This document shows, piece by piece, positions 1 through 64,000 of a stretch of DNA of 64,000 nt (positions are counted from its first letter, which is position 1; each line of letters starts with the position of its first letter). Where the stretch lies: assembly GCA_963575745.1 (NCBI GenBank), contig CAUYUJ010003891.1, forward strand, positions 739,693 through 803,692, written 5' to 3'. The DNA is from Prorocentrum cordatum. Lineage: Eukaryota > Sar > Dinophyceae > Prorocentrales > Prorocentraceae. The notes beneath the pieces were generated by a model. The model was not told the DNA's origin, made no database searches, and was given only the letters and a program-made list of their open reading frames with translations. A program made the position numbers and the translations under genes.

Positions 1-2
1 AG

Positions 3-557
3 GCGGTAACTGCCGCAACTTCCGCCCCTGGAAGCACGGGTTCCGCTACGTCGCGAACAGCAAGCGGGGCGGGTTGGGGGAAAGCGACAGGGGCAACCTC
101 CTTTGCTGAGAGAGCTGCTGTTGCCGCGGAGTCCTTCAAGACAGACTCCACTGCGGAAGCGGCCTCGGCGATTGCGTCGGCGCCAGGCGCGCCAGCAGGA
201 CCTACGGACGCCTCCGCTGTGGCGGGCTCTGCAGAAGGGCACGCGCACGGCGCCGCCGCCACTTCAGGAGGAGGCGCGCACGCTTCCGCTGACGCACCCG
301 CTGCTGCGGGGCCGTCAGAAGAGCCCACATACGGCTCCGCTGCCACTTCAGCAGGGGCCACGCACGCCTCCGCTGACGGCCCCGCTGCTGCGGGGCCTTC
401 AGCAGGGCCCACCGACGGCTCCGCTGCCGCTTCAGCAGGGGCCTCGCACGCCTCGGCCGGCGCCTCCGCTGCTGCGGGGGCTCCCGCTCCTGCGGGCCAC
501 CCGCCCGCGCATTGCACTAAATGCCAGGGCGCTTGCAAGTCTGACCACTTATTGTAG
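3..557 (+). CDS. Partial Ala/Gly/Ser-rich repeat protein (C-terminal end)
   Basis: One frame is open from the left edge to a TAG at 555-557, about 184 codons. It is rich in Ala, Ser, Gly, Thr and Pro and contains imperfect repeats of about 20 residues built around SADAPAAAGPS/SADGPAAAGPS, each carrying one copy of the CCCGCTGCTGCGGGG hairpin (297-311, 371-385, about 463-480). The tail is different: CTKCQGACKSDHLL, with three cysteines. No start is visible, so this is the 3' part of a gene or exon. It is the only plausible plus-strand coding region in the first 16 kb; the neighbours all read minus. Function unknown. The main risk is that a GC-rich repeat simply happens to be open; the change of composition at the tail argues mildly for coding. 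Confidence 0.38.
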   Translation, partial: AVTAATSAPGSTGSATSRTASGAGWGKATGATSFAERAAVAAESFKTDSTAEAASAIASAPGAPAGPTDASAVAGSAEGHAHGAAATSGGGAHASADAPAAAGPSEEPTYGSAATSAGATHASADGPAAAGPSAGPTDGSAAASAGASHASAGASAAAGAPAPAGHPPAHCTKCQGACKSDHLL

Positions 558-959
558 TCCACGGAACCGTCCGCCAGACGATGGTCGCTGGGACACGGCC
601 ACTGCGAGCAGAAATGAATCTTCTTACACATGCGTCTGCCAGAGTCATAATGGCAAGCCGCGCCGCTGCTGCGGCGCATAACGTACCCGAATCCGAATAT
701 TGTCCCCTTTAGTTTCCGTGGGTTCATGAGCACGAAGTCGGGGTCTTTCTTTTTGTCTTCTTGGTACCAAAACTCCACAAATTCGCTGGCCTCGCGGTCG
801 TGCCCGACTCGCAGAGGCGCGTTTGCAGGGCGAGCGTCTCCTGGGTCTGGAGGCGGAGCGGCTGCGGCTGCCATGATGCCGAAGCCATGCGCGCGCACAC
901 GCGGCCGCCCTCTGGTCTCGAGCCCAGCGCTGCAGGGCAAGCAAACGGCCGCATCCCCC

Positions 960-1739
960 CACAAGGAGGATGTACAAGGGGGCGGGAGGAACGAGGAACA
1001 AGGGAGATATGCGGGGACCAGCGGACACACGCCTGAAAAAACACGACCGTCGGCATGCTTCGCGAGGGTTGCTGCTGTGAGATGGGCTGGTGAGGAGGGG
1101 CCCGAACGACTCACACCAGGACGAGCGGCCCGAACGACGCGCAGAAAACTCAGAAGCATGCGCACACGAACGAACGCCCCGAACGACTCCGAGAACACTC
1201 CCCAGAAAACAAGGCCAGAATGTAGGAAGTCGTCGACATCGTCGTCGAGGGAAGGCGAACGCGGCACGGGGGATGATGATAGTCTCCTCTTCCACCGTGA
1301 AGCAAGAGCCCCCCCCAAAAAAAAGCGGGCCGCTCGGGCGTTTGTACTAGACGCCAAAAGTGCAACATCCCTGCAGGCCGCCTCTGCAGGAATTGAGGCG
1401 CAGCCCCTCCCGCAGCCGCGCTGCGGATGCGCCAGCGGGCGCGGGGGAGCGGCGGCGGCGCCAGCGCGCAGCTGGTAGCTGTCCCCTCCTCCCCCCCCAT
1501 CATGGCGATGATGAGAATGATGAGCATCCTACGATGATGAGGCCCTATGTCCTGTCCCAGAGTCTCGGGCCCCGCCCTGGGCCGCGGGCCACGCCCCTGC
1601 GACCGTGTTATATATACATACATATATATATATAAATACACACATATACGTATGTACATACATATACGTCGACACACCATACATACACAATATATACATA
1701 TATGCATCATGTAATCAGTCAGCGGAGGCCCGACGCCGC
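960..1739. other. Non-coding stretch with AT microsatellite
   Basis: No convincing gene. The long open frames here lack consistent composition and overlap one another. It contains GC-rich sequence and, at 1,608-1,705, a degenerate TATA/TACA tract. Confidence 0.5.
1608..1705. repeat. AT-rich TATATACA microsatellite
   Basis: Imperfect TATATACATA tandem repeats, sharply AT-rich against GC-rich flanks. It interrupts the broken paralogue at about the point where similarity to the intact gene ends. Confidence 0.85.
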
Positions 1740-2302
1740 CCAAGACGACCGCACGGAGCGAGAGGCAGAGCGTGCCTCGAGACAATATTTTCTGTTTCTC
1801 AGGGGTTTTCTCTGGTTGGCGACGCGCCGCCACCTGCTTCGCTTTCGATGCGCCCTTCACGGTTCCGAGGAGATCCGCCATGGGATCCCGACCTTTTTTC
1901 TCCCGCTGCTGCGGGGGATCCTGCTGCAACCCCCGCTGCTGCGGAAGCGTTTTTCACAGGAGTCGACGCTTCATCCACGTTGCCTCCTTCTCCGACGCGA
2001 AGCTTCCCAAGCACTTGCTCTAACATTGTCGTTTCGTTCAAGGCGCCCTTCACGGCACTGAGACCACGGACCACCTTGAGCATGCACAGGCGGTGCTTTC
2101 CGACGGGCACGAAGGCTTCTAGGCTTTCCTCGCCGCCAAAGGGAACATAGCGCTCCTCAAATTCCAGAGCAAATCCCGATGTTCCCTCGTGACTTCGGCA
2201 CAGTCCGCCCGTCGCGCAGAGCACCCCCATGCTCGCGTCATCTTGGCGCGCTGCTTTCCCGATAACGACATCCCGCCATGTTTCCGATGCCTTGCGTTTC
2301 AT
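1740..2302 (-). pseudogene. Broken paralogue of the 318-residue unknown protein
   Basis: Starts with MKRKASETWRDVVIGKAARQ, which aligns with the intact neighbour (MKRKAEDAWREVAVGKAARQ) and stays colinear through GVLCATGGLCRSHEG, FVPVGKHRL and VDEASTPVK. At 1,894-1,899 the plus strand has six T where the intact copy has five (3,736-3,740). This moves the downstream part (KGRDPMADLLGTVKGASKAK) into another frame. Similarity then ends near PRGTLC, so the second half of the protein is missing. The homopolymer difference could be a sequencing error, but the missing 3' half cannot be. Confidence 0.75.
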
Positions 2303-2450
2303 GCCGCCGCGCGCAAGCCCTCGCTGCTGCGAAGGCGCCCGCGTTCTAGGTGTCAACTCCCCTCACTGGTGATCCGCCTGAAAACGGCTATGGAAAGCGG
2401 ACTCCTCGTCTCGAACAAATCCTCCTACTTCTCATCGGACTCCAAAACCT

Positions 2451-2899
2451 AACCACTTCTTGTGGTCGCTTTTCCACGGCCACTGCGAGCATAAATGAAT
2501 ATTCTTCCATGTGCGTTTGCCATATTCATAATGGCAAGCCGCGCCGCTGCTGCGGCGCATAACGTAATTACCCGAATCCGAATATTGATCTCTGTAGTTT
2601 CCGTGGATTCATGAGCACTCTGTCGGGGTCTTTAGTTTTGTCGTGTTGCTATAAAAACTCCACATTCGTTGACCTCGCGGTCGTGCCAGACCCGCAGAGG
2701 CGCGTTTGCAGGGCGAGCGTCGCCTGGGTCTGGGGGCGGAGCGGCTGCGGCGGCCGCGATGCGGAGGCCATGCGCGCGCACGCGCGGCCGCCCTCTTGTC
2801 TCGAGCCCAGCGCCGCAGGGCAGGCAAACGGCCGCATCCTCGCAATGATCCTCCTGTCGGTGCTGCTAGTGTGATGTTGCTGCTGCTGTTGCTCCTCCT

Positions 2900-2931
<32 letters not shown>

Positions 2932-4300
2932 ATCCTACTGGTCCCAACCCCTCCGCCCCGTCCTCGCCAGATTCCGCGAGTTCCTTTTTGTCCTCTAGCG
3001 CGCGAGCGCTGGAGAGCCGCAGGCTCGCGATCCCCCGCGCGCGCCCTAACCCCTGTCCAGTCGACAGGAACCCGCAGGCATCCACCTCAGCGGTCAGCGC
3101 GCCGCTGGTGCGGTGCATGCACCGAGTCTGTTTGCACAAAAAAAGCCGTTGTAGCGGTCAGCGCGCCGCTGCTGCGGCGCGCGCCAGCGAGCGGATAACG
3201 AGGGCATCACTGCTTTGTGTCCTGTTTGATGGCTTTCTGGACCACGTCCTCCAAGAACGCTAGAAGAACCTGCTTTTGCTGCGCACGGGTGGACTGTTTC
3301 AAGGGCGTCGTCACTTCCGTCAACGCCACGCCTGTGGACCATTTCTCCTCGTTCAGATCCTGAATCCTGGAGGCCCATGTTCGGCCTGCCATTGGCCCTC
3401 CTTTGACCTCCAGTGTCCACATCCCAGACGGGCACCACCTGGTGGTCCACGGGCGCTTCTCGTCCAAAGCGTCGTCCTCGTCGTCGTCGTTGGGTTCGGG
3501 GACGCTTTTGCCCTGGCTCTCCTCGCACAGGTAATGCAGAAGCCAAGGCAGGTCCTGACTATGAACGAGTAGTTGCCCATATTTGTTCTCATACACACAA
3601 ATCTCTTTCGTGTCGGCCTCATCTGGCTTAGGAGACATCGGCATGGTTACTCTGCAGAGCGTGCCTCGAGGAAACCCTTTCTGTTTCTCAGGGGTTTTCT
3701 TCGCTTTCGATGCGGCCTTGACGGTGCCGGGGAGATCCGCCATGGGATCCCGACCTTTTTCTCCCGCTGCTGCGGGGGGCCCTGCTGCAACCCCCGCTGC
3801 TGCGGGGGCCTCTTTCACAGGAGTCGCCGCTTCATCCACGTTGTATCCTTCTCCAGCGCGAAGCTTCTCATACAATTGTTCTAACAAGTTTGTTTCGCTC
3901 AAGGCGCCCTTCACGGCACTGTGGCCACCGACCACTTTGAGCATCCACAGGCGGTGCTTTCCGACGGGCACGAAGGCTTCATTGCTCATCTCGCCGCCCA
4001 AGACAACACAGCGCTCCTCGCATTCCAGAGCAAATCCCGCTGCTCCCTCGTGACTTCGGCACAGCCCGCCCGTCGCGCAGAGCACCCCCATGCTCGCGCC
4101 ATCTTGGCGCGCTGCTTTCCCGACAGCGACCTCCCGCCATGCGTCCTCTGCCTTGCGTTTCATGCCGCCGTGCGCAAGCCCCCGCTGCTGCGAAGGCGCG
4201 CGCGTCCTAGGCGTCGCCCCCCCTCAAAAGTGAACCGCCTGAAAACGGCTATGGAAGGCGGGCTCCTCGTCTCGAACAGATCCTCCTACTCCTCATCCGC
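2451..4300. repeat. Segmental duplication, copy B (intact)
   Basis: Partner of 541-2,450. It keeps the complete minus-strand gene at 3,207-4,163. Between the two shared parts (about 2,860-3,200) it holds CCT triplets at about 2,883-2,930 and unique GC-rich sequence without a visible gene. Confidence 0.75.
3207..4163 (-). CDS. Unknown 318-residue protein, intact paralogue
   Basis: ATG-started frame of 318 codons. The N-terminus MKRKAEDAWREVAVGKAAR is basic. Two Ala-Ala-Ala insertions near residues 120-135 are encoded by copies of the dispersed hairpin (plus strand about 3,763-3,805). An acidic loop (NDDDEDDALDEKRPW) follows at about residue 225, then a Trp-rich segment (WTTRWCPSGMWTLEV) and an alpha-helical Lys/Gln-rich tail (KQSTRAQQKQVLLAFLEDVV). 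No signal peptide or membrane segment is obvious. The paralogue at 1,740-2,302 shows the same frame under moderate divergence, which supports real coding. No family recognised. It belongs to a minus-strand gene run ending here. Confidence 0.68.
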   Translation of the reverse strand: MKRKAEDAWREVAVGKAARQDGASMGVLCATGGLCRSHEGAAGFALECEERCVVLGGEMSNEAFVPVGKHRLWMLKVVGGHSAVKGALSETNLLEQLYEKLRAGEGYNVDEAATPVKEAPAAAGVAAGPPAAAGEKGRDPMADLPGTVKAASKAKKTPEKQKGFPRGTLCRVTMPMSPKPDEADTKEICVYENKYGQLLVHSQDLPWLLHYLCEESQGKSVPEPNDDDEDDALDEKRPWTTRWCPSGMWTLEVKGGPMAGRTWASRIQDLNEEKWSTGVALTEVTTPLKQSTRAQQKQVLLAFLEDVVQKAIKQDTKQ

Positions 4301-4394
4301 ATCGTGCTCCCTCCACGAGATTCTTTCCATCTCATCCAACCCATCCCCCTCCTTCTCTCCGAACGAGCACAGCTGCCTTCCCTGTCCCTTGACC

Positions 4395-4667
4395 GCCCCT
4401 CTGCCCCTTGAGGGGGGGCCTTGTGTGCTCTGACCGGCCCTCTGTCCCACAGAGGGGGGCGCCCTGATCGAACGACCACCCCTGTTTCACAGAGGAGGGC
4501 GCGCGGAAACGCACGACCCCACCCCCTCTGTGACAGAGGGTGTCCCGCGCTTTTCCGCCCGACCCCCTCTGTGACAGAGGGGGTCCCGCGGAAAAGCGCG
4601 GGGCCCCCTCTGTCACAGAGGGGGTCGGCCTTGCGTGCTTCGACCGCCCCCCTGTCCCACAGAGCGC
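4395..4667. repeat. Seven-unit hairpin array, about 42-bp period
   Basis: Seven inverted repeats with consensus CCCCTCTGTGACAGAGGGG start near 4395, 4437, 4477, 4520, 4561, 4603 and 4645, so the spacing is 40-43 bp. The central units are near perfect; the outer ones (4395, 4477, 4645) are degenerate. Spacers are about 18 bp. Two neighbouring spacers are inverted copies of each other (CCCGCGCTTTTCCGC at about 4543 and GCGGAAAAGCGCGGG at about 4588). Not CRISPR: there are no cas genes, the genome is eukaryotic and the repeats are hairpins of variable quality. Confidence 0.85.
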
Positions 4668-4819
4668 CCCGCGAACAGGACGGCAGGACGATGAGCAGGA
4701 CGATGAGCACGGAGAGAGGAAAACAGGACACGGGAGGGAGGCGGGAACGGACGAGGGGGGACGGAGACGGAGGCGAGGCGCGAGGGGAGGGCAGGACGAA
4801 CATAGAGGGAGAGGAGCAG

Positions 4820-5060
4820 GACGAGACCTGGCAGGGGATATGCACCAGGAGAGAGATCTCATGGAGGAAGAGGAGGGGAGGGGACGAGAGGCACTCACAT
4901 TTTCCGCATTTGCAGGCCCTCGCACTTGCTCCATTTCTCAGCGGCCGCCGCGCCGCCATGAAAATTGACGTACCACCGACACTACTGCGGCTGATGCGTG
5001 ACCTCTCCCATCCCTGTCTGGTGCTGTTTCTGCTGCCCCCCTCCCCCCTCCCTCTTCGAC
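4820..5060. repeat. Dispersed 240-bp segment, copy 1
   Basis: Shares most of its length with 13,170-13,400: ATGCACCAGGAGAGAGATCT, then GAGGAAGAGGAGGGGAGGGG, then CTCCATTTCTCAGCG and GCGTGACCTCTCCCATCC. Here it lies downstream of the 830-residue minus-strand gene. In the other copy it lies next to an internal fragment of that same gene, in a different order, so the parts were shuffled. No gene assigned in the rest of 4,300-5,180. Confidence 0.75.
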
Positions 5061-5180
5061 CTCCTCTCCCCGCCCTTTTCCTCCTCCCCTCCAGCTGACG
5101 GCTGCGGGCTGCGACGGGTGGATCATCGGCCGCTGTCATCTGCCGCTCCGTTTCGCGCACCCTCCGCTGCTGCGGCGGGA

Positions 5181-7673
5181 TCACACGAAGTGGGCCCCCT
5201 GGCCAGGGATTGTCATCTTGCCGCTCTTGGGGGTTTTCCGTCCCTCCTCGGCGTCCTTCTTCCGTTTCTTCTCCTGCTCTTTCTGCTCCTTTTGCCATGC
5301 CTGCTTCTCCTTGTGGGTGTCGGTGGCCCTCTTCTCCTTTGTGATCTGCAGCATCAGCCGATCTCCGCGCACCAGCGGCACCGTGTTGTGCATGCACGGG
5401 ACAAGCACGCTGCAGACGCGGAGGGGGGCGGCTGGCTGGCACTTTGTCATTGTCTGGAACTCTTGTGGTCGAAGTGCAACGTTGAACTTCCAGTGCTCCT
5501 GTCCCTGCACTAGCTGGGCTCGGGCAAGTTCTTCTGGTGTCATCCTCTCAACTCCCCAAAAGAAGTGCAAGGACTCGGTACCTCCGAACTTAAACTGGTA
5601 CGGATTCTCTTCCTGTTCGGCCTCGCCCTGTGCAGGCGCCGCTGCTGCGGGGGCCGCCTCGTCGAGCTGCGGACCCACGGGCGCCTCGCCCTGCGCAGCC
5701 CCCGCTGCTGCGGAGGCCGCTTCCTGCGGCGCGGGCTTGAGCTCCAGCTCTGGTAATTTGAAATCAGGTTGTGCCCAATATGTTTCCATTTTCTCGACAG
5801 GAGTCGGACGTTTCTCACCGACTAGCACCTCCACTGCCCGCGGATTGCTCGAGACTTTCGGGAAAATCTTCGCGGTGGGGCAGCAAGGGAAGAGCATCAG
5901 TTTCCCCTCGGCGATGTCCCCAGTAGCCACCACATGGACACTCTTGGCTTGAACGTCATATTGCATCTGGACGGGTTGGGCGCAAGTGTCCGCGTGACGA
6001 TGGAAGCCAGTCATGACTTCCGCGATGCTTGCTTGGTGCCACCTGTCTGTGTCGAGATTGCCAGACGGAGCCGAAGCGTGCCACGATTTCACTGGGACCA
6101 CCATCAGGCTGTTCACGGGCTTGGACACTTCAGACATCTGCCTGTTCAGAGGCTTGTCTTCTTCGTTGAACTCTATCAATACTGGCTGCGGGCGAGAGCC
6201 CTCGCCACCTCCGCCGCTGCGAGGGCCAGCGGGTTTCTCGGGGGCCGCGGGCAACTTGTCGGTCCACGGCGCAGGAGGGGGCGGGAACTCTTTCTGCGCG
6301 TTCTTTTCCATTTTCTGCCAGGCCTCGCGTACTTCAGCATAGTACGGACGCACTGTCTCGCACACGGCCTCCACAACTGCCTCCAGACGAGGTTTGTTAG
6401 CCTTCACCCTTACGTACACCTGGTAGAAGGTGTCCGTCGCAGTCAGAACCGCCCCCGCGGTCAAAGTCGCGCTCTTCTCCTCCCCGTGGGCCTCCGCTGC
6501 TGCGGGGGCCAATATGCGACGGACATACCCCAACAAAGAATTGAGCTCCTGTATCCGACTGTTGCCCTCGCTGTGTCCCCAAGCCGTTTCCGGCGCGGGG
6601 CATTGTCCGCACCTCGGCTCTTGCGAGTACGCCCTCATGACAAGGGCTACCTTCACATGGGGACAATCTATGGGGAGTTGGTTGAGAACGCTCCAGGTGG
6701 CTGGTGCCAGGGAACGTATTTTGTGATCCACCCAACGTCGATCATAATCTAGAATTTGCGGTATGAGCTGCCCTGATGCGGCCCCCACGTTGATGACGAA
6801 AGTAAACATGTCCTCGAACCATTTGGCCTTGGCGTACTCGGGATGTCGTTGCGCGCAAGCCTTGAGAACAGTTTCGTACGAGATATTCACGGGGTGTCCT
6901 GTCTCAGATCCGCGCGATGCTTTCTTGCCCGCCGCTGCTGCGGTGGCGACGAAATCAGCGACGGACGTCAGGACCTCGATTTCGTGAGAGGTCACACCTT
7001 TTCCCTGTGGGTCGTTCAGGGCCGCGGAAATGATCGCGGGGCCTTGCGCGAAGACGGCATCGAAGTGAATTTCCCACGAGAGCACCTCGCAAAGCAAACC
7101 GTTATCGAGCACGTCCATGAGTTCTGTGAACTTCGGTGCGCGACGCATTTTTGGGATATCCCAGGAACCACCTGTACCTGTCTGGAACTCCTCCAAACCA
7201 CATCCTTTGTGGTCTTCGGGAATGACCCACACTGCGCCGTGCTTGAGGTTCAGCAGACCAAGGGTTAGGGTGCAGTGGCTCAGCGCCCCGTAGTTGAACG
7301 TTGACAAGCTTGTGTACGCCGAGCGTAGAGCCTCCACGGACTTCGTTTTCTGCAAGTTGTGGTCCGCGTGCGCCGTGTACGGCCTGCCATGGAGGCGCTC
7401 GTAATCGGCCTTCTTCCCCGCAGGGAGTTCCTGAACAACCACTGCTTCGTGCTGCGCCTCGTTCAAGAGGAACCTGTCTTTCAGAATGCCACACAGGAGA
7501 TTAACCACTCTGGCAGCGGAGGGGCACGTCCCACCTCTGTTCTGCGGGTGGACGCAGATATCCTCCAAGGAAATTTTGGCCTTCAGCCGCTGGCCCTCGG
7601 AGTCCTTCAAGGCATAGCGGCTGCGCAACGTGGCGGCATCATTCAGGGGACCTGACTTGATGTCCTCGGACAT
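5181..7673 (-). CDS. Unknown 830-residue protein
   Basis: Longest clean frame of region 1, starting at an ATG (MSEDIKSGPL). The N-terminal two thirds read like a folded globular protein with mixed composition and conserved-looking Trp/Cys residues (FNYGALSHCTLTLGLLNLKHG; PHVKVALVMRAYSQEPRCGQC near residue 330). Three Ala-rich insertions correspond to hairpin copies at about 6,491, 5,697 and 5,636 (plus coordinates). From about residue 760 the tail is a charged Lys/Glu/Gln coiled-coil-like stretch. No membrane segments. Function not recognised. An internal fragment recurs at 13,050-13,155 as a pseudogene, so the gene belongs to a duplicated family. The frame's length and uneven composition make coding likely. 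Confidence 0.72.
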   Translation of the reverse strand: MSEDIKSGPLNDAATLRSRYALKDSEGQRLKAKISLEDICVHPQNRGGTCPSAARVVNLLCGILKDRFLLNEAQHEAVVVQELPAGKKADYERLHGRPYTAHADHNLQKTKSVEALRSAYTSLSTFNYGALSHCTLTLGLLNLKHGAVWVIPEDHKGCGLEEFQTGTGGSWDIPKMRRAPKFTELMDVLDNGLLCEVLSWEIHFDAVFAQGPAIISAALNDPQGKGVTSHEIEVLTSVADFVATAAAAGKKASRGSETGHPVNISYETVLKACAQRHPEYAKAKWFEDMFTFVINVGAASGQLIPQILDYDRRWVDHKIRSLAPATWSVLNQLPIDCPHVKVALVMRAYSQEPRCGQCPAPETAWGHSEGNSRIQELNSLLGYVRRILAPAAAEAHGEEKSATLTAGAVLTATDTFYQVYVRVKANKPRLEAVVEAVCETVRPYYAEVREAWQKMEKNAQKEFPPPPAPWTDKLPAAPEKPAGPRSGGGGEGSRPQPVLIEFNEEDKPLNRQMSEVSKPVNSLMVVPVKSWHASAPSGNLDTDRWHQASIAEVMTGFHRHADTCAQPVQMQYDVQAKSVHVVATGDIAEGKLMLFPCCPTAKIFPKVSSNPRAVEVLVGEKRPTPVEKMETYWAQPDFKLPELELKPAPQEAASAAAGAAQGEAPVGPQLDEAAPAAAAPAQGEAEQEENPYQFKFGGTESLHFFWGVERMTPEELARAQLVQGQEHWKFNVALRPQEFQTMTKCQPAAPLRVCSVLVPCMHNTVPLVRGDRLMLQITKEKRATDTHKEKQAWQKEQKEQEKKRKKDAEEGRKTPKSGKMTIPGQGAHFV

Positions 7674-7679
7674 CTATCC

Positions 7680-7896
7680 AGGCGCCCCCGCTGCTGCGGG
7701 GGCAGCTTCCCAAACAGATGCTCCGCGACGGTTGCCCCCGCTGCTGCGGGGCCCCGCTTAAAGCACGAGTGCCTGTCGCGCGCGCGGACAGAAGGAGGGG
7801 CCTCACGGATCCGCGGCCTGCCCGCACTTGAGCAAAAGGAGAAGGAGAGGAAAGGCAGATAGAGGGAGAGAGACAGAGAGAGAGAGAGAGAGAGAC

Positions 7897-7951
<55 letters not shown>

Positions 7952-8452
7952 GAACGGCGGGTCGACGCGGCCTTCTCAGTTTTTCGATACGCGCACATCC
8001 GCCTGAACAGGAGAAGCATTGATACATCGGCCCCCCCCTGTGTGAGAGAAAGGTTGCCCACCCCGAACCCATCTGTGAGAGAAAGGGGCGCTGTGAGAGT
8101 TGCGTGTATGGAAGCGATGATCACTACAAAGACATAATGACGGGCGGGAGGTTGCAGGAGGGAGTGCAAGGGGAAGCGAAGCAAAGGAGAGAGCAGGACA
8201 CAGGTGACAGCACAGATGTCGTGTTTTCCCCCACACCGCATGCGATGCCGCACGCGACGCGCGAAACCGCGCTCCCCCGCGCGCGCGCGAGTGCGCCCCT
8301 CCGCCGAGGTCACCCCCCCTCGGCGAAATTCTCGCGACATCCCTCCGCTGCTGCGGAGGGGCGTTCCCCTTGTGCGCTCGGGATGTCGTGGTCATCCTGA
8401 GGACCGTACAATCAACCATGTGGGGGCACTGTCGTGTTCATCCGCCCCGTAA
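7680..8452. other. Intergenic: hairpins and AG microsatellite
   Basis: Likely the 5' flank of the 830-residue gene. It contains GC hairpins at about 7,685 and 7,735, an AG tract at 7,861-7,945, two degenerate CTGTG(T)GAGAG motifs related to the 4.4-kb array (about 8,035-8,085) and a strong CCTCCGC-TGCT-GCGGAGG hairpin at 8,341. No gene is convincing. Confidence 0.55.
7861..7945. repeat. (AG)n microsatellite
   Basis: Nearly uninterrupted GA/AG dinucleotide repeat broken by CAATG at about 7,896. Confidence 0.95.
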
Positions 8453-8923
8453 TTACATGCGAAGGGGGTCGGCGCCTTCTTGCCAGGAGCTGCCGACTGG
8501 CGGCATCTTGGACCCTAGTTTGTACCAGTTGCCCCAATGGTCGCGGTACCAAAGTGCCTGATCGAACCCATCGTCATCTTCCACGCCTGTCCTCCGAGCA
8601 GTCTTCTCATCCCACAACCCACCACGCTCCAAGACAGCAGCCCCCGCTGCTGCGAGGGCTACAGCAGCCCCCGCTACTGCGAGGGTTTGTTTCTTGGAGC
8701 TCGCCTTGCGCCGAGCTAGCGGCCGCGCGGCCGCCTCCGCCGACGCTGCCGTGGGTCGAGCCGCCGCCCCAGCGCGCTTGCTCGAATGAGGTCTGTGGTC
8801 CGGTTTCCGAAAACCCCTCTTCTCGCCGACGCGGCATCGTCCCGTCCTTGTGTCGGGTTTCCTATTCCTCTTCTCGCCGACGCGGCATCGCCCGATCCTT
8901 GCGTCGGGCTTCCTAACCCTCAT
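8453..8923 (-). CDS. Unknown small basic protein with internal repeat
   Basis: ATG at 8,923 gives 156 residues. The N-terminus is a tandem repeat of 16-17 residues (RKPDARIGRCRVGEKR, then RKPDTRTGRCRVGEKR, then a partial RKPD). An Ala-rich segment containing two hairpin copies follows (plus 8,641-8,690, including one with a CGCTACTGCG variant). The C-terminus looks globular and aromatic (FDQALWYRDHWGNWYKLGS). The frame stays open further upstream through a GGTCCC minisatellite, so the true 5' end is uncertain. No family recognised; the Trp/Tyr-rich tail is the best sign of real coding. Confidence 0.5.
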   Translation of the reverse strand: MRVRKPDARIGRCRVGEKRNRKPDTRTGRCRVGEKRGFRKPDHRPHSSKRAGAAARPTAASAEAAARPLARRKASSKKQTLAVAGAAVALAAAGAAVLERGGLWDEKTARRTGVEDDDGFDQALWYRDHWGNWYKLGSKMPPVGSSWQEGADPLRM

Positions 8924-9029
8924 GGCTGGCGATCTCGAACCCAAACGGCACGGCAGAGATTGGGAGCGGGACAAATAGGTGACACATGGAGCGGGACAGG
9001 GGCGGGGAGCCCAGGACGGGCAGCAGGAC

Positions 9030-9215
9030 CGACCACGGGACCGGGACCGGGACCAGCACCCCCGTTCCCGGTCCCGGTCCCGGTCCCGGCCCCGGTCCCG
9101 GCCCCGGTCCCGTGGTCGGTTCTGCTGCTCGTCCAGGGCTCCCCGTCCCTGTCCCGCCGGTCCCGGTCCCGGTCCCGCTCTCCCCCTGGTCCCGGTCCCG
9201 GTCCCGGTGTCGGTC
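9030..9215. repeat. GGTCCC hexanucleotide minisatellite
   Basis: Imperfect CCCGGT/GGGACC repeats running from about 9,030 to 9,215, with a change of orientation near 9,060. All frames are open, giving spurious Gly-Pro or Asp-Arg proteins. Confidence 0.9.
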
Positions 9216-9475
9216 CTGGCCCCTGCAGGACCCCTCCTCCTCCTCCTCCTCTTGCTCGCCCCCCTTTCCCCCCCAGCAAAAAGCAAACGACGACGACGAG
9301 CACGGCGACAACGACCGCGATTTCTTAAGCCGCTCAATGCGAGCGCCTGCCTCCTCGCGCGCGCGCGCGCGCCGAGCCCGCGCCTCAGATCTCTTATGCT
9401 AACCCCCGCTGCTGCGGAGACCACCCCTGCGGAGACCACCCCCGCTGCTGCGGAGGTCTCCGCAGCCGCGCGCCG

Positions 9476-11353
9476 TCAGCTGGAGCCGCTTGAAGGGCTG
9501 CGGCGCCGCGACAATGCCTCGAACGCGTCACTGTTGAACGCAAACGTGTCCGCAGGAAGCGGCGACTCCCTGGGGAGGAGCTGCGGCGGGGGAGGCTGCG
9601 GCGGCGGCCTCGGGGCGAGCGGCGCTGCCAGAGGGCGGGGCGTCTGCGACTCTCTTGGCAGGAGCCGCTTCGGCGGAGGGTGCGGCGGCTGGCTCGGGAC
9701 GAGCCGCGGTGGCGTAGGGTGCGGTGTCTCCTCCAGCGGGGGGGCCCCGCGGCGTCCTCCTCCACGCGGGGGAGATGGCGGTGGTGGTGGCATCATTGGC
9801 GGCATGCCTGGCGGACGGCATATCTGGCCTGGGAGGAGCGGGCGCCATGCCCTCGGCCTCAGCATCACCTGACCTGTGTGGGGGGGGTGCGCGGGCGGCG
9901 CGGGCAGGAACCGCCCTGCCCGCGCCGCCCTGCGGTCGCCGCCCTCCACCTGCCCACTGCGTCTGGAGCGGCTGCGCCCCCTCTGCTCCTGCCCTCTGCG
10001 TCTGGAGCGGCTGCGCCCCCGCTGCTGCGAGGGCACTCTCCTCATTCGGTCTTTGCTCCTCTGCTCCCGCTTTCTGCGTGTGGAACGGCTGCCCCCCCGC
10101 TGCTGCGAGGGCTTCTTCCTCTTTGGGGTTCTGCTCCTGATATCTTTCTTCTTGTTATTCTTCTTCTTGTTTTTCTTCATCTTCTCCTTCTCCTTCTTCT
10201 CCTCCCTCTCACCTCTGTCAGGGTTGCTCTGTTCGTCCTGGGGCGGCGTGGGGCTGCAGGAGTCGACCCAGAGCGGGGCCTCGTCGCCCTCAAGCTCCTC
10301 CTGGGCTCCGTGCGCCCCCGCTGCTGCGGAGGCTGCTGCTTCAGATTCTGTCTCCGCCTCCTCCTGGTCTCCGTGCGCCTCCGCTGCTGCTGAGGCTGTT
10401 GCTTCGGGTTCTGTCTCCGCCCACTCTCCCCGCTGTTTTTCCCACTTGGCTTCCCGCTTCCGATCCTTCTTCCTGGCCGCGGCGCCTTTGCCAGACTTCC
10501 TGTTCTTGGCTTCTATAAAAACGAACAATGTGTGGCAATGTTCCGTGAGGCGGTTCGCATCCTGGGCCTTGTGGATCACCCTGTGCAAGTGCGGCCAGTC
10601 ATATGTATCCTGCTCCTTGCGCTCCGCGTCCGTGAGCCTGACCCAGGTCGGACGCGCCACCCAATCCAACTGGCGGTACTGCAGGCTGGTGAGGAGCCTC
10701 CGCTGCTGCGGAGGCTGGGAATCCTGATTCAACCAGCGCGGCAGATCAGGCTGCCCGCCCGCAGGGCACTCGCGAACCTGAGCGGGGCCAAGAATCACGA
10801 TGTAGTGCGGGTGCGTCACGTGACAACCTTTTGTCGGACACCACAAAGCCAAGCCGAGTACGCCTGTACCAGACGCGCCGCAACTTCTGAGCAGCTCCGA
10901 AAGATCCTCCCTGCCTGCGTCAAAGATCCCAGCGAGAATACGCACTCGGTTCCACAACGCCAGGTTCCGCAGCCCGTTGCGGAAGTTCTCGGGCCACGGG
11001 TGCCCCGCGAGGCTCGTCTGGTGTCGGAAGAACACGCCCCCCACTGCTATGGAGAGTTTGCCTTCCTTTGCTTTCGGATTGTGAGCCACCGCTGCCAGGG
11101 TCACCGACCAGGCCTGAACCAGGAACTTCCCGTGGCAGTGCCAGCGAAGCACCTCGCACTGCTCGACGCGCTCGGGAACCCAGAGGAGAGCCCCGACGCA
11201 CTCGCGCGCGACCTCCCCGTGGAAGCCACTTTGGCGGATGAGATCGTCGAGATGTTGCTTCCGCCGATCGCGATTGATGCGTGCGCCAGGCTCGAAGGAG
11301 ACTAAGACGACCCCTTCGCGCCTGTCCCTGACAGCTGCGACCCAATCCGACAG
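9476..11353 (-). CDS. Unknown protein with conserved N-terminal domain and RS/Pro-rich tail
   Basis: The reading frame is protein-like from about 11,353 (LSDWVAAVRDRREG) down to a TGA at 9,476; no ATG marks the start, so a 5' exon or frameshift must supply it. The first about 270 residues look globular (WVPERVEQCEVLRWHCHGKF; WNRVRILAGIFDAG; ALWCPTKGCHVTHPHYIVIL). The rest is low complexity: Ala/Glu with two hairpin copies, Lys-rich, Arg-Ser-rich (SRSRRRGQEQRGRSRSRR) and finally Pro-rich, as in nuclear or RNA-associated proteins. The segment RVRILAGIFD weakly recalls the GDFN region of endonuclease/exonuclease/phosphatase folds, but the acidic and Asn residues are not in place. That is a guess, not an assignment. 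Confidence 0.55.
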   Translation of the reverse strand: MSDWVAAVRDRREGVVLVSFEPGARINRDRRKQHLDDLIRQSGFHGEVARECVGALLWVPERVEQCEVLRWHCHGKFLVQAWSVTLAAVAHNPKAKEGKLSIAVGGVFFRHQTSLAGHPWPENFRNGLRNLALWNRVRILAGIFDAGREDLSELLRSCGASGTGVLGLALWCPTKGCHVTHPHYIVILGPAQVRECPAGGQPDLPRWLNQDSQPPQQRRLLTSLQYRQLDWVARPTWVRLTDAERKEQDTYDWPHLHRVIHKAQDANRLTEHCHTLFVFIEAKNRKSGKGAAARKKDRKREAKWEKQRGEWAETEPEATASAAAEAHGDQEEAETESEAAASAAAGAHGAQEELEGDEAPLWVDSCSPTPPQDEQSNPDRGEREEKKEKEKMKKNKKKNNKKKDIRSRTPKRKKPSQQRGGSRSTRRKREQRSKDRMRRVPSQQRGRSRSRRRGQEQRGRSRSRRSGQVEGGDRRAARAGRFLPAPPAHPPHTGQVMLRPRAWRPLLPGQICRPPGMPPMMPPPPPSPPRGGGRRGAPPLEETPHPTPPRLVPSQPPHPPPKRLLPRESQTPRPLAAPLAPRPPPQPPPPQLLPRESPLPADTFAFNSDAFEALSRRRSPSSGSS

Positions 11354-12078
11354 GGGGCGCCCGCGCGCAGGACGAGGGAAGCAAAAGCCAGATTCACGCG
11401 CGCCTCTGTCTGCCCCTCCTGCACCTGGTCTTCGTCGTCGTACAGCAGGGGCACAAGAGGCTTGGAATGGCTCGGGCCGCGCTCTTCCGATGGGAAGTGC
11501 GGGCGGCCTTCCTCTGGGAAGCCCTCTTGGACAGGAAGCGCCGGCGACCGAGCCTTCGAGGTCAAGGCGAGAGTCTTGATCACGCGGGCCCCCGCTGCTG
11601 CGGAGGAGCTTTCACGCAGTTTGCGCGCTGCGATCAGAGCCTGCCGTTGTCGCCAATTAGTCGTGCAGGGAGATCTCGGTCTCGGGTCATCGGAGCCACC
11701 CTGTCCAGGCTCGATTACCACTGTGGCGGCGCCTGGCTCCACGGATGCCCCCGCTGCTGCGCAAGCCGCCTCCTCAGCCGTTATGACTACAAGGCGGTTG
11801 GCGGCGGCCGTTAACTTCCGCGCATCTTCGATCAGGCCATTCTGCATCAATTCCTGAGCAACCAGCAGGCTCTGCGAAACGCTTTCCTGGGCACCAGACA
11901 TCGACGAAAACAATGACCGCAGTTTCGTTGCAACCTCCCCCCCCGCTGCTGCGGAGGCCGGTGCTGGATCTGCCATTCCATGCGGAACTGCATCAGGGGC
12001 CTCCTCTGGCAGCCCCCGCTGCTGCGGAGACTTCGGCAGAGGTTCCTGCGCGGCTCCAGTCGCGCCAGGCTGCTCCAT
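11302..12078 (-). CDS. Unknown Ala-rich protein overlapping the next gene's frame
   Basis: ATG at 12,078 (MEQPGATGAAQEPLPKSP) gives 258 residues; the same frame is open and similar to a paralogous segment up to about 12,160, so the true start may be upstream. A helical core (ATKLRSLFSSMSGAQESVSQ, then LLVAQELMQNGLIEDARKLT) is followed by Ala-rich pieces encoded by hairpin copies at 11,590 and 11,750 and an acidic stretch (LLYDDEDQVQEGQTEARV). The last about 40 codons overlap, in another frame, the start of the protein-like frame at 11,353. The two could be one gene joined by an unseen intron or a frameshift. Function unknown. Confidence 0.5.
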   Translation of the reverse strand: MEQPGATGAAQEPLPKSPQQRGLPEEAPDAVPHGMADPAPASAAAGGEVATKLRSLFSSMSGAQESVSQSLLVAQELMQNGLIEDARKLTAAANRLVVITAEEAACAAAGASVEPGAATVVIEPGQGGSDDPRPRSPCTTNWRQRQALIAARKLRESSSAAAGARVIKTLALTSKARSPALPVQEGFPEEGRPHFPSEERGPSHSKPLVPLLYDDEDQVQEGQTEARVNLAFASLVLRAGAPCRIGSQLSGTGAKGSS

Positions 12079-13038
12079 GCCCTGGGCCGCTCCCGTCGCG
12101 GAGGCGGGCGGGCGCGGCGGGGGGCAGACCTGCAACGGCTGCGGATTCACTTTATCGCAATGCCATCCCTCCCTGCGCTCAAATGACTTTTCCCCTTGCG
12201 CCACTCTGCTGCTCCCACTTCTGAACTACCTCATCCCTTCTACCTCTGCCTGCTCCCTCCTCTTCCTGTTCAGTCCTCCCTCCTCCCTCCGCCGCGCTCA
12301 TTTCTCCTTGCTCCCTTCTCTGCTCCTCCTACGTGGGGCGTTTCACGACAACGACGACGACGACGCCGACGAGAACGATGACCACGACGGCGACAACGAG
12401 GGCAACGACGACCACGACGACGACGACGAGGACGATGACCACGACGGCTACCAGCGACGACGACTAGCGACGACGACGATCGACGACGACGACGCCGACC
12501 ACGACGACGACGGCGAGGACGACAACGAGCGACGACGACGACGACAACCGACGCCGACGAGGAACGACGACGACGAACGAGGACGACGATTACGACGACG
12601 AGATGACGAAGGATCGAAGATCGAACCTCGAAGTGCGAAGCTTCGAAATTCAAACTTCGATCTTCGAACTCCGAACTTCCAGCTTCTAACTGCGAACGTC
12701 GCTGGGGTGCCAGGGATGGACTGGGATGGAGGGAAAATGGGAAGGAAAAGCGAGGAAGCGGGAGAGGAAGTTGGAGGAGAACGAACAGGCGTGGAGCGAC
12801 GAGGAACGGGCGGCGAGGAGCCGACGTTGAGGGCGGCGGGATGGGGGGACAGGGAGGAGAGGGGAGACTTCAAAACGAAAATCGCGCCACGGCGCCTGCG
12901 CGCGCGCCCCCGATCTCGGCGGCCGACGCGCGCGCCCCTGCAGAAATGCAACGCGCCCTTAATTCGAGCCCCGCTGCTGCGGAGCCACCTACTCCACAAC
13001 CAAATCGTCTGGGGAGCTGTTCGGACCCCAAACTACTA
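11990..13038. repeat. Segmental duplication (5' segment plus upstream), copy 1
   Basis: Colinear with 13,893-14,894. It includes the first codons of the frame at 11,302-12,078, upstream text such as CTGCTCCCACTTCTGAACTA, a CGA-triplet tract, a TTCGAA-rich stretch and a terminal CCCCGCTGCTGCGGAGCC hairpin. Confidence 0.9.
12346..12606. repeat. CGA triplet repeat, copy 1
   Basis: Imperfect (GACGAC)n tract, about 260 bp, followed by TTCGAA/GCGAAG-type short repeats to about 12,705. Part of the larger duplication. Confidence 0.9.
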
Positions 13039-13049
13039 ATTAGTTCTTC

Positions 13050-13155
13050 AGCCACTCGGCTCTTGCGAGTCCGCCCTCATGACAAAGGGCAACCTTCACA
13101 TGGGGGCACTCAATGGGGTGTTGATTGAGAGCGCCCCATGTGGCTGGTGGCAGGA
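13050..13155 (-). pseudogene. Fragment of the 830-residue gene
   Basis: About 105 bp matching 6,607-6,712. On the minus strand it reads LNQHPIECPHVKVALCHEGG, against LNQLPIDCPHVKVALVMRAY in the long gene. It is cut off at both ends and followed by a stop. Confidence 0.75.
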
Positions 13156-13169
13156 ACGGACGAGGGGGG

Positions 13170-13400
13170 GCGGATAGAGGAGCAGAACGAGCACTGGCAG
13201 GGAATATGCACCAGGAGAGAGATCTCATGGAGGAAGAGGAGGGGAGGGGACGAGAGCCACTCATAATTAAGCGCACGCAGGCCCACGCACGTGCTCCATT
13301 TCTCAGCGACCGCCGCGCCGCCATGAGAACTGTCGTACCACCGCCGCTAATGCGGCGGATGCGTGACCTCTCCCATCCCTGTCCTGCGCTGTTTCTGCTA
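13170..13400. repeat. Dispersed 240-bp segment, copy 2
   Basis: Copy of 4,820-5,060 with scattered substitutions. It directly adjoins the gene fragment at 13,050-13,155, on the opposite side to the arrangement at 4.8 kb. Confidence 0.75.
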
Positions 13401-13575
13401 CCGCCGCCCCCCCTTCCAGCCGAGCTCGGGTTTCATGCTCGGAGACGGGCGCGGCTGGCGGCTCTTAGCGCGGGTGCGCGTGCTGCCTCCAACTCCTCAT
13501 CCCCCTCCTCCTCCTCTCCTCATCCCCCCCCCCTTCCTCCTCGTCCTCCTCTATCGGCCCAGCTCCGATCGCCGC

Positions 13576-13875
13576 TCAGCTCCCCTGGTGCGGCTGGCGG
13601 CAAAAGTACCGAATATTGCCTGGGATGTCCTTCACCTTCTTCTTCGACATCTCAAGCATCATCTTGCCCATCTCCTCGGTGCGGCGCGCCTCCTCCATCA
13701 TCTGCCGCGCCTGGTCGACGAGCATCTGGCCCTTCACTCCAACGGCGCGTGCATGGCGGCAACGATTGCGCCACTGGAGCAACCGCACCACCATGGTCGC
13801 CCAGTGCCAAACACTGCCCTCCGTCGTGATGAGCTCGAAGTCATCGACGTCGTACTTGCCCGCGATGCTCGCCAT
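13576..13875 (-). CDS. Unknown 99-residue helical protein
   Basis: ATG-started frame of 99 codons ending in TGA. It opens MASIAGKYDVDDFELITTEG, has a Trp/Arg-rich patch (WHWATMVVRLLQWRNRCRHA), then a Met/Glu/Arg heptad-like helix (VDQARQMMEEARRTEEMGKM) and a basic end. A coiled coil is likely. Composition is normal and it contains no hairpin copy, unlike its neighbours. It may be a small gene or one exon. Its 5' flank (13,893-14,894) is a duplicate of the 5' end and flank of the gene at 11,302-12,078. Confidence 0.5.
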   Translation of the reverse strand: MASIAGKYDVDDFELITTEGSVWHWATMVVRLLQWRNRCRHARAVGVKGQMLVDQARQMMEEARRTEEMGKMMLEMSKKKVKDIPGNIRYFCRQPHQGS

Positions 13876-13892
13876 AGCGGCGCAAAAACCGC

Positions 13893-14894
13893 GAAGGAGC
13901 CTCCTCTGGCAGTCCCCGCTGCTGCGGAGACTTCGGCAGAGGCTCCTGCGCGGCTCCAGTCGCGGAGGCGGGCGGGCGCGGCGGGAGGCAGACCTGCAAC
14001 GGCTGCGGCTTCACTTTATCGCATTTCCATCCCTCCCTGCACTCACATGGCTTTTCCCATTGCGCCAGTCTGCTGCTCCCACTTCTGAACTACCTCATCC
14101 CTTCTACCTCCATCTGCACCCTCCTCTTCCTGTTCAATCCTCCCTCCTCCCTCCACCGTGCTCATTTCTCCTTACTCCCTTCTCTGCTCCTCCTACGTGG
14201 GGCGTTTCACGACAACGACGACGACGATGACCACGACGGCGACAACGAGGGCGACGACGACCACGACGACGACGACGAGGACGATGACCACGACGGCGAC
14301 CAGCGACGACGACTAGCGACGACAACGACCGACGACGACGACGCCGACCACGACGACGACGGCGACGACGACAACGAGCGACGACGACAACGACAATCGA
14401 CGCCGACGAGGAACGACGACGACGAACGAGGACGACGATTACGACGACGAGATGACGAAGGTTCGAAGATCGAACCTCGAAGTGCGAAGCTTCGAAATTC
14501 AAACTGCAACCTTCGAACTCCGAACTTCAAACTTCGAACTGCGAACTTCGCTGGGGTGCCAGGGATGCAATGGGATGGAGGGAAAAATGGGAAGGAGAGA
14601 ACGAGGAAGCGGGAGAGGAAATTGGAGGAGAACGAACAGGCGTGGAGCGACGAGGAACGGGCGGCGAGGAGCCGACGTTGAGGGCGGCGGGATGGGGGGA
14701 CAGGGAGGAGAGGGAAGACTTCTTTACGAAGATCGCGCCACGGCGCCTGCACGAGCGCCCCCGATCTCGGCGGCCGACGCGCGCGCCCCTGCAGAAATGC
14801 AACGCGCCCTTCATTCGAGCCCCGCTGCTGCTGCGGAGCCATCTACTCCGAAACCAAATCGTCTGGGGAGTTATTCGGTCCCAAAACTACTGTT
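13893..14894. repeat. Segmental duplication (5' segment plus upstream), copy 2
   Basis: Second copy of 11,990-13,038. The coding-like part reads PQPLQVCLPPRPPASATGAA in the same frame as the first copy (PQPLQVCPPPRPPASATGAA) and lacks a 12-residue tandem duplication present there. It ends right at the 3' end of the next minus-strand gene. Confidence 0.9.
14211..14456. repeat. CGA triplet repeat, copy 2
   Basis: Counterpart of 12,346-12,606, slightly shorter, followed by the same TTCGAA-rich stretch (14,457-14,550). Confidence 0.9.
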
Positions 14895-16032
14895 TGCCAC
14901 CCGCTGCTGCGGACGCCGAGGGCCTGGTGCTGGACGCCGCGGCCCCGCTGCTGCGGGGCCCCTGAGAGGGCGTCGGCCCCCCCTTCTCTCTGGCGGCGTC
15001 GAACTTGACCTTGCGCTCCACACCGAGGTCCTTGTGCCAGCGAAAAGTTCCTGACCCGTCGCTCCCGCCCAAACCCGCGGTTGGTGGCCTCACCGTGTCC
15101 GCGCGGGGGGCGAGGGGCAGAGCTTCGACCTTCCTGTCGCCCCAGTGCGGGTGTAAACGGACGCCTGTCCCGTCGTCGCGGTGCAACACGAAATCCCACA
15201 TCGGCAGCTTCACTTTCACCCGCTGCCCCGCGAACTGTCGCGCGCGCACAATACTCTGACGCATGTGGTCGTAGCTGTTTGGCCGGACTTCGAGGGAACA
15301 GCCGATCAGAGCCCCGCTGCTGCGGGGCCCCTCCACGACCTCCCTGATATCTTCCTCCCTGAGCGTCGCCACCATCTCTTGCCACCGCCAAGGGACTTCC
15401 TCGTCGCTTTTGAAACCAAAGCTCGTCCTCGCACCGTGGTCGCAAACAGCGACCATGGTGGGCTTCGCATTGTCAAACCACTTGGCTTCTGACTCGAACG
15501 GGGCAGTTGGGTCTTCATTCAGATGGCGCCACCATTTCAACGCTTGATTGTGTTGCTTAAACGAAGTGCCGAGCCTCTCTTCATAACTCAAAAAATAATT
15601 AACATCAAACTTCTCAAAATCCTGGGGCCCGCGCGCCGCCGCCGCTGCGGTGGCGCGGGGCTCCTGCGCCGCAGGCGCGGCTCGGGATCCCGACCCCTCT
15701 CCTGAAACTGTGTTCCCAAGTTCTGGTACGTTTCGGAGGGCAGCCCTCACGAAATTATCGAATTCGGGCTTGCCGAGACCAGGGGCGCGGGGGCTCACAA
15801 CGCTAAGCGCGGCGAAGCGAGACGGCCGTTGAGGCGAGACCGCCGCCGCTGCTGCGGCGGCAGGGCCATCGCGCCATTTGGCGTCCTCCGTTGGCGTGTG
15901 CCCGTCTTGTCGCCAGTCTCTCCAACCCCTCGCTGACCAATCATGGCCGTCCTCCCAGCCACGCCAGCCGCTGCTGCGGCTATCCCACCATCCTCCCGCG
16001 CCATCCCATGTGTATCCGCCTGCATCGCCCAT
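14887..16032 (-). CDS. Unknown 381-residue protein, Trp-rich N-terminus
   Basis: The ATG at 16,032 gives MGDAGGYTWDGAGGWWDSRS; the open frame upstream is low-grade sequence running into a hairpin array, so this ATG is preferred. Residues 1-50 are Gly/Trp/Asp-rich. A globular part follows (FDVNYFLSYEERLGTSFKQ; WWRHLNEDPTAPFESEAKWF; VKVKLPMWDFVLHRDDGTG). Ala runs at about residues 60-65, 130 and near the C-terminus coincide with hairpin copies at about 15,845, 15,640, 15,311, 14,941 and 14,901. No domain recognised. It shares style and insert pattern with the other unknown proteins of the block. Confidence 0.65.
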   Translation of the reverse strand: MGDAGGYTWDGAGGWWDSRSSGWRGWEDGHDWSARGWRDWRQDGHTPTEDAKWRDGPAAAAAAAVSPQRPSRFAALSVVSPRAPGLGKPEFDNFVRAALRNVPELGNTVSGEGSGSRAAPAAQEPRATAAAAARGPQDFEKFDVNYFLSYEERLGTSFKQHNQALKWWRHLNEDPTAPFESEAKWFDNAKPTMVAVCDHGARTSFGFKSDEEVPWRWQEMVATLREEDIREVVEGPRSSGALIGCSLEVRPNSYDHMRQSIVRARQFAGQRVKVKLPMWDFVLHRDDGTGVRLHPHWGDRKVEALPLAPRADTVRPPTAGLGGSDGSGTFRWHKDLGVERKVKFDAAREKGGPTPSQGPRSSGAAASSTRPSASAAAGGKQ

Positions 16033-16453
16033 TGCAAGACGATGGCGCAGGCGCGCGTTAGGCCGCGACGGGCCCAGCTGCACCGGTGCTCGCGGGCGAT
16101 CCCACGGGCGCGGGGTGGTTTGAGCATAGCGGCGGCGGACGACGCGACGTGATTGGACGGCGGAGAACTTGAAAGGAAGGGGGGTTGGAAACGAATGAAC
16201 GAAGTGGACGAAGAGCGGAAATCGAACCAGAGGGAGGCGAAAAAAGAGCGGAAAAGAATAAGGACATGCAGACGAAGGAGAGTGACGAGGTAGATGGCGG
16301 GCCAGAACGGCAACGGAGGATAATGTGGTGGAAATTGTGAAAAGGACGCATGGAACAACACGACGAGGATCACAGACGCAAAGATGATGAGCGCAGTGGT
16401 AGCATGACATATCCGAAATCAAGAAGCAGGATGAGGAGGAACGGGATGACGAG

Positions 16454-16568
16454 CAACTCTGTCGCAGAGAGCCTCCGAACGCACCCCCTCTGTCACAGAG
16501 GGCCTCCGAACGCACCCCCTCTGTCACAGAGGGGGTCCGAAAAACACCCCCTCTGTCACAGAGGGGGG
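16454..16568. repeat. Four-unit hairpin array, about 31-bp period
   Basis: Units near 16,454 (CTCTGTCGCAGAG, degenerate), 16,483, 16,514 and 16,546 with consensus CCCCTCTGTCACAGAGGGG and spacers CTCCGAACGCA / TCCGAAAAACA. Same hairpin as the 4.4-kb array but with shorter, different spacers. Confidence 0.88.
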
Positions 16569-16569
16569 A

Positions 16570-17900
16570 AATGATCACTTTAATGCGGCTTCTGGATTAC
16601 ATTTGCCAGTGGGCGCGTGGCGCCTGCCATTGGTATCGGTGCGGCTGCAGCTTGCTGCAGTCGCCTGCGGGCACGTGGCGCCTGTCAGCGGCGTCGGCGC
16701 GTGGCGCTTGCCAGTGGCACCGTTGCAATTACACCTGCCGCGCGTGCCTGCTCCGCCCGCGGCAGCGTCGCAGCTTCAGCCTGGTCCTGTTGCCGGCGGC
16801 GAGCCCGGGGGGAAATGAGAAGGAGAAGGCCTTCTCAGCAGACTCGGAAATCCCCCAGCCTTGCTCCGCGAAGCGCGAAGCGCGAATAACTTCGCGCTCT
16901 CGCGCCGCCCCCCCAAAGGGAGAAAAGGAGGACGAGGAGGAGGGGGAGGAGAAACGAGGACCGCGAAGCGCGAAGCGCGAATAACTTCGCGCCCTCGGGG
17001 GAGCCCTTGACAAACTTACTGGAAGGCGCGAGAGCTTCTGAGAAGGCCCGCCTTCCGAGAGGGCCTTCTCCTTCTCGCTTCCCCCCCTCGCTCGCCGCGG
17101 ATTGCGGGCTCGCGTCGCCTGCCAACGGCACGGCCGCAGCTTCAGCTTGCCACACTGGCCTGCGGGCCCGCTGCGCCCGTCAGTGGCACAAGGGCTCCCA
17201 GCTTCGCGCTTCGCGCTGCGCGAAGCGCGAAGTGCGAATAACTTCGCGCTCTCGCGCCACCCCCCCAAAGGGAGAAAAGGAGGACGAGGAGGAGGGGGAG
17301 GAGGAACGAGGACCGCGAAGCGCGAATAACTTCGCGCCCTCGAGGGAGCCCTCGGGTGGCACCGTCGTGGGCTGAGCCCGACGCATCCGCCCGCGAGCAC
17401 GGGGCGAGGAGAGCGGCCCGCGCGCCGGGCGCACGAGCAGACAGGCCACCGAGCAGTGCCTCCGCGGAGCCACGCGGCGACACCGACACGCCTCTTCGCG
17501 GAGCGCGGTGGCGGAAATGTGTGGCAAAGCGATTGGTATCGGGTGGCCGTCCCCCCCCCCCACGCTCGAGTGCCAATAATACCCACGGGCCAGCGTTAAC
17601 GCATGTGCTGCCCACATGTATGATGAGGCAGCCGTTCCGAGCAGTGTTCCAATCAGAGCGATGGGGGTGCCATGCGCGACCGCGAGCTCGAGGCGACTAG
17701 AGGGAGGCGAACGACAATTTGGAGCAAGGATGTTCACTCTCTGGATCAAAATGCCCTCCGTAAAAGGGGCAGTCAAACTCCTCCTTCTCCTCCTCCTCCT
17801 CCTAGCTGCCATCTGGGCCTAAGAGATTGTCAGGGCAGCGCGCGCTCACACCCAGCCATTCCACAGCATGTGGAGGAACGCGTGACTGGGCGGAGGCCCG
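16570..17900. other. Gene-poor stretch with hairpin family 3
   Basis: Opens with direct repeats of a GCGCGTGGCGCCTGCCA type (16,610-16,710), then the GCGCGAA-TAAC-TTCGCGC composite. The open frames on either strand are driven by GC repeats. A minus-strand stretch around 17,540-17,690 reads like protein (LAVAHGTPIALIGTLLGTAA) but has no clear start or end. Confidence 0.45.
16866..17345. repeat. GCGCGAA-TAAC-TTCGCGC hairpin composite
   Basis: Four copies of a 7-bp-stem, 4-nt-loop hairpin at 16,880-16,897, 16,975-16,992, 17,232-17,249 and 17,320-17,337. They form two pairs; members of a pair flank the same about 75-bp purine-rich segment (GGGAGAAAAGGAGGACGAGG and following). The pairs are about 350 bp apart, so a composite unit was duplicated. 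Each hairpin is led by CGCGAAGCGCGAAG-type repeats. Confidence 0.85.
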
Positions 17901-17901
17901 C

Positions 17902-18956
17902 ATGGCAACAACGGCATGGTTCGGCAAGGACAAGTTCTCTCGCGTGCCGCCCGCAGGTGCGGCCCAAGAATGCCTCCGCCCGACGTCAAGCCAGCTACGA
18001 CGACTCCGTGCCTGTTGCACGCATGCCAGGAGGTCGCAACAAGCGTCTCTGGACATTCTTCGCCGACTCCAAATGGGACCGCCACCTGGACTCGGACGCG
18101 ATCCAGCTCTCCCCGACCCAGTGCGAGCCCGAGACCGCACAACCGAACCCACTGACCAGCAGCATGAGAAGCAGCTGGACTTCGCAGACCAGGAGAACGA
18201 GACGCAGGGCACGCAGGACCAAGGGGAGCAAAGCACGAAGGACACCACGACGCACGAGAAGCAGCTGAACTCGGACTACCAGAACAGGACGCTGCGCAAC
18301 ACGGACACTCCGACGAAGTACTTCGCAGACACCAAGACGAACGAGAAGCCGCAGAACTTCGCTAACCAGGACGGGCTGCCGAGCAACCAGGCCGCCAGGA
18401 AATACGAGGGGCAGCTGAGCTTCGCCCACGACAGGGTGGACCACGAGGACGTGAAGCACTGCCTGGAGATGCTCGCCGAGATCGCCGAGAAGAGGGACGA
18501 CTGCACGAAGACCTACGAACAGTACGGCAACGACCTCAAGCAGGACGTGCACGAGGATCCTCATCACCTGGACTTCTCTACGGCGCCCACCGACGTCTTC
18601 GTTGGCCGCGAGGCCGCGAGGTCGAGGAACCGAGGCACTACCACACCTCAAAGTCCGGGGACGAGAAGATGGAGCAAGAGAGCTTCGCAGGCCTGGAGAA
18701 GGCGCCGGGCACGCACCCCGCGACAGACGAGGAGAACTTTGCTGACCAGGAGGAGCTGCCAAGCACCCAGGCCACCACGACCTGCGAGGAGCAGCCGAGC
18801 TTCGCAGACCAGGAGGAGGAGCGGAGCGAGAAGGACACCACGACGCACGAGAAGCAGCCGAGCCGCGACGACCAGGACGCGACGCTGGACAAGCAGGGGC
18901 GCGAAGCTGAAAAAGGACTGCGCTGCGACGCTGGGCAAGCGGCAACGCGAAGATAA
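17902..18956 (+). CDS. Glu/Gln repeat protein with frame break
   Basis: From the ATG at 17,902 (MATTAWFGKDKFSRVPPAG) the frame carries a loose repeat around EKQLDFADQE: HEKQLDFADQENE, HEKQLNSDYQNRT, NEKPQNFANQDGL, YEGQLSFAHDRV. A Cys-containing helical part follows (HCLEMLAEIAEKRDDCTK). Near 18,605-18,622 (a doubled GCCGCGAG) the repeat leaves this frame and continues two bases away: EPRHYHTSKSGDEKMEQESF, ENFADQEELPST, EEQPSFADQEEE, HEKQPSRDDQDAT, ending at 18,956. One indel therefore separates two halves of a single repeat protein. Function unknown; hydrophilic and probably disordered. Confidence 0.55.
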
Positions 18957-19133
18957 TCGAGACGCCTCCTACACCCTGCGAAATGCTTAAGAAATCATGG
19001 GTTAAGAAATTCATAATCTCAGAACTTGAATAAAAACCCAAAATTTCCATTCAGATCTTAGGATTTACATTGAAACATGAAGAATAATCGAGACTCTGGC
19101 CGAAAATTTAAGTTTTCTTAAGCATCGCCTAAG

Positions 19134-19634
19134 GTGTGCACTTACCAGGCGGAGACGCTGGACACCCCGAACACAACGAACTGGCACTACGACGACCAGG
19201 ACGGGGACGAGATCCCGAGCGGGTTCCCAGACCTCGTATACGACATCGTGGCGATGCGCATGGCGGAGGGCTACGCAGTCAAGGAGTCGTGGCTGTACGC
19301 CAGGCTCGACGAGTGGCTCGAGGAGACAGTCACGGCGTGGACCAACATCCGAGTCTTCGAAAAAAACGGCGACGGGAACATCGTGAGAATGATCGGGCCA
19401 CACGGAGTAATGCAGGGAGACGTGGACAGCGAAGACGAGAAGCAGAGCGAAGCCGAGAGCACGAGCGACACAGAGAGTCGAGGCGGAGTGAGGCCAAACC
19501 TCGATACGTGGTCGCTCTCCTCCACCCGCTCCTCCTCTCCCTCGCAACGAGGCAAGCAACCGCAAGCGGGCAGCAGGCGAGATAGCACCCGTGAGGGTGG
19601 GTGCTACCCCGCCCAGGGCCCCCGCGTGGGGTAA
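19134..19634 (+). CDS. Probable downstream exon, acidic protein
   Basis: No ATG opens this frame. It begins just after CCTAAG at 19,128-19,133, preceded by a T-rich stretch (AAGTTTTCTTAAG), which looks like a 3' splice acceptor AG|GTG. The product is normal-looking: AETLDTPNTTNWHYDDQDGD, then FPDLVYDIVAMRMAEGYAV, WLYARLDEWLEETVTAWTNI, an acidic Ser/Glu stretch, and a basic tail with stop at 19,634. It may be the last exon of the repeat-protein gene upstream. The gap 18,957-19,133 is AT-richer and has a direct repeat (ATAATCGAGAC). Confidence 0.5.
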   Translation: MCTYQAETLDTPNTTNWHYDDQDGDEIPSGFPDLVYDIVAMRMAEGYAVKESWLYARLDEWLEETVTAWTNIRVFEKNGDGNIVRMIGPHGVMQGDVDSEDEKQSEAESTSDTESRGGVRPNLDTWSLSSTRSSSPSQRGKQPQAGSRRDSTREGGCYPAQGPRVG

Positions 19635-19639
19635 ACGGT

Positions 19640-20735
19640 GCGGGAAGGGCCCGAGTGTCTCCTGGCACCTGCTCCCCCAGTCAATAAAGTGAACACAGCT
19701 AGGCCGTGCTAGATACGCAGCTACTGAGTGTAGCAAGAGCGTCAGACACTCAGACATCGGCCCGACTGCTCGATCGATCGATCCTCCTCCTCCTCCTTCC
19801 AGGGATGAGCTGGAGACTCGTCGCCGAGAAGGCCAAACGTGTAAGCAGAACGCAGGACGACGAACCTCGATCGTATGCGCACAGGAGGCCGCTATAAATC
19901 AGCGCCATACCTGGCCAGGGCCACGCTAGGCCCGAGCATGGTGTCCACGCGCTCCTGACAGAGACCAAACGGGCCTTGAGGGCCCCAAGGGACCCCAAGA
20001 CTGCCCCACAGGAGGCTAAGACAGCCTCAAGATGGCCCACGTAAGCTCCATGGGAGTGAAGACGAAAGGTGTTGATTACATGTGATGACCTTCGTCCTGC
20101 TCCTCCTCCTCCTCCTCCTCCTCCTCGTCCTCCTTGTCACCGTCGACCTTATCATCCTCATCATCCCCAGCAAAGCTCTCCCAACCCTGAAAGCATGACG
20201 AATCGCATCTTCGACATGGTGGTCCCCAGAGAAATCCCAACCCATTCCCCAGGCTCGGTTTCTCATCCCGATTTGTTGTTTGACGGTCCTGGGGCATGGC
20301 GAGGGCCCTCAGAGACCGGAAACTGTCAAAACACTTCCGTCGTGCCCTTTTATTTCACGACGAGAACATGTCTGCGTCCGTATACGGTTGGTGTCGCAAA
20401 GATAGCGTGCAACACCGATCTCCGAAAAGCACGCTAACCCCCCCGAATGGAAGATCCGAGCGTAAGCTTCAATGCTGAGCGCGTTTTCTCGGAAATATCT
20501 GGGGGGAAAGCGTGCACATCTTTTCGGTGGTAGCGCGCCACGTCGCTTCTTCTGTACAGTCGAGGCATTGACCAAAGGAACCCTAAATAAGGAACGAGGC
20601 CGCCATTCTTCGTAAGTTAAACTTCGATTTCCAATCGAAAACTGAAGGGAAACCTTAGGCAAGGTGTGGAACAATTAAGGAACATCGAGCCCCTCCCCAA
20701 CGAAAAGGGTTCCTTCTTCAGAGCCCCGACTGTAC
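19640..20735. other. Intergenic, no gene seen
   Basis: Mixed composition with a CCT/CTC tract at about 20,096-20,130. A TCAATAAAG near 19,681 lies just past the 19,634 stop. No RNA gene or convincing frame. Confidence 0.45.
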
Positions 20736-20765
20736 GCACTGTCCCCAGTGTGGGGGACAGCGTGC
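20736..20765. repeat. Isolated hairpin
   Basis: GCACTGTCCCC, loop AGTGTG, then GGGGACAG-C-GTGC: an 11-bp stem with one bulge. Unrelated to the other families. Confidence 0.7.
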
Positions 20766-20940
20766 AATTCCCGGGGCAGTGGCGCCACATCGCACGCTCT
20801 CCTTGCAACGCCAACCGCATGCCTCCTGTCAGGTGGAGGAGGCTCGGGAGCGGCCAACAGGGGGGTGTCCACGAGGGGTGTGTGCAAATCATGACTGGCG
20901 GCATGTGCGCGGCCCAGCGGGGGGGCGAGGGACGTCATGA

Positions 20941-21045
20941 AATCAGAAGAGGCGCCATGAAATCTGGGGAGACATCGTGGCCCCCGCCATGATATCCCCC
21001 CCCCCCTAGTCATCACCCCCCTCTTTTCCGCCCCCGAGGGTTTGA
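20941..21045. repeat. CATGG-CCCCCG-CCATG hairpin element, copy 1
   Basis: Imperfect inverted repeat: GGGGAGACATCGTGG, CCCCCG, CCATGATATCCCCCC. It is followed by CTAGTCATCACCCCCCTCTT and CCGCCCCCGAGGG. Related copies lie at 21,170-21,275 and 42,846-42,935. Confidence 0.8.
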
Positions 21046-21169
21046 GAATCAGCTCACGTAGCTGATTTTCCCGGCGCCTCCCGGCGCCGGAGGCGGCTAT
21101 GTATCGAGGAATGGGCCCCTCGGTGGGGCCGAAACCAGCTGCACGCAGCGAACTTCGTAACCCCCCCTT

Positions 21170-21275
21170 TCCCAATCCCCCCGCCATGAAATCTGGGGGG
21201 ATATACCATGGCCCCCGCCATGAGATCCACCCCCCCCCCCCTAGTCATCACCCCCCTCTGTTCCGCCCCCGCGAG
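21170..21275. repeat. CATGG-CCCCCG-CCATG hairpin element, copy 2
   Basis: GGGGGGATATACCATGG, CCCCCG, CCATGAGATCCACCCC, then CTAGTCATCACCCCCCTCTG and CCGCCCCCGCGAG. Same order of parts as copy 1, about 229 bp further on. Confidence 0.8.
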
Positions 21276-21279
21276 GCGC

Positions 21280-22800
21280 GCCGCCCTGCCGCCTCTGATT
21301 CTCCATCACCTCCGCGATCTTCTCCTCCTGCGAGCGCTCCCTGTGCTTGCGGACCTGCGGCGGCGGGGGCGCGCCCGAAGCGGCCGCCCCGCGGCGCCGC
21401 GGGCGGGGGGCGAGGTGGCGGCACGCGGAGCGGCGGCGCTGGAGAGGAAGCAGACGAGGACCGCGGCCAAGACCGAGCGCGGACACGTCGATCGTCGGTC
21501 TTCCTGGTCGTCGCCGCCCTCCTCGTGGTTGGCGGGTCGCGTCGTGCTCGGAGAGCCAGCGGCTGCGGGCCATCTGCGCCTACAGCGACTCCCTGCAGGT
21601 GCTCGTTGGTCACCACGTGGAGGCGCCAGGACCGTCGATTGGCTGATGGCCAGGGGTCAGAGGATCCAGGCCTCCAAGATATGGTCCGAGCAGATGGGGT
21701 CGAAGGATCGCGCCGCGTCGCGCGACGGCCGGCGTGGACCACGGCCAAGGTCGGCGCCGACAAGGTCCCGCGGCACCCTGGTCATGGCCCACAGTGTTTC
21801 TTCCCCCCGATGGGCGGAGCAGACCCGCTCTGGCCACACGAAGTGGATTCATGCCCGCCTTGATGCAATCAAGCTGCTGCAACAAACAACGACGAAGCCC
21901 CGTCTTGGCCCCAAAGTGCCTGGGGTGAGCGAGGAGCGCTTGAGGAACAGCCACGGAAGACGGAGGGGCGTCAGGAACAGCCAGCCCCTGCCGAGCCTGA
22001 GCAGTTCCTTCATTCACCGTCTTCTTGACCGCACGGCCCGAAACGAACACCCGCTCCCATCTCGCGGTCGGCTCTTTGAGCCATCCGAGGGCCTGCCAGG
22101 ACAACGGTGGCAGGCGCCACCTGTTCGAGGAAGGCGCGCGCACGCGTGCAGCACGGATTTTGCACCCGAAATGTGAAGCGAAGAATCATCCTGTGCCCTC
22201 GCCAGGCTACCTCTGAGGGCCTCGGGGCCTCATGGAAGGGAGAGGGTCAAGCAAGGTGGTGGTGGTCAGGGTGGTCACTGCACAAGGGAATCAAGTCCCG
22301 AGCAGAGCAACACGCACCAGGACCGCGACGACACCGACGACGACGACGACAACGACGACGGAGACGAGGCGCTGACGAGGCGCTAACGATCCACAACTGA
22401 GTTGAGAAGCGCCGATTTGAGAAAGGGACCACCCTCTGTGGTTCAGTACACAGCACACCTTCTGGGGGTTCGTACACAGCACGTCGTTGAGCGGAGCTGC
22501 GGAATGCAGAGCAAGGGATATAGGACGAGGACGAGGAAAGGCAAGAGCAGGGGGCGGGAGAAGGGAGGAGGCGCAAGCGAAGGAAGAGCAGGAGGGGAGA
22601 AAGCACGAGCAGGTGGACGCGGGGAGCGCGAGGAGAGGAGCAGGAGGGCCGAAGGAGCGTCGCCCCCGAGACAGCGCCCACGCGTGGAGCGCAGCGCTGC
22701 TCCGGCACGGGCACCCGTGGGACCCGAACCGGAGCAGACCTCCTGCTCCTCACGCACGAGCTGGCCCCGGGGGGGGGGCCATTCCCATCGCCCCCCCACT
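21280..22800. other. Unassigned GC-rich stretch
   Basis: Open frames exist on both strands. The most protein-like is minus 21,850-22,100 (SGRAVKKTVNEGTAQARQGL; HFGAKTGLRRCLLQQLDCIK), without a credible start or homologue I recognise. A GAC-triplet patch lies at about 22,320-22,375. I see nothing firm. Confidence 0.3.
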
Positions 22801-23092
22801 CAAGTCCAGAGAATACCTTCTGAATCGAGGTCTGCCCAGTCCCAATCGAACTCCCACTGAGTTCAACTTATCATCCAATGCGCACTCCGTGACTGTGCGT
22901 GTTGGTCCTTTCCTACCGAGTGCACTCGAGCCCTCTGCCGAGTCGCCCCCCTGCTCAAATCCAGAGAATGTCTTCTGAATCGAGGTCTGCCCCATCCCAG
23001 TCGAACTCCCACCGAGTTCAACTTACCATCCAATGCGCACTCCGTGACTGTGCGTGTTGGTCCTTTCCTACTGAATGCACTCGAGCCCCCCT
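22801..23092. repeat. 155-bp direct tandem repeat, about two copies
   Basis: Copy 1 is 22,801-22,955 and copy 2 starts at 22,956 (CAAATCCAGAGAATGTCTTC against CAAGTCCAGAGAATACCTTC). Both contain ATCCAATGCGCACTCCGTGA and GTGTTGGTCCTTTCCTAC. Confidence 0.92.
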
Positions 23093-23129
23093 CCCCTCGC
23101 CCCCCCTTCCCCCTCCTCCTCGTCCCCCC

Positions 23130-23210
23130 CCTCCTCCTTCTCTTCTCTTCTCTTCTCTTCCCTTCCCTTCCCTTCCCTTCCCTTCCCTTCCCTTCCCTTC
23201 CCTTCACTTC
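23130..23210. repeat. (TCTTC)n/(CCCTT)n microsatellite
   Basis: Pyrimidine-only tract: TCTTC units that pass into ten or so CCCTT units. Confidence 0.93.
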
Positions 23211-23373
23211 TGCCGAGTCTCCGCGCCTCGGCCCGATCCCCCCACGGCTTCCCGGGAGCCGAGGCGCCGCCCCCGGCGCCCCGCGGGAGCACAGAGAGGG
23301 AGCAGGGCCAGGTCGGTCGCTGGGCCAGCTGCGCGGCGCGCAGCCTCTTGTGGGACGCACAGGGACATACTAG

Positions 23374-23544
23374 TACTATATGTCCTCCTTGGAGGCGCGC
23401 GTCCGACCCGAACATATAGTATACCCATCTTGTAGTAGATCGTTTCCCGAGCGGGGCGGGCTGAAAGCGCCCGCAACGACACATATACTATAAGATTTCT
23501 CGGTGCGCGCGTCGCCCCTGGGGGGGAGACGCACATATAGTATA
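23374..23544. repeat. Four ACATATAGTATA motifs
   Basis: TACTATATGT (about 23,374), ACATATAGTATA (23,412), ACATATACTATA (23,481) and ACATATAGTATA (about 23,533) stand out in GC-rich DNA at intervals of about 40-70 bp. The remaining sequence between them is only loosely similar. Confidence 0.6.
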
Positions 23545-23684
23545 AGAATGTTGGGGTGACGCGGATCTTGGTGAGTCGGGGGAGCGTCGCGCCACGCCGC
23601 CACGTGCGTGACCTTTCCGACGCCTCCGACTTCCGGCGCTTCCGGAGGAGGCGTCCAGTGCGCACGATTGCAAAAAAAAAACCT

Positions 23685-23763
23685 TTTTGAAGGATTGCAA
23701 TCCTTTTTGCAATCCTTCGTTCGAGTGGTTTTTATTTGCAATCCTTTTTGCAATCCTTCGTAA
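23685..23763. repeat. Palindromic TTGCAATCC repeats
   Basis: AAGGATTGCAATCCTT is a perfect palindrome. TTTGCAATCCTTTTTGCAAT-type units repeat twice more to 23,760. A nine-A run lies just upstream (about 23,672). Confidence 0.8.
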
Positions 23764-24164
23764 ACGAGCCGAAACTCTTTCGCGCATCGCCAGTGGGCCT
23801 TGCCCGAGACGGACAAGGGCCCCCGAGGGCGGCCCGCGATGCGTTGCTCCAAAGTGGCAAGTGCGGAGGCCGCGCCTCGTCGAGGGCCTCTGCCCTGCCG
23901 CGCGGGCCAAGGCCTCGCCGAGAGGGCCTGCGGGCGTCGGTGTCCCCTGGGCGCTGCTGTGGATCCCTGGCGTGCAGGAGGGGTCGCGAGCCGTGGAGAG
24001 CTGCTTGAGTCTAGCTCTGGACTCTGACTTGCCGCGAGATGCGGCGATGAATCGGGGCCGATTTTATGAAGCAACTTGTGTCAGCGTTGGTCATCGACTC
24101 TCGTGAATGGCCGAACCTAGAACGCATTCAACTCTCCAGCCCAACGGGCCAAGGGCGCGGGCAA

Positions 24165-24247
24165 TATTTATATCCATATCCAGTGCGTTTTGGACTTTCT
24201 TGGAAGGGGCGCCGCAAGGCCGAGGCGCACTGGATATGGATAAAAAT
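24165..24247. repeat. 83-bp inverted-repeat element
   Basis: Left arm TATCCATATCCAGTGCG and right arm CGCACTGGATATGGATA are perfect complements, separated by about 45 bp that is itself partly paired. A related, weaker structure lies at 25,977-26,041 (CCAGCGCGTCT to GACGCACTGGATGTGGATA). Confidence 0.85.
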
Positions 24248-24329
24248 TTAGCCCTTTGGAGGCAGATTATAATCCATACCTATACGACCACCCTTCGGGT
24301 GATAAGGAGGTTCGGGGGGGGGAGGAACC

Positions 24330-24560
24330 AACGTCTCACTCGATCGGTCTCACTATCGATCTCACTATCGATCTCAGTATCGGTCTCGCTCGATCGATCT
24401 CCCTCGATCGATCTCACAATCGATCTCACTCGATCTATCTCACAATTGATCTGACTATCGATCTCACAATCGATCTCACAATCGATCTCACAATCGATAT
24501 CACATTCGGTCTCACTATCGATCTCACTATCGATATCACAACCGCTCTCACAATCAACGT
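24330..24560. repeat. ATCGATCTCACA 12-bp tandem repeat
   Basis: Imperfect 12-bp units (CTATCGATCTCA / CAATCGATCTCA) that merge into the ATC tract. All frames are open in places; no gene. Confidence 0.92.
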
Positions 24561-24856
24561 CATCATCATCATCATCAACAACAACATCAACATCAACATC
24601 ATCATCACCAACATCATCATAATCGGGACACCGTCCTCATCATCAACACCAACATCATCATCATCACGGTCATCAACATCATCGGGACACCACCATCATC
24701 ATCATCACCATCATCACATCATCATCATCATCATCAATCATCATCATCATCATCATCAACAGCAGAATCGGGACACAGTCATCGTCATCATCATCGGCAG
24801 CAGCATCATCATCGGGACACCATCATGATCACCATCGTTATCATCATCATCAGCAG

Positions 24857-24944
<88 letters not shown>

Positions 24945-25565
24945 GGGACACCATCATCACCATCTCATCCTCATCATCGACATCATCATCATCAGCATCA
25001 ACATCATCATCAGCTTCATCATCATCATCGTCATAATCGGGGCACCATCATCATCATTACCAACATCAGCACCAACATCATCATCATCATCACAATCATC
25101 ATCATCATCACCATCGAGTCGCCATCATCATCAACATCATCATCATCACCATCATAATAATCATCATCATCGGGACGCCATAATCATCATCAACCTCATC
25201 TTCATCAACATCATCATCATCGGGACACAATCATAATCAGCATCATCAACATCAACATCATCATACTCATCATCATCGGGACACCATCATCGTCATCATC
25301 ATATCATCAACATAATCATCATGATCATCATCATCCTCATCATCGGGACACCATCAGCATCATCATCATCATCGTCCTCATCATCATCATCATCATCGTC
25401 CTCATCATCCTCATGATCATCATCATCATCATCGGGACACCATCATCATCATATCATCATCATCATCATCGTCCTCATCATCATCATCAGCAGCATCACC
25501 ATCATCATCATCATCATCGTCATCAGCATCATCATCATCATCATCACCATCACCATCACCATCAC

Positions 25566-25638
<73 letters not shown>
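24561..25638. repeat. ATC microsatellite with GGGACACC interruptions
   Basis: About 1.1 kb of ATC/CAT triplets, interrupted every 50-120 bp by ATCGGGACACC. The interruption recurs at least eight times, so the array is also a higher-order repeat. Confidence 0.95.
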
Positions 25639-25850
25639 GCGGGACACCGCGGGACACCGGCGGGACACCGCGGGGCACCACCGCGGGACACCGGCGGGAC
25701 ACCGCGGGCCCCGGCCGCCCAGAAGGGAGTCATTTGGTCCGGCCGCGCCTCAGCCACACGGGACACCAGCGGGACACCGGCGGGACACCGCGGGCCCCCG
25801 GCCGCCCGGAAGGGAGACATTTGGTCCGGCCGCGCCTCAGCCACAGGAGA
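25639..25850. repeat. GGGACACC-rich tandem repeat
   Basis: CGCGGGACACCGG units, then two copies of a block with GGAAGGGAG(T/A)CATTTGGTCC and GGCCGCGCCTCAGCCACA, at about 25,721-25,765 and 25,801-25,845. Confidence 0.88.
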
Positions 25851-26421
25851 CTTTTTCTCGCCCGCACGCGCAGCTTCGCCTCGCTCGCACGCACGGCACG
25901 CACGAACACGAAACCGAAATCGATTTCCCGGTGGGGGGCTCTCCGTTCCACTTCGATCTCACTCCCTCACCTCCGATCCAGCGCGTCTCATATTTCTTGG
26001 GAAGAGAGTCCGAAACTCCAAGACGCACTGGATGTGGATAAAGGCATTGCCCGCAAAGGGCGTGCTAAGATCTCCGGTAACTGGTTCACAATAGTTCTAG
26101 TGCACGCGCGCGGGGCCGCCCCTGGTGGCCCCCCGACGACAAACAAAAAAAACCGGCAAGGTCCCGGCAAGTCCCGGCACGGTCCGGGCAAAGTCCTGGC
26201 ACCAGAGACCGACGACGCACCACAAGGCCTGTGATGTCGTCCTCACCTCGCGCAGCCCTCGATCGCGCGTCGCACCAAGAGGCTTGACGCTTCGCGTCTC
26301 TTCCGTCAAGGCAAAGTCCTGGCAAGGTCCTGGCCAGGTCCCGGGCAGGTCCCGGCCAGGTCCCAGCAGGCTCCCAAGAGCGCTCCAGGAGCGCTTCCAG
26401 TGGCCTCCAAGAGAGCTCAGC

Positions 26422-27225
26422 ATGGCCCGAGATGGCCCAACAGCGATCCAAGACGCCAAAGATGGCCAAAGATGGCCTCCAGACCTGCGGAACGCGGTGG
26501 AGCCTTTGAAGACAGCTGTCGATGACATCACCGCACGCGTTGCCGTTCTCGAGTCGCTTCCACATCGTCCAGATGCTGATTCTGCGACTGGTTCCGCACG
26601 CAGTCTGGCTTCCACAGTTGAGGCGAAACTCAATGAGATCGAGCGACAAATGGCGGAACTCACCACGAACAAGCAGTATGAGTGCAATGCTGTCATTGGT
26701 GGATTGGGTAACTTCGATACCTTGCGTGACGCGTCTGCATGGATCAATGAACAGGCGCTTCATTTCGGAGCTCCGGAGCCTAAGGAGACCTTCATCAAAA
26801 GCGACGCGTTCCAGCAGATCTTCGCAAAGTTTGACACGGCCAGTGCCCGGGACACATTCGTCACAATCCTGGGGAAAGCTCAACTGAAACATCAAAGAAA
26901 TGTGATTTGGACGCGTCCAGACCAACCTTTGGAAAAAAGGGTCCCAGAGAGCTTCTTGTTCAGCTTGCGCAAGACATTCTTGGGATGGGGTTATTCCAAA
27001 AGCGAGGTACGCGTGGATACTCTTGAACAGAAGCTCAAAGTAGCCAAAGAACCTGTGTGTCACGTACTTGTCGCCGGGTCCGCTCTCCAGGTTACGTGGT
27101 GTGGAGCATGGGCTGCCTGGGGCGATCTTGCAAACAGCCCGGAGGTGTCCGACCTCACCGATCGCGCTAATGGGGCCCTCCAGCGTGCTAGAGGCAGCGG
27201 CAAGGGAAAGAAGGGCAACCACTAG
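26422..27225 (+). CDS. LINE 1 ORF1-like protein
   Basis: ATG at 26,422 (MARDGPTAIQDAKDGQRWPP) gives 267 residues; the frame is open further up through a repeat. A short coiled coil (VEPLKTAVDDITARVAVLE; VEAKLNEIERQMAELTTNKQ) is followed by an RRM-like start (NAVIGGLGNFDTLRDASAWI) and a Lys/Gly-rich basic end (RGSGKGKKGNH). That is the layout expected for a LINE ORF1 nucleic-acid chaperone, which binds the element's RNA. It lies 86 bp before the endonuclease remnant in the same orientation. Assignment is by architecture and position, not by a diagnostic motif. Confidence 0.6.
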   Translation: MARDGPTAIQDAKDGQRWPPDLRNAVEPLKTAVDDITARVAVLESLPHRPDADSATGSARSLASTVEAKLNEIERQMAELTTNKQYECNAVIGGLGNFDTLRDASAWINEQALHFGAPEPKETFIKSDAFQQIFAKFDTASARDTFVTILGKAQLKHQRNVIWTRPDQPLEKRVPESFLFSLRKTFLGWGYSKSEVRVDTLEQKLKVAKEPVCHVLVAGSALQVTWCGAWAAWGDLANSPEVSDLTDRANGALQRARGSGKGKKGNH

Positions 27226-27310
27226 GAAATACGACGGCGCATCGCCACTACAAGTACGACGAGTGCGGGCAAATGGGTAACATTTCCATGTTCGCCAGCA
27301 CTGTGTGGAC

Positions 27311-27800
27311 GGATTGCCTCCTGGAATGTCGAAGGCATCAGCCCGGAGAAGCCACACAAGTTGTACGAGATGATGAAACACATGTCAGAATGAAATGTCG
27401 GTGTGTTGTGTCTTCAAGAGACACATTGCCGTGGGTCACAGATTTTGGAACACGAGGGATACTTATTCATTCTTTCTGGGACGGAGCACGACAGCAGAGA
27501 ATATGCAGGAGTTGGGTTCGTAGTGGCACCTTGGATGAGACACGCTGTCAAAAGTTACCGGGAAGTGGGAGCCAACGTCAAACCGAGAATTACTATTGGA
27601 ATTGTGTGGTGCCTTGGAAGCGTGCGTTGCGAATACATTTTTCGACGCAGGACTCGAAGCTAAAGCAACTTACCGCGATCTGGGCACCCATCCAGCAGAA
27701 CCAGTACAACCAGGCCGGTTCGAACAATTGGACCATGTCGTAGTTGAGCGAAGTTGGTTCATCAGCGTTACGGCTAATTATCTGGAGCGATCGGTGGAGG
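27311..27800 (+). pseudogene. LINE 1 apurinic-type endonuclease domain, broken
   Basis: Begins IASWNVEGISPEKPHKLYEM, typical of the first strand of the EEP fold, then an in-frame TGA at about 27,391, then VGVLCLQETHCRG, the Gln-Glu-Thr motif with the catalytic Glu. The frame stops at 27,661-27,663, while the next part (FFDAGLEAKATYRDLGTHP, RFEQLDHVVVERSW) is read one frame away. The last EEP motif, normally SDH, appears as SHHF in the following frame. At least one stop and two frameshifts make this domain non-functional as written. Confidence 0.8.
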
Positions 27801-30002
27801 GTGCTCCAATCGCATCACTTCGTGCAGATAGTGGACCTCGACGTAGACATCCCCAAAAAGGAACGCTCAACAAGAACAGCCACAGCAGATCTGACGACAC
27901 TACAAAACAAGGACATCGCAGATACATACGCTGATGCCTTTGTTCGCAATTGGGAAAGCAACCCGCCATGTACAGATCTGGAGTCCAGGGCAAAATCCGT
28001 GGCTACATGCATGCTGGGATCTGCACAACATGTTCTGCCAACCATCTCCGTGCAGAAGCGCCGGCAGTGGATTACAACGAGAACGCTTCATCTTATCGAA
28101 GAGCGGAATCGCCGTAGAAATGCCGGGGCGGATGCACAAGTCATGAAAGGCCTCAACAAGCAGATACAACTTTCGGCACGTGCCGACAGGAAAGCGTGGC
28201 TGGAAGAAGCAATAACACAAAACGGATGGCAAGCTATTCGGTCACTCCGGAAAGGGCGGCCGATGAAATATGGACGTCTACGGGATACCCAGGGTAATCT
28301 AGTTGACGCAGAGGAGCGAGCCGAAACGATGGCAAACTATCTGGAAAAAGAACAATGGAAATTATGTCATGAGGCAGAACAGTTTCCCAACCTAGCGGAG
28401 GACAGCAGCTTCTTACCCATCGACGTTGGCAGCATCAATTTGGAAGAGGTTCGACGAGCAGTCAAACACTTGAAGGTGCAGAAAGCGGCCGGGAATGATG
28501 GAGTACCCCCTGATCTATGGCACGCGCTATGGAGGAACAGCGCGGCCCTAGAGATATTAAGACAGCTGTGTGATGATTGTTGGCAGCAGAAAGACATACC
28601 TGCGCATTGGCGAGAAGCTTCGGTTGTATCAATATTCAAAAAAGGCGACACCTCCGAGCCATCCAACTATAGGCCCATATCCCTGTTAGCGGTGGGCTAT
28701 AAAGTTTTGGCCAGTATAATTTTACACCGACTCAAGACTGGAGGCGCGGAAGAAAAACGACGAGAATCTCAATATGGATTCCGGCCTGCCCGGGGCACCA
28801 GCGACGCACAATTCTTAGTGCGAAGACTCATTGACGCTGCACTGGAGGACAAAAATGGTAAACTGTTCCTGCTGTTGCTAGACTGGAGCAAAGCTTTTGA
28901 TCGTATCAGACCAGCGGGACTACTGTTCGCACTCCGCCACTTCCGAGTACCACCCGCCATGTTGAACATGATTGCCGCGATCTACAAGGCGCGCAAGTTT
29001 GTCGTCAAAGATGGGGCAACAACATCATCGCAAAAGTGTCAACCAGCTGGAATTGCACAAGGTTGTCCTTTATCTCCTTACCTGTTCGTAATCGTTATGT
29101 CGGTGCTTCTCGAGGCCGTCGACAAAGACTTCCACGCGCAGCCGGGCATCTTCAAAAATAAGCCGTATGTGGTTACTAATGACGTGCTCTACGCCGACGA
29201 CACGCTGCTCGTGGCACAGTGTCCGGAGTCACTTCAGAGGCATTTTCATATCGTGTCAAACATTGGGAAAACTTTTGGGCTCGATCTGAACGCTGGTAAA
29301 ACATTATTATTGAAAATTAAATCGGATGCTACGGTTTTGGGGCCGAATGGAGAAGAAATCCAATCTAAAGACGACGTTGTTTATTTTGGTGGCCTCTTAA
29401 GCGCAGATGGTCGGCCCAAGGCTGAAATAACGCGCCGCCTCGGAGAAGCAAAAGGAGCATTTGACAAATTATGTGCTGTGTGGAACCACGCAAATATGAC
29501 CAAGCAGCACAAGCTACGAGTACTGCAAGCCTGCGTCTTCTCCAAATTATTGTACGGATTGGAATCTTGTGTATTATTGCAAGCAGACAAGAACAGACTG
29601 GATGGATTTCAAGCCAAATGCTACCGCAGAGTACTGAAGATCCAGCCGGCATTCCTATCTTTCTTCAGCAATCAACGTGTCCTGCTTGAAGCACAATCTC
29701 CTCCATTGTCAACTATACTATTGGAGAGGCAGCTTAAATATTACGGTAAATTAGCAAGGGCACCTTCGCAATCGTTGCCGAAAGCAATGGTGTTCCAGCC
29801 AGGCGAGGCGCACTCCCTAATGCCGCGGGAATGGCGGTCCCTGAAGAATCGAGGCAGACCGCCCTTGCAATGGACCAGTTACATGCACGCCCGCGCGCTG
29901 AGAGTCGCAGGAGACGACCCCGACCGCCTGCAGATTTTATTGAATTCTCCTCCAAGGGAATGGGATGCAGCTGTTAAAGAGTATTGTAAACAGTCAGTGT
30001 GA
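27744..30002 (+). CDS. LINE 1 reverse transcriptase
   Basis: Open for about 750 codons to a TGA at 30,000-30,002; no ATG at the 5' edge, because this is the downstream part of the broken EN-RT polyprotein. RT blocks in order: VVSIFKKGDTSEPSNYRPIS (about residue 300), QYGFRPARGTSDAQF, LLLLDWSKAFDRI (first catalytic Asp), AGIAQGCPLSPYLF, and VLYADDTLLVAQ (catalytic YADD). A thumb/C-terminal part with a GRPPLQW motif follows. It copies element RNA into DNA at the target site. All catalytic motifs are intact, in contrast to the endonuclease. Confidence 0.95.
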   Translation: MSEVGSSALRLIIWSDRWRVLQSHHFVQIVDLDVDIPKKERSTRTATADLTTLQNKDIADTYADAFVRNWESNPPCTDLESRAKSVATCMLGSAQHVLPTISVQKRRQWITTRTLHLIEERNRRRNAGADAQVMKGLNKQIQLSARADRKAWLEEAITQNGWQAIRSLRKGRPMKYGRLRDTQGNLVDAEERAETMANYLEKEQWKLCHEAEQFPNLAEDSSFLPIDVGSINLEEVRRAVKHLKVQKAAGNDGVPPDLWHALWRNSAALEILRQLCDDCWQQKDIPAHWREASVVSIFKKGDTSEPSNYRPISLLAVGYKVLASIILHRLKTGGAEEKRRESQYGFRPARGTSDAQFLVRRLIDAALEDKNGKLFLLLLDWSKAFDRIRPAGLLFALRHFRVPPAMLNMIAAIYKARKFVVKDGATTSSQKCQPAGIAQGCPLSPYLFVIVMSVLLEAVDKDFHAQPGIFKNKPYVVTNDVLYADDTLLVAQCPESLQRHFHIVSNIGKTFGLDLNAGKTLLLKIKSDATVLGPNGEEIQSKDDVVYFGGLLSADGRPKAEITRRLGEAKGAFDKLCAVWNHANMTKQHKLRVLQACVFSKLLYGLESCVLLQADKNRLDGFQAKCYRRVLKIQPAFLSFFSNQRVLLEAQSPPLSTILLERQLKYYGKLARAPSQSLPKAMVFQPGEAHSLMPREWRSLKNRGRPPLQWTSYMHARALRVAGDDPDRLQILLNSPPREWDAAVKEYCKQSV

Positions 30003-30059
30003 CTGCGATGAGTTCCCTCGCTCTGCTCATTCGCCTCCCTCCTCCCTGTCCCCTCCCCG

Positions 30060-32040
30060 CCCCCCCCACCCTCTTCAGACGGAGTGTTGCTGCTTACCCT
30101 CGCGCGCCATTTGCGCAAAGCTTGCAAGTGGTTGCCGGCCGAGGCCCAGTGACATTTTCCACGTATGCATGTGCACATTTCCTGCCGATGCGCCGTCTGG
30201 GCGCGGCTCTTTGTTGTAGACAACCCACAGCGCCTGCAAGACGCCCCCAGAGGCCTCCAAGACACTCCCAAGAGGGCCCACAGAGGCAGAAATTAGTGAT
30301 TTTGCTCTAAATTTTGGAGGTTTTTGGCGTTCTCGCCTTGGGGGCTTACCGTCGCTCCAAGACGGCCCAAGAGGCTTCCAGGATCGCCCCAAGAGGGCCC
30401 AAGAGGCCTCGAAGAGCGCCCAAAACGGCCCCAGAGGGCCCCAGGACAGCCCCAAAGGCTTCCAAGATGGCCGAAAAGGCTCCCAAGACGGCTCCAAGAG
30501 CGGGCCCAGACGAGGGACCCGAACGGACATGTCGAGCTCTAGGCGCAGAGAGGTCCCCTGGAAGCCCGAAGAGGCCTTCAAGAAACCCCCAAGAGGCCCC
30601 CGAGAGGCCCCAAGAGACCCCCAAGAGGCCCCATGAGACCTTCAAAGAGGCCCACAGAGGCAGAATCTAGTCATTTCCCTGCAGTTTTTTGCAAGTTTCT
30701 GGCGCTCTCGCCTGGGGAGCTTACCGGCGCTCCAACACGGCCCAAGAGGCTTCCCGGATCGCCCCAACACGGCCCAAGAGGCTTCCGAGAGCGCCCAAAA
30801 CGGCCCCCGAAGGCCCCAAGACAGCCCCCGAGGCTTCCAAGATGTCCGAAGAGGTTCCAAGATGGCTCCAGAAGGCGCCAAGACAGCCCCAGAGGCTTCC
30901 AAGATGGCCGAAGAGATCCCAAGACGGCTCCAAGAGCGTGCCCAGACGAGGAACTCGAACGGACATGTCGAGCTCTAGGCGCAGAGAGGTCCCCCGGAGG
31001 CCCCACCCCAAAAAGCTCCCAAGAGGCCCCCGAGATGCCCCAAGAGACCCCGAAGACCCCAAGAGAGGCCCCAAGAGACCTCCCAAGAGGGCCCACAGAG
31101 GCAGAAACAAGCAATATCCCTTGAGTTGTTGCAAGTTTCTGGCGCTCTCGCCTTGGGAGCTTACCGGCGCTCCAACACGGCCCAAGAGGCTTCCCGGATC
31201 GCCCCAACACAGCCCAAGAGGCTTCCGAGAGCACCCAAAACAGCCCCAGAGGGCCCCAAGACAGCCCCAGAGGCTTCCAAGATGGAGGTCCCAAGACGGC
31301 TCCAAGAGCGGGCCCAGACGAGGGACCCGAACGGACATGTCGAGCTCTAGGCACAGAGAGGTCCTTTCGAGGCCTCGAGAAACCCTCAAGAAGCCCCCCA
31401 AAGGCCCCCGAGAGGCCCCAAGAGACCCCCAGAGGCCCACGTGACGCCCCAGGAGGTCCCAGAAATACAGCCAAGAGGCCCCCGAGAGTCGTCTCACCAA
31501 CCCTTCCTTCTTTCTTTCCTCTCCCCCTTCTCCTCCCTCTGCGTCAACGACCCTCAATCCTCGAGAGAAAAGCGCTACAATCAGTCATCAAGACAGGAAT
31601 CGAGAGGCCTCCTCCTCCTCATCCTTATCTTCCCCTCTTCCTCCTCCTCCTCCTCCTCCTCCTCCTCCTCATTGTCCTCTTCCTCCTCCACTTCCTCCTT
31701 TTCTTCCCCTCTTCCCCCTCCTCCCGCTCCCCATTCTGCCTCAACGAACCTCAATCCTCGAACGAAAAACGCTACAATCAATCATCCCAAGACGGCTCCA
31801 AGAGCGGGCCAAGACGGGGGACCCGAACGGACATTTCGAGCTCTAGGCGCAGAGAGGTCCCCTAGAGACCCCAAGAGGCCCCCAAGAAGCTCCCAAGAGG
31901 CCCCCGAGAGGCACCAAGAGACCCCCAAGAGGAACCCAAGAGGCCCCCGTGACGCCCCAGGAGGTCTCAGAAATACCGCAAGGAAGCCCAGAGAGAAGCT
32001 CCAAGAAGCCCCAAAACTGCCTCCCAGAAGCCACGAACGC
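30060..32040. repeat. Higher-order repeat of CCAAGAGGCC-type units
   Basis: The basic unit is a degenerate 10-11-mer (CCAAGAGGCC, CCCAAGACGG, TTCCAAGATGG). Larger units are marked by GAACGGACAT(G/T)TCGAGCTCT at 30,521, 30,957, 31,329 and 31,825 (spacing 436, 372, 496) and by GGCGCTCTCGCCTTGGGAGC with CGGCCCAAGAGGCTTCC. A second motif, CTCAATCCTCGA(G/A)(A/C)GAAAA and CGCTACAATCA, occurs at about 31,551 and 31,749. All frames give Trp/Gly/Leu- or Pro/Arg/Lys-rich spurious proteins. No gene. Confidence 0.85.
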
Positions 32041-32097
32041 TCAGGCACACGCCAGCGATGCCACAATACGGGCCGGCGGAGTGAGCGAAACGATTAA

Positions 32098-32400
32098 ATA
32101 AACCCCTCCTCCTCCTCCTCCTCCTCCTTCCTCCTCCTCCTCCTCCCCCCTCCTCTCTTCCCCCTCCCCGTCCCCCTCCCTTCCTTTCCTCCTTCCTCCT
32201 CCTCCTCCTCCTCCTCCTCCTCCTCCTCCTCCTCCCCTCCTCCTTTCTCCTCCGCCTCCTCTTCCTGTTCCTCCTCCTCCTCCCTCCTCCTCCTCCTCCT
32301 CCTCCTCCTCCTCCTCCTCCTCCTCCTCCTCCTCCTCCTCTCGACTCTTCAAGATTCGACTGTTCCTCCTCCTCCTCCTCCTGCTCCGAATTCTTCGGCT
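32098..32400. repeat. (CCT)n microsatellite
   Basis: Long CTC/CCT triplet tract with short interruptions; similar shorter tracts at about 31,640-31,720. Confidence 0.95.
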
Positions 32401-33018
32401 ATCAAAGCGAGCTAGTATTGGTCGAACGATTTCGTCATCAACCCAGGCAGGATCACGTTCCATACTCGAGATGCTTGAGCGACTCCCCGCTTGGTCGTGC
32501 CTGATGATTGATGTAGTGTCATTCTTAGACCGATCGATCTCGGACATGGATCGCGATCGATGCCTTCGCTGCGCTTGCCCGTCATCATGTGGTCGTTGCG
32601 GTGGAGGCGCAGGCGGGTTTAGGTCCTGAGGTTCAAGGTACTGACCAGCAAGGTCGTAAGGTAGCGTCACGCTCAAGTCGTCAAAATGTCGGTGGCTGGT
32701 GAGAGAATGCTGGAAAGATCGCTGAAATCGGGAACATCATACTGGCGTGGGCGATCGTATGCGGGCATCTCGTAGCAGAAGAACAGCACGAATAAGGCGC
32801 TCGCCGCGCAGACCGCCACGGCGTCGATTGAGGTTGAGACCGGTTTCTGGATTAATTTCTGCCAACATGTGCCGTAGACTGTTGCGCCGCTCCCAAGGAG
32901 AAAAGCACGTCATACTTGCACATGGGCATGGCCCGTACTCTGGCGCAGCCAGTGCCGTAGCGGATGCCATCCAGGCGAGACTAGTGCGGGAATTTCGCTG
33001 AGATGTCCTGGGCAAGCT
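32401..33018. other. Unassigned stretch
   Basis: Non-repetitive sequence of moderate GC. A short plus-strand frame (32,747-33,001) includes KHVILAHGHGPYSGAASAVA, but no family or start context supports it. Confidence 0.3.
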
Positions 33019-33885
33019 TCAGAAGCTGAGGCGGCTCTTGTCCGCCCCTGTGGGTATAACAATCAACTTCTCGGCGTCGCTGCTCCAATATCTGCCCTTG
33101 AGTCGCGGCCTGTTGAACATGGCGCTGTCCACTGCGTCAATCATGATGCGGAGGTGCTCTGTAAGTTCCTGGCCTTCCTTCAGTGACAGCGTCGAATGAT
33201 AAACAACAAAGCCATCTCGCGGAGACTGACCAGCGCCCGCGAAGCCGAGTTTAGCAAAGCTTGCGCCCGTGGAAACGTACTTCTGGCCAGCAGAAAGCAG
33301 GGCATGATTAACCTCGCGATAGTAAGACGTGCTGGGAGGCCTGTCGAGCTGCAGGCAATAGGCTTCAGCGGGCTTGGCGAAGCAGCACATGAGAGACAAA
33401 AAAACCACGTGGGATCGACAATCTCTCAGAGAAACTTGATAAGCCGCGCGCTGCCACTTGATGTTGCCTGCGCCAAATTCAGCGTCCGCGACAAGAAGCA
33501 CTGCCGGCCCTCTCCATTCCGGCGCGCCTTTCGGCGAAGGTTGACGGTGGAGGTCCACGAGCAATCCTGCTTTCAGATCCGCAACCTCCCTAGTCTGAGG
33601 CCCGGGCCACTTGGCCAAGGCGAGACGTCGCTCTGCTGGTGAGCGGATAGCAGCACTCTTAGCAATCATCATTTGACGCCCTGCTTCGTCGCGCGCCAGC
33701 TCGGCGGTGGCCGCGTTCTCGCCGCCCGGGGTGGAGCTGCCCAGCTCCGTGTAGCTCCGCGGAGTGACGCCGACAACGCCAGCTGATGAGGCGGCGCCGT
33801 TGAAGGTGAGAAGGAGGTCGCGTGCCAGCTCCGTCTTGGATTGATCAATCGCCTGCTCCTTGAGGTCACCATGCGTCTTTAGCAT
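33019..33885 (-). CDS. Probable retroelement integrase C-terminal region
   Basis: From the ATG at 33,885 (MLKTHGDLKEQAID) the frame gives about 288 residues. The central part, LKAGLLVDLHRQPSPKGAPE followed by WRGPAVLLVADAE, then IKWQRAAYQVSLRDCRSHV, matches the pattern of the small beta-barrel at the end of LTR-retrotransposon integrases (WxGPA, then a hydrophobic strand and R..R.H). The rest is not recognised (FVVYHSTLSLKEGQELTEHL; RLKGRYWSSDAEKLIVIP). No integrase catalytic core, RT or LTR was found beside it, so it is a remnant or a domesticated tail. Family recognition by pattern only. Confidence 0.42.
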   Translation of the reverse strand: MLKTHGDLKEQAIDQSKTELARDLLLTFNGAASSAGVVGVTPRSYTELGSSTPGGENAATAELARDEAGRQMMIAKSAAIRSPAERRLALAKWPGPQTREVADLKAGLLVDLHRQPSPKGAPEWRGPAVLLVADAEFGAGNIKWQRAAYQVSLRDCRSHVVFLSLMCCFAKPAEAYCLQLDRPPSTSYYREVNHALLSAGQKYVSTGASFAKLGFAGAGQSPRDGFVVYHSTLSLKEGQELTEHLRIMIDAVDSAMFNRPRLKGRYWSSDAEKLIVIPTGADKSRLSF

Positions 33886-33899
33886 CGTGAAATTGAGCA

Positions 33900-34740
33900 A
33901 GTCGATGCGTTTCTCTGCGAGGCCCTCCTAATGCGCTCGCCTTGCTTCTCGGTGCTCTTCGTCGAGTCGGAGCCCGCGACCGCCCTTCGACTCTGTGGCC
34001 TGTCGCAGACGGCCGCGGAACCAGAGCCGGCAAGGCCTTTCTCCTAGCCCGCGACGGAATCGCGCGGGGACCCGAAGACGCGGCCCAATGTGTCCATGAA
34101 GCTGGCCAGGAGAATCCCGAAAGCGTGGCTCCGGAGCTCGTCACCTTGCTTGCAGCGAAAGAGCTCGTCGATATAGGTTATGAAGTCACCGCCAAGAACG
34201 AAGTGGCCGTCTGCCTGCGCGACGCAGTTGAAAACTGCACAAGCGTGGCCTTGACTAGTGGGCGATGTAGTGCGAGTTGGTCGTCATCGCGGCGCTTGCA
34301 CTTCGTCTTGATCACGCGCGCCAGAGTGCCGACGACCTCTTTCATTGCTCTGGCCTGTAGCAGGAGCGCCCAAGTCTCACAGCGGGTGCGTGCCAGAACC
34401 GCAGATGCAAGGGGAGTGGTGCTGTTCACGTTCGGCTCCGCTGAGGGTCGCCATAGATCGCACTGCGGCCTTGATGTTAAGCCCGGGTGTTGGGAGCTTG
34501 GCGACATCTGAGATCTTGGGCTCGTCGGCTTCACTGGGGGGTCTCCGGGCAGCGCGAGGTCATCGCATTGCCGCGAATCAGGATCGCGTCGCCGAGACTG
34601 TTCTCGGCGACGCGCCGCGGTGGGCGAGGGCAACAGGAGGACACTGAGCACATGAGCTCCAGAGAGGATGAGGCCCCCAACGGTGGAAGCACGAGGGGCA
34701 GCGCCACGGGCGCAGCGCGGAGGCAGAAGCCGAATCATAT
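33900..34740 (-). pseudogene. Possible upstream remnant, frames broken
   Basis: Short protein-like pieces appear in different minus frames, for example AVFNCVAQADGHFVLGGDF followed by ITYIDELFRCKQGDELRSHA at 34,070-34,250, ending in a TAG. They could be the 5' continuation of the frame at 33,885 after decay. No motif decides it. Confidence 0.25.
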
Positions 34741-36100
34741 ATTACTTGTGCTGGGACGAATAAGATGCCAGTATAGCTGCGCGCCGTCGGCCGAAATGAC
34801 GCCACCCTGGGGGCAGAGAGGTCGGCGGCGACGTTGCCGTCCTCGAGGCCGCGGGCGTCGGCAGCGATGGCGACGCCGCCGGGGCGCGGCGACGACAAGG
34901 CCGCCCTCGCAACCGAAGGCGTCGGCAGCGATGGCGCCCCCCCCGGCGCCGCCGAAGGCGTCAGCGACGACGCGTTCTCGAGGGGCTGGTCACCTCTCTC
35001 TGTCCTCCGTTCCATTTCGCCGCCCAGCGGGCTGACAGCTGGCGTCGCCATCTGCGTCCTCATCACCTGCATCCCGGCGGCGCCGACCAAGCCCCCCCTT
35101 CTTGTCATCCTGGTGTGTGTGTGGGGGGGGGGGGGGGGGGCGGGGGGGGGCGAGCAATGGGGGTAGAGAGGGGGGGGGGGGGCGCGGCGTGGAGGGGCGG
35201 GGGAGCGACGCGGCGCCGCCGCGACCCGCGGTCCGAGATGGCGGCAGCCCCTGAGCTTGCGGCGCGAGGCGTCGCCGATCAAGCGTCGTCGACGCCCCCC
35301 CTCGGCGACGCCGCGGCGCCTCTGGGCGCCCAGGCAGATGCGACGACAGAAGGAGGAGGAATGGCGATAAACTTAACTGACGGCCAAGGGAGATGACGGG
35401 GGGGCGGAGGGATGGGGGCGCGCAACACCATCCGACCCTGAGCGGTTATCTCGCCCGCGACCCTGGCGCCAGGCGCCAGGTGGAACGTTGTCCGCGCGCG
35501 ACGCGCGGGGCTGCGAGCTGCGAGTCGCCAGCCTGCCCGCCCCCCCCCCCCGAGCGGGCTCGAACCGCCGGCCGCGCGGCGAGGGCGCCGCCTCGAATAG
35601 CAATCAAGGGTTTAGGGTTTAGGGTTTTGGGTCCAGGGTTCGGGCGGGGGCGGGGGAGGGCGCCCTTCTCCTGCCGGCGCAGTGCTGGGGCAAGACTGGG
35701 CGGGCGCGGCAGCCGGCGCGGAACCGCGCGGGTTAATTCGCAACGCAGGCTACCTTGAAGACGGCGCGCAGGGGGGCGGGGTAGAGGGGCCGACAACGCT
35801 GCGATCACCCATTGTTTCGAATCGTGACGCCACGACCTGAACTGGATAGAAGATACAACGCCTGCTATATACTATGCTACGTGCACGGGTGCACGGAGGC
35901 ACGCGGGGCCGCCCGTTGTCGCTGCCGCGCGCTGCTGACGGCGCCGTTGCGCATGTCCACGCCGTGATATCTGAGCTAGAAGAATGACGCGACCGAAGCC
36001 CGCGCGGGCCTGCTGTGACCCAGGTGCTCAGGTGACGTCCTCGACGGTGCATGCCGCGTCGAACAGCCTGGCGCGATGGGGAACGCGGCGGCATATGTCC
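34740..36100. other. GC-rich non-coding stretch with G runs
   Basis: Contains Gly/Ala-coding GC repeats, a G-run region (35,121-35,185: GTGTGTGTG followed by runs of up to about 20 G), and a TTTAGGG-like tract (35,608-35,644). No gene is convincing. Confidence 0.45.
35608..35644. repeat. Interstitial TTTAGGG telomere-like tract
   Basis: GGG TTTAGGG TTTAGGG TTTTGGG TCCAGGG TTCGGG: two perfect plant-type telomere units followed by three degenerate ones. Confidence 0.7.
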
Positions 36101-36740
36101 TTCCCCCCCCCCCCCCCCGCCCCCCCCCTCCTTCCCCCCCCCCCCCCCGCCCGCTCAACGTTCGACGCGGAGACGCCAGGGGGGGGGGGGCGTTCCGGCG
36201 CGCAGTCGGGCGGCCGGCGCTTTCCCAACCCATTGCGGAACGCGCAAAATCGAGCGCCGCTTGAATCTAGACGCGCGCCCCGACCCAACCGAGGCGGCGC
36301 GCTGCCTTCGAGAGGAAATTGCCGTCGCCACATGAACCCCCCCGCGAAGGGCGGGCGCCCCCCTCCCCCCGCGCCCCTTGCGCCCCCCAAATGGACGCGC
36401 AATGGCCTTCCCGCCCCGCGCGCCAACCCCCCGCGAACAGAGGCCGCGGGCCGCGCTGCGCACGGGCCCCGGGGAAAAAAGGACCCGACAAGAACGCGTT
36501 CAAATTACAGCGTTTGGGCGTAGTTGGGGCGAGGGCATCGGGGGGGCGCGCCCCTAGAGCGCCGCGTCAAACTTCCCCGAAAAATATATTCAGCGGCGTG
36601 GCCCTCCCCAGCTCTTCCTCCCAGCCCCCATCCTCCTCCTCCTCCTCCTCCTCCTCCTCCTCCCCCACCCCCTCCTCCTCCTCCCCCTCCTCCTCCCCCT
36701 CTCCCACCCCCCCCCGTCCGTTTCCTCCCCATCTTGACTG
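36101..36740. repeat. Poly-C and CCT-rich tracts
   Basis: C runs at about 36,106-36,150, G run at 36,180-36,190, and CCT triplets at about 36,630-36,700. Homopolymer lengths here are likely to be unreliable in any assembly. Confidence 0.8.
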
Positions 36741-38734
36741 CGCAGGGGCGCGCGATGGCGCGCGCGCGCCAAGTTGCGCGCGGCCGCGCGCCGCGCGCCC
36801 GCGGCCGCTCCCCGCCCCCGCCCCCTCCGCGCACATTTGTCCTAAAGTTCGGGAAAGGAAGAGGAAATTATAACAATTCGGCAAAGGGCGGGGGCTGAGC
36901 TGCGAACGCGCGGGCGCGCGGGGCCGGGGCGGGGGCCGGCGCGAACGGGGGGGTGCAGGGAATGGGGTATAATGGGGGATGGCTCGGTCAATGAAGCAAA
37001 GGAAGATCGAATGCGAGCGTCAGTCGGGCGCGCGCTGCGGGGGCGCGGAGGCGCGCGCGCAGCGGGGGAAGGGAGGGGCGAGCGCGGGGGGGGGGGGGGA
37101 GATCGACGACTCACTCGCTGCTGCGCGGCGCACATTTCGGCGCGCGCGCTCCGCGCCGCCGCGCAGTCGCCCGCCGATCGCCGCGGCCTCGGGCAGAAGG
37201 CTTGCACCGAGGCCTCGGGGCAGAGGCCCCGGGCTGCAAGGACATTCGGGCTGGCGGCCCGGCGCTTTGCGCGCCTGGAAATAACCGAAGCTCCGGTGCC
37301 AATCTTGAATTCGGCCCCGCGGCTCTGGGGCCAACGCCCAGGGCTGCCCGATGCGCTTCGGCCCCGTGGCCCAGGCGGCCCGGGGCGTCGAGCGCGCGGC
37401 CTCGGGCCTGCGGCGCGGGCGCGAAGGGCTGTCGCTGAGGTTCCCAGGCCTGCGCCCGAAGCCCTAACCGTTCGAGTCGGCGCCGAACTGGCGAACGGCA
37501 AAAGCACGAACAGCATGCAGGAACGCGCGGGAAACTGGAAACGCAGAAACAATTGCACGCGTCTGCTCAGACAACGCGCGCGCCAACAAGCACAAAAACA
37601 AAGGGTCGCGAACGACGAGCAAACATATAAATCGACACATGCAAAACAAAAACCCATAACCATACAATAAGTATTGATAGAAGCACAAGGTTCCCCGCGT
37701 CGCCGCGCAAACCCGCGCCTCGCGCGCTTGTTTCCTCGCTTCCGCGCAAGACGCCAACGTTGCTCGCGTCGCGTTGCAAGCGCTGGCGCCCCGCCTCGCT
37801 TTCTTTCGCACGCGCGCATGTTTCGCGAGTTGATTCGCTCGATGTCACTGCGTTTCTGTTCGTTGTGCGATGCCTTCGCGCGCTGCTCGCTCGCGCGCAA
37901 CTGTTTGCGCGACTCCGCGCCGTTGCGCGATGTGTCGTAGTTGGTTTGCACTGCTGTGCGTTTGTGCTCGGATATCAAAATCTAGGCGTGCACGTTGGAG
38001 TTGCTTGCGCATCCTCCCCCGCTGCATGCGTGAATTGTTTGAATTTCCGCGCGCTCGCTCGCGCTTTCTCCCGCGCGCCCGCGCATTTCTGCGCGCTGCC
38101 CTGCTCGGCCGCAAAATTTTTACGAGTTCGCTGTGTTTTCAACGCTGCGCACCACCGCCCTGAAGTTTTTAGCGCCTTTCTCCTGCGCGCGTAGATTTTT
38201 GCGCGCGCCCCCCGCTTGTTTTCGCATCCTCGCTTGCGTTTTTGCGCTTGGACCCCTGCGTTCGCATTTTTTCAAGCGTCGTCGCGCGTCGCCGCCCTCG
38301 ACCGCGCCCCCCCGCGCTCGCCCGAGGCCCGCGCGGCGCGCGCCCCCCGCGCGGCCGCGGAGAAGCGCTGGGGGGGCGCGAAAGAAGCGCCGGGCCCGCC
38401 CGCGCGGCCGAGGAGAAGCACTGGAGAAGTGCTGGGGAAGTGATGGGGCCGCCCGCGTGCCCCGGGAGAGGCGCCGGAGAAGCGCCGGAGAAGTGCCGGG
38501 CCCCCCCCGCGCCCGATCAGCGACGCGTCGCGCCGTTGGGCGCTCGGCGGCGGCCGAGGAAGCCCAGGTCAACGCGGCGAACGCAGAGCCGAAGTCAAAA
38601 CGTTATGCGCATGGAGAAGAACCGCGAGATAATGACGGCAAACATCTTAAACTACGCGCAATCACTACAACAAAACAACAACAACTTATATCTATAACAA
38701 TGGACAACACTGCATAAAACGACGCAACTGGCAA
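36741..38734. other. CGCG-rich stretch without visible genes
   Basis: Very rich in CGCGC and GCGCG words on both strands; long frames open in several phases at once, which argues against coding. An AAACAAAAAC-rich stretch lies near 37,600-37,680. No RNA gene recognised. Confidence 0.4.
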
Positions 38735-38786
38735 ACCGACCCCCCCCCCCCCCCCCCAACAAAAAAAAAAACGCGAAGAGGTGAAA

Positions 38787-38839
<53 letters not shown>

Positions 38840-38850
38840 ATATATATATA

Positions 38851-38903
<53 letters not shown>

Positions 38904-38905
38904 GC
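38735..38905. repeat. Poly-C, (AT)n and poly-A block
   Basis: C run (about 38,741-38,757), (TA)n 38,790-38,852, then about 48 A to 38,902. The A run could be a retroposon tail read on the plus strand, but nothing upstream supports a specific element. Confidence 0.85.
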
Positions 38906-40560
38906 TACGCGGAGATAAACAAAAAAACAACAACGCGCGCATAATCATCATACATAACAAAAACAGCAACACAGTATATATATAACCTTCGCGCCGTCGC
39001 GCGCGGGAACAAACGCAAAAAAACGCGCGGGCGCTCGCGCGCTGGAACAAGAGAAAAACAAAACACGAAACAACCGCAAAACTCAATGAACGCCCCGAAG
39101 CAATTGAGAAACCGACGAACTATAATCGCCCCCGAGAGAAGAAAAAAGGGGGGACGAGAGAGAGAAGATTTTTTTAAAAGGCACCAATGGAAACATGCGA
39201 GAAAACACCAGAAACATGATTCCACCCAAGAAACACACAACGCCCGAGGGGGAACCGCATCACGCGCAGCAGCGCACATTGAAACGACCCAAAATAAAGC
39301 AGAGAAACCAACAACAACGACAACGACAAAGCCAAACAGTCGCGCGCGCTTCCGATCGCGACGGCAGTGATTCGCAGATAGGAAAGACGCGCAGGACAGA
39401 GCGATCCCGCGCGCCGGCGGCAACGCCACCTGCGGGGCGGGCGCTCGCAGAGAGCAGAGAACCAATGGATGCGGGGGGGAAGCAGAACGAAGCGAACGCA
39501 GCGAGCTGGGCGGGCGGCGTCGCGGGAAGGAGGGCAGACAGAAGGCCGAGGGGGAGGGGCGCGCGAAGCGGCGATAATACAAATGCGACAGCAGCGGGCA
39601 GGCAGAGAGGCGGCGCAGAGGACTGGCAGCAGCGAGCAGAGGCCGCGCGCAACGGGCAGGGACAGACGAGTAGCGGTGGCGAATTACGAGCGATGAGATC
39701 CCCCGCGCGCGGATGGATGAATGGAGCGGCGCCGGGGGGGGGGGGCGCGGGCAAGCTATGCGCGCTCGCAAAACATCTGACGACCCACTTCCAGCGGGCC
39801 ACCGATCGCCTCCCTGGCGGCTGGACTTGGGGTGGGGTCGGGAGCGGCTGACCAGTCTGACCGCGCCCACCTCCCCCTTCCTCCTCTTGCCTCCTGCGCT
39901 GGATTGCTGCATGTTGAATTTGCGTTGTGTTCCAAGCTGATGTGTTGCATTGCTGCGTTGCGTGTTCCCGTGGGGCAGTTCGCTGCGTTGCATGTTGCTG
40001 CGCTTGCATGTTGTGCGTTGCTGCGTTGAGTTGCGCTGCGTCGAACGTCGCTGCGCTGGGCCATGCGTTGCTGGATGTTGTCATATGGCACCATAGTGCG
40101 TTGCAGCTTGCGGCGATGCATTTCCTCTCGTGCATTTTGCTGCATTTCGTTAAAGGGGGGCGGCCATTGCCTCGCGCCGCGCAATATATTCTGAAGATGC
40201 GATCCGAAACTATGGATGTGAATTGCTGCCGCGCGCGCGTGGGCTCGATTGCCGATTCGCCCTCGACGTCGGCAGGGCATCTCGGTGGTTCGGCCACGCC
40301 CCTTGGCGCCGCGAGGGCGAACTCTCGCCTCCGCGCCGCTGTGAATTATCCATTCGAACTAACCGTTCTCGCCCGGCAAACTCGGCAACGACCATTCCGC
40401 TAGCAACTGAAAGCGTCGGCGACGACGATGCGGCTCCAAGGCTGGCGCTGCTCCGAGAAGCCCAGCATCTCTCTCCCCCCTCTCTCGCCCCCCCCCCATG
40501 TGCCCGGCGCCTCTGCGACGCGCTCGGGCTGTCCAAAGTCCGTGGGCCGGGGCGGTTTTC
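38906..40560. other. Gene-poor stretch with TGCGTTG repeats
   Basis: Purine-rich sequence without a credible gene up to 39,890. Then, at 39,905-40,080, imperfect repeats of TTGCTGCGTTG and TTGCATGTTG. Nothing coding is supported. Confidence 0.4.
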
Positions 40561-40579
40561 TGCGCGGGCGCAACTCCGG

Positions 40580-41516
40580 CTACTGCCGAGTAGTATATGT
40601 AGATCTCCTGGCGCACGGCAAATCCACCTCCGCCCGCTAATCCTTTAAGCTTGTCGCGCGGGTCAGATCCTTCAAGTTCTCCGTTAAGGGCTTGCCAGAG
40701 ATCCTCGTCGGGGCAGTTCGCGCCCTCGTCGGTAAACTCGAATCCCCTCTCATATTCGTCCCGCTGCTGTCTGGCCACGCTGGCCTTCTGGCGCCTGGCA
40801 TGCGTGAATCGCCCGTTGAAAATCCGCAACAGGTCCTCCGACTCCTCCTTAGGCATGACTCCGTTCATCGTCTCCAACTTCTTGTTCGGGGACTTGACGG
40901 CTCCGCGATAGTCGCGCGTGGCGCGAGCCAGAGCGCCGCATAATCTGTCACCCCGCTCTCTGAATTTAGCTTTGTCGCTGGAAAAGCTTCGAGGTTCCAG
41001 TGGGCCTTGAACTCGCCGATGGGTTTGCCGTTGCCGTCCCCTCCTTTTCCTCCCCACTAGTGGCGGGCGCTCGCCAATTTGGAGATCCCACTTAACAAAG
41101 CCCCGCGCGCATCCGCGCTTGCCGCCGTTCTCTCGACCAGCCGGTGAAAACTGCGCGCGTCCCCCTCAACCACCGAGTTCGAGCTAGCGAAACTTATCAG
41201 CACGGCGCTCATGTTCTGCTGTGCGTGCACCATCTCGACGGCCTCTTCCTGGGTGAACTCAATGGTGTCCGTAGAGAGGCGGTCGACAATGAAGTCTCTG
41301 ATTCCTTGGTGAGTGGCGCGCACCGCTGTCCTAATCAAAGTTACCATTGACCGTTGACGACACGCACATGTCCATACACCTCTGGATATCAAGCTTAATC
41401 CAAGCCTCTCGGTCCGCAGGTGCGCGAAAATCAACCGGAGGGTCCTGCGGGCCTGGGGTAAAACCAGCTGATCGGCATCCTGTCATTGCAACAGACGCCC
41501 CGCTACCATGCAACAA
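40580..41516 (-). pseudogene. Decayed gene of unknown function
   Basis: Protein-like pieces follow one another in three minus frames: DREAWIKLDIQRCMDMCVSS (to 41,331), then RATHQGIRDFIVDRLSTDTI and EEAVEMVHAQQNMSAVLISF (41,345-41,060), then NKKLETMNGVMPKEESEDLL, FNGRFTHARRQKASVARQQR and DLWQALNGELEGSDPRDKLK (about 40,890-40,640). Each piece has natural composition and they are consecutive, so a single gene with frameshifts (or short exons) is likely. No family recognised. Confidence 0.4.
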
Positions 41517-41684
41517 ATCAAGAAGGGTTCAGCGCACATAATCGCGCGCATTCGTTTCACCTGCGACGCTCGGATGAGTCAGACTTCCGCACGATAAAAG
41601 CTCGAGCCAAGCAGCGTCGGCAACGACAGCTACTCAACTCCCTGCACCACTATGCCTCCACAGTTGCCATCACATGCTCTAACA

Positions 41685-42082
41685 CCTTCTCCTCCTCCTC
41701 CTCCTCCTCCTCCTCCTCCTCCTCCTCCTCCTCCCCCTCCTCGTCCTCCTCCTCCTCCTCCTCCTCCTCCTCCTCCTCTTCCTCTTCCTTCTTCCTCCTC
41801 CTCCTCCTCCTCATTCTCATCCTCCTCTTCATCCTCACCCTCATCCTCATCCTCATCCTCATCCTCATATCCATCCTCCTCCGCATCCTCATCTTCATCC
41901 TCATCCACATCCACATCCTCATTCTCATCATCAGTATCAAAATCATCATGATCAGCACCAGCATCATTAGCATTATCATCATCAGCATCATCAGCAGCAT
42001 AAGCATCAAGATCAAGATCATGATCATTGTCATGACCATGACCATGACCATGACCATGATCATGATCATGATCATGATCATG

Positions 42083-42134
<52 letters not shown>

Positions 42135-42362
42135 CCGTCATCACCGTCATCATCCTCGTCATCCTCGTCATCCTCATCCTCCTCATCCTCCTCATCATCA
42201 GTTTCATCATCAGCATCATCATTATCCTCATCCTCCTCCTCATCATCATCATTATCATCATCGTCATCATCGTCATCATCGTCATCATCAGCATCGTCAT
42301 CATCACCACCACCATCATCATCACCACCCCCACCATTATTATCATCATCAGCATCAGCATCG

Positions 42363-42419
<57 letters not shown>

Positions 42420-42430
42420 CATCCTCCGCC
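41685..42430. repeat. CCT then CAT microsatellites
   Basis: (CTC)n to about 41,860, TCATCC units, then CAT/ATC triplets including a run of CATGAC/CATGAT units at 42,030-42,085. Confidence 0.95.
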
Positions 42431-42845
42431 TCCTCCTCCTCCTCATCTCGTCCCTCCCATTCCTCCCACCTGCGCCACCTTACCGTCAGGGCATTGGAGG
42501 GCCGTGGCGCCCAGAAGTCGCACTGCCTGCCTGGCGACCGGGTGCCGCCGTCGCGCGCGCGCCGTTTTAGCGATCCGCGTGCCAACCGTACGGCGCCTCG
42601 TACCGAGCATGAAAGAAACGGATTCTGGGGGCCCCGTGAACCTTTCGCCGCGGTCGGGCCCCCTGGGGCCCTCAGCGGCCCCAAGGGGCAACTCATAGCT
42701 GGCCTTGCTGGAAAAGCCCCGAGGCCTGGGTCGGGGACACGCGCTGGCCAGGGCTCGGGGGAGCGTCGGTGGAGTCCGCACACAAGAAGAGGGGTCGCAA
42801 GTCATGGCGAAGCACCAGGGGGCGTGGTAAAAAAAAAAAAAAAGC

Positions 42846-42935
42846 AAGGGGTCATTACACCTGGGGAGACATCATGGCCCCCGCCGTGACGTCCAACCCC
42901 CATCGTCATCACCCCCCGCATGGCCGCGCCCGAGA
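42846..42935. repeat. CATGG-CCCCCG-CCGTG hairpin element, copy 3
   Basis: GGGGAGACATCATGG, CCCCCG, CCGTGACGTCCAACCCC, then ATCGTCATCACCCCCCGC and CGCGCCCGAGAG. It lies 21 kb from the other two copies and follows a 14-A run. Confidence 0.75.
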
Positions 42936-43927
42936 GCGGGCGGTCGGTTCCAGATGGCTCCCAGACCCGGGTCAGTCAGAGGATTTCTGAAAGGATTGTC
43001 TGACTACCGTTAATGAAGGGGAACTGGGACACACAAATAAATACACACAAATAAAATTATCCCCCATATTTTCCCATATTTTCTGGGTTTTTGTCTTCCC
43101 CCCCACTTCCCATATTTTCCCATATTTTCTTGGAATCGCCGATTAATTGTGTCTGTGTGTTTTTTCCCCTCCTGAGTTAACGCTGACCCCTAACACGTGT
43201 GCTCCGATACCCCTCCAATCGGCCTTCTGCCCACAATTCGGCTCTCGCGCGGCCTCGGGCGGCCCACAACTCGGGACGAACCCGGCCTCCCCAGAACGCC
43301 CCCGACGAGGCGCAGCCGATGGAAACCACACGCCCCGAAACCTCAAACCAGACAATTTCCGAAAATATCCGTTCCAATCATGAGCCATTTCCTTCACACC
43401 GAATCTCCGCTGTGAGTGGCCGAGCCCGCGCCGGGAGCGGGCCGGGGCGCAAAAACTTCGCGGGAACGCCGCGCGTCAGCCGACGCCCTGCCCAGCGAGA
43501 GGCGGCCAAAAAGTGGAACTGTTGGTCCCTCCCTCCTTTCACCCTCCTCGTGCTTGGTCCTCCTCCCTGCACGTCTGCATTCCAATCTCTCCTGCCGCCA
43601 AGCTGCTGCCGTAAGGAACCCGAGTTGAGGAACGGAGTTTCTCAAAACAGCCTGACTGCACGAGGCGCACCAGAGGAACAACCATGGAAGGGTCAAAAGG
43701 AACAGCCAAGCCCGTCCGAACACAAAATGTTTCTCAATTCCGCGTTTTGACTGTATTTCCTCATCCTTTGTTTTTTCCTCCTCCGCCGCCTCCTCCTCCT
43801 TATCCTTCCACGTTCGTCGCCCCTCTTCCGCCACCCGCCTCTTCCACAACTCCTCCTTCTCTCTCACAGGGCTCCTCGTCCGCCGCCTCATCGGCCCCAT
43901 GCAGCCCCATTCCACCTTGCTTGTTGT

Positions 43928-43960
43928 TTTTCTCTTTCTCTCTCTCTCTCTGTTTCTCTC

Positions 43961-43993
<33 letters not shown>

Positions 43994-43996
43994 AAC
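43928..43996. repeat. (CT)n microsatellite
   Basis: TCTC dinucleotide tract with a few TTT/TG interruptions. Confidence 0.93.
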
Positions 43997-44457
43997 TCTT
44001 TCTCTCTCCTCCGTCTCTATCCTCACAAATCGTCCTGCCTCTTGCTCATCGTAGATACTGATGCACTGATGCTCATGCGCTTTTTCAACCGGGACATATC
44101 GGAACGTTTTCGGCGTTTCGAAACGGCTGTCTTGCTGCAGCTTTACTGGCTGTCGGCAGGGGTGTGTTCTACTCTATTGGCTCGATCGGTTTTCGATGGT
44201 TTTCGGCTGCCCACTCGCATCTGCCACCCTCCCAATCATCATCGTCGTCGTCATCTTCATCTTCATCTTCATCATCATCATCATCATCATCGCCTCTCCT
44301 TCCGCACGCTACCGTCACCACTCATCGCCGTCGCCATCATCACCATCATCATCATCATCCAGGAGCGCCGACCTCCGGAGGAGGATGCGGAAAAGCAGAT
44401 CGCAAGGACCTGCTGTTTTTTTGTTGCACTCCACTGTTCCAGCCAGGCCAGCGTCGC

Positions 44458-44862
44458 CTAATCGTTGAGGCCACGACGCGTAAGATCGGCCCGACGTGCT
44501 TCTGCCAGAACAGCCGCCAGGTCAAGCAGACGCATTAGGGTCTCGGCCACGTGCTGGGCCACGCACCTGTTGACAACTCGAGTGACATATACAGAGCCAA
44601 GCGCGTTGTTGATCTTGCGCGCCCTTGCATTCCGAAGCGCGCCGGAGCGAATGATGACGGCGACGCGCAGCCCGCTGTCGGCCGCAGCAGCCTCGGCGCG
44701 GTCGCGCGCCGTTGCAGCTGCTGGGTCGAAAGCGCAAAGATACTTCAGGCCGGACTTGTCGCGGCGGCGCAATTTGCGGCCCAGCGCGCGCAAGTTTCCC
44801 GCGCAGGAGGGCCCTGGCCCACGTGCGAAGTTGATTTCTCCAACGCACATCTTCGCTTGCAC
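44458..44862 (-). CDS. Unknown frame, possibly last exon of the kinase-side locus
   Basis: Reads MCVGEINFARGPGPSCAGN, LRALGRKLRRRDKSGLKYL, LRVAVIIRSGALRNARARKI, NALGSVYVTRVVNRCVAQHV, with a stop at 44,458. It has a basic N-terminal half and a helical C-terminal half. A second frame just upstream (44,884-45,246 minus) contains AMPEDFLAIGGELIMGEEFA, and both lie downstream of the kinase fragment in the same orientation. They may be exons of one gene. No ATG at the 5' edge; no family recognised. Confidence 0.38.
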   Translation of the reverse strand: MQAKMCVGEINFARGPGPSCAGNLRALGRKLRRRDKSGLKYLCAFDPAAATARDRAEAAAADSGLRVAVIIRSGALRNARARKINNALGSVYVTRVVNRCVAQHVAETLMRLLDLAAVLAEARRADLTRRGLND

Positions 44863-45166
44863 GGCGCGGGCCCCGCAAAAGAGTCACGGGCGCGCGCGGC
44901 AAGGGGCGGCCGCCGCCCGCGCGCGGGCCGTCGCCCCGCTGCCCTGGCCCCATAGCAGGATCGACGCGCGCGCGAACGCGTCGTCGGCGAACTCCTCTCC
45001 CATGATGAGCTCCCCGCCGATTGCGAGGAAGTCCTCGGGCATGGCGCCCCCGGCGACCGCCCCCCCCGCATTTTCTGAGTCGGCCGCCGTCGCCGAGGTC
45101 GCCGCGCCGCCCGCGTAAAAACGGCGCGACGCTTCGACGGGGCCGGAGGCAAGTTCGCATCGGATT

Positions 45167-45917
45167 TCAGGCTGCGGCACGTCGGCGGGCGCCCCTCGGC
45201 CACGATGCCTGCGCGCGCGCAGATGCGAGGCGCAAAGCCGCCTCATCCTTCCGGGCGCATTCGGGGAAGGCCTTGCCCGCCCAGAGGCGCTGCTCGGCCG
45301 AGCTGTTCCAGCGGGGGCACTGCTGTAAATGCCGATGCAAATCTGGGTCCAGCTTTGCCGCGGCTACGGTTCCGAAGCCGCTTCCGCCCGCGCCCCCGCC
45401 CGGGCGGACCGGATGGGCACCGACAGCGGCGATGCCGCGCGCGTCGCTCGGGCGCCATTGCAAAGCGCGCTCGGCGAGGTCGGGGGGCTCTTCGCGGCGG
45501 CCCGCGAGACGCGCGGGAGGCCGTCGAGCTGCTGCAGCGCGAGGGCACCTGGACAATCCCCCAGCCGCCGTTCCACGCCACTCGCCCAAGAAAAGCAAGG
45601 ACTCCAGCAGCGCGGCCCAGTCGCTCAACCTCTCCCATTCCGAGCGCGGGGGCCCCAAGAGAGCAGAAATGGCGCCCGCGAAATCTTCGCCAGCGGGCGC
45701 CCGCGTCTCCGAGGCGAAGAGCGGGTCGCCCACGTGCATCTCCGCAGCCGCGCACCCGACAGACCACATGTCCAAGTCCTCTTGGCCACGCTTCAGCAGA
45801 CGTCGGAGGGCGGTAGTGGAAGGCGCGCGCGCCGAGGGCGTCGCCCTGGCGCAGCCTCTTCTGCCGCCCGATGGCGGGGCCCGACGTCTGGCGCGCGCCG
45901 AGGTCGGCGATCGCCAC
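45167..45917 (-). pseudogene. CMGC/CDK-like protein kinase C-lobe, frameshifted
   Basis: Starts at a good 3' splice acceptor: a long C/T tract then CCCTCAG|GTGGCG at 45,919-45,917. The exon reads VAIADLGARQTSG (kinase activation segment; DLG in place of DFG), then ALGARAFHYRPP (the APE region, as in CDKs WYRAPE). About 30 bp later, one frame away, it continues LDMWSVGCAAAEMHVGDPLF (subdomain IX, Asp-Met-Trp-Ser-x-Gly-Cys), GEDFAGAISALLGPPRSEW, and DLAERALQWRPSDARGIAA (subdomain XI Arg). The frame change near 45,795-45,815 means either one indel or a sequencing error. The catalytic HRD exon is not seen upstream. Phosphotransferase family member by motif. Confidence 0.7.
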
Positions 45918-45951
45918 CTGAGGGAAGGGGGGGGGGGGGGGAAGGGGCGCG

Positions 45952-46560
45952 ATGGCGACCCGGCGGAAAGGCCGCCCGCGCCTGGAGGCGCGGCGCGAGT
46001 TCTGGCAGGCCGCGGACGGCTTCGGCGGCAAGCAGCACGTGCGGGTCACCAAAGTGACGGGGCACGCCGCGGCCCGCTCGGTCCGCGACGGCTACGCCGC
46101 GATGAACGACTACGAGGACAACCGCGCCGCGGACGGCTTCGCCAAGAAGGGTGCCGAGCTCCGCCCCACATGCGAGGCGGCGGTGAAGCGCGTCGAGCTG
46201 GCCGACGCGATCGCAGTAGCGACGGCCCGCTGGCTCGGCGAGGTGCTGCAGCTCGGGGGCGCCGCCCTCGCGGCGGCCGACGGCGCGGACGCGGGCGTGG
46301 CGGAGCCGACCTGCCGCGGGCGCGGGCGCGGACGGCGGGGCGCTGCGCGCTGCCGCGGCGGCGGGCCAGGATGCAGACGCTGGCCCTGCACTGCGCGCGG
46401 CGCGGCGGCCTCGGACGCAAACGGGGCGCGCTGGCTCTGCAACGCCTGCGCTGGCCGCTCGGACGGCATGGCCGTCCGCGGTGGGCCGCCTGGGCATCAG
46501 GCACCGGCGCGGAAGCGCGCGCGGGCGCCGAGCTCGGGGGCGGACGGCCCGAGCCGCTGA
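45952..46560 (+). CDS. RNase H domain tail of a LINE
   Basis: ATG-started frame of 202 residues. VRVTKVTGHAAARSVRDGYA, then NDYEDNRAADGFAKKGAEL, match the last part of type I RNase H: the Lys-Val-x-Gly-His strand, the loop, and the N-x-x-A-D helix with the final acidic residue. The region after this (VELADAIAVATARWLGEVL) is helical; a Cys-bearing end (ARWLCNACAG) follows. The upstream half of the RNase H fold is missing, and the upstream sequence is occupied on the other strand by the kinase exon, so this is a 5'-truncated insertion. RNase H removes RNA from RNA:DNA hybrids during retrotransposition. Confidence 0.68.
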   Translation: MATRRKGRPRLEARREFWQAADGFGGKQHVRVTKVTGHAAARSVRDGYAAMNDYEDNRAADGFAKKGAELRPTCEAAVKRVELADAIAVATARWLGEVLQLGGAALAAADGADAGVAEPTCRGRGRGRRGAARCRGGGPGCRRWPCTARGAAASDANGARWLCNACAGRSDGMAVRGGPPGHQAPARKRARAPSSGADGPSR

Positions 46561-46924
46561 GCCGCCCGCGTAGCCGTCCGCGGGGGTGCGGCTCGGAGGC
46601 GAGGTGCCCGAACCGCTGAGCGCTCAGTGCGCTCTCCCCCCCACCTCCCTCCGTCGTGGGCCCGAGGGCCCCGTGTGTGCGCATGCAAATCCCACCAGCC
46701 CTCTGGGCGTCGGTGGTTTTAACGAGTTTCCTCTTCCACCCCTCCCTCTTCCCCTTCGGGGAGGGGTTTACCCCTCCCCCTGCCCCCTCCCCACTGACCT
46801 GGACAGGGGGTTCCGCGGCGCGTTGGAGCGCCCAAGATCGACCCCTGGGAGGGCTAAAATCCGACACCCCTCACAAGGATCGTGGCTCCTGAGGGGGGGG
46901 CTGTAGTTAGGGCCCCCCCCTTCG

Positions 46925-47200
46925 TTGATCGATCTCCTCCAAGATGGCTCCGAGGCCCCCCAAGAAGCCCCCAGGAGGCCCCCAAGAGACCCCCAAGAGG
47001 CCCCAAGAGACCCCCCAGAGGCACCCAAGAAGCGCCCAGGACAAGAAGCGCCCAGGAGGCCCCCAAAGGCCCCAAGATGGCCCCAAGAGGCCCCAAGAGG
47101 CCCCCAGGAGGCCCCAAAGAGGATCCCGAACGGCCCACAGAGCCCCCCCCGAGGCACCCAAGACGCCGAAAAGCCCCTCAGGACGACCCTATACTCGCCT
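46925..47200. repeat. CCCCAAGAGGCC minisatellite
   Basis: Same degenerate 10-12-mer family as 30,060-32,040 (CCCCCAAGAGGCCCC). No gene. Confidence 0.85.
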
Positions 47201-47231
47201 GGGCGTCGTTTCTGGACGGGCTGGTGGGGAT

Positions 47232-47234
47232 ACT

Positions 47235-47284
<50 letters not shown>
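47232..47284. repeat. (AT)n microsatellite
   Basis: ATATAT tract that directly precedes the next repeat array. Confidence 0.95.
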
Positions 47285-47286
<2 letters not shown>

Positions 47287-48830
47287 CCGCAGGCGGAAGC
47301 GCCAGCGGCGGGAGGTCGCGGGCGGGCTACGGCCGCGGCTAGATTGCCCAGCGCGCGCGGGGGCCGCGGATCAGGCGGCGAGGGAGGCAGCGCCCAGGGC
47401 GACAGCCGACGTGCAATCCAGGGAGACTGAGACAGCCCCAGGACGGGCATGCAACGGTGCATCCAACGAGCCTGAGGAAAGGCACCGAGGAGACCAAGCG
47501 CAGCCAAAATGGCGCGTGAGGCGTTCCCAGAAGTCCAGATGCGAACAGAAAGGAACGTTCCCGATGACATCGATCCAGGGAGTCAGTCGGGTACCACAGA
47601 CTGACTGGGGACGTAAGTCCAGCGGAAAATTCTGGCGGTGACACGAAGTCGCGGCGCCAGAACGCGCATCCAGGGTGTGGGGCGAGACAGGAAACTTCCA
47701 CAACTGAGATGCGTCAGCCCAGATCCAACGAGTGGAAGGGCGCCGTAGTGCACGATGCACGGTCAACAACGTGGCGTGTGCACATCGAAAGTGTCTCAGC
47801 GCTACCCAAACCGAGTCGGATAGCACCCGAGGGACGGGGCCTCCGAATACCCAAGACGCATCCCTCAGAGCCACTTCGATCCAGGGTCACGGCGGAAGGC
47901 CTTTCAGCATTTAAGAGTCCCCGGGGACATCGATCCAGGGAGTCTGACGGGTAACACAGACTGACGGGGGATATAAATCCAGCGGAAAAACCTGACGGCG
48001 AATCCAAGATGCGACGCAAGAACGCGCATCCAGGGTGTGGAGCATGATGGCAGGAGAACCTTCCACAACTGAGATGCGTCAGCCCAGATCCATCGAGTGG
48101 AAGGGCGTCGTAGTGCACGATACACGGTCCAAGCTGGTGGGGGTACTTTTTTTTATACAGCTGCAGGCGGAAGCGCCAGCGGCGGGAGGTCGCGGGCGGG
48201 CTACGGCCGCGGCTAAATTGCCTAGCGCGCGCGGGGGCCGCGGATCAGGCAGCGAGGGAGGCAGCGCCCAGGGCGACAGCCGACGTGCAATCCAGGGAGA
48301 CTGAGACAGCCCCAGGACGGGCATGCAACGGTGCATCCAACGAGCCTGAGGACAGGCACCGAGGAGACCAAGCGCAGCCAAAATGGCGCGTGAGGCGTTC
48401 CTGACGGTCCAGATGCGAACAGAATGGAACGCTCCCGAGAACAACGATCCAGGGAGTCAGACGGGTACCACAGACTGACTGGGGACGTAAGTCCAACGGG
48501 AAATTCTGGCGGCGACACGAAGTCGCGACGCCAGGACGCGCATCCAGGGCGTGGAGCGTGACAGGAGAGCCTTCCACAACTGAGATGCGTCAGCCCAGAT
48601 CCAACAAGGAGGGGCGCCGTAGTGCACGAAACACGGTCGACAACGTGGCGTGTGCACATCCAAAGTGTCTCAGCGCTACCAAACCGAGTCGGATAGCACC
48701 CGAGGGGCGGGGCCTTCGTATACCCGAGACGCATCCCTCAGAGCCACTTCGATCCAGGGTCACGGCGGAAGGCCGTTCAGCATTTCAGAGTTCCCGAGGA
48801 CATCGATCCAGGGAGTCTGACGTGTTTTTT
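47285..48830. repeat. Approximately 870-bp tandem repeat with internal sub-repeats
   Basis: Unit 1 starts at 47,285 (GCCGCAGGCGGAAGCGCCAG), unit 2 at about 48,160 (GCTGCAGGCGGAAGCGCCAG). Inside, the motif CGATCCAGGGAGTC begins near 47,570, 47,930, 48,445 and 48,803, usually followed by GACGGGTA(C/A)CACAGACTGAC and CGCATCCAGGG. Unit 1 has an extra internal copy of about 360 bp. Frames are not conserved between units, so it is probably non-coding satellite. Confidence 0.88.
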
Positions 48831-48854
48831 TTCCCCTGGGGCCACGTGAGTACT

Positions 48855-49553
48855 TTAGCCCCCGGCGGCCGCCGTCGCCGCCGCCTGGACGACCAGCGCC
48901 AGCGCCCGCTGCCACTGCCCGCCCTTCTCACACATGAGGTTGGGCTCCAGCATCGCCACCGCCTCGATGAGCAGCGCCAGCGCCGGCTGCCACCGCCCGC
49001 TCTTCACGCGCACGAGGTTGGGCTCCAGCGTCGCAACCGCCATCTCGCTGAGCAGCGCCAGACCCGGCTGCCAACGCCCGCCACTCTCGCACGTGAGGTT
49101 GGGCTCCAGCACCACCATCATCTCGCTGAGCAGTGCCAGGGCCGGCTGCCGCAGCCCGCCCCTCTCGAACATGAGGTTGGGCTCCAGCATCTCTACGCCC
49201 CCGCTGAGCAGCGCCAGGGCCCGCTGCCACTGCCCGCCCTTCTCGAACCAGAGCCTGCCCTCCGACGTCTCCACCGTCCCGTTGAGCAGCACCAGGGCCC
49301 GGTGCCACTGCCCGCCCTTCTCGCACGTGGGGTTGGGCTCCAACATCGCCACCATCTCGCTGAGCAGCGCCAGGGCCGGCTGCCACCGCCCGCTCTTCTC
49401 GCACTTGAGCCTGCCCTGCAGCGTCGCGACCATGTCGCAGGGCACCATCAGAGCCGGCTGCCACTGCCCGCCCTTCTCGCACGTGAGGTTGGGCCCCAGC
49501 GTCGCCACCAACATCTCGCCGGGCAGCGCCAGCCCCGCGCGGCGCCCTGGCAA
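48855..49553 (-). pseudogene. Array of shortened pentatricopeptide-type repeats
   Basis: The minus frame contains eight tandem units of 26-27 residues, for example EPNPTCEKGGQWHRALVLLN, EPNLMFERGGLRQPALALLS and EPNLMCEKGGQWQRALAL. The DNA period is 78 bp (81 at two joints), measured at 48,969, 49,050, 49,128, 49,206, 49,284, 49,362, 49,440 and 49,521. Typical dinoflagellate PPR proteins have 35-residue units in which LEP(N/D)V(I/V) is followed by SYNAGISACEKG. Here about nine residues (the VISYNAGIS part of the first helix) are missing from every unit. No ATG; a TAA lies just upstream. PPR proteins bind organellar RNA, but these units are unlikely to fold normally. Confidence 0.7.
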
Positions 49554-49799
49554 GGAGGACTGCCGCCCCCATTATGCCACATGAGGAACGCGCCTCTCGC
49601 GCCCCGTCCCGCCGCCGCGGCCACAACGCGAGATCTGCGTCGGCCGCCCCGACGCACGGGAAACATGTCCACAAGCATTCGCCGCTGCTGACCGCCGTGT
49701 CAACGCCGCCAGCGCCGTCCGCCCCCTCTCCTCCCACCGTTTGGCTACTACCACCGATGCTGACTCCTCCGCTGTCGTTCCTCCTCGCTCCTTCGCCTC

Positions 49800-52600
49800 C
49801 TTCTCCACCTCCACTGCTGCCCCCACTGCCGTCCCTCCCACCTCCTACTGACGGGCTGCCACTGCCCGTTCCCCCCCAATCCGCCCACCGCTCCACTGCC
49901 GCCCCCCCTGCCTGAGCGGCGATGGGGCCCGCTGCCACTGCTCGCCCTTCTCGCGTGCACTGGTCGGGGTGCCAGAGCTCTTGACGGCGGGCTCCAGCTT
50001 CACCACCCACATCTCGCTGAGCAGCGATCGGGCTGGCTGCCACTGCCAGCACTTCTCGCACGCGCTGGTGTCGGGCTCCAGCTTCACCGTCCACATCTCG
50101 CCGTGCAGCGGTAGGGCCCGCGACCACTGCTCGCACTTCTCGCGCGCTCTCCCTGGGGTGCTGGGGATCACGACGTCGGGCTCCGGATTCTCTACCCACA
50201 GCTCTCTGTGTAGCGGTAGGGCCGGCTGCCCCGTGTTGTGGCTCATTATGTCGGGCTCCAGCCCCACCACCCGCTTTACTCTGAGCGGCGATAGGGCCCG
50301 CTGCTGCAGCTCGCCCTTCTCGCACGCTGGTGCTGCTGGAGTGGGTCGCTGGTAGGTCGCGGTGTGGCAGGAGTCGCACTGGTGCTGCTGGTCGCGGCGA
50401 AGCTGGTGATGACGTTGATGTTGTTGGAGTTGCACTGCAGGTGCTGCTGGAGTGGGTCGTTGGTTGGTCGTAGTGCTGCTGGAGTTGGTGGTGGTGCTGT
50501 TGGCGTCGGTCAGCTGCTGCTGGAGTCGGTCGTGGTACAGCTGGTGGTGGCGTTGATGCTGCTGGAGTCACGCTGGTGCTGCTGGAGTGGGTCGTTGGTT
50601 GGTCGCAGTGCTGCTGGAGATGGCGGTGGTGGTGGTGGTGTCGGTCAGGTACTGCTGGAGTCGGTTGTGCTGCGCTGGTATTGCTGTAGTGGGTAGCTTG
50701 CTGGTCGCAGTGCTGCTGGAGATGGAGATGGTGGGGGTGCTGCTGGTGACGGTCAGGGGCGGCTGGAGTCGGTCGTGGTGCAGCTGGTGATGGCGACGAT
50801 GTTGCTGGAGCCACACTGGTGCTGCTGGAGTGGATCGCCGGTTGGTCGCGGTGCTGCTGGAATTGGTGGTGGCGCTGCTGGTGTCGGTCTGGCACAGCAG
50901 GCGGAGCGGTGGTGCTGCTGGTGATGGCGTCGATGCTGCTGGAGCCACCCACAGTGCTGCCGCCGCCGCCTCCGCCGCCTCCGCAGCCGCCTCCGCCGCC
51001 TCCGCAGGCGCCGCCGCCTCCGCCGCCTCCGCCACCGCCGCCCCCGCCGCCTCCGCAACCGCCTCCGCCGCCTCCGCCTTCTCCATCCCCACTGCCCTCC
51101 ATCGCACCCAGCCGTGCCACTCCTCCACTGCCTTCCCTCTCTCCTCCTATTGGATCGCCGCCACTGCCTTCACCTCCTTCCCAACCTCCACTGCTGCCCC
51201 CACTGCCGTCCCTCCCACCTCCTACTGAAGGGCTGCCACTGCCCGTTCCACCCCAATCCGCCCACCGCTCCACTGCCGCCCCCCCTGCCTGAGCGGCGAT
51301 GGGGCCCGCTGCCACTGCTCGCCCTTCTCGCGTGCACTGGTCGGGGTGCCAGAGCTCTTGACGGCGGGCTCCAGCTTCACCACCCACATCTCGCTGAGCA
51401 GCGATCGGGCTGGCTGCCACTGCCAGCACTTCTCGCACGCGCTGGTGTCGGGCTCCAGCTTCACCGTCCACATCTCGCCGTGCAGCGGTAGGGCCCGCGA
51501 CCACTGCTCGCACTTCTCGCGCGCTCTCCCTGGGGTGCTGGGGATCACGACGTCGGGCTCCGGATTCTCTACCCACAGCTCTCTGTGTAGCGGTAGGGCC
51601 GGCTGCCCCGTGTTGTGGCTCATTATGTCGGGCTCCAGCCCCACCACCCGCTTTACTCTGAGCGGCGATAGGGCCCGCTGCTGCAGCTCGCCCTTCTCGC
51701 ACGCTGGTGCTGCTGGAGTGGGTCGCTGGTAGGTCGCGGTGTGGCAGGAGTCGCACTGGTGCTGCTGGTCGCGGTGAAGCTGGTGATGACGTCGATGTTG
51801 TTGGAGTTGCACTGCAGGTGCTGCTGGAGTGGGTCGTTGGTTGGTCGTAGTGCTGCTGGAGTTGGCGGTGGTGCTGTTGGTGTCGGTCAGCTGCTGCTGG
51901 AGTCGGTCGTGGTACAGCTGGTGGTGGCGTTGATGCTGCTGGAGTCACGCTGGTGCTGCTGGAGTGGGTCGTTGGTAGGCCGCAGTGCTGCTGGAGATGG
52001 TGGTGGTGGTGGTGGTGGTGGTGTCGGTCAGGTACTGCTGGAGTCGGTTGTGCTGCGCTGGTATTGCTGTAGTGGGTAGCTTGCTGGTCGCAGTGCTGCT
52101 GGAAATGGAGATGGTGGGGGTGCTGCTGGTGACGGTCAGGGGCGGCTGGAGTCGGTCGTGGTGCAGCTGGTGATGGCGTCGATGTTGCTGGAGCCACGCA
52201 GGTGCTGCTGGAGTGGGTCGCCGGTTGGTCGCGGTGCTGCTGGAATTGGTGGTGGTGCTGCTGGTGTCGGTCTGGCACTGCAGGTGGAGCGGTGGTGCTG
52301 CTGGTGATGGCGTCGATGCTGCTGGAGCCACCCACAGTGCTGCCGCCGCCGCCTCCGTCGCCTCCGCCGCCTCTGCCGCCTCCGCCGCCTCCGCCGCCTC
52401 CGCAGCCGCCTCCGCCGCCTCCGCAGGCGCCGCCGCCTCCGCCGCCTCCGCCACCGCCGCCTCCGCCGCCTCCGCCGCCTCCGCAGCCGCCTCCGCCTTC
52501 TCCACCTCCACTGCCCTCCACGCCGCCTCCGCCGCCTCCGCAACCGCCTCCGCCGCTTCCGCCTTCTCCATCTCCACTGCCCTCCATCGCACCCAGCCGC
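49800..52600. repeat. In-frame tandem duplication of about 1.38 kb
   Basis: Two nearly identical units join near 51,190. The offset is 1,377 bp at the left (49,845 to 51,222; 49,969 to 51,346) and about 1,383 bp further in (50,819 to 52,202), so all length differences are multiples of three. Each unit contains PPR-like remnants in the same minus frame as 48,855-49,553 (SACEKCWQWQPARSLLSEMW; REKCEQWSRALPLHGEMW), His/Gln/Ser/Thr-rich DNA made of CTGCTGGAG units, and a GCC-TCC triplet tract. Confidence 0.92.
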
Positions 52601-52789
52601 GCCACTCCCCCACTGCCTTCCCTCTCTCCTCCTATTGGATCGCCGCCACTGCCGTCCCTCCCAATCTCTCTGCCCGCGGTGTTGTTGCCGCCCGTCGTCG
52701 TGACGTGGGTCGTGCTCGTCGGTCGCGGTGCAGCTGGTGACGGCGCTGATGCTGCCGGGGTCGCACTGGTGCTGCAGGAGTACCGAGTA

Positions 52790-54530
52790 GCTTGCTGAGC
52801 ATACTCAAGACGCAACGCCGGCCACCGTGAGCCGGCCAACTCAACGGCTAGGGCGACGGCATCCCCTCCGGCCAGAATGACCCGCAGCCCCGCGGCCACG
52901 CGGCGATGCTGCTCCAGCGTGCCGAAGGCGAGCAGCTGCTGCCCCCCCCGCGCTGCTGGGAGCTCAATGGCAGCCCCCGTGCCGGCGCGGAGATCGTTGA
53001 GCAGCGCCGCGCCGTTGGCCATCAAGCGCCCGCGTCCACGGCCAGGCAAGTCCATCTGGAGCCACTGGCTGCTGCCCCTCCCGCGGGCTGTCCCCGCGCA
53101 CTCAGAACACTGGACCATGTCCACCTGCGCTGTCCAGCATGGCATGCCTCCAAATATAAGCGGCACGATCTCGCCAGCCTCGCGGCGGGCAAATGCACCG
53201 ACAGCGGAAGCGGTCTCCTGGCAGCGGGGGCAAGCCACGCGGCCCGCCCAGGTGCGTCGCCGCCGCCGGACCACAAGACCTCGCCAGAGGTGGCACAGGC
53301 GGCTCCGCGCGCGCTGCGCGTCCACCTCGGAGAGGGCCGTTGGCGCCGCGAGGGGCCGACTCGGCGCCAACGACACAGGCGCGTCGGTCAGCGGGTCCGT
53401 CCAGGTGCCCTCGTGCTCGAGCACTTGCCACTCCGTGCGTTTGACTGCGCGACGGGCCGGAGGGAGCATGAGGTTGGCGAGCGCGTCAATCCAGACGCCG
53501 AGCCCCCACTCCGATCTGACCTCCACGGCGGCACGGGCGCCCTGCAGAACGACGCGGCGAGCGTGGACTTGCGCACGGCGCTGGAAATCGAAAGTGACGC
53601 CAGCGCTGCCCCAGCGGAGGCGTAAGCTATCCATCCACCCGTCGACGAGCGAGCCTGCCGAAAGCGTGTTTCGCAGCAGTGCCCGAGTAACGATCCGCAC
53701 GTGGAGCGGTTGGTCAGACGCCTCCGTGAGGCTGCTGAGGAGCTCCTCCAGCAGACCAAGGTTGGTGACCTGTCCAAGATCAGCGGCCCGCAGGCTGTCG
53801 AGGAGGCAATCGTCGTCGAGCAGGTCCAGGGCTGGGAACTGCAAGGCCGAGCGGCGGAGGGAACACAAGTACGGGTCGTGGACGGCGACGCTGCTGGCTT
53901 GCACTCTCGCTACCCATCGGCCGTACAGTGACCGCATGTCGTGGCCCTGGGAGTTGAGAGTGAGGACGGCGTGCTCGAGGAGTCGCGGGGCCCCTGGGGC
54001 GCACGCTTGTTTGTCACTAGACCCCGTGTGACTGAATCTGCACCGGCCGATGGCATGCCATGGGCAACCCAACCCATGCCGGCACCGCACGGTCCGCCGG
54101 CTGCCGTGGCCAGGGGCTCGCTCAGGCGTGGGTGGACCTGGTGCTGGGTTAACAGGTGCTGGTAGACCTGGTGTTGGTGCTGGTCGAGCTGGTGTTGGTG
54201 CTGGTCGAGCAGGTGCCGGTGCTGGGTGCTGGCGTTGGTGCTGGTCGAGCTGGTGTGGGTCGCAGTGCTGTTCGGAGTACTGGTCGTGCTGCTGGTCGTT
54301 GTGCTGGTCGTTATGCTGGTGCTTGTGTTGGGCGGAGTGCTGGTCGTGGTCCTGGTCGTTGTGCTGGTCGCTGTGCTGGTCGCTGTGCCGGTCGTGGTGC
54401 TGTTCGTGGCGCTGGTCGTTGTGCTGGTCGTGGTGCTTGTCGTCTCGCTGGTCGTGGCGCTGGTCTTCGTGCTGGTCGCTGTGTTGGTCGTAGTGCTGGC
54501 CGTTGCGTCGGTCGTTGTGCTGGTCGGACT
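52790..54530 (-). CDS. CCCH / zinc-ribbon protein, unknown function
   Basis: The frame is open from just after the TAG at 54,532 and continues past 52,790 into the duplicated region (to 48,928). It starts with Asp-Gln-His repeats and Pro-rich sequence, then MRCRHGLGCPWHAIGRCRFSH-type spacing: Cys-x5-Cys-x7-Cys-x3-His at about 54,028-54,088, a CCCH-like zinc finger. A helical globular part follows (CLLDSLRAADLGQVTNLGLL; RIVTRALLRNTLSAGSLVDG), a very basic IQ-like segment (CHLWRGLVVRRRRRTW), and a zinc-ribbon-like pair (ACPRCQ near 53,230, QCSECAG near 53,105). Composition becomes low-complexity below 52,790, where I do not believe the frame. Confidence 0.55.
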
Positions 54531-54531
54531 G

Positions 54532-56289
54532 CTAGCCGTCGTGCTGGTTGGAGCGTCGACTCGCGCGTCTCCGCCACGCCGTCTGTACCCGCAAGACAGC
54601 AGCCGCACGGTGCCCCGAAAAGTCCCCGGCCACTTCCGCGGGAGGCGCGGAACGGCGTTGGGGCTCGTCTGGCGAGGCGCAGCGATCCTGGCGACGTGCG
54701 CCGCGCTGTGCGGCTCGGAGCGCCGGCGCGGAGAGGGCCGCAAACGCCTCGTCTGACATGTCGGCAAGTCCGTGGTGTCTGGCCACAGCGGCGCGTAGGA
54801 GCGTCTCTCGTGCTGCAGGGCTGGACCATCCGGCGCGCCGAAGCGCCACAGGACCGTGGTGAATACTTACGCCTGTGTGGTGGCATGCTGCCGTATGCAA
54901 GCGGTGGCCCGCCAGGACGGCACGCTCGCGGGCCGTAGTCCCGCCTGGGGCCGCCGTCAGTGCACGGCATTGCTCCTCGGCCCGCAACCGCCTCGCGGAC
55001 TCGATTTGCAGACGCCCGCGCAAGGCCTCGATGTGCATGCGCCGCTGCCAGCGTCGAAGGCGCGTGCGCGAGATGACGCAGCCAGGCTGGTCGGAGTGCT
55101 GGTCGGGGTGCTGGTCGCTGTGCTGGTAGTTGTGCTGGGCGTAGTGCTGGTCGTTGCGGTGGTGGGTGTGCTGGTCGGAGTGCGGGTCGTGGCGTTGGTC
55201 GTGGTGCAGGTCGTGGTGCTGGTCGTGATGCTCGTCGTGGTGCTGGTGGTGGTGCTGGTCGTTGTGGTGGTCGCTGTGCTGGTCGGAGTGCTGGTCGTTG
55301 TGCTGGTCGTGGCGCTGGTCGTTGTGCTGGTCTTTGTGTTGGTCGTTGCGCTGGTCGTGGTGCTGGTCGGAGTGCTGGTCGGAGTGCTGGTCGAGCTGCT
55401 TGTCGGAGTGCTGGTCGTGGTGCTGGTCGGGGTGCTGGTCGTGGAGCTCGTCGTTGTGCTGGTCGGAGTGCTGATCGCTGTGATGGTCGTTGCGCTGGTC
55501 GGAGTGCTGGTCGGAGTGTTGGTTGTGCCGCTGCTCGATGTGGTGGTCGCTGCGCTGGTCGGGGTGCTGGTCGTGGTGCTGGTTGTGGTGCTGGTCGTGG
55601 CGCTGGTCGTTGTGCTGGTCGGAGTGCTGGTCGTTGTGGTTATAGCTGTGTTGGCACTGGCGCTGGTCGTGGTGCTGGTCGTTGCGCTGGTCGTGGTGCT
55701 GGTCGGAGTGCTGGCCGCTGTGCTGGTCGGAGTGCTGGTCGTGGTGCTGGTCGTTGTGCTGGTCGTGGTGCTGGTCGTTGTGCTGGTCGTGAACCAAGTA
55801 GTTGCGCTGGTCGTTGTGCAGGCCGTTGTGCTGGTCGTTGTGCGGGTCGAGGTGCTGGTCGTTGCACTGGTCTCTGCGCTGGTCGTTGTGGTCGGAGTGC
55901 TGGTCGCTGTGATGGTCGGTGCGCCAGTCGTGGTGCTGGTAGTTGTGCTGGTCGTGGTGTTCGTCGGGATGCTGGTCGCGGTGCTGTGCGTGGCGCTGGT
56001 CGGGGTGATGGTCGTGGAGCTGGTCGTTGCGCTGGTCGTTGTGCTGGTCGCTGTGCTGGTCGGTGTGCTGGTCGTGGTGCTGGTCGTGGCGCTGGTCGTT
56101 GTGCCGGTCGGAGTGCTGGTCTTTGCGGTGGTCGTTGTGCTGGTCGGAGTGGTGGTCGTGGCGCTGGTCGCTGTGCTGGCCGGAGTGCTGGTCGTTGTGA
56201 TGGACTGATCGCCCTTCCTGATGGCGGGAGAGGGGGTCGGCACCGTTGGCCGCCGTCCCTTCGGCGGCCGATGGCGCCGCCGCGGCCAT
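54532..56289 (-). CDS. Asp-Gln-His repeat protein with IQ-like motif
   Basis: ATG at 56,289 (MAAAAPSAAEGTAANGADPL). From about residue 30 to 400 it is a four-residue repeat, D-Q-H-(S/N/H), from a 12-bp DNA unit (GACCAGCACAAC). Such a His/Asp-rich tract could bind metal, which is inference. The C-terminal 190 residues are ordinary: a basic helix (RLRRWQRRMHIEALRGRLQI), HGLADMSDEAFAALSAPALR, and AAAVLRVQTAWRRRASRR, which fits an IQ (calmodulin-binding) pattern. A TAG at 54,532-54,534 ends it, yet the same D-Q-H repeat resumes directly after the stop in the same frame and leads into the CCCH protein. Confidence 0.55.
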   Translation of the reverse strand: MAAAAPSAAEGTAANGADPLSRHQEGRSVHHNDQHSGQHSDQRHDHHSDQHNDHRKDQHSDRHNDQRHDQHHDQHTDQHSDQHNDQRNDQLHDHHPDQRHAQHRDQHPDEHHDQHNYQHHDWRTDHHSDQHSDHNDQRRDQCNDQHLDPHNDQHNGLHNDQRNYLVHDQHNDQHHDQHNDQHHDQHSDQHSGQHSDQHHDQRNDQHHDQRQCQHSYNHNDQHSDQHNDQRHDQHHNQHHDQHPDQRSDHHIEQRHNQHSDQHSDQRNDHHSDQHSDQHNDELHDQHPDQHHDQHSDKQLDQHSDQHSDQHHDQRNDQHKDQHNDQRHDQHNDQHSDQHSDHHNDQHHHQHHDEHHDQHHDLHHDQRHDPHSDQHTHHRNDQHYAQHNYQHSDQHPDQHSDQPGCVISRTRLRRWQRRMHIEALRGRLQIESARRLRAEEQCRALTAAPGGTTARERAVLAGHRLHTAACHHTGVSIHHGPVALRRAGWSSPAARETLLRAAVARHHGLADMSDEAFAALSAPALRAAQRGARRQDRCASPDEPQRRSAPPAEVAGDFSGHRAAAVLRVQTAWRRRASRRSNQHDG

Positions 56290-56442
56290 CCGACCTGCGC
56301 CTCGCAGCCCCTCAGGCTGCACCCACGGGCGCGCGGTGCTGGCTTGAGCCAGAGGCTACGGACGCTGGTGGGGATACGCGAAGCGTCTAGAATTTACAAC
56401 GGCTGCGCCGAGCACCGCTCCCAGACCATTACGGCCTCACCC

Positions 56443-56443
56443 G

Positions 56444-56513
<70 letters not shown>

Positions 56514-56514
56514 G

Positions 56515-56600
<86 letters not shown>

Positions 56601-56644
56601 GCAGCATCATCAGCATCATTCATCAGCATCATCATCAGGATCAG

Positions 56645-56679
<35 letters not shown>

Positions 56680-56752
56680 GCAGCAGCATCAGCATCAGCA
56701 TCAGCATCAGCTCAGCATCAGCATCAGCATCATCATCATCATCAGCATCACC

Positions 56753-56789
<37 letters not shown>

Positions 56790-56823
56790 TCAGCATCAGC
56801 ATCAGCATCAGCATCAGCATCAG

Positions 56824-56859
<36 letters not shown>

Positions 56860-57000
56860 TGTCATCATAATCATCACCACCATCATCATCAGCATCAGCA
56901 TCAGTATCATCAGTATCATCAGTATCATCAGCATCATCAGCATCATCAGCATCAGCATCAGCATCATCAGCATCATCAACATCAACGTCAATATCATATC

Positions 57001-57038
<38 letters not shown>

Positions 57039-57118
57039 GTCATCGTCATCGTCATCATCACCACCACCACCATCACCATCACCATCACCATCACCATCAC
57101 CATCACCATCACCATCAC

Positions 57119-57185
<67 letters not shown>

Positions 57186-57186
57186 G
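56443..57186. repeat. (CAT)n microsatellite
   Basis: About 740 bp of CAT/ATC triplets with CAG and CAC interruptions, partly in regular hexamers (CATCAG, CACCAT). Poly-His, poly-Ser or poly-Asp frames across it are spurious. Confidence 0.97.
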
Positions 57187-57189
57187 CCG

Positions 57190-58584
57190 TCGTCGTCATT
57201 TGCCCCCCTACGCCCTCGCCCATTGTCCCCCCTCCTTCCCTTTCCCTTTGACTCCCTCCCCACCCCTCCCTCTGTTTCTGGGCCCGCTGTTCGGGCTCGG
57301 CCGGGAAACAGGCCCCTGCTCAGTGGTCGTCCTCGCTGTCGCTGCCGGCGTTGTCCAGGCGCCGATTCTGGGTCTGCGGGGCGGCACGGGGCACGACTGT
57401 GCAGGCAGAGGAAGCAGTGGTCCGGATAGGGCAAAAAGGAGGAGTAGGAGGAATGACTGCAGGAAGAGGAAGCAACTGCAGGGATTGGGCGAGAAGAAAG
57501 AGGAGAGGTGAGAGGAGGAAGAGGAGGAGAGGAGGCAGGGGAGGGCAGAGAGAGGAGTCAAAGGAGGGGGGGAAACAGGAGGGAGAGGGGAGGGTGAAAT
57601 AAGGTGGCGGTGATACTTTCGTGCGTGAGGAACGTCGCCTGCCATGCGGTGTGCTTGCTTCCAAACGGATGTGTAGGGGCTGCAGAAGGCGGCCAGCGGC
57701 AATCTAGTGCGAGCGCTTATGGACACGGGAAACTCTGTCGTTTGCGCAAAATCCCCAAACATCCTGGCGCGTCGCCTTTCAAATGCACACGGGGCGCGGT
57801 CTTCGTTTGGTGCGTGTTGCGGTCCATCCGCTGCGTAAGTTGTGCGCGAGTGTCGTGTAAATGTTGGTGTCGCGTTCGCTTGAAGGTTTTCTTTAACAGC
57901 AACATCCCAGAATAAGTAAAAAGACGCTGGCGAGAAGAACTGAATTGTCCGGCCGGGTAAAAGTCACCACAATCAGGGGGAAGGGGAAGAGGAGGGGGAC
58001 GAGGACGGAGGAGGAGGAGAAAGAGGAGGAGGGAGGGCAAACAAAGCAACGTGGTCATCGCCCGACTGTCTGTCAGTCTGGGCGCCCGCATGACTTGGCT
58101 GCGCGACCGCAGACAATTCAGTTACACAGTTTTGACTCCGACGAGGCGGAGGGGGAGGAGGAAGAAGGAAGACGACGAGGAACGGGAGAACAACATGATA
58201 CAAATATGGCTCGAATTCGTATCATAGTGAAGCGCGTGTTTGCCAACGTCGGCCTAGAGAAACCAACCGCGGACGCCAGCAGGACCTTTGTCCAGCGAGC
58301 GCGGCCGAAACTCGGGGCGGAAATTGGGGCGGTTGCACGCGTGAGCGAGAGCAGGAAAGGAGGAGGAGGAGGAGGACGAGGAGGAGGAGGACGAGGAGGA
58401 GGAGGACGAGGAGGGGGGAGGAAAACAGTAAAGCTCACAAGTGCGTAGACCAGCCAGGGCGTAGCCTGGGGCACTGCCAAAAATACAAATCATACAAAGC
58501 GAATCGTGTGACCAAAGGGCTGACCAGGCCCATGGGAGAAAGGGCTGACCAGGCCCGGGGAGAGGAAGGAGGGAGAAGAGGCAC
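57190..58584. other. Intergenic, no gene seen
   Basis: Flank of the minus-strand LINE. AGGAGG-type purine tracts at about 57,430-57,600, 57,980-58,040 and 58,360-58,430. The last 150 bp may be the 3' untranslated part of the LINE. No RNA gene recognised. Confidence 0.45.
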
Positions 58585-59400
58585 CTACCAAGAACGCCTA
58601 CGGACGCGTGCAGCACGCAAAAGAGCCTCAGCCTTGGGATGCCCGCGAGCTCCCTCCCGCAGCGAGGCGGGAAGGGCCTCGACAGCATCCCGCCGCTGAA
58701 GGGTCCCACTGCGGACCGCGCCGTGCACCCGGCACAACTCATGCATCCCTAGCGCGGCAAGCCCCGCGGCGTCAGCACCCTCGCTGGACTCCAAGGCCAG
58801 GCCGCGCCCCCAGCCGAAGAAGGCGTCGAAGCCGGCGGCCCCGTCGCGCCCGCGCAGCCCGAGGTGCCGCCCGAGGAAGACCCGGCAGCGGGGGCACCGG
58901 AAGTAGTGCTCCAGCGAATCCGCGGCCAGCGGGCAGCCGCGGACGCAGCAACCCCGCTGCTGGAAGCGCCTGCCCGCGCACCAACCGTTGAAGGCGGCGC
59001 GCAGGCAAGCGGCGGCAATCCGCGGCGGCGCCAATCCGGAGACGCGGCCGATGAAGTCGATGAATGTGGCAACCCTCCTCCCCGGGAGGATCTCACTCGC
59101 CCACCGCTCCAGCCGCCCCCGCGCGAAAGCCCAGACATGGCCGAGCCCAGGGCGGAGTGCAGCCGCCAGTGCTCTCTGGAAGTTCTTGCGCCGCTCCATG
59201 TCCTCCTCGGAGGTGCGCGCGTGCCCCCCCAGGCTCCGCGCGCGCTGCCAAGCGCGGAGGCCGCCAGAAACCCACGCCTCGTAGCGCGCCGTCCTGGCGG
59301 CGGCGGCGGCCGCGCAGGACCGGAGCGAGGCGAACTCGAAATCGAATCCGAGGTCGCGGAGCTGTCGCAGCACCTGGTGGTCCAGCCCCTCGGCCCCGGC
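58585..59400 (-). pseudogene. LINE 2 C-terminal domain
   Basis: Continues the RT protein after a frameshift near 59,391-59,403: GAEGLDHQVLRQLRDLGFDF, then ERRKNFQRALAAALRPGLG, then a Cys/His cluster GCCVRGCPLAADSLEHYFRC with PRC (C-x3-C-x9-H-x3-C-x2-C), as found in the tails of several non-LTR retrotransposon proteins, where it may bind nucleic acid. Ends at a TGA at 58,585. Confidence 0.75.
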
Positions 59401-61578
59401 GCCAGCCTGAGCAACGCCTTGTCGTCCTCTGCGAAGACCTCGTCGGGCACGTCCTCAAGCTGGGCGACGAAGAGGAGGGCGCTGGCGACGTATATCCTGT
59501 AGGCCTGAGCCGTGGTCCTGAGGCTTGCGCCCACGAGACGCCAGACGTCGACTCTGCTTCTAAACTTCTCGAGGGGCGCCTGCCAGGCGCCCCGACCCTT
59601 GCCGGGGCCGAGAAGGAAGCCGAGGTAGGGCGTGCACATATTCAGCCCAACCTGCCCCCACTGCGACACGAGCTCGGCGGTCTCCGCGCGGAGCCGCTGG
59701 AGGTCACTTCCGATGGGCGGGGCAAAAAACGTCTTCGATATATTCAGCCTGAAGCCAGAAATGCTCGCGAACTCCTGGAAGACCACGGCCAGCTCCCGGA
59801 TAGGGCCCCCCCACTCGCGCAGCCTCACGGCGGCGTCGTCGGCGCAAGCCCGGCTGAGCGAGTCGCAGCGCCGGCGGATCGTGGCGAGGAGCAGATCGGG
59901 CGCGGCAGCCAGCAGGAGGGGGGATAAAGGGCAGCCCTGCCTGATGCCTCTGGTGGCGGTGAACCCGCTAAAGAGGGCGCCGTTCAGAGCGATCCTGCAG
60001 GAGTTGCCGCGGCACAGCACCTTCAATGAATTCAGTAGCCAGGGGGGCCAGCCCGCAGCCGCGAACAAGTCCATCAGGAAACCATGCTCTACCGACGGGA
60101 ACGCGGCCTCGAAGTCCATGAAGCAGGCGAGGCCCTCCTGGCCCTTAACATCCCCCTCGAGCATGGCCTGCTCTATGTCGACCACGTTCTCTATCATCGA
60201 GCGGCCCTGCAAGAAACCCCTTTGCTCAGTCGTGATCGCGGGGGCGAGGGGCGGCTCGAGAAGCAGGCGGACAGCGCCGGCGATGGCCCGGTTGTCTGCA
60301 TTCACGACGCTCAGCGGCCGTGTAGCCCGAGCGTCGTGTATAGCGACGCCCTCGTCGGTCTCGCCGATCGCCTTCTTGGGGAAGAGGTGCAAAAGACTCT
60401 CGTTCAATGCAGAGCCCATGGAGTCGAGCGCGTCGGAGGCCCCGTCGCTCATCAGGTCGGAGACGGCCTCGAAGAGGATATTAGCAGAGAAGCCATCGAA
60501 TAGCCGCCATACCTCAAAGGGCATCCCGTCGGGGCCGGGCGAAGTGGCCCCAGTGATCTTAAGCGCGCGGCGCGCGCGGTCCCGCTCGAGGGCGCGCCCG
60601 CGAGGAAGTCGGAGAAGGGGCTCGGTCAGTGGGCGGTGGCCCTCGCCCTCCTCCAACCACCTACGGAGCATGTCAGAGTCGTGGCCCCGCGCGCTGAACG
60701 TCGTCTCCCACTGCTCCTTGAGGATCGCGGCCATCTCCCCGGGGTCGGTGGCGACCCTGCCGCCCTCGTGCTGAACAGCCTTCAGGCCAGCGGACCGACA
60801 AGGGGCCAGCAGATGAACCAGCTGCGCGCCCCTCTTGCGCGCGCGCCTCTTCATGCTCCCGTTGTCAACATCCCCGTTCTCGTCCAGGGCGTGGTTCGAA
60901 GGCCCGGAGTCGCCGAGCTCATCCAGGGCGTGCTCGCGAGCGAGATCGACGGCGCGCTGGCGGAGGCCCCGCAGACGCACGGACAGGTTACCCTCGAAAT
61001 CGTGCGGATTATGGGCGATCTCCCTGAGCTTCGGACATGCGCCAATGCACTTCGAAACCTCTCCAGGAAGGCCAGCCTCGATCGACCGAAGGAGCTTCGT
61101 CGAGAGCCCGAGGCGATCCTCGAGAGACTCGGCAGCAGCCGGGGTGGATTGGTCCGCGACGACGTTGCGAGCCACCTTCCTGACGGCCAGCTTGAAGAGC
61201 TGAAGCTTCTTGATGGCGGTAGCGTCGTGCACCTCCTTCATGCTCTCCCCGAGCTCCAGGAAGACTCTCCGCTTGAAGTCGGGGTGCCTAATCGCGTAGT
61301 CTGGGATGCGGCGATCATCGGGACCAACGCGCTGAGGCGTGGAGCGGCTGACGAGGACCGGGCGGTGCGCGGACAGGCGCGGCCTCCACTCGAGGGCCAC
61401 CGCGCGGAAACTCCTATCCAGCTGGTCGGACTCGTCGCGATTGGAATAAAACCTGTCGAGCCTGGCGCGCGAGGAGGCTGCGGCGCGGGTCATCTCGGGC
61501 TGGAAGAGCTCCGCGAGCGAGCGCGGCCAGCCGACCACCTCTTGGAACGCCTCTCCTCGTAGCCGCCCCGCCGGCTGG
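59400..61578 (-). pseudogene. LINE 2 reverse transcriptase, CADD active site
   Basis: The frame begins in the last part of the endonuclease (SRARLDRFYSNRDESDQLDR; LSAHRPVLVSR). RT motifs follow: GATSPGPDGMPFEVWRLF, RPLSVVNADNRAIAGAVRL, GFLQGRSMIENVVDIEQAML, CFMDFEAAFPSVEHGFL (first Asp), ATRGIRQGCPLSPLLLAAA, and SRACADDAAVRL where the usual Y/FADD is CADD. The two aspartates are kept. Further down: GFRLNISKTFF and YLGFLLGPGKGRGAW. The element's copying enzyme, probably inactive because the flanking frames are broken. Confidence 0.9.
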
Positions 61579-62301
61579 AGGGGGGGCGGAGGAAAGGGAG
61601 ACGCGGTCGCGGTCGTCGACGACGTAATCGAAGTCTCCGCCCAGGAGTGTCACGGCAGATGCCCTCGGCGCGACGGCGCGCCCGAGCCTGGCCCGCAGGC
61701 GGCCCCGCAGCGCGCGGGGCGAGTCGGTCCTGTCAGACTCCCCCCTGGAGAAGCCAAACTTATCCGCCTCGGTCACCTGCCCCCCGGCCGGGAAGTAGCA
61801 CGCGATGATGTCGAGGCCGCCCTCGGGGCCACGCAGCTCCAGCTTGCCAGCCCTGCCAAGGGGAATGACCTTCCAGCGGGGGTTGTCGCCGAAGAGCCCA
61901 AGGAACTCCTCCTTGATGATCAGACCGATGCCAGCATGCGCAGTCGCGGCGCCAGCAGACCACCAGGCCTTCGTGCGCAGCGGAGGCCGCCAGACCCAGT
62001 GCTGCCCGGCGGTGCCGCGCGCCCCCCTAATCATCACAATCGGCGCACGGCTGAGCAGGGACCCCAAGAACTGGCACTTAACCTCGCGCCTCCCGGGAGC
62101 GGCCGCGAAGAAAGCCTGGGCGCCCCAGTGGGTGGCGGCGTGGTCGCCCCTGTGCTGCCCCAGCCCCCTGGCTCCACCGGCGGGAGGACCAGCGAGATGC
62201 ACGCAAGGACAGGGGGCGCCCACCTGCCGGATCAGGAGCGAGTGCCCGGCGGACCGCCATGTGGTAGTAGGTGCTGGCCGGGATATCGTTGCTCGGCGCA
62301 C
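61414..62301 (-). pseudogene. LINE 2 endonuclease domain, broken
   Basis: Motifs in order: KCQFLGSLLSRAPIVMIRGA (where related elements usually have an I/LQE Glu), GIGLIIKEEFLGLFGDNPRW, GGLDIIACYFPAGGQ, and ASAVTLLGGDFDYVVDDRDR (the GDFN motif, here GDFD). The frame then leaves the domain at a G7 run (plus 61,580-61,586); the SAHRP end of the domain is in the RT frame. The catalytic Glu appears lost and the GDFN Asn changed, so nicking activity is doubtful even apart from the frameshift. Confidence 0.75.
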
Positions 62302-62513
62302 CGAGGCGGTGCGTCCAGAGGTGGTTGCCAGGGAGAAGAGGAGGGAGAGGGGAGCGGAGACGGTCGACGGTGGAAGAGGTCGAGGAACACGAGGACGTGG
62401 AGGAAGTAGCCGAACCGCGAGACGGACCCGACAGCCTTGGCGCCGCTGCTGCGCCGCGAAGGAAGAAGTCGATCTCGAGGAGCCAGCTCTCCGTCCCCTC
62501 GTCGGTAATGCAT

Positions 62514-62935
62514 CTAATTATGCCCCAGCTCGCGAGCCGAGCCAGGGCCCCCTGCGACTCGGGACGGGGGAGAGCTAGGCCCCCCCCTCATCCCGTTTCC
62601 CGGCCCGGCGAGACCATCGATCGCGTCATTCCTGACCTCGATGGCGACCTGCTCGGAACCTATCGCGGCGATCTGGCCATGGAGCCCCTCGTGCAATATC
62701 CTCGCCTCAAGTGGGCTGCGCAAGAGCACCCGCACCCTGCCTGGCGGGGCGTAGATGTCTCGAGCGCGGAGCGCGAAGTACTCCCCCGGCCGCAGACCAC
62801 TCGACTCCTTGTTCTCTTTCGTGTCGATGCCCAGCTGGCTCGTGACATGGTTCATGATCATAGCGACCGCCTTGGAGTCCTGGTTCCCAAGCTCGCCCTT
62901 CACCACGATGTCCACCATGTGATGCACGCCCGCCC
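62514..62935 (-). pseudogene. LINE 2 ORF1, 3' part in shifted frame
   Basis: HHMVDIVVKGELGNQDSKAV, AMIMNHVTSQLGIDTKENKE, GRVRVLLRSPLEARILHEGL. It continues the ORF1 at 62,936 after a change of frame at a C9 run (about 62,932-62,940 on the plus strand). Ends in a stop next to ARELGHN. Confidence 0.65.
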
Positions 62936-64000
62936 CCCCCAGCCCTTCCGGCGCGTCGCGGCCAGCGCGGCAGCAGTCGCGGAGGGGGGGGCGACTGGGC
63001 GCCCGCCATGCACGGAGGGGCGAAAGCGGAGACGCGTGGCCGCCATCTCAGGGTCCTGCACGATCACCTGGTCCGTGACCGCGGTCCAGGTCTCGGAGGT
63101 CGCCTGCGAAAGCACCAACATCTTCTCCTTGCTCAAGAAGACGGCCTGACTGCACAGCGGCCAGAAGTGGTGGAAGCAGTTCGGGTCCAGGAGGTCCAAA
63201 ATCATCGCCTCCCTGTCGTCGAAGATGGAGTTCAATGCGAACGAGACCGAGTTGGGCAGGGGTGTCCTGCGCAGCCTGTCGAGGAAGATCACCGCGTCCA
63301 GCTCGGAGCAGCGCTCCGGGAAGACCAGCTCGACGCAGACCCGCGGCTGCGATTCCGTACTGCTCGGGCTGCGGCGATGCTGCTGAATCTGGACCTCAAC
63401 CAAGTACGGGTCCGAGAGGAACGCCAGGAACCGGGGAAGGTACTCGGCGGGAAGGTCGACGGTGGCAACGATGGACTGTTTGATCTCGAACAGGGGCGCG
63501 CTAGCCTGGATCATCCTAGGGAGGCTGCGCGCGCCATCCAGGGAGACGTTGAACAGCGCAAAACCGAAGCTGACGTGCATGGGTTGGTTGCGGCCCGGGA
63601 GCACCATCTCCAGCGGCTGCGCGCAGAAGGCCTGCGACCGCACGATTGGCGCCCACTTGTCCCCGACAAGGGGATGGTACCTGAGGTCCGCGATGCCGCC
63701 AATGTTGGAGAGGCCCTTGAGGTGCGGGATCGTCGCGACGAACCTGAGCGCGGCGGGACGGCGGGACGGGTCGGAGCGGCGAAGCAGCGCGGCCAGCAGC
63801 CGGGCCAGCGCCCCCCCATCCTCGGAGGCCCAAAAGATGACCCGCTGCCCGGCAACGAGGTCCCAGACCTTCTCGTCCCCCTGCTCGGTGAGATCCGCCG
63901 CCTTGCGCGCCATGTCCACGGCCCTAGGGTGTCCGTCGGACGCGCCCAGGATGTTCGACCACTGCGTGAGCAGCGTCTCGCCACCCTCCGTCTCTGGATT
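62936..64000 (-). CDS. LINE 2 ORF1, 5' part, partial at right edge
   Basis: Open from the right edge (NPETEGGETLLTQWSNILGA) through the ATG at 63,913 (MARKAADLTEQGDEKVWDLV) to about 62,936. A probable nucleic-acid-binding protein of the element: GQRVIFWASEDGGALARLLA, ALRFVATIPHLKGLSNIGG, FGFALFNVSLDGARSLPRMI. It reads like natural protein throughout. Identification rests on its place upstream of EN and RT on the same strand; I know no decisive motif. Confidence 0.6.

What the first reader, a model, noticed from the sequence alone, without database searches (positions are those of the whole stretch)
297..15980. A TGCT-loop GC hairpin saturates the first 16 kb, with compensating stem changes, and is nearly absent elsewhere
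About 40 copies of CCGC-TGCT-GCGG occur in the left quarter and I find only near misses in the rest. Outer stem bases differ between copies yet still pair: CCCCGC/GCGGGG, CCTCCGC/GCGGAGG, GCGCCGC/GCGGCGC, GGCCCCGC/GCGGGGCC. Copies sit inside several unrelated reading frames (as Ala-Ala-Ala inserts) as well as between genes. This suggests a self-priming or hairpin-templated insertion element, or a conserved DNA/RNA structure that marks these genes. Small GC hairpin elements are known from some organelle genomes; a nuclear, partly exonic family tied to one gene block would be new to me.
Basis: partly seen in the sequence, partly recalled or inferred. Interest (0 to 1): 0.88.

Follow-up and report, generated by a model that had tools for sequence, protein, structure and literature searches.

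The report
Giant transposon carrying fifty oriented hairpins
The repeated hairpin is real, but it belongs to one 24,000-base jumping DNA element, present in many copies in a very large genome, that carries about fifty copies of the hairpin, all pointing the same way, inside and between its genes.

Summary
The 12-mer CCGCTGCTGCGG occurs 32 times on the + strand and never on the - strand, all at window 298-15979. The boundary at 16 kb is the edge of a mobile element. Near-identical copies on two other contigs start and stop at the same points, with unrelated flanks. The element spans window -7375 to 16597 (23,973 bp) and ends in inverted repeats beside a TA target duplication, present in all 8 further elements checked. 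A 26-base piece of its terminal repeat occurs 368 times in the 4.13-Gb genome, against 0 for the control. It holds 52 hairpin cores (45 with the full 12-mer), spread along its length, all in the sense orientation of its six longest ORFs. Forty-six copies have unrelated flanks; their outer stem pairs covary (pairs 5, 7, 8: p 0.003, 0.0003, 0.0001), giving a unit of about 20 nt. Hairpins sit in all three reading phases and between ORFs. No empty site was found, and 25.8 kb of other DNA inside such elements has none, so they were fixed before the family amplified. I infer, but cannot show, selection on structure, most likely as sense RNA. Distant relatives could not be searched.

The parts
1..16597 (-). 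Part inside the window of the 23,973-bp TIR element (whole: contig C3891 732317-756289, i.e. window -7375 to 16597); its six longest ORFs all on -
   Evidence: co-terminal with copies on C114 and C146, unrelated flanks; TIR positions
16569..16597 (-). Right terminal inverted repeat AAATGATCACTTTAATGCGGCTTCTGGAT, mirror of the left end; flanked by TA
   Evidence: TA on both sides in 8 of 8 further elements
16598..16599 (.). TA target-site duplication (right copy)
16481..16567 (.). Subterminal array of CCCCCTCTGTCACAGAGGGGG-type palindromes (also at the left end and at about 4440-4640); possible transposase binding sites (inferred)
5181..7673 (-). 830-aa ORF from ATG, no Pfam family at its cut-off; four hairpins in frame Ala-Ala-Ala
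3207..4223 (-). 338-codon frame (first ATG at codon 21); part duplicated as 1799-2362
11302..12225 (-). 307-codon frame with hairpins in two phases
14887..16596 (-). 569-codon stop-to-stop frame with hairpins as Ala-Ala-Ala and Arg-Ser-Ser-Gly
294..313 (-). hairpin unit (12-mer at 298)
378..397 (-). hairpin unit (12-mer at 382)
462..481 (-). hairpin unit (12-mer at 466)
659..678 (-). hairpin unit (12-mer at 663)
1899..1918 (-). hairpin unit (12-mer at 1903)
1929..1948 (-). hairpin unit (12-mer at 1933)
2317..2336 (-). hairpin, core only CGCTGCTGCG
2540..2559 (-). hairpin unit (12-mer at 2544)
3162..3181 (-). hairpin unit (12-mer at 3166)
3760..3779 (-). hairpin unit (12-mer at 3764)
3790..3809 (-). 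hairpin unit (12-mer at 3794)
4178..4197 (-). hairpin, core only
5160..5179 (-). hairpin unit (12-mer at 5164), just 3' of the 830-aa ORF
5635..5654 (-). hairpin unit (12-mer at 5639)
5698..5717 (-). hairpin unit (12-mer at 5702)
6490..6509 (-). hairpin unit (12-mer at 6494)
6928..6947 (-). hairpin unit (12-mer at 6932)
7684..7703 (-). hairpin unit (12-mer at 7688), 5' of the 830-aa ORF
7734..7753 (-). hairpin unit (12-mer at 7738), 5' of the 830-aa ORF
8341..8360 (-). hairpin unit (12-mer at 8345)
8640..8659 (-). hairpin, core only
9402..9421 (-). hairpin unit (12-mer at 9406)
9438..9457 (-). hairpin unit (12-mer at 9442)
10015..10034 (-). hairpin, core only
10093..10112 (-). hairpin, core only
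10314..10333 (-). hairpin unit (12-mer at 10318)
10696..10715 (-). hairpin unit (12-mer at 10700)
11588..11607 (-). hairpin unit (12-mer at 11592)
11747..11766 (-). hairpin, core only
11939..11958 (-). hairpin unit (12-mer at 11943)
12012..12031 (-). hairpin unit (12-mer at 12016)
12967..12986 (-). hairpin unit (12-mer at 12971)
13912..13931 (-). hairpin unit (12-mer at 13916)
14897..14916 (-). hairpin unit (12-mer at 14901)
14941..14960 (-). hairpin unit (12-mer at 14945)
15310..15329 (-). hairpin unit (12-mer at 15314)
15842..15861 (-). hairpin unit (12-mer at 15846)
15964..15983 (-). hairpin unit (12-mer at 15968)

Best explanation
SHOWN: the block is the right 70% of a 24-kb DNA transposon (inverted terminal repeats, TA target duplication, many copies) in a 4.1-Gb genome. 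An oriented hairpin of about 20 nt (coding-sense consensus GCCYCC-GC-AGCA-GC-GGGGGC, 8-bp stem, nearly fixed 4-nt loop) occurs about 50 times along it, inside and outside reading frames, and this set of sites was in place before the compared copies spread. INFERRED: the hairpins multiplied inside an ancestral element and were kept because the stem-loop is a repeated, strand-specific recognition site of the element, most likely read in the sense transcript. A loop-and-stem-binding protein, of the element or of the host, would thereby tell the element's long RNA from other RNA (for processing, export or translation). The elements move as whole units by an element-encoded cut-and-paste DDE-type transposase (inferred from the ends and from catalytic-looking motifs seen by eye). 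Weights: transposon 0.97; hairpins fixed before amplification 0.9; selection on the stem-loop 0.6; acting as sense RNA rather than as DNA 0.4.
For: Three co-terminal copies (205 of 23,895, 382 of 23,924 and 444 of 24,038 aligned bases differ) with unrelated flanks. TIR 26-mer 368 times, control 0. TA at both ends in 8 of 8 further elements. 45 full 12-mers in the element against at most 4 in 400 simulations, 0 on the other strand. 46 copies with unrelated flanks; shuffled-partner test per pair: pair 4 p 0.13, 5 0.003, 6 0.03, 7 0.0003, 8 0.0001, 9 0.41, 10 0.16, 11 0.013 (not corrected for eight tests). Loop: among CCGC-NNNN-GCGG, TGCT is 45 of 55 in the element and 0 of 7 in the rest of the window. 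Sites intact in 236 of 249 site comparisons with 7 other elements; the 13 losses are 10 substitution cases and one 15-bp collapse shared by 3 elements. 0 hairpins in 25.8 kb of DNA inside those elements that has no match in the window's copy. Three reading phases plus positions outside ORFs argue against a protein-level motif. G-U wobble is possible on the coding-sense strand in 31 cells against 9 on the other (46 copies, binomial p 0.0007).
Against: The wobble excess is mostly a matter of column composition: shuffling partners already gives 30.4 against 11.2 (seen 36 and 11, 52 copies; P for the sense excess 0.022). Folding energies do not clearly favour the sense strand: means -13.6 sense and -13.4 antisense, but sense is the more stable in 17 of 46 copies and the less stable in 28. 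Pair 11 also reaches p 0.013, so the edge of the unit is not sharp. Substitutions between copies show no codon bias, so current copies drift. Spacing is not significantly more even than random once related copies are removed (P 0.15; 0.01 with all 52). The six longest ORFs lie on one strand, so sense orientation and DNA orientation cannot be told apart. No Pfam family reaches its cut-off for any ORF tested (best E 0.17). No factor that binds the hairpin is known, and transcription was not tested.
Confidence: 0.5

Rival explanations
1. Selfish mini-repeat: a tiny palindrome that copied itself (by hairpin-templated insertion or gene conversion) into many places of an ancestral element and was then frozen; no function, tolerated because its core is stop-free in all six frames.
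For: 46 unrelated contexts; any reading phase and positions outside ORFs; the sequence CCGCTGCTGCGG itself has no stop codon in any of six frames; palindromic repeats are known in bacteria and organelles (listings with starts of abstracts).
Against: A palindrome inserting at random should land in both orientations; 45 to 0 here. No target duplication, no empty site among close copies, none in other DNA inside the elements. Stem covariation asks for selection, or for many source variants.
Confidence: 0.3
2. DNA-level recognition sites: oriented sites along the element read by a DNA-binding or cruciform-binding protein, comparable in layout to uptake or Chi-like sequences of bacteria (comparison recalled).
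For: One orientation, whole-element spread, inside and outside ORFs; the element carries a second palindrome family near its ends.
Against: Nothing here shows protein binding; stem covariation with a nearly fixed loop is more typical of a folded single strand; spacing of independent copies does not differ from random.
Confidence: 0.2
3. Protein-level low-complexity: alanine-rich linkers (Pro-Ala-Ala-Ala-Gly) encoded by GCA/GCG codons that happen to fold.
For: Ala-Ala-Ala is the commonest phase: 17 of 27 hairpins in the six longest frames, 4 of 4 in the 830-aa ORF; one 84-bp tandem repeat carries three copies.
Against: The 675-codon ORF has one copy in each phase; others read Arg-Ser-Ser-Gly or Pro-Gln-Gln-Arg; several lie upstream of the first ATG or between ORFs; synonymous freedom would not give stem covariation or an invariant GCAGCAGC.
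Confidence: 0.04
4. Chance or CAG-triplet background in GC-rich DNA.
For: The bare 12-mer is common genome-wide (15,283).
Against: Density, strand and pairing.
Confidence: 0.01

Closest known systems
Giant TIR DNA transposons of eukaryotes (reviewed in PMC6431247; only abstract and section list seen)
   Same: Over 20 kb, several ORFs, TIRs, target duplication
   Different: The section headings seen cover giant Gypsy-like elements, terminons, Helitrons, Polintons and Teratorn; a TA-target element with an internal hairpin array is not among those headings (text not read)
Tc1/mariner/pogo DDE transposons (features recalled)
   Same: TA duplication; TIRs; ORF at window -3562 to -1535 with motifs like NFDQSP, MMADDHGPH and QTVD (resemblance by eye)
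   Different: 24 kb instead of 1-5 kb (recalled); no Pfam match for that ORF even at E 10
Rickettsia palindromic elements (recalled; listings only), and PARCELs (PMC2996958, abstract seen)
   Same: Palindromic DNA inside unrelated reading frames; PARCELs also tied to mobile elements
   Different: Those units are longer (PARCEL: 25 residues in tandem arrays; RPE about 100-150 bp, recalled); here about 20 nt, dispersed, one-stranded, in one transposon
GC clusters and double-hairpin or repetitive hairpin elements of mitochondria (PMC4478555, PMC2800124; listing with starts of abstracts seen)
   Same: Short GC hairpins repeated many times
   Different: Organellar; here on contigs up to 2.3 Mb of a 4.1-Gb genome and concentrated in one transposon
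Introner elements of dinoflagellates (passages of PMC10666404 and PMC11453091)
   Same: Inverted repeats, mobile, same probable host
   Different: Introners form introns; here the unit is about 20 nt and is read through in long ORFs

Membership tests
DNA transposon (class II, TIR) | Terminal inverted repeats at both ends | tested here: met
DNA transposon (class II, TIR) | Fixed-length target duplication | tested here: met
   TA on both sides in 8 of 8 elements; TA before the TIR at 10 of 10 single ends (one side each)
DNA transposon (class II, TIR) | Many dispersed copies with unrelated flanks | tested here: met
   368 ends; flanks differ in the three copies read
Tc1/mariner/pogo superfamily | Transposase of that family | tested here: inconclusive
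   675-codon ORF has catalytic-looking motifs by eye, but no Pfam and no PDB match
Tc1/mariner/pogo superfamily | TA target duplication | tested here: met
MITE or insertion element (the hairpin itself) | Target duplication and occupied/empty sites | tested here: not met
   No duplication signal; no clean empty site in 249 site comparisons among close copies
Rickettsia palindromic element type | In-frame presence in unrelated ORFs | tested here: met
   (that each frame is coding was not shown)
Rickettsia palindromic element type | Empty orthologous sites showing insertion | tested here: inconclusive
   None found, but only close copies could be compared
Organellar hairpin elements | Organelle genome | tested here: not met
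   Elements lie on contigs of up to 2.3 Mb and on many contigs
Introner | Forms a spliced intron | not testable with these tools
   No RNA data; units are read through in ORFs
Known structured RNA | Rfam match | tested here: not met
   0 matches at gathering score in window 1-17000
Polinton or integrated virus | Capsid, polymerase or integrase genes | tested here: inconclusive
   No Pfam family at its cut-off in the 14 ORFs tested; weak chance-level ones only; genes split by introns would be missed

The most novel reading that the evidence does not exclude
A giant nuclear transposon marks its whole transcript, on one strand only, with about fifty copies of one structured RNA tag, placed without regard to reading frame or gene boundary and kept as a stem-loop by compensating changes: a self-identification code of a mobile element. 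I saw no counterpart in the listings of my paper searches.
Probability: 0.3. Interest if true: 0.85.

Novelty: new variant of a known kind. Interest (0 to 1): 0.6.

Why it matters
If the hairpins are recognised in RNA or DNA, this element shows how a very large transposon can label itself, and one RNA-protein interaction would be enough to test it. Even without function it is a clear case, on large contigs of a very large genome, of a tiny palindrome spread through and between the reading frames of one mobile element, and its copy number makes the timing measurable. It also gives precise ends for a 24-kb family in a dinoflagellate-sized genome, useful for annotation because its ORFs could be counted as host genes.

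Tried and rejected
Chance, triplet-repeat background and a protein-level motif were tested and rejected. Target duplications of the hairpin: none; the best z was 3.2 over 486 overlapping tests, which I attribute to palindromy. Evenness of spacing: P 0.0099 with all 52 copies but 0.15 with 46 unrelated ones, so not claimed. Wobble strand test: positive against 50:50 but weak against shuffled columns, so only a hint. Codon-position bias among nine copies compared with the window's: none seen (1,763 substitutions), and a duplicated ORF pair shows 11 synonymous against 53 non-synonymous codon differences (the end of that alignment is not homologous), so coding status rests on ORF length alone. Rfam: nothing. 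Structure prediction of residues 1-520 of the 830-aa protein: mean pLDDT 38, not used, no fold search made. Transposase-like ORF in viral contigs and phages: no match. Spliced-leader relic: no exact match to its 12-base words in the element. Of the ten 800-base element ends read, eight carry hairpins at the expected places, two leave the family after about 133 and 270 bases and were not counted as empty sites. The 25.8 kb includes, besides nested inserts, about 0.85 kb that two elements (C3335, C4958) appear to share and that may be their own sequence. The first version of the comparison script failed and was rerun; one search was rejected for wrong coordinates and corrected.

Not done: a search for diverged relatives, which would decide between selfish repeat and selected site. 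The protein search of the genome did not complete.


Full report
What was checked. The 12-mer CCGCTGCTGCGG occurs 32 times on the + strand of the window and not once on the - strand, all between 298 and 15979; the shorter core CGCTGCTGCG gives 38 in the first 16 kb. Simulated sequence of the same composition (Markov order 1 to 4, 100 runs each, for the element and for the first 16 kb) never gave more than 4 copies. Among four-base-loop hairpins with stems of 5 bp or more, loop TGCT accounts for 16 of 49 in the left 16 kb and 0 of 172 in the rest.

What the block is. The window lies in a genome of 4,128,499,153 bases in 21,875 contigs. This fits the published Prorocentrum cordatum CCMP1329 assembly (4.15 Gb, 22,724 scaffolds; passages of PMC10666404); the identification is inferred from size only. 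In the genome-wide listing, which shows 100 of 15,283 places, 43 lie on a 23-kb stretch of contig C114, 19 on C146 and 38 are scattered (my count). I fetched both stretches and the DNA left of the window. The three blocks are 98-99% identical over about 24 kb, begin and end at the same points, and have unrelated flanks. Their ends are inverted copies of ATCCAGAAGCCGCATTAAAGTGATCATTT, next to TA. A 26-base piece of that terminal repeat occurs 368 times in the genome, 0 times when read backwards as a control. Of the 100 places listed there, I count 18 inverted pairs 22-26 kb apart, the window's included. Eight more elements of 0.2 to 34 kb were fetched; all eight have TA on both sides. This is a TIR DNA transposon with a TA target duplication. 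The window's copy is 23,973 bp, window -7375 to 16597.

Genes. The six longest stop-to-stop frames (839, 830, 713, 711, 675 and 569 codons) all run on the - strand; the longest on + has 393. Those of 830 codons (5181-7673, from an ATG) and 675 codons (-3562 to -1535) are, by my own estimate of one stop in about 35 codons at 63% GC, far too long for chance. The 675-codon ORF has, by eye and by recollection only, the look of a pogo-type DDE transposase (NFDQSP, MMADDHGPH, QTVD), which agrees with the TA target; no Pfam family matches it even at E 10 and no PDB chain does. For the other ORFs tested no Pfam family reaches its cut-off; weak ones, best E 0.17, are at chance level. Copies differ without codon-position bias, so present copies appear to drift.

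The hairpin. The element holds 52 cores, 45 with the full 12-mer, none of the 12-mers reversed. After removing copies with related flanks, 46 remain. Counted from the loop, stem pairs 5, 7 and 8 covary clearly beyond shuffled partners (p 0.003, 0.0003, 0.0001), pair 6 weakly (0.03), pairs 9 and 10 do not (0.41, 0.16), pair 11 weakly (0.013). The unit is thus about 20 nt: an 8-bp stem and a nearly fixed loop, TGCT on the + strand, AGCA in the coding sense. By contrast the 8 genome-background copies of the 12-mer that I could read have 5 of 32 outer pairs. The hairpins are spread along the whole element (4, 5, 3, 5, 5, 4, 4, 4, 6, 5, 2, 5 per 2 kb). In the six longest frames 17 are read as Ala-Ala-Ala, 6 as Ser-Ser-Gly and 4 as Gln-Gln-Arg; the 675-codon ORF has one in each phase; others lie upstream of first ATGs or between ORFs. 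So the conserved object is nucleic acid, not protein.

History. In seven other elements 236 of 249 site comparisons keep the core; ten losses are substitution cases and three are one shared 15-bp collapse between two neighbouring hairpins. No site is cleanly empty. In 25.8 kb of DNA inside these elements that has no match in the window's copy, mostly nested inserts, there is no hairpin. Eight of ten additional element ends show hairpins at the expected places; the other two leave the family within about 133 and 270 bases. The set of sites is older than the spread of these copies, and I see no sign that the hairpin is now jumping. Three internal duplications carry their hairpins with them, and in one the loop gained a triplet (12971 against 14822).

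How it may work. One orientation in 45 of 45 copies, covarying stem, nearly invariant loop, indifference to reading frame and a spread over the whole element fit a repeated recognition site better than debris. I favour a site read in the sense transcript, because a single strand must fold and because wobble-tolerant mismatches fall on the sense strand (31 against 9). The second point is weak: column composition explains most of it, and folding energies do not clearly favour sense. The selfish-repeat and DNA-site rivals remain open. The deciding data, diverged relatives with or without the hairpins, could not be had: the genome search tool did not answer the protein queries.

Known kinds. The element is a very large TIR transposon; its superfamily is not settled. 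The hairpin resembles palindromic repeats of bacteria and of mitochondria (abstract and listings) in kind but differs in size, place, strandedness and concentration in one transposon. I saw no description of it in the listings of the paper searches; the words hairpin and palindrom do not occur in the main texts of PMC10666404 and PMC11453091. Subscription papers and supplements were not available.

Noticed in passing
L024 (C3538:55000-58500), 213-bp element: A 213-bp miniature copy made of both element ends joined, with TA on each side: a MITE-like deletion derivative of the giant element.
   Followed up: partly
window 4440-4640, 16481-16567 and both element ends: A second, symmetric palindrome family (CCCCCTCTGTCACAGAGGGGG) clusters next to the ends and once in the middle; copy number in the middle varies between the three copies aligned.
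   Followed up: partly
window 16840-17350: Repeated inverted motif GCGAAGCGCGAATAACTTCGCG beside the element, outside it; looks like another dispersed hairpin repeat.
   Followed up: no
C225 element (L025-L027) at 632-859 and 11942-12196; C3958 element at 19491-19871: A-rich inserts (GC 6-25%) inside the GC-rich element, resembling poly-A retro-insertions.
   Followed up: no
C303 element at 22952-26887; C641 element at 17939-19538: Nested 3.9-kb and 1.6-kb inserts whose ends look inverted: probably other transposons that landed in this element.
   Followed up: no
window 12081-13037 and 13945-14891; 1837-2436 and 3699-4297; 582-956 and 2463-2839: Internal segmental duplications of the element (87-92% identical), each carrying its hairpins along.
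   Followed up: partly
C3335 element 11723-12571 and C4958 element 5057-5904: Two diverged elements (91-97% identical to the window's copy in their long aligned blocks) appear to share about 0.85 kb that the window's copy lacks (same first 30 bases and length, not aligned): perhaps a second subfamily.
   Followed up: no
L010 3603-6122 (-) and 9387-9998 (-): ORFs that by eye recall an endonuclease/phosphatase fold (GDFN) and an OTU-like motif (DGDC); no Pfam support.
   Followed up: partly
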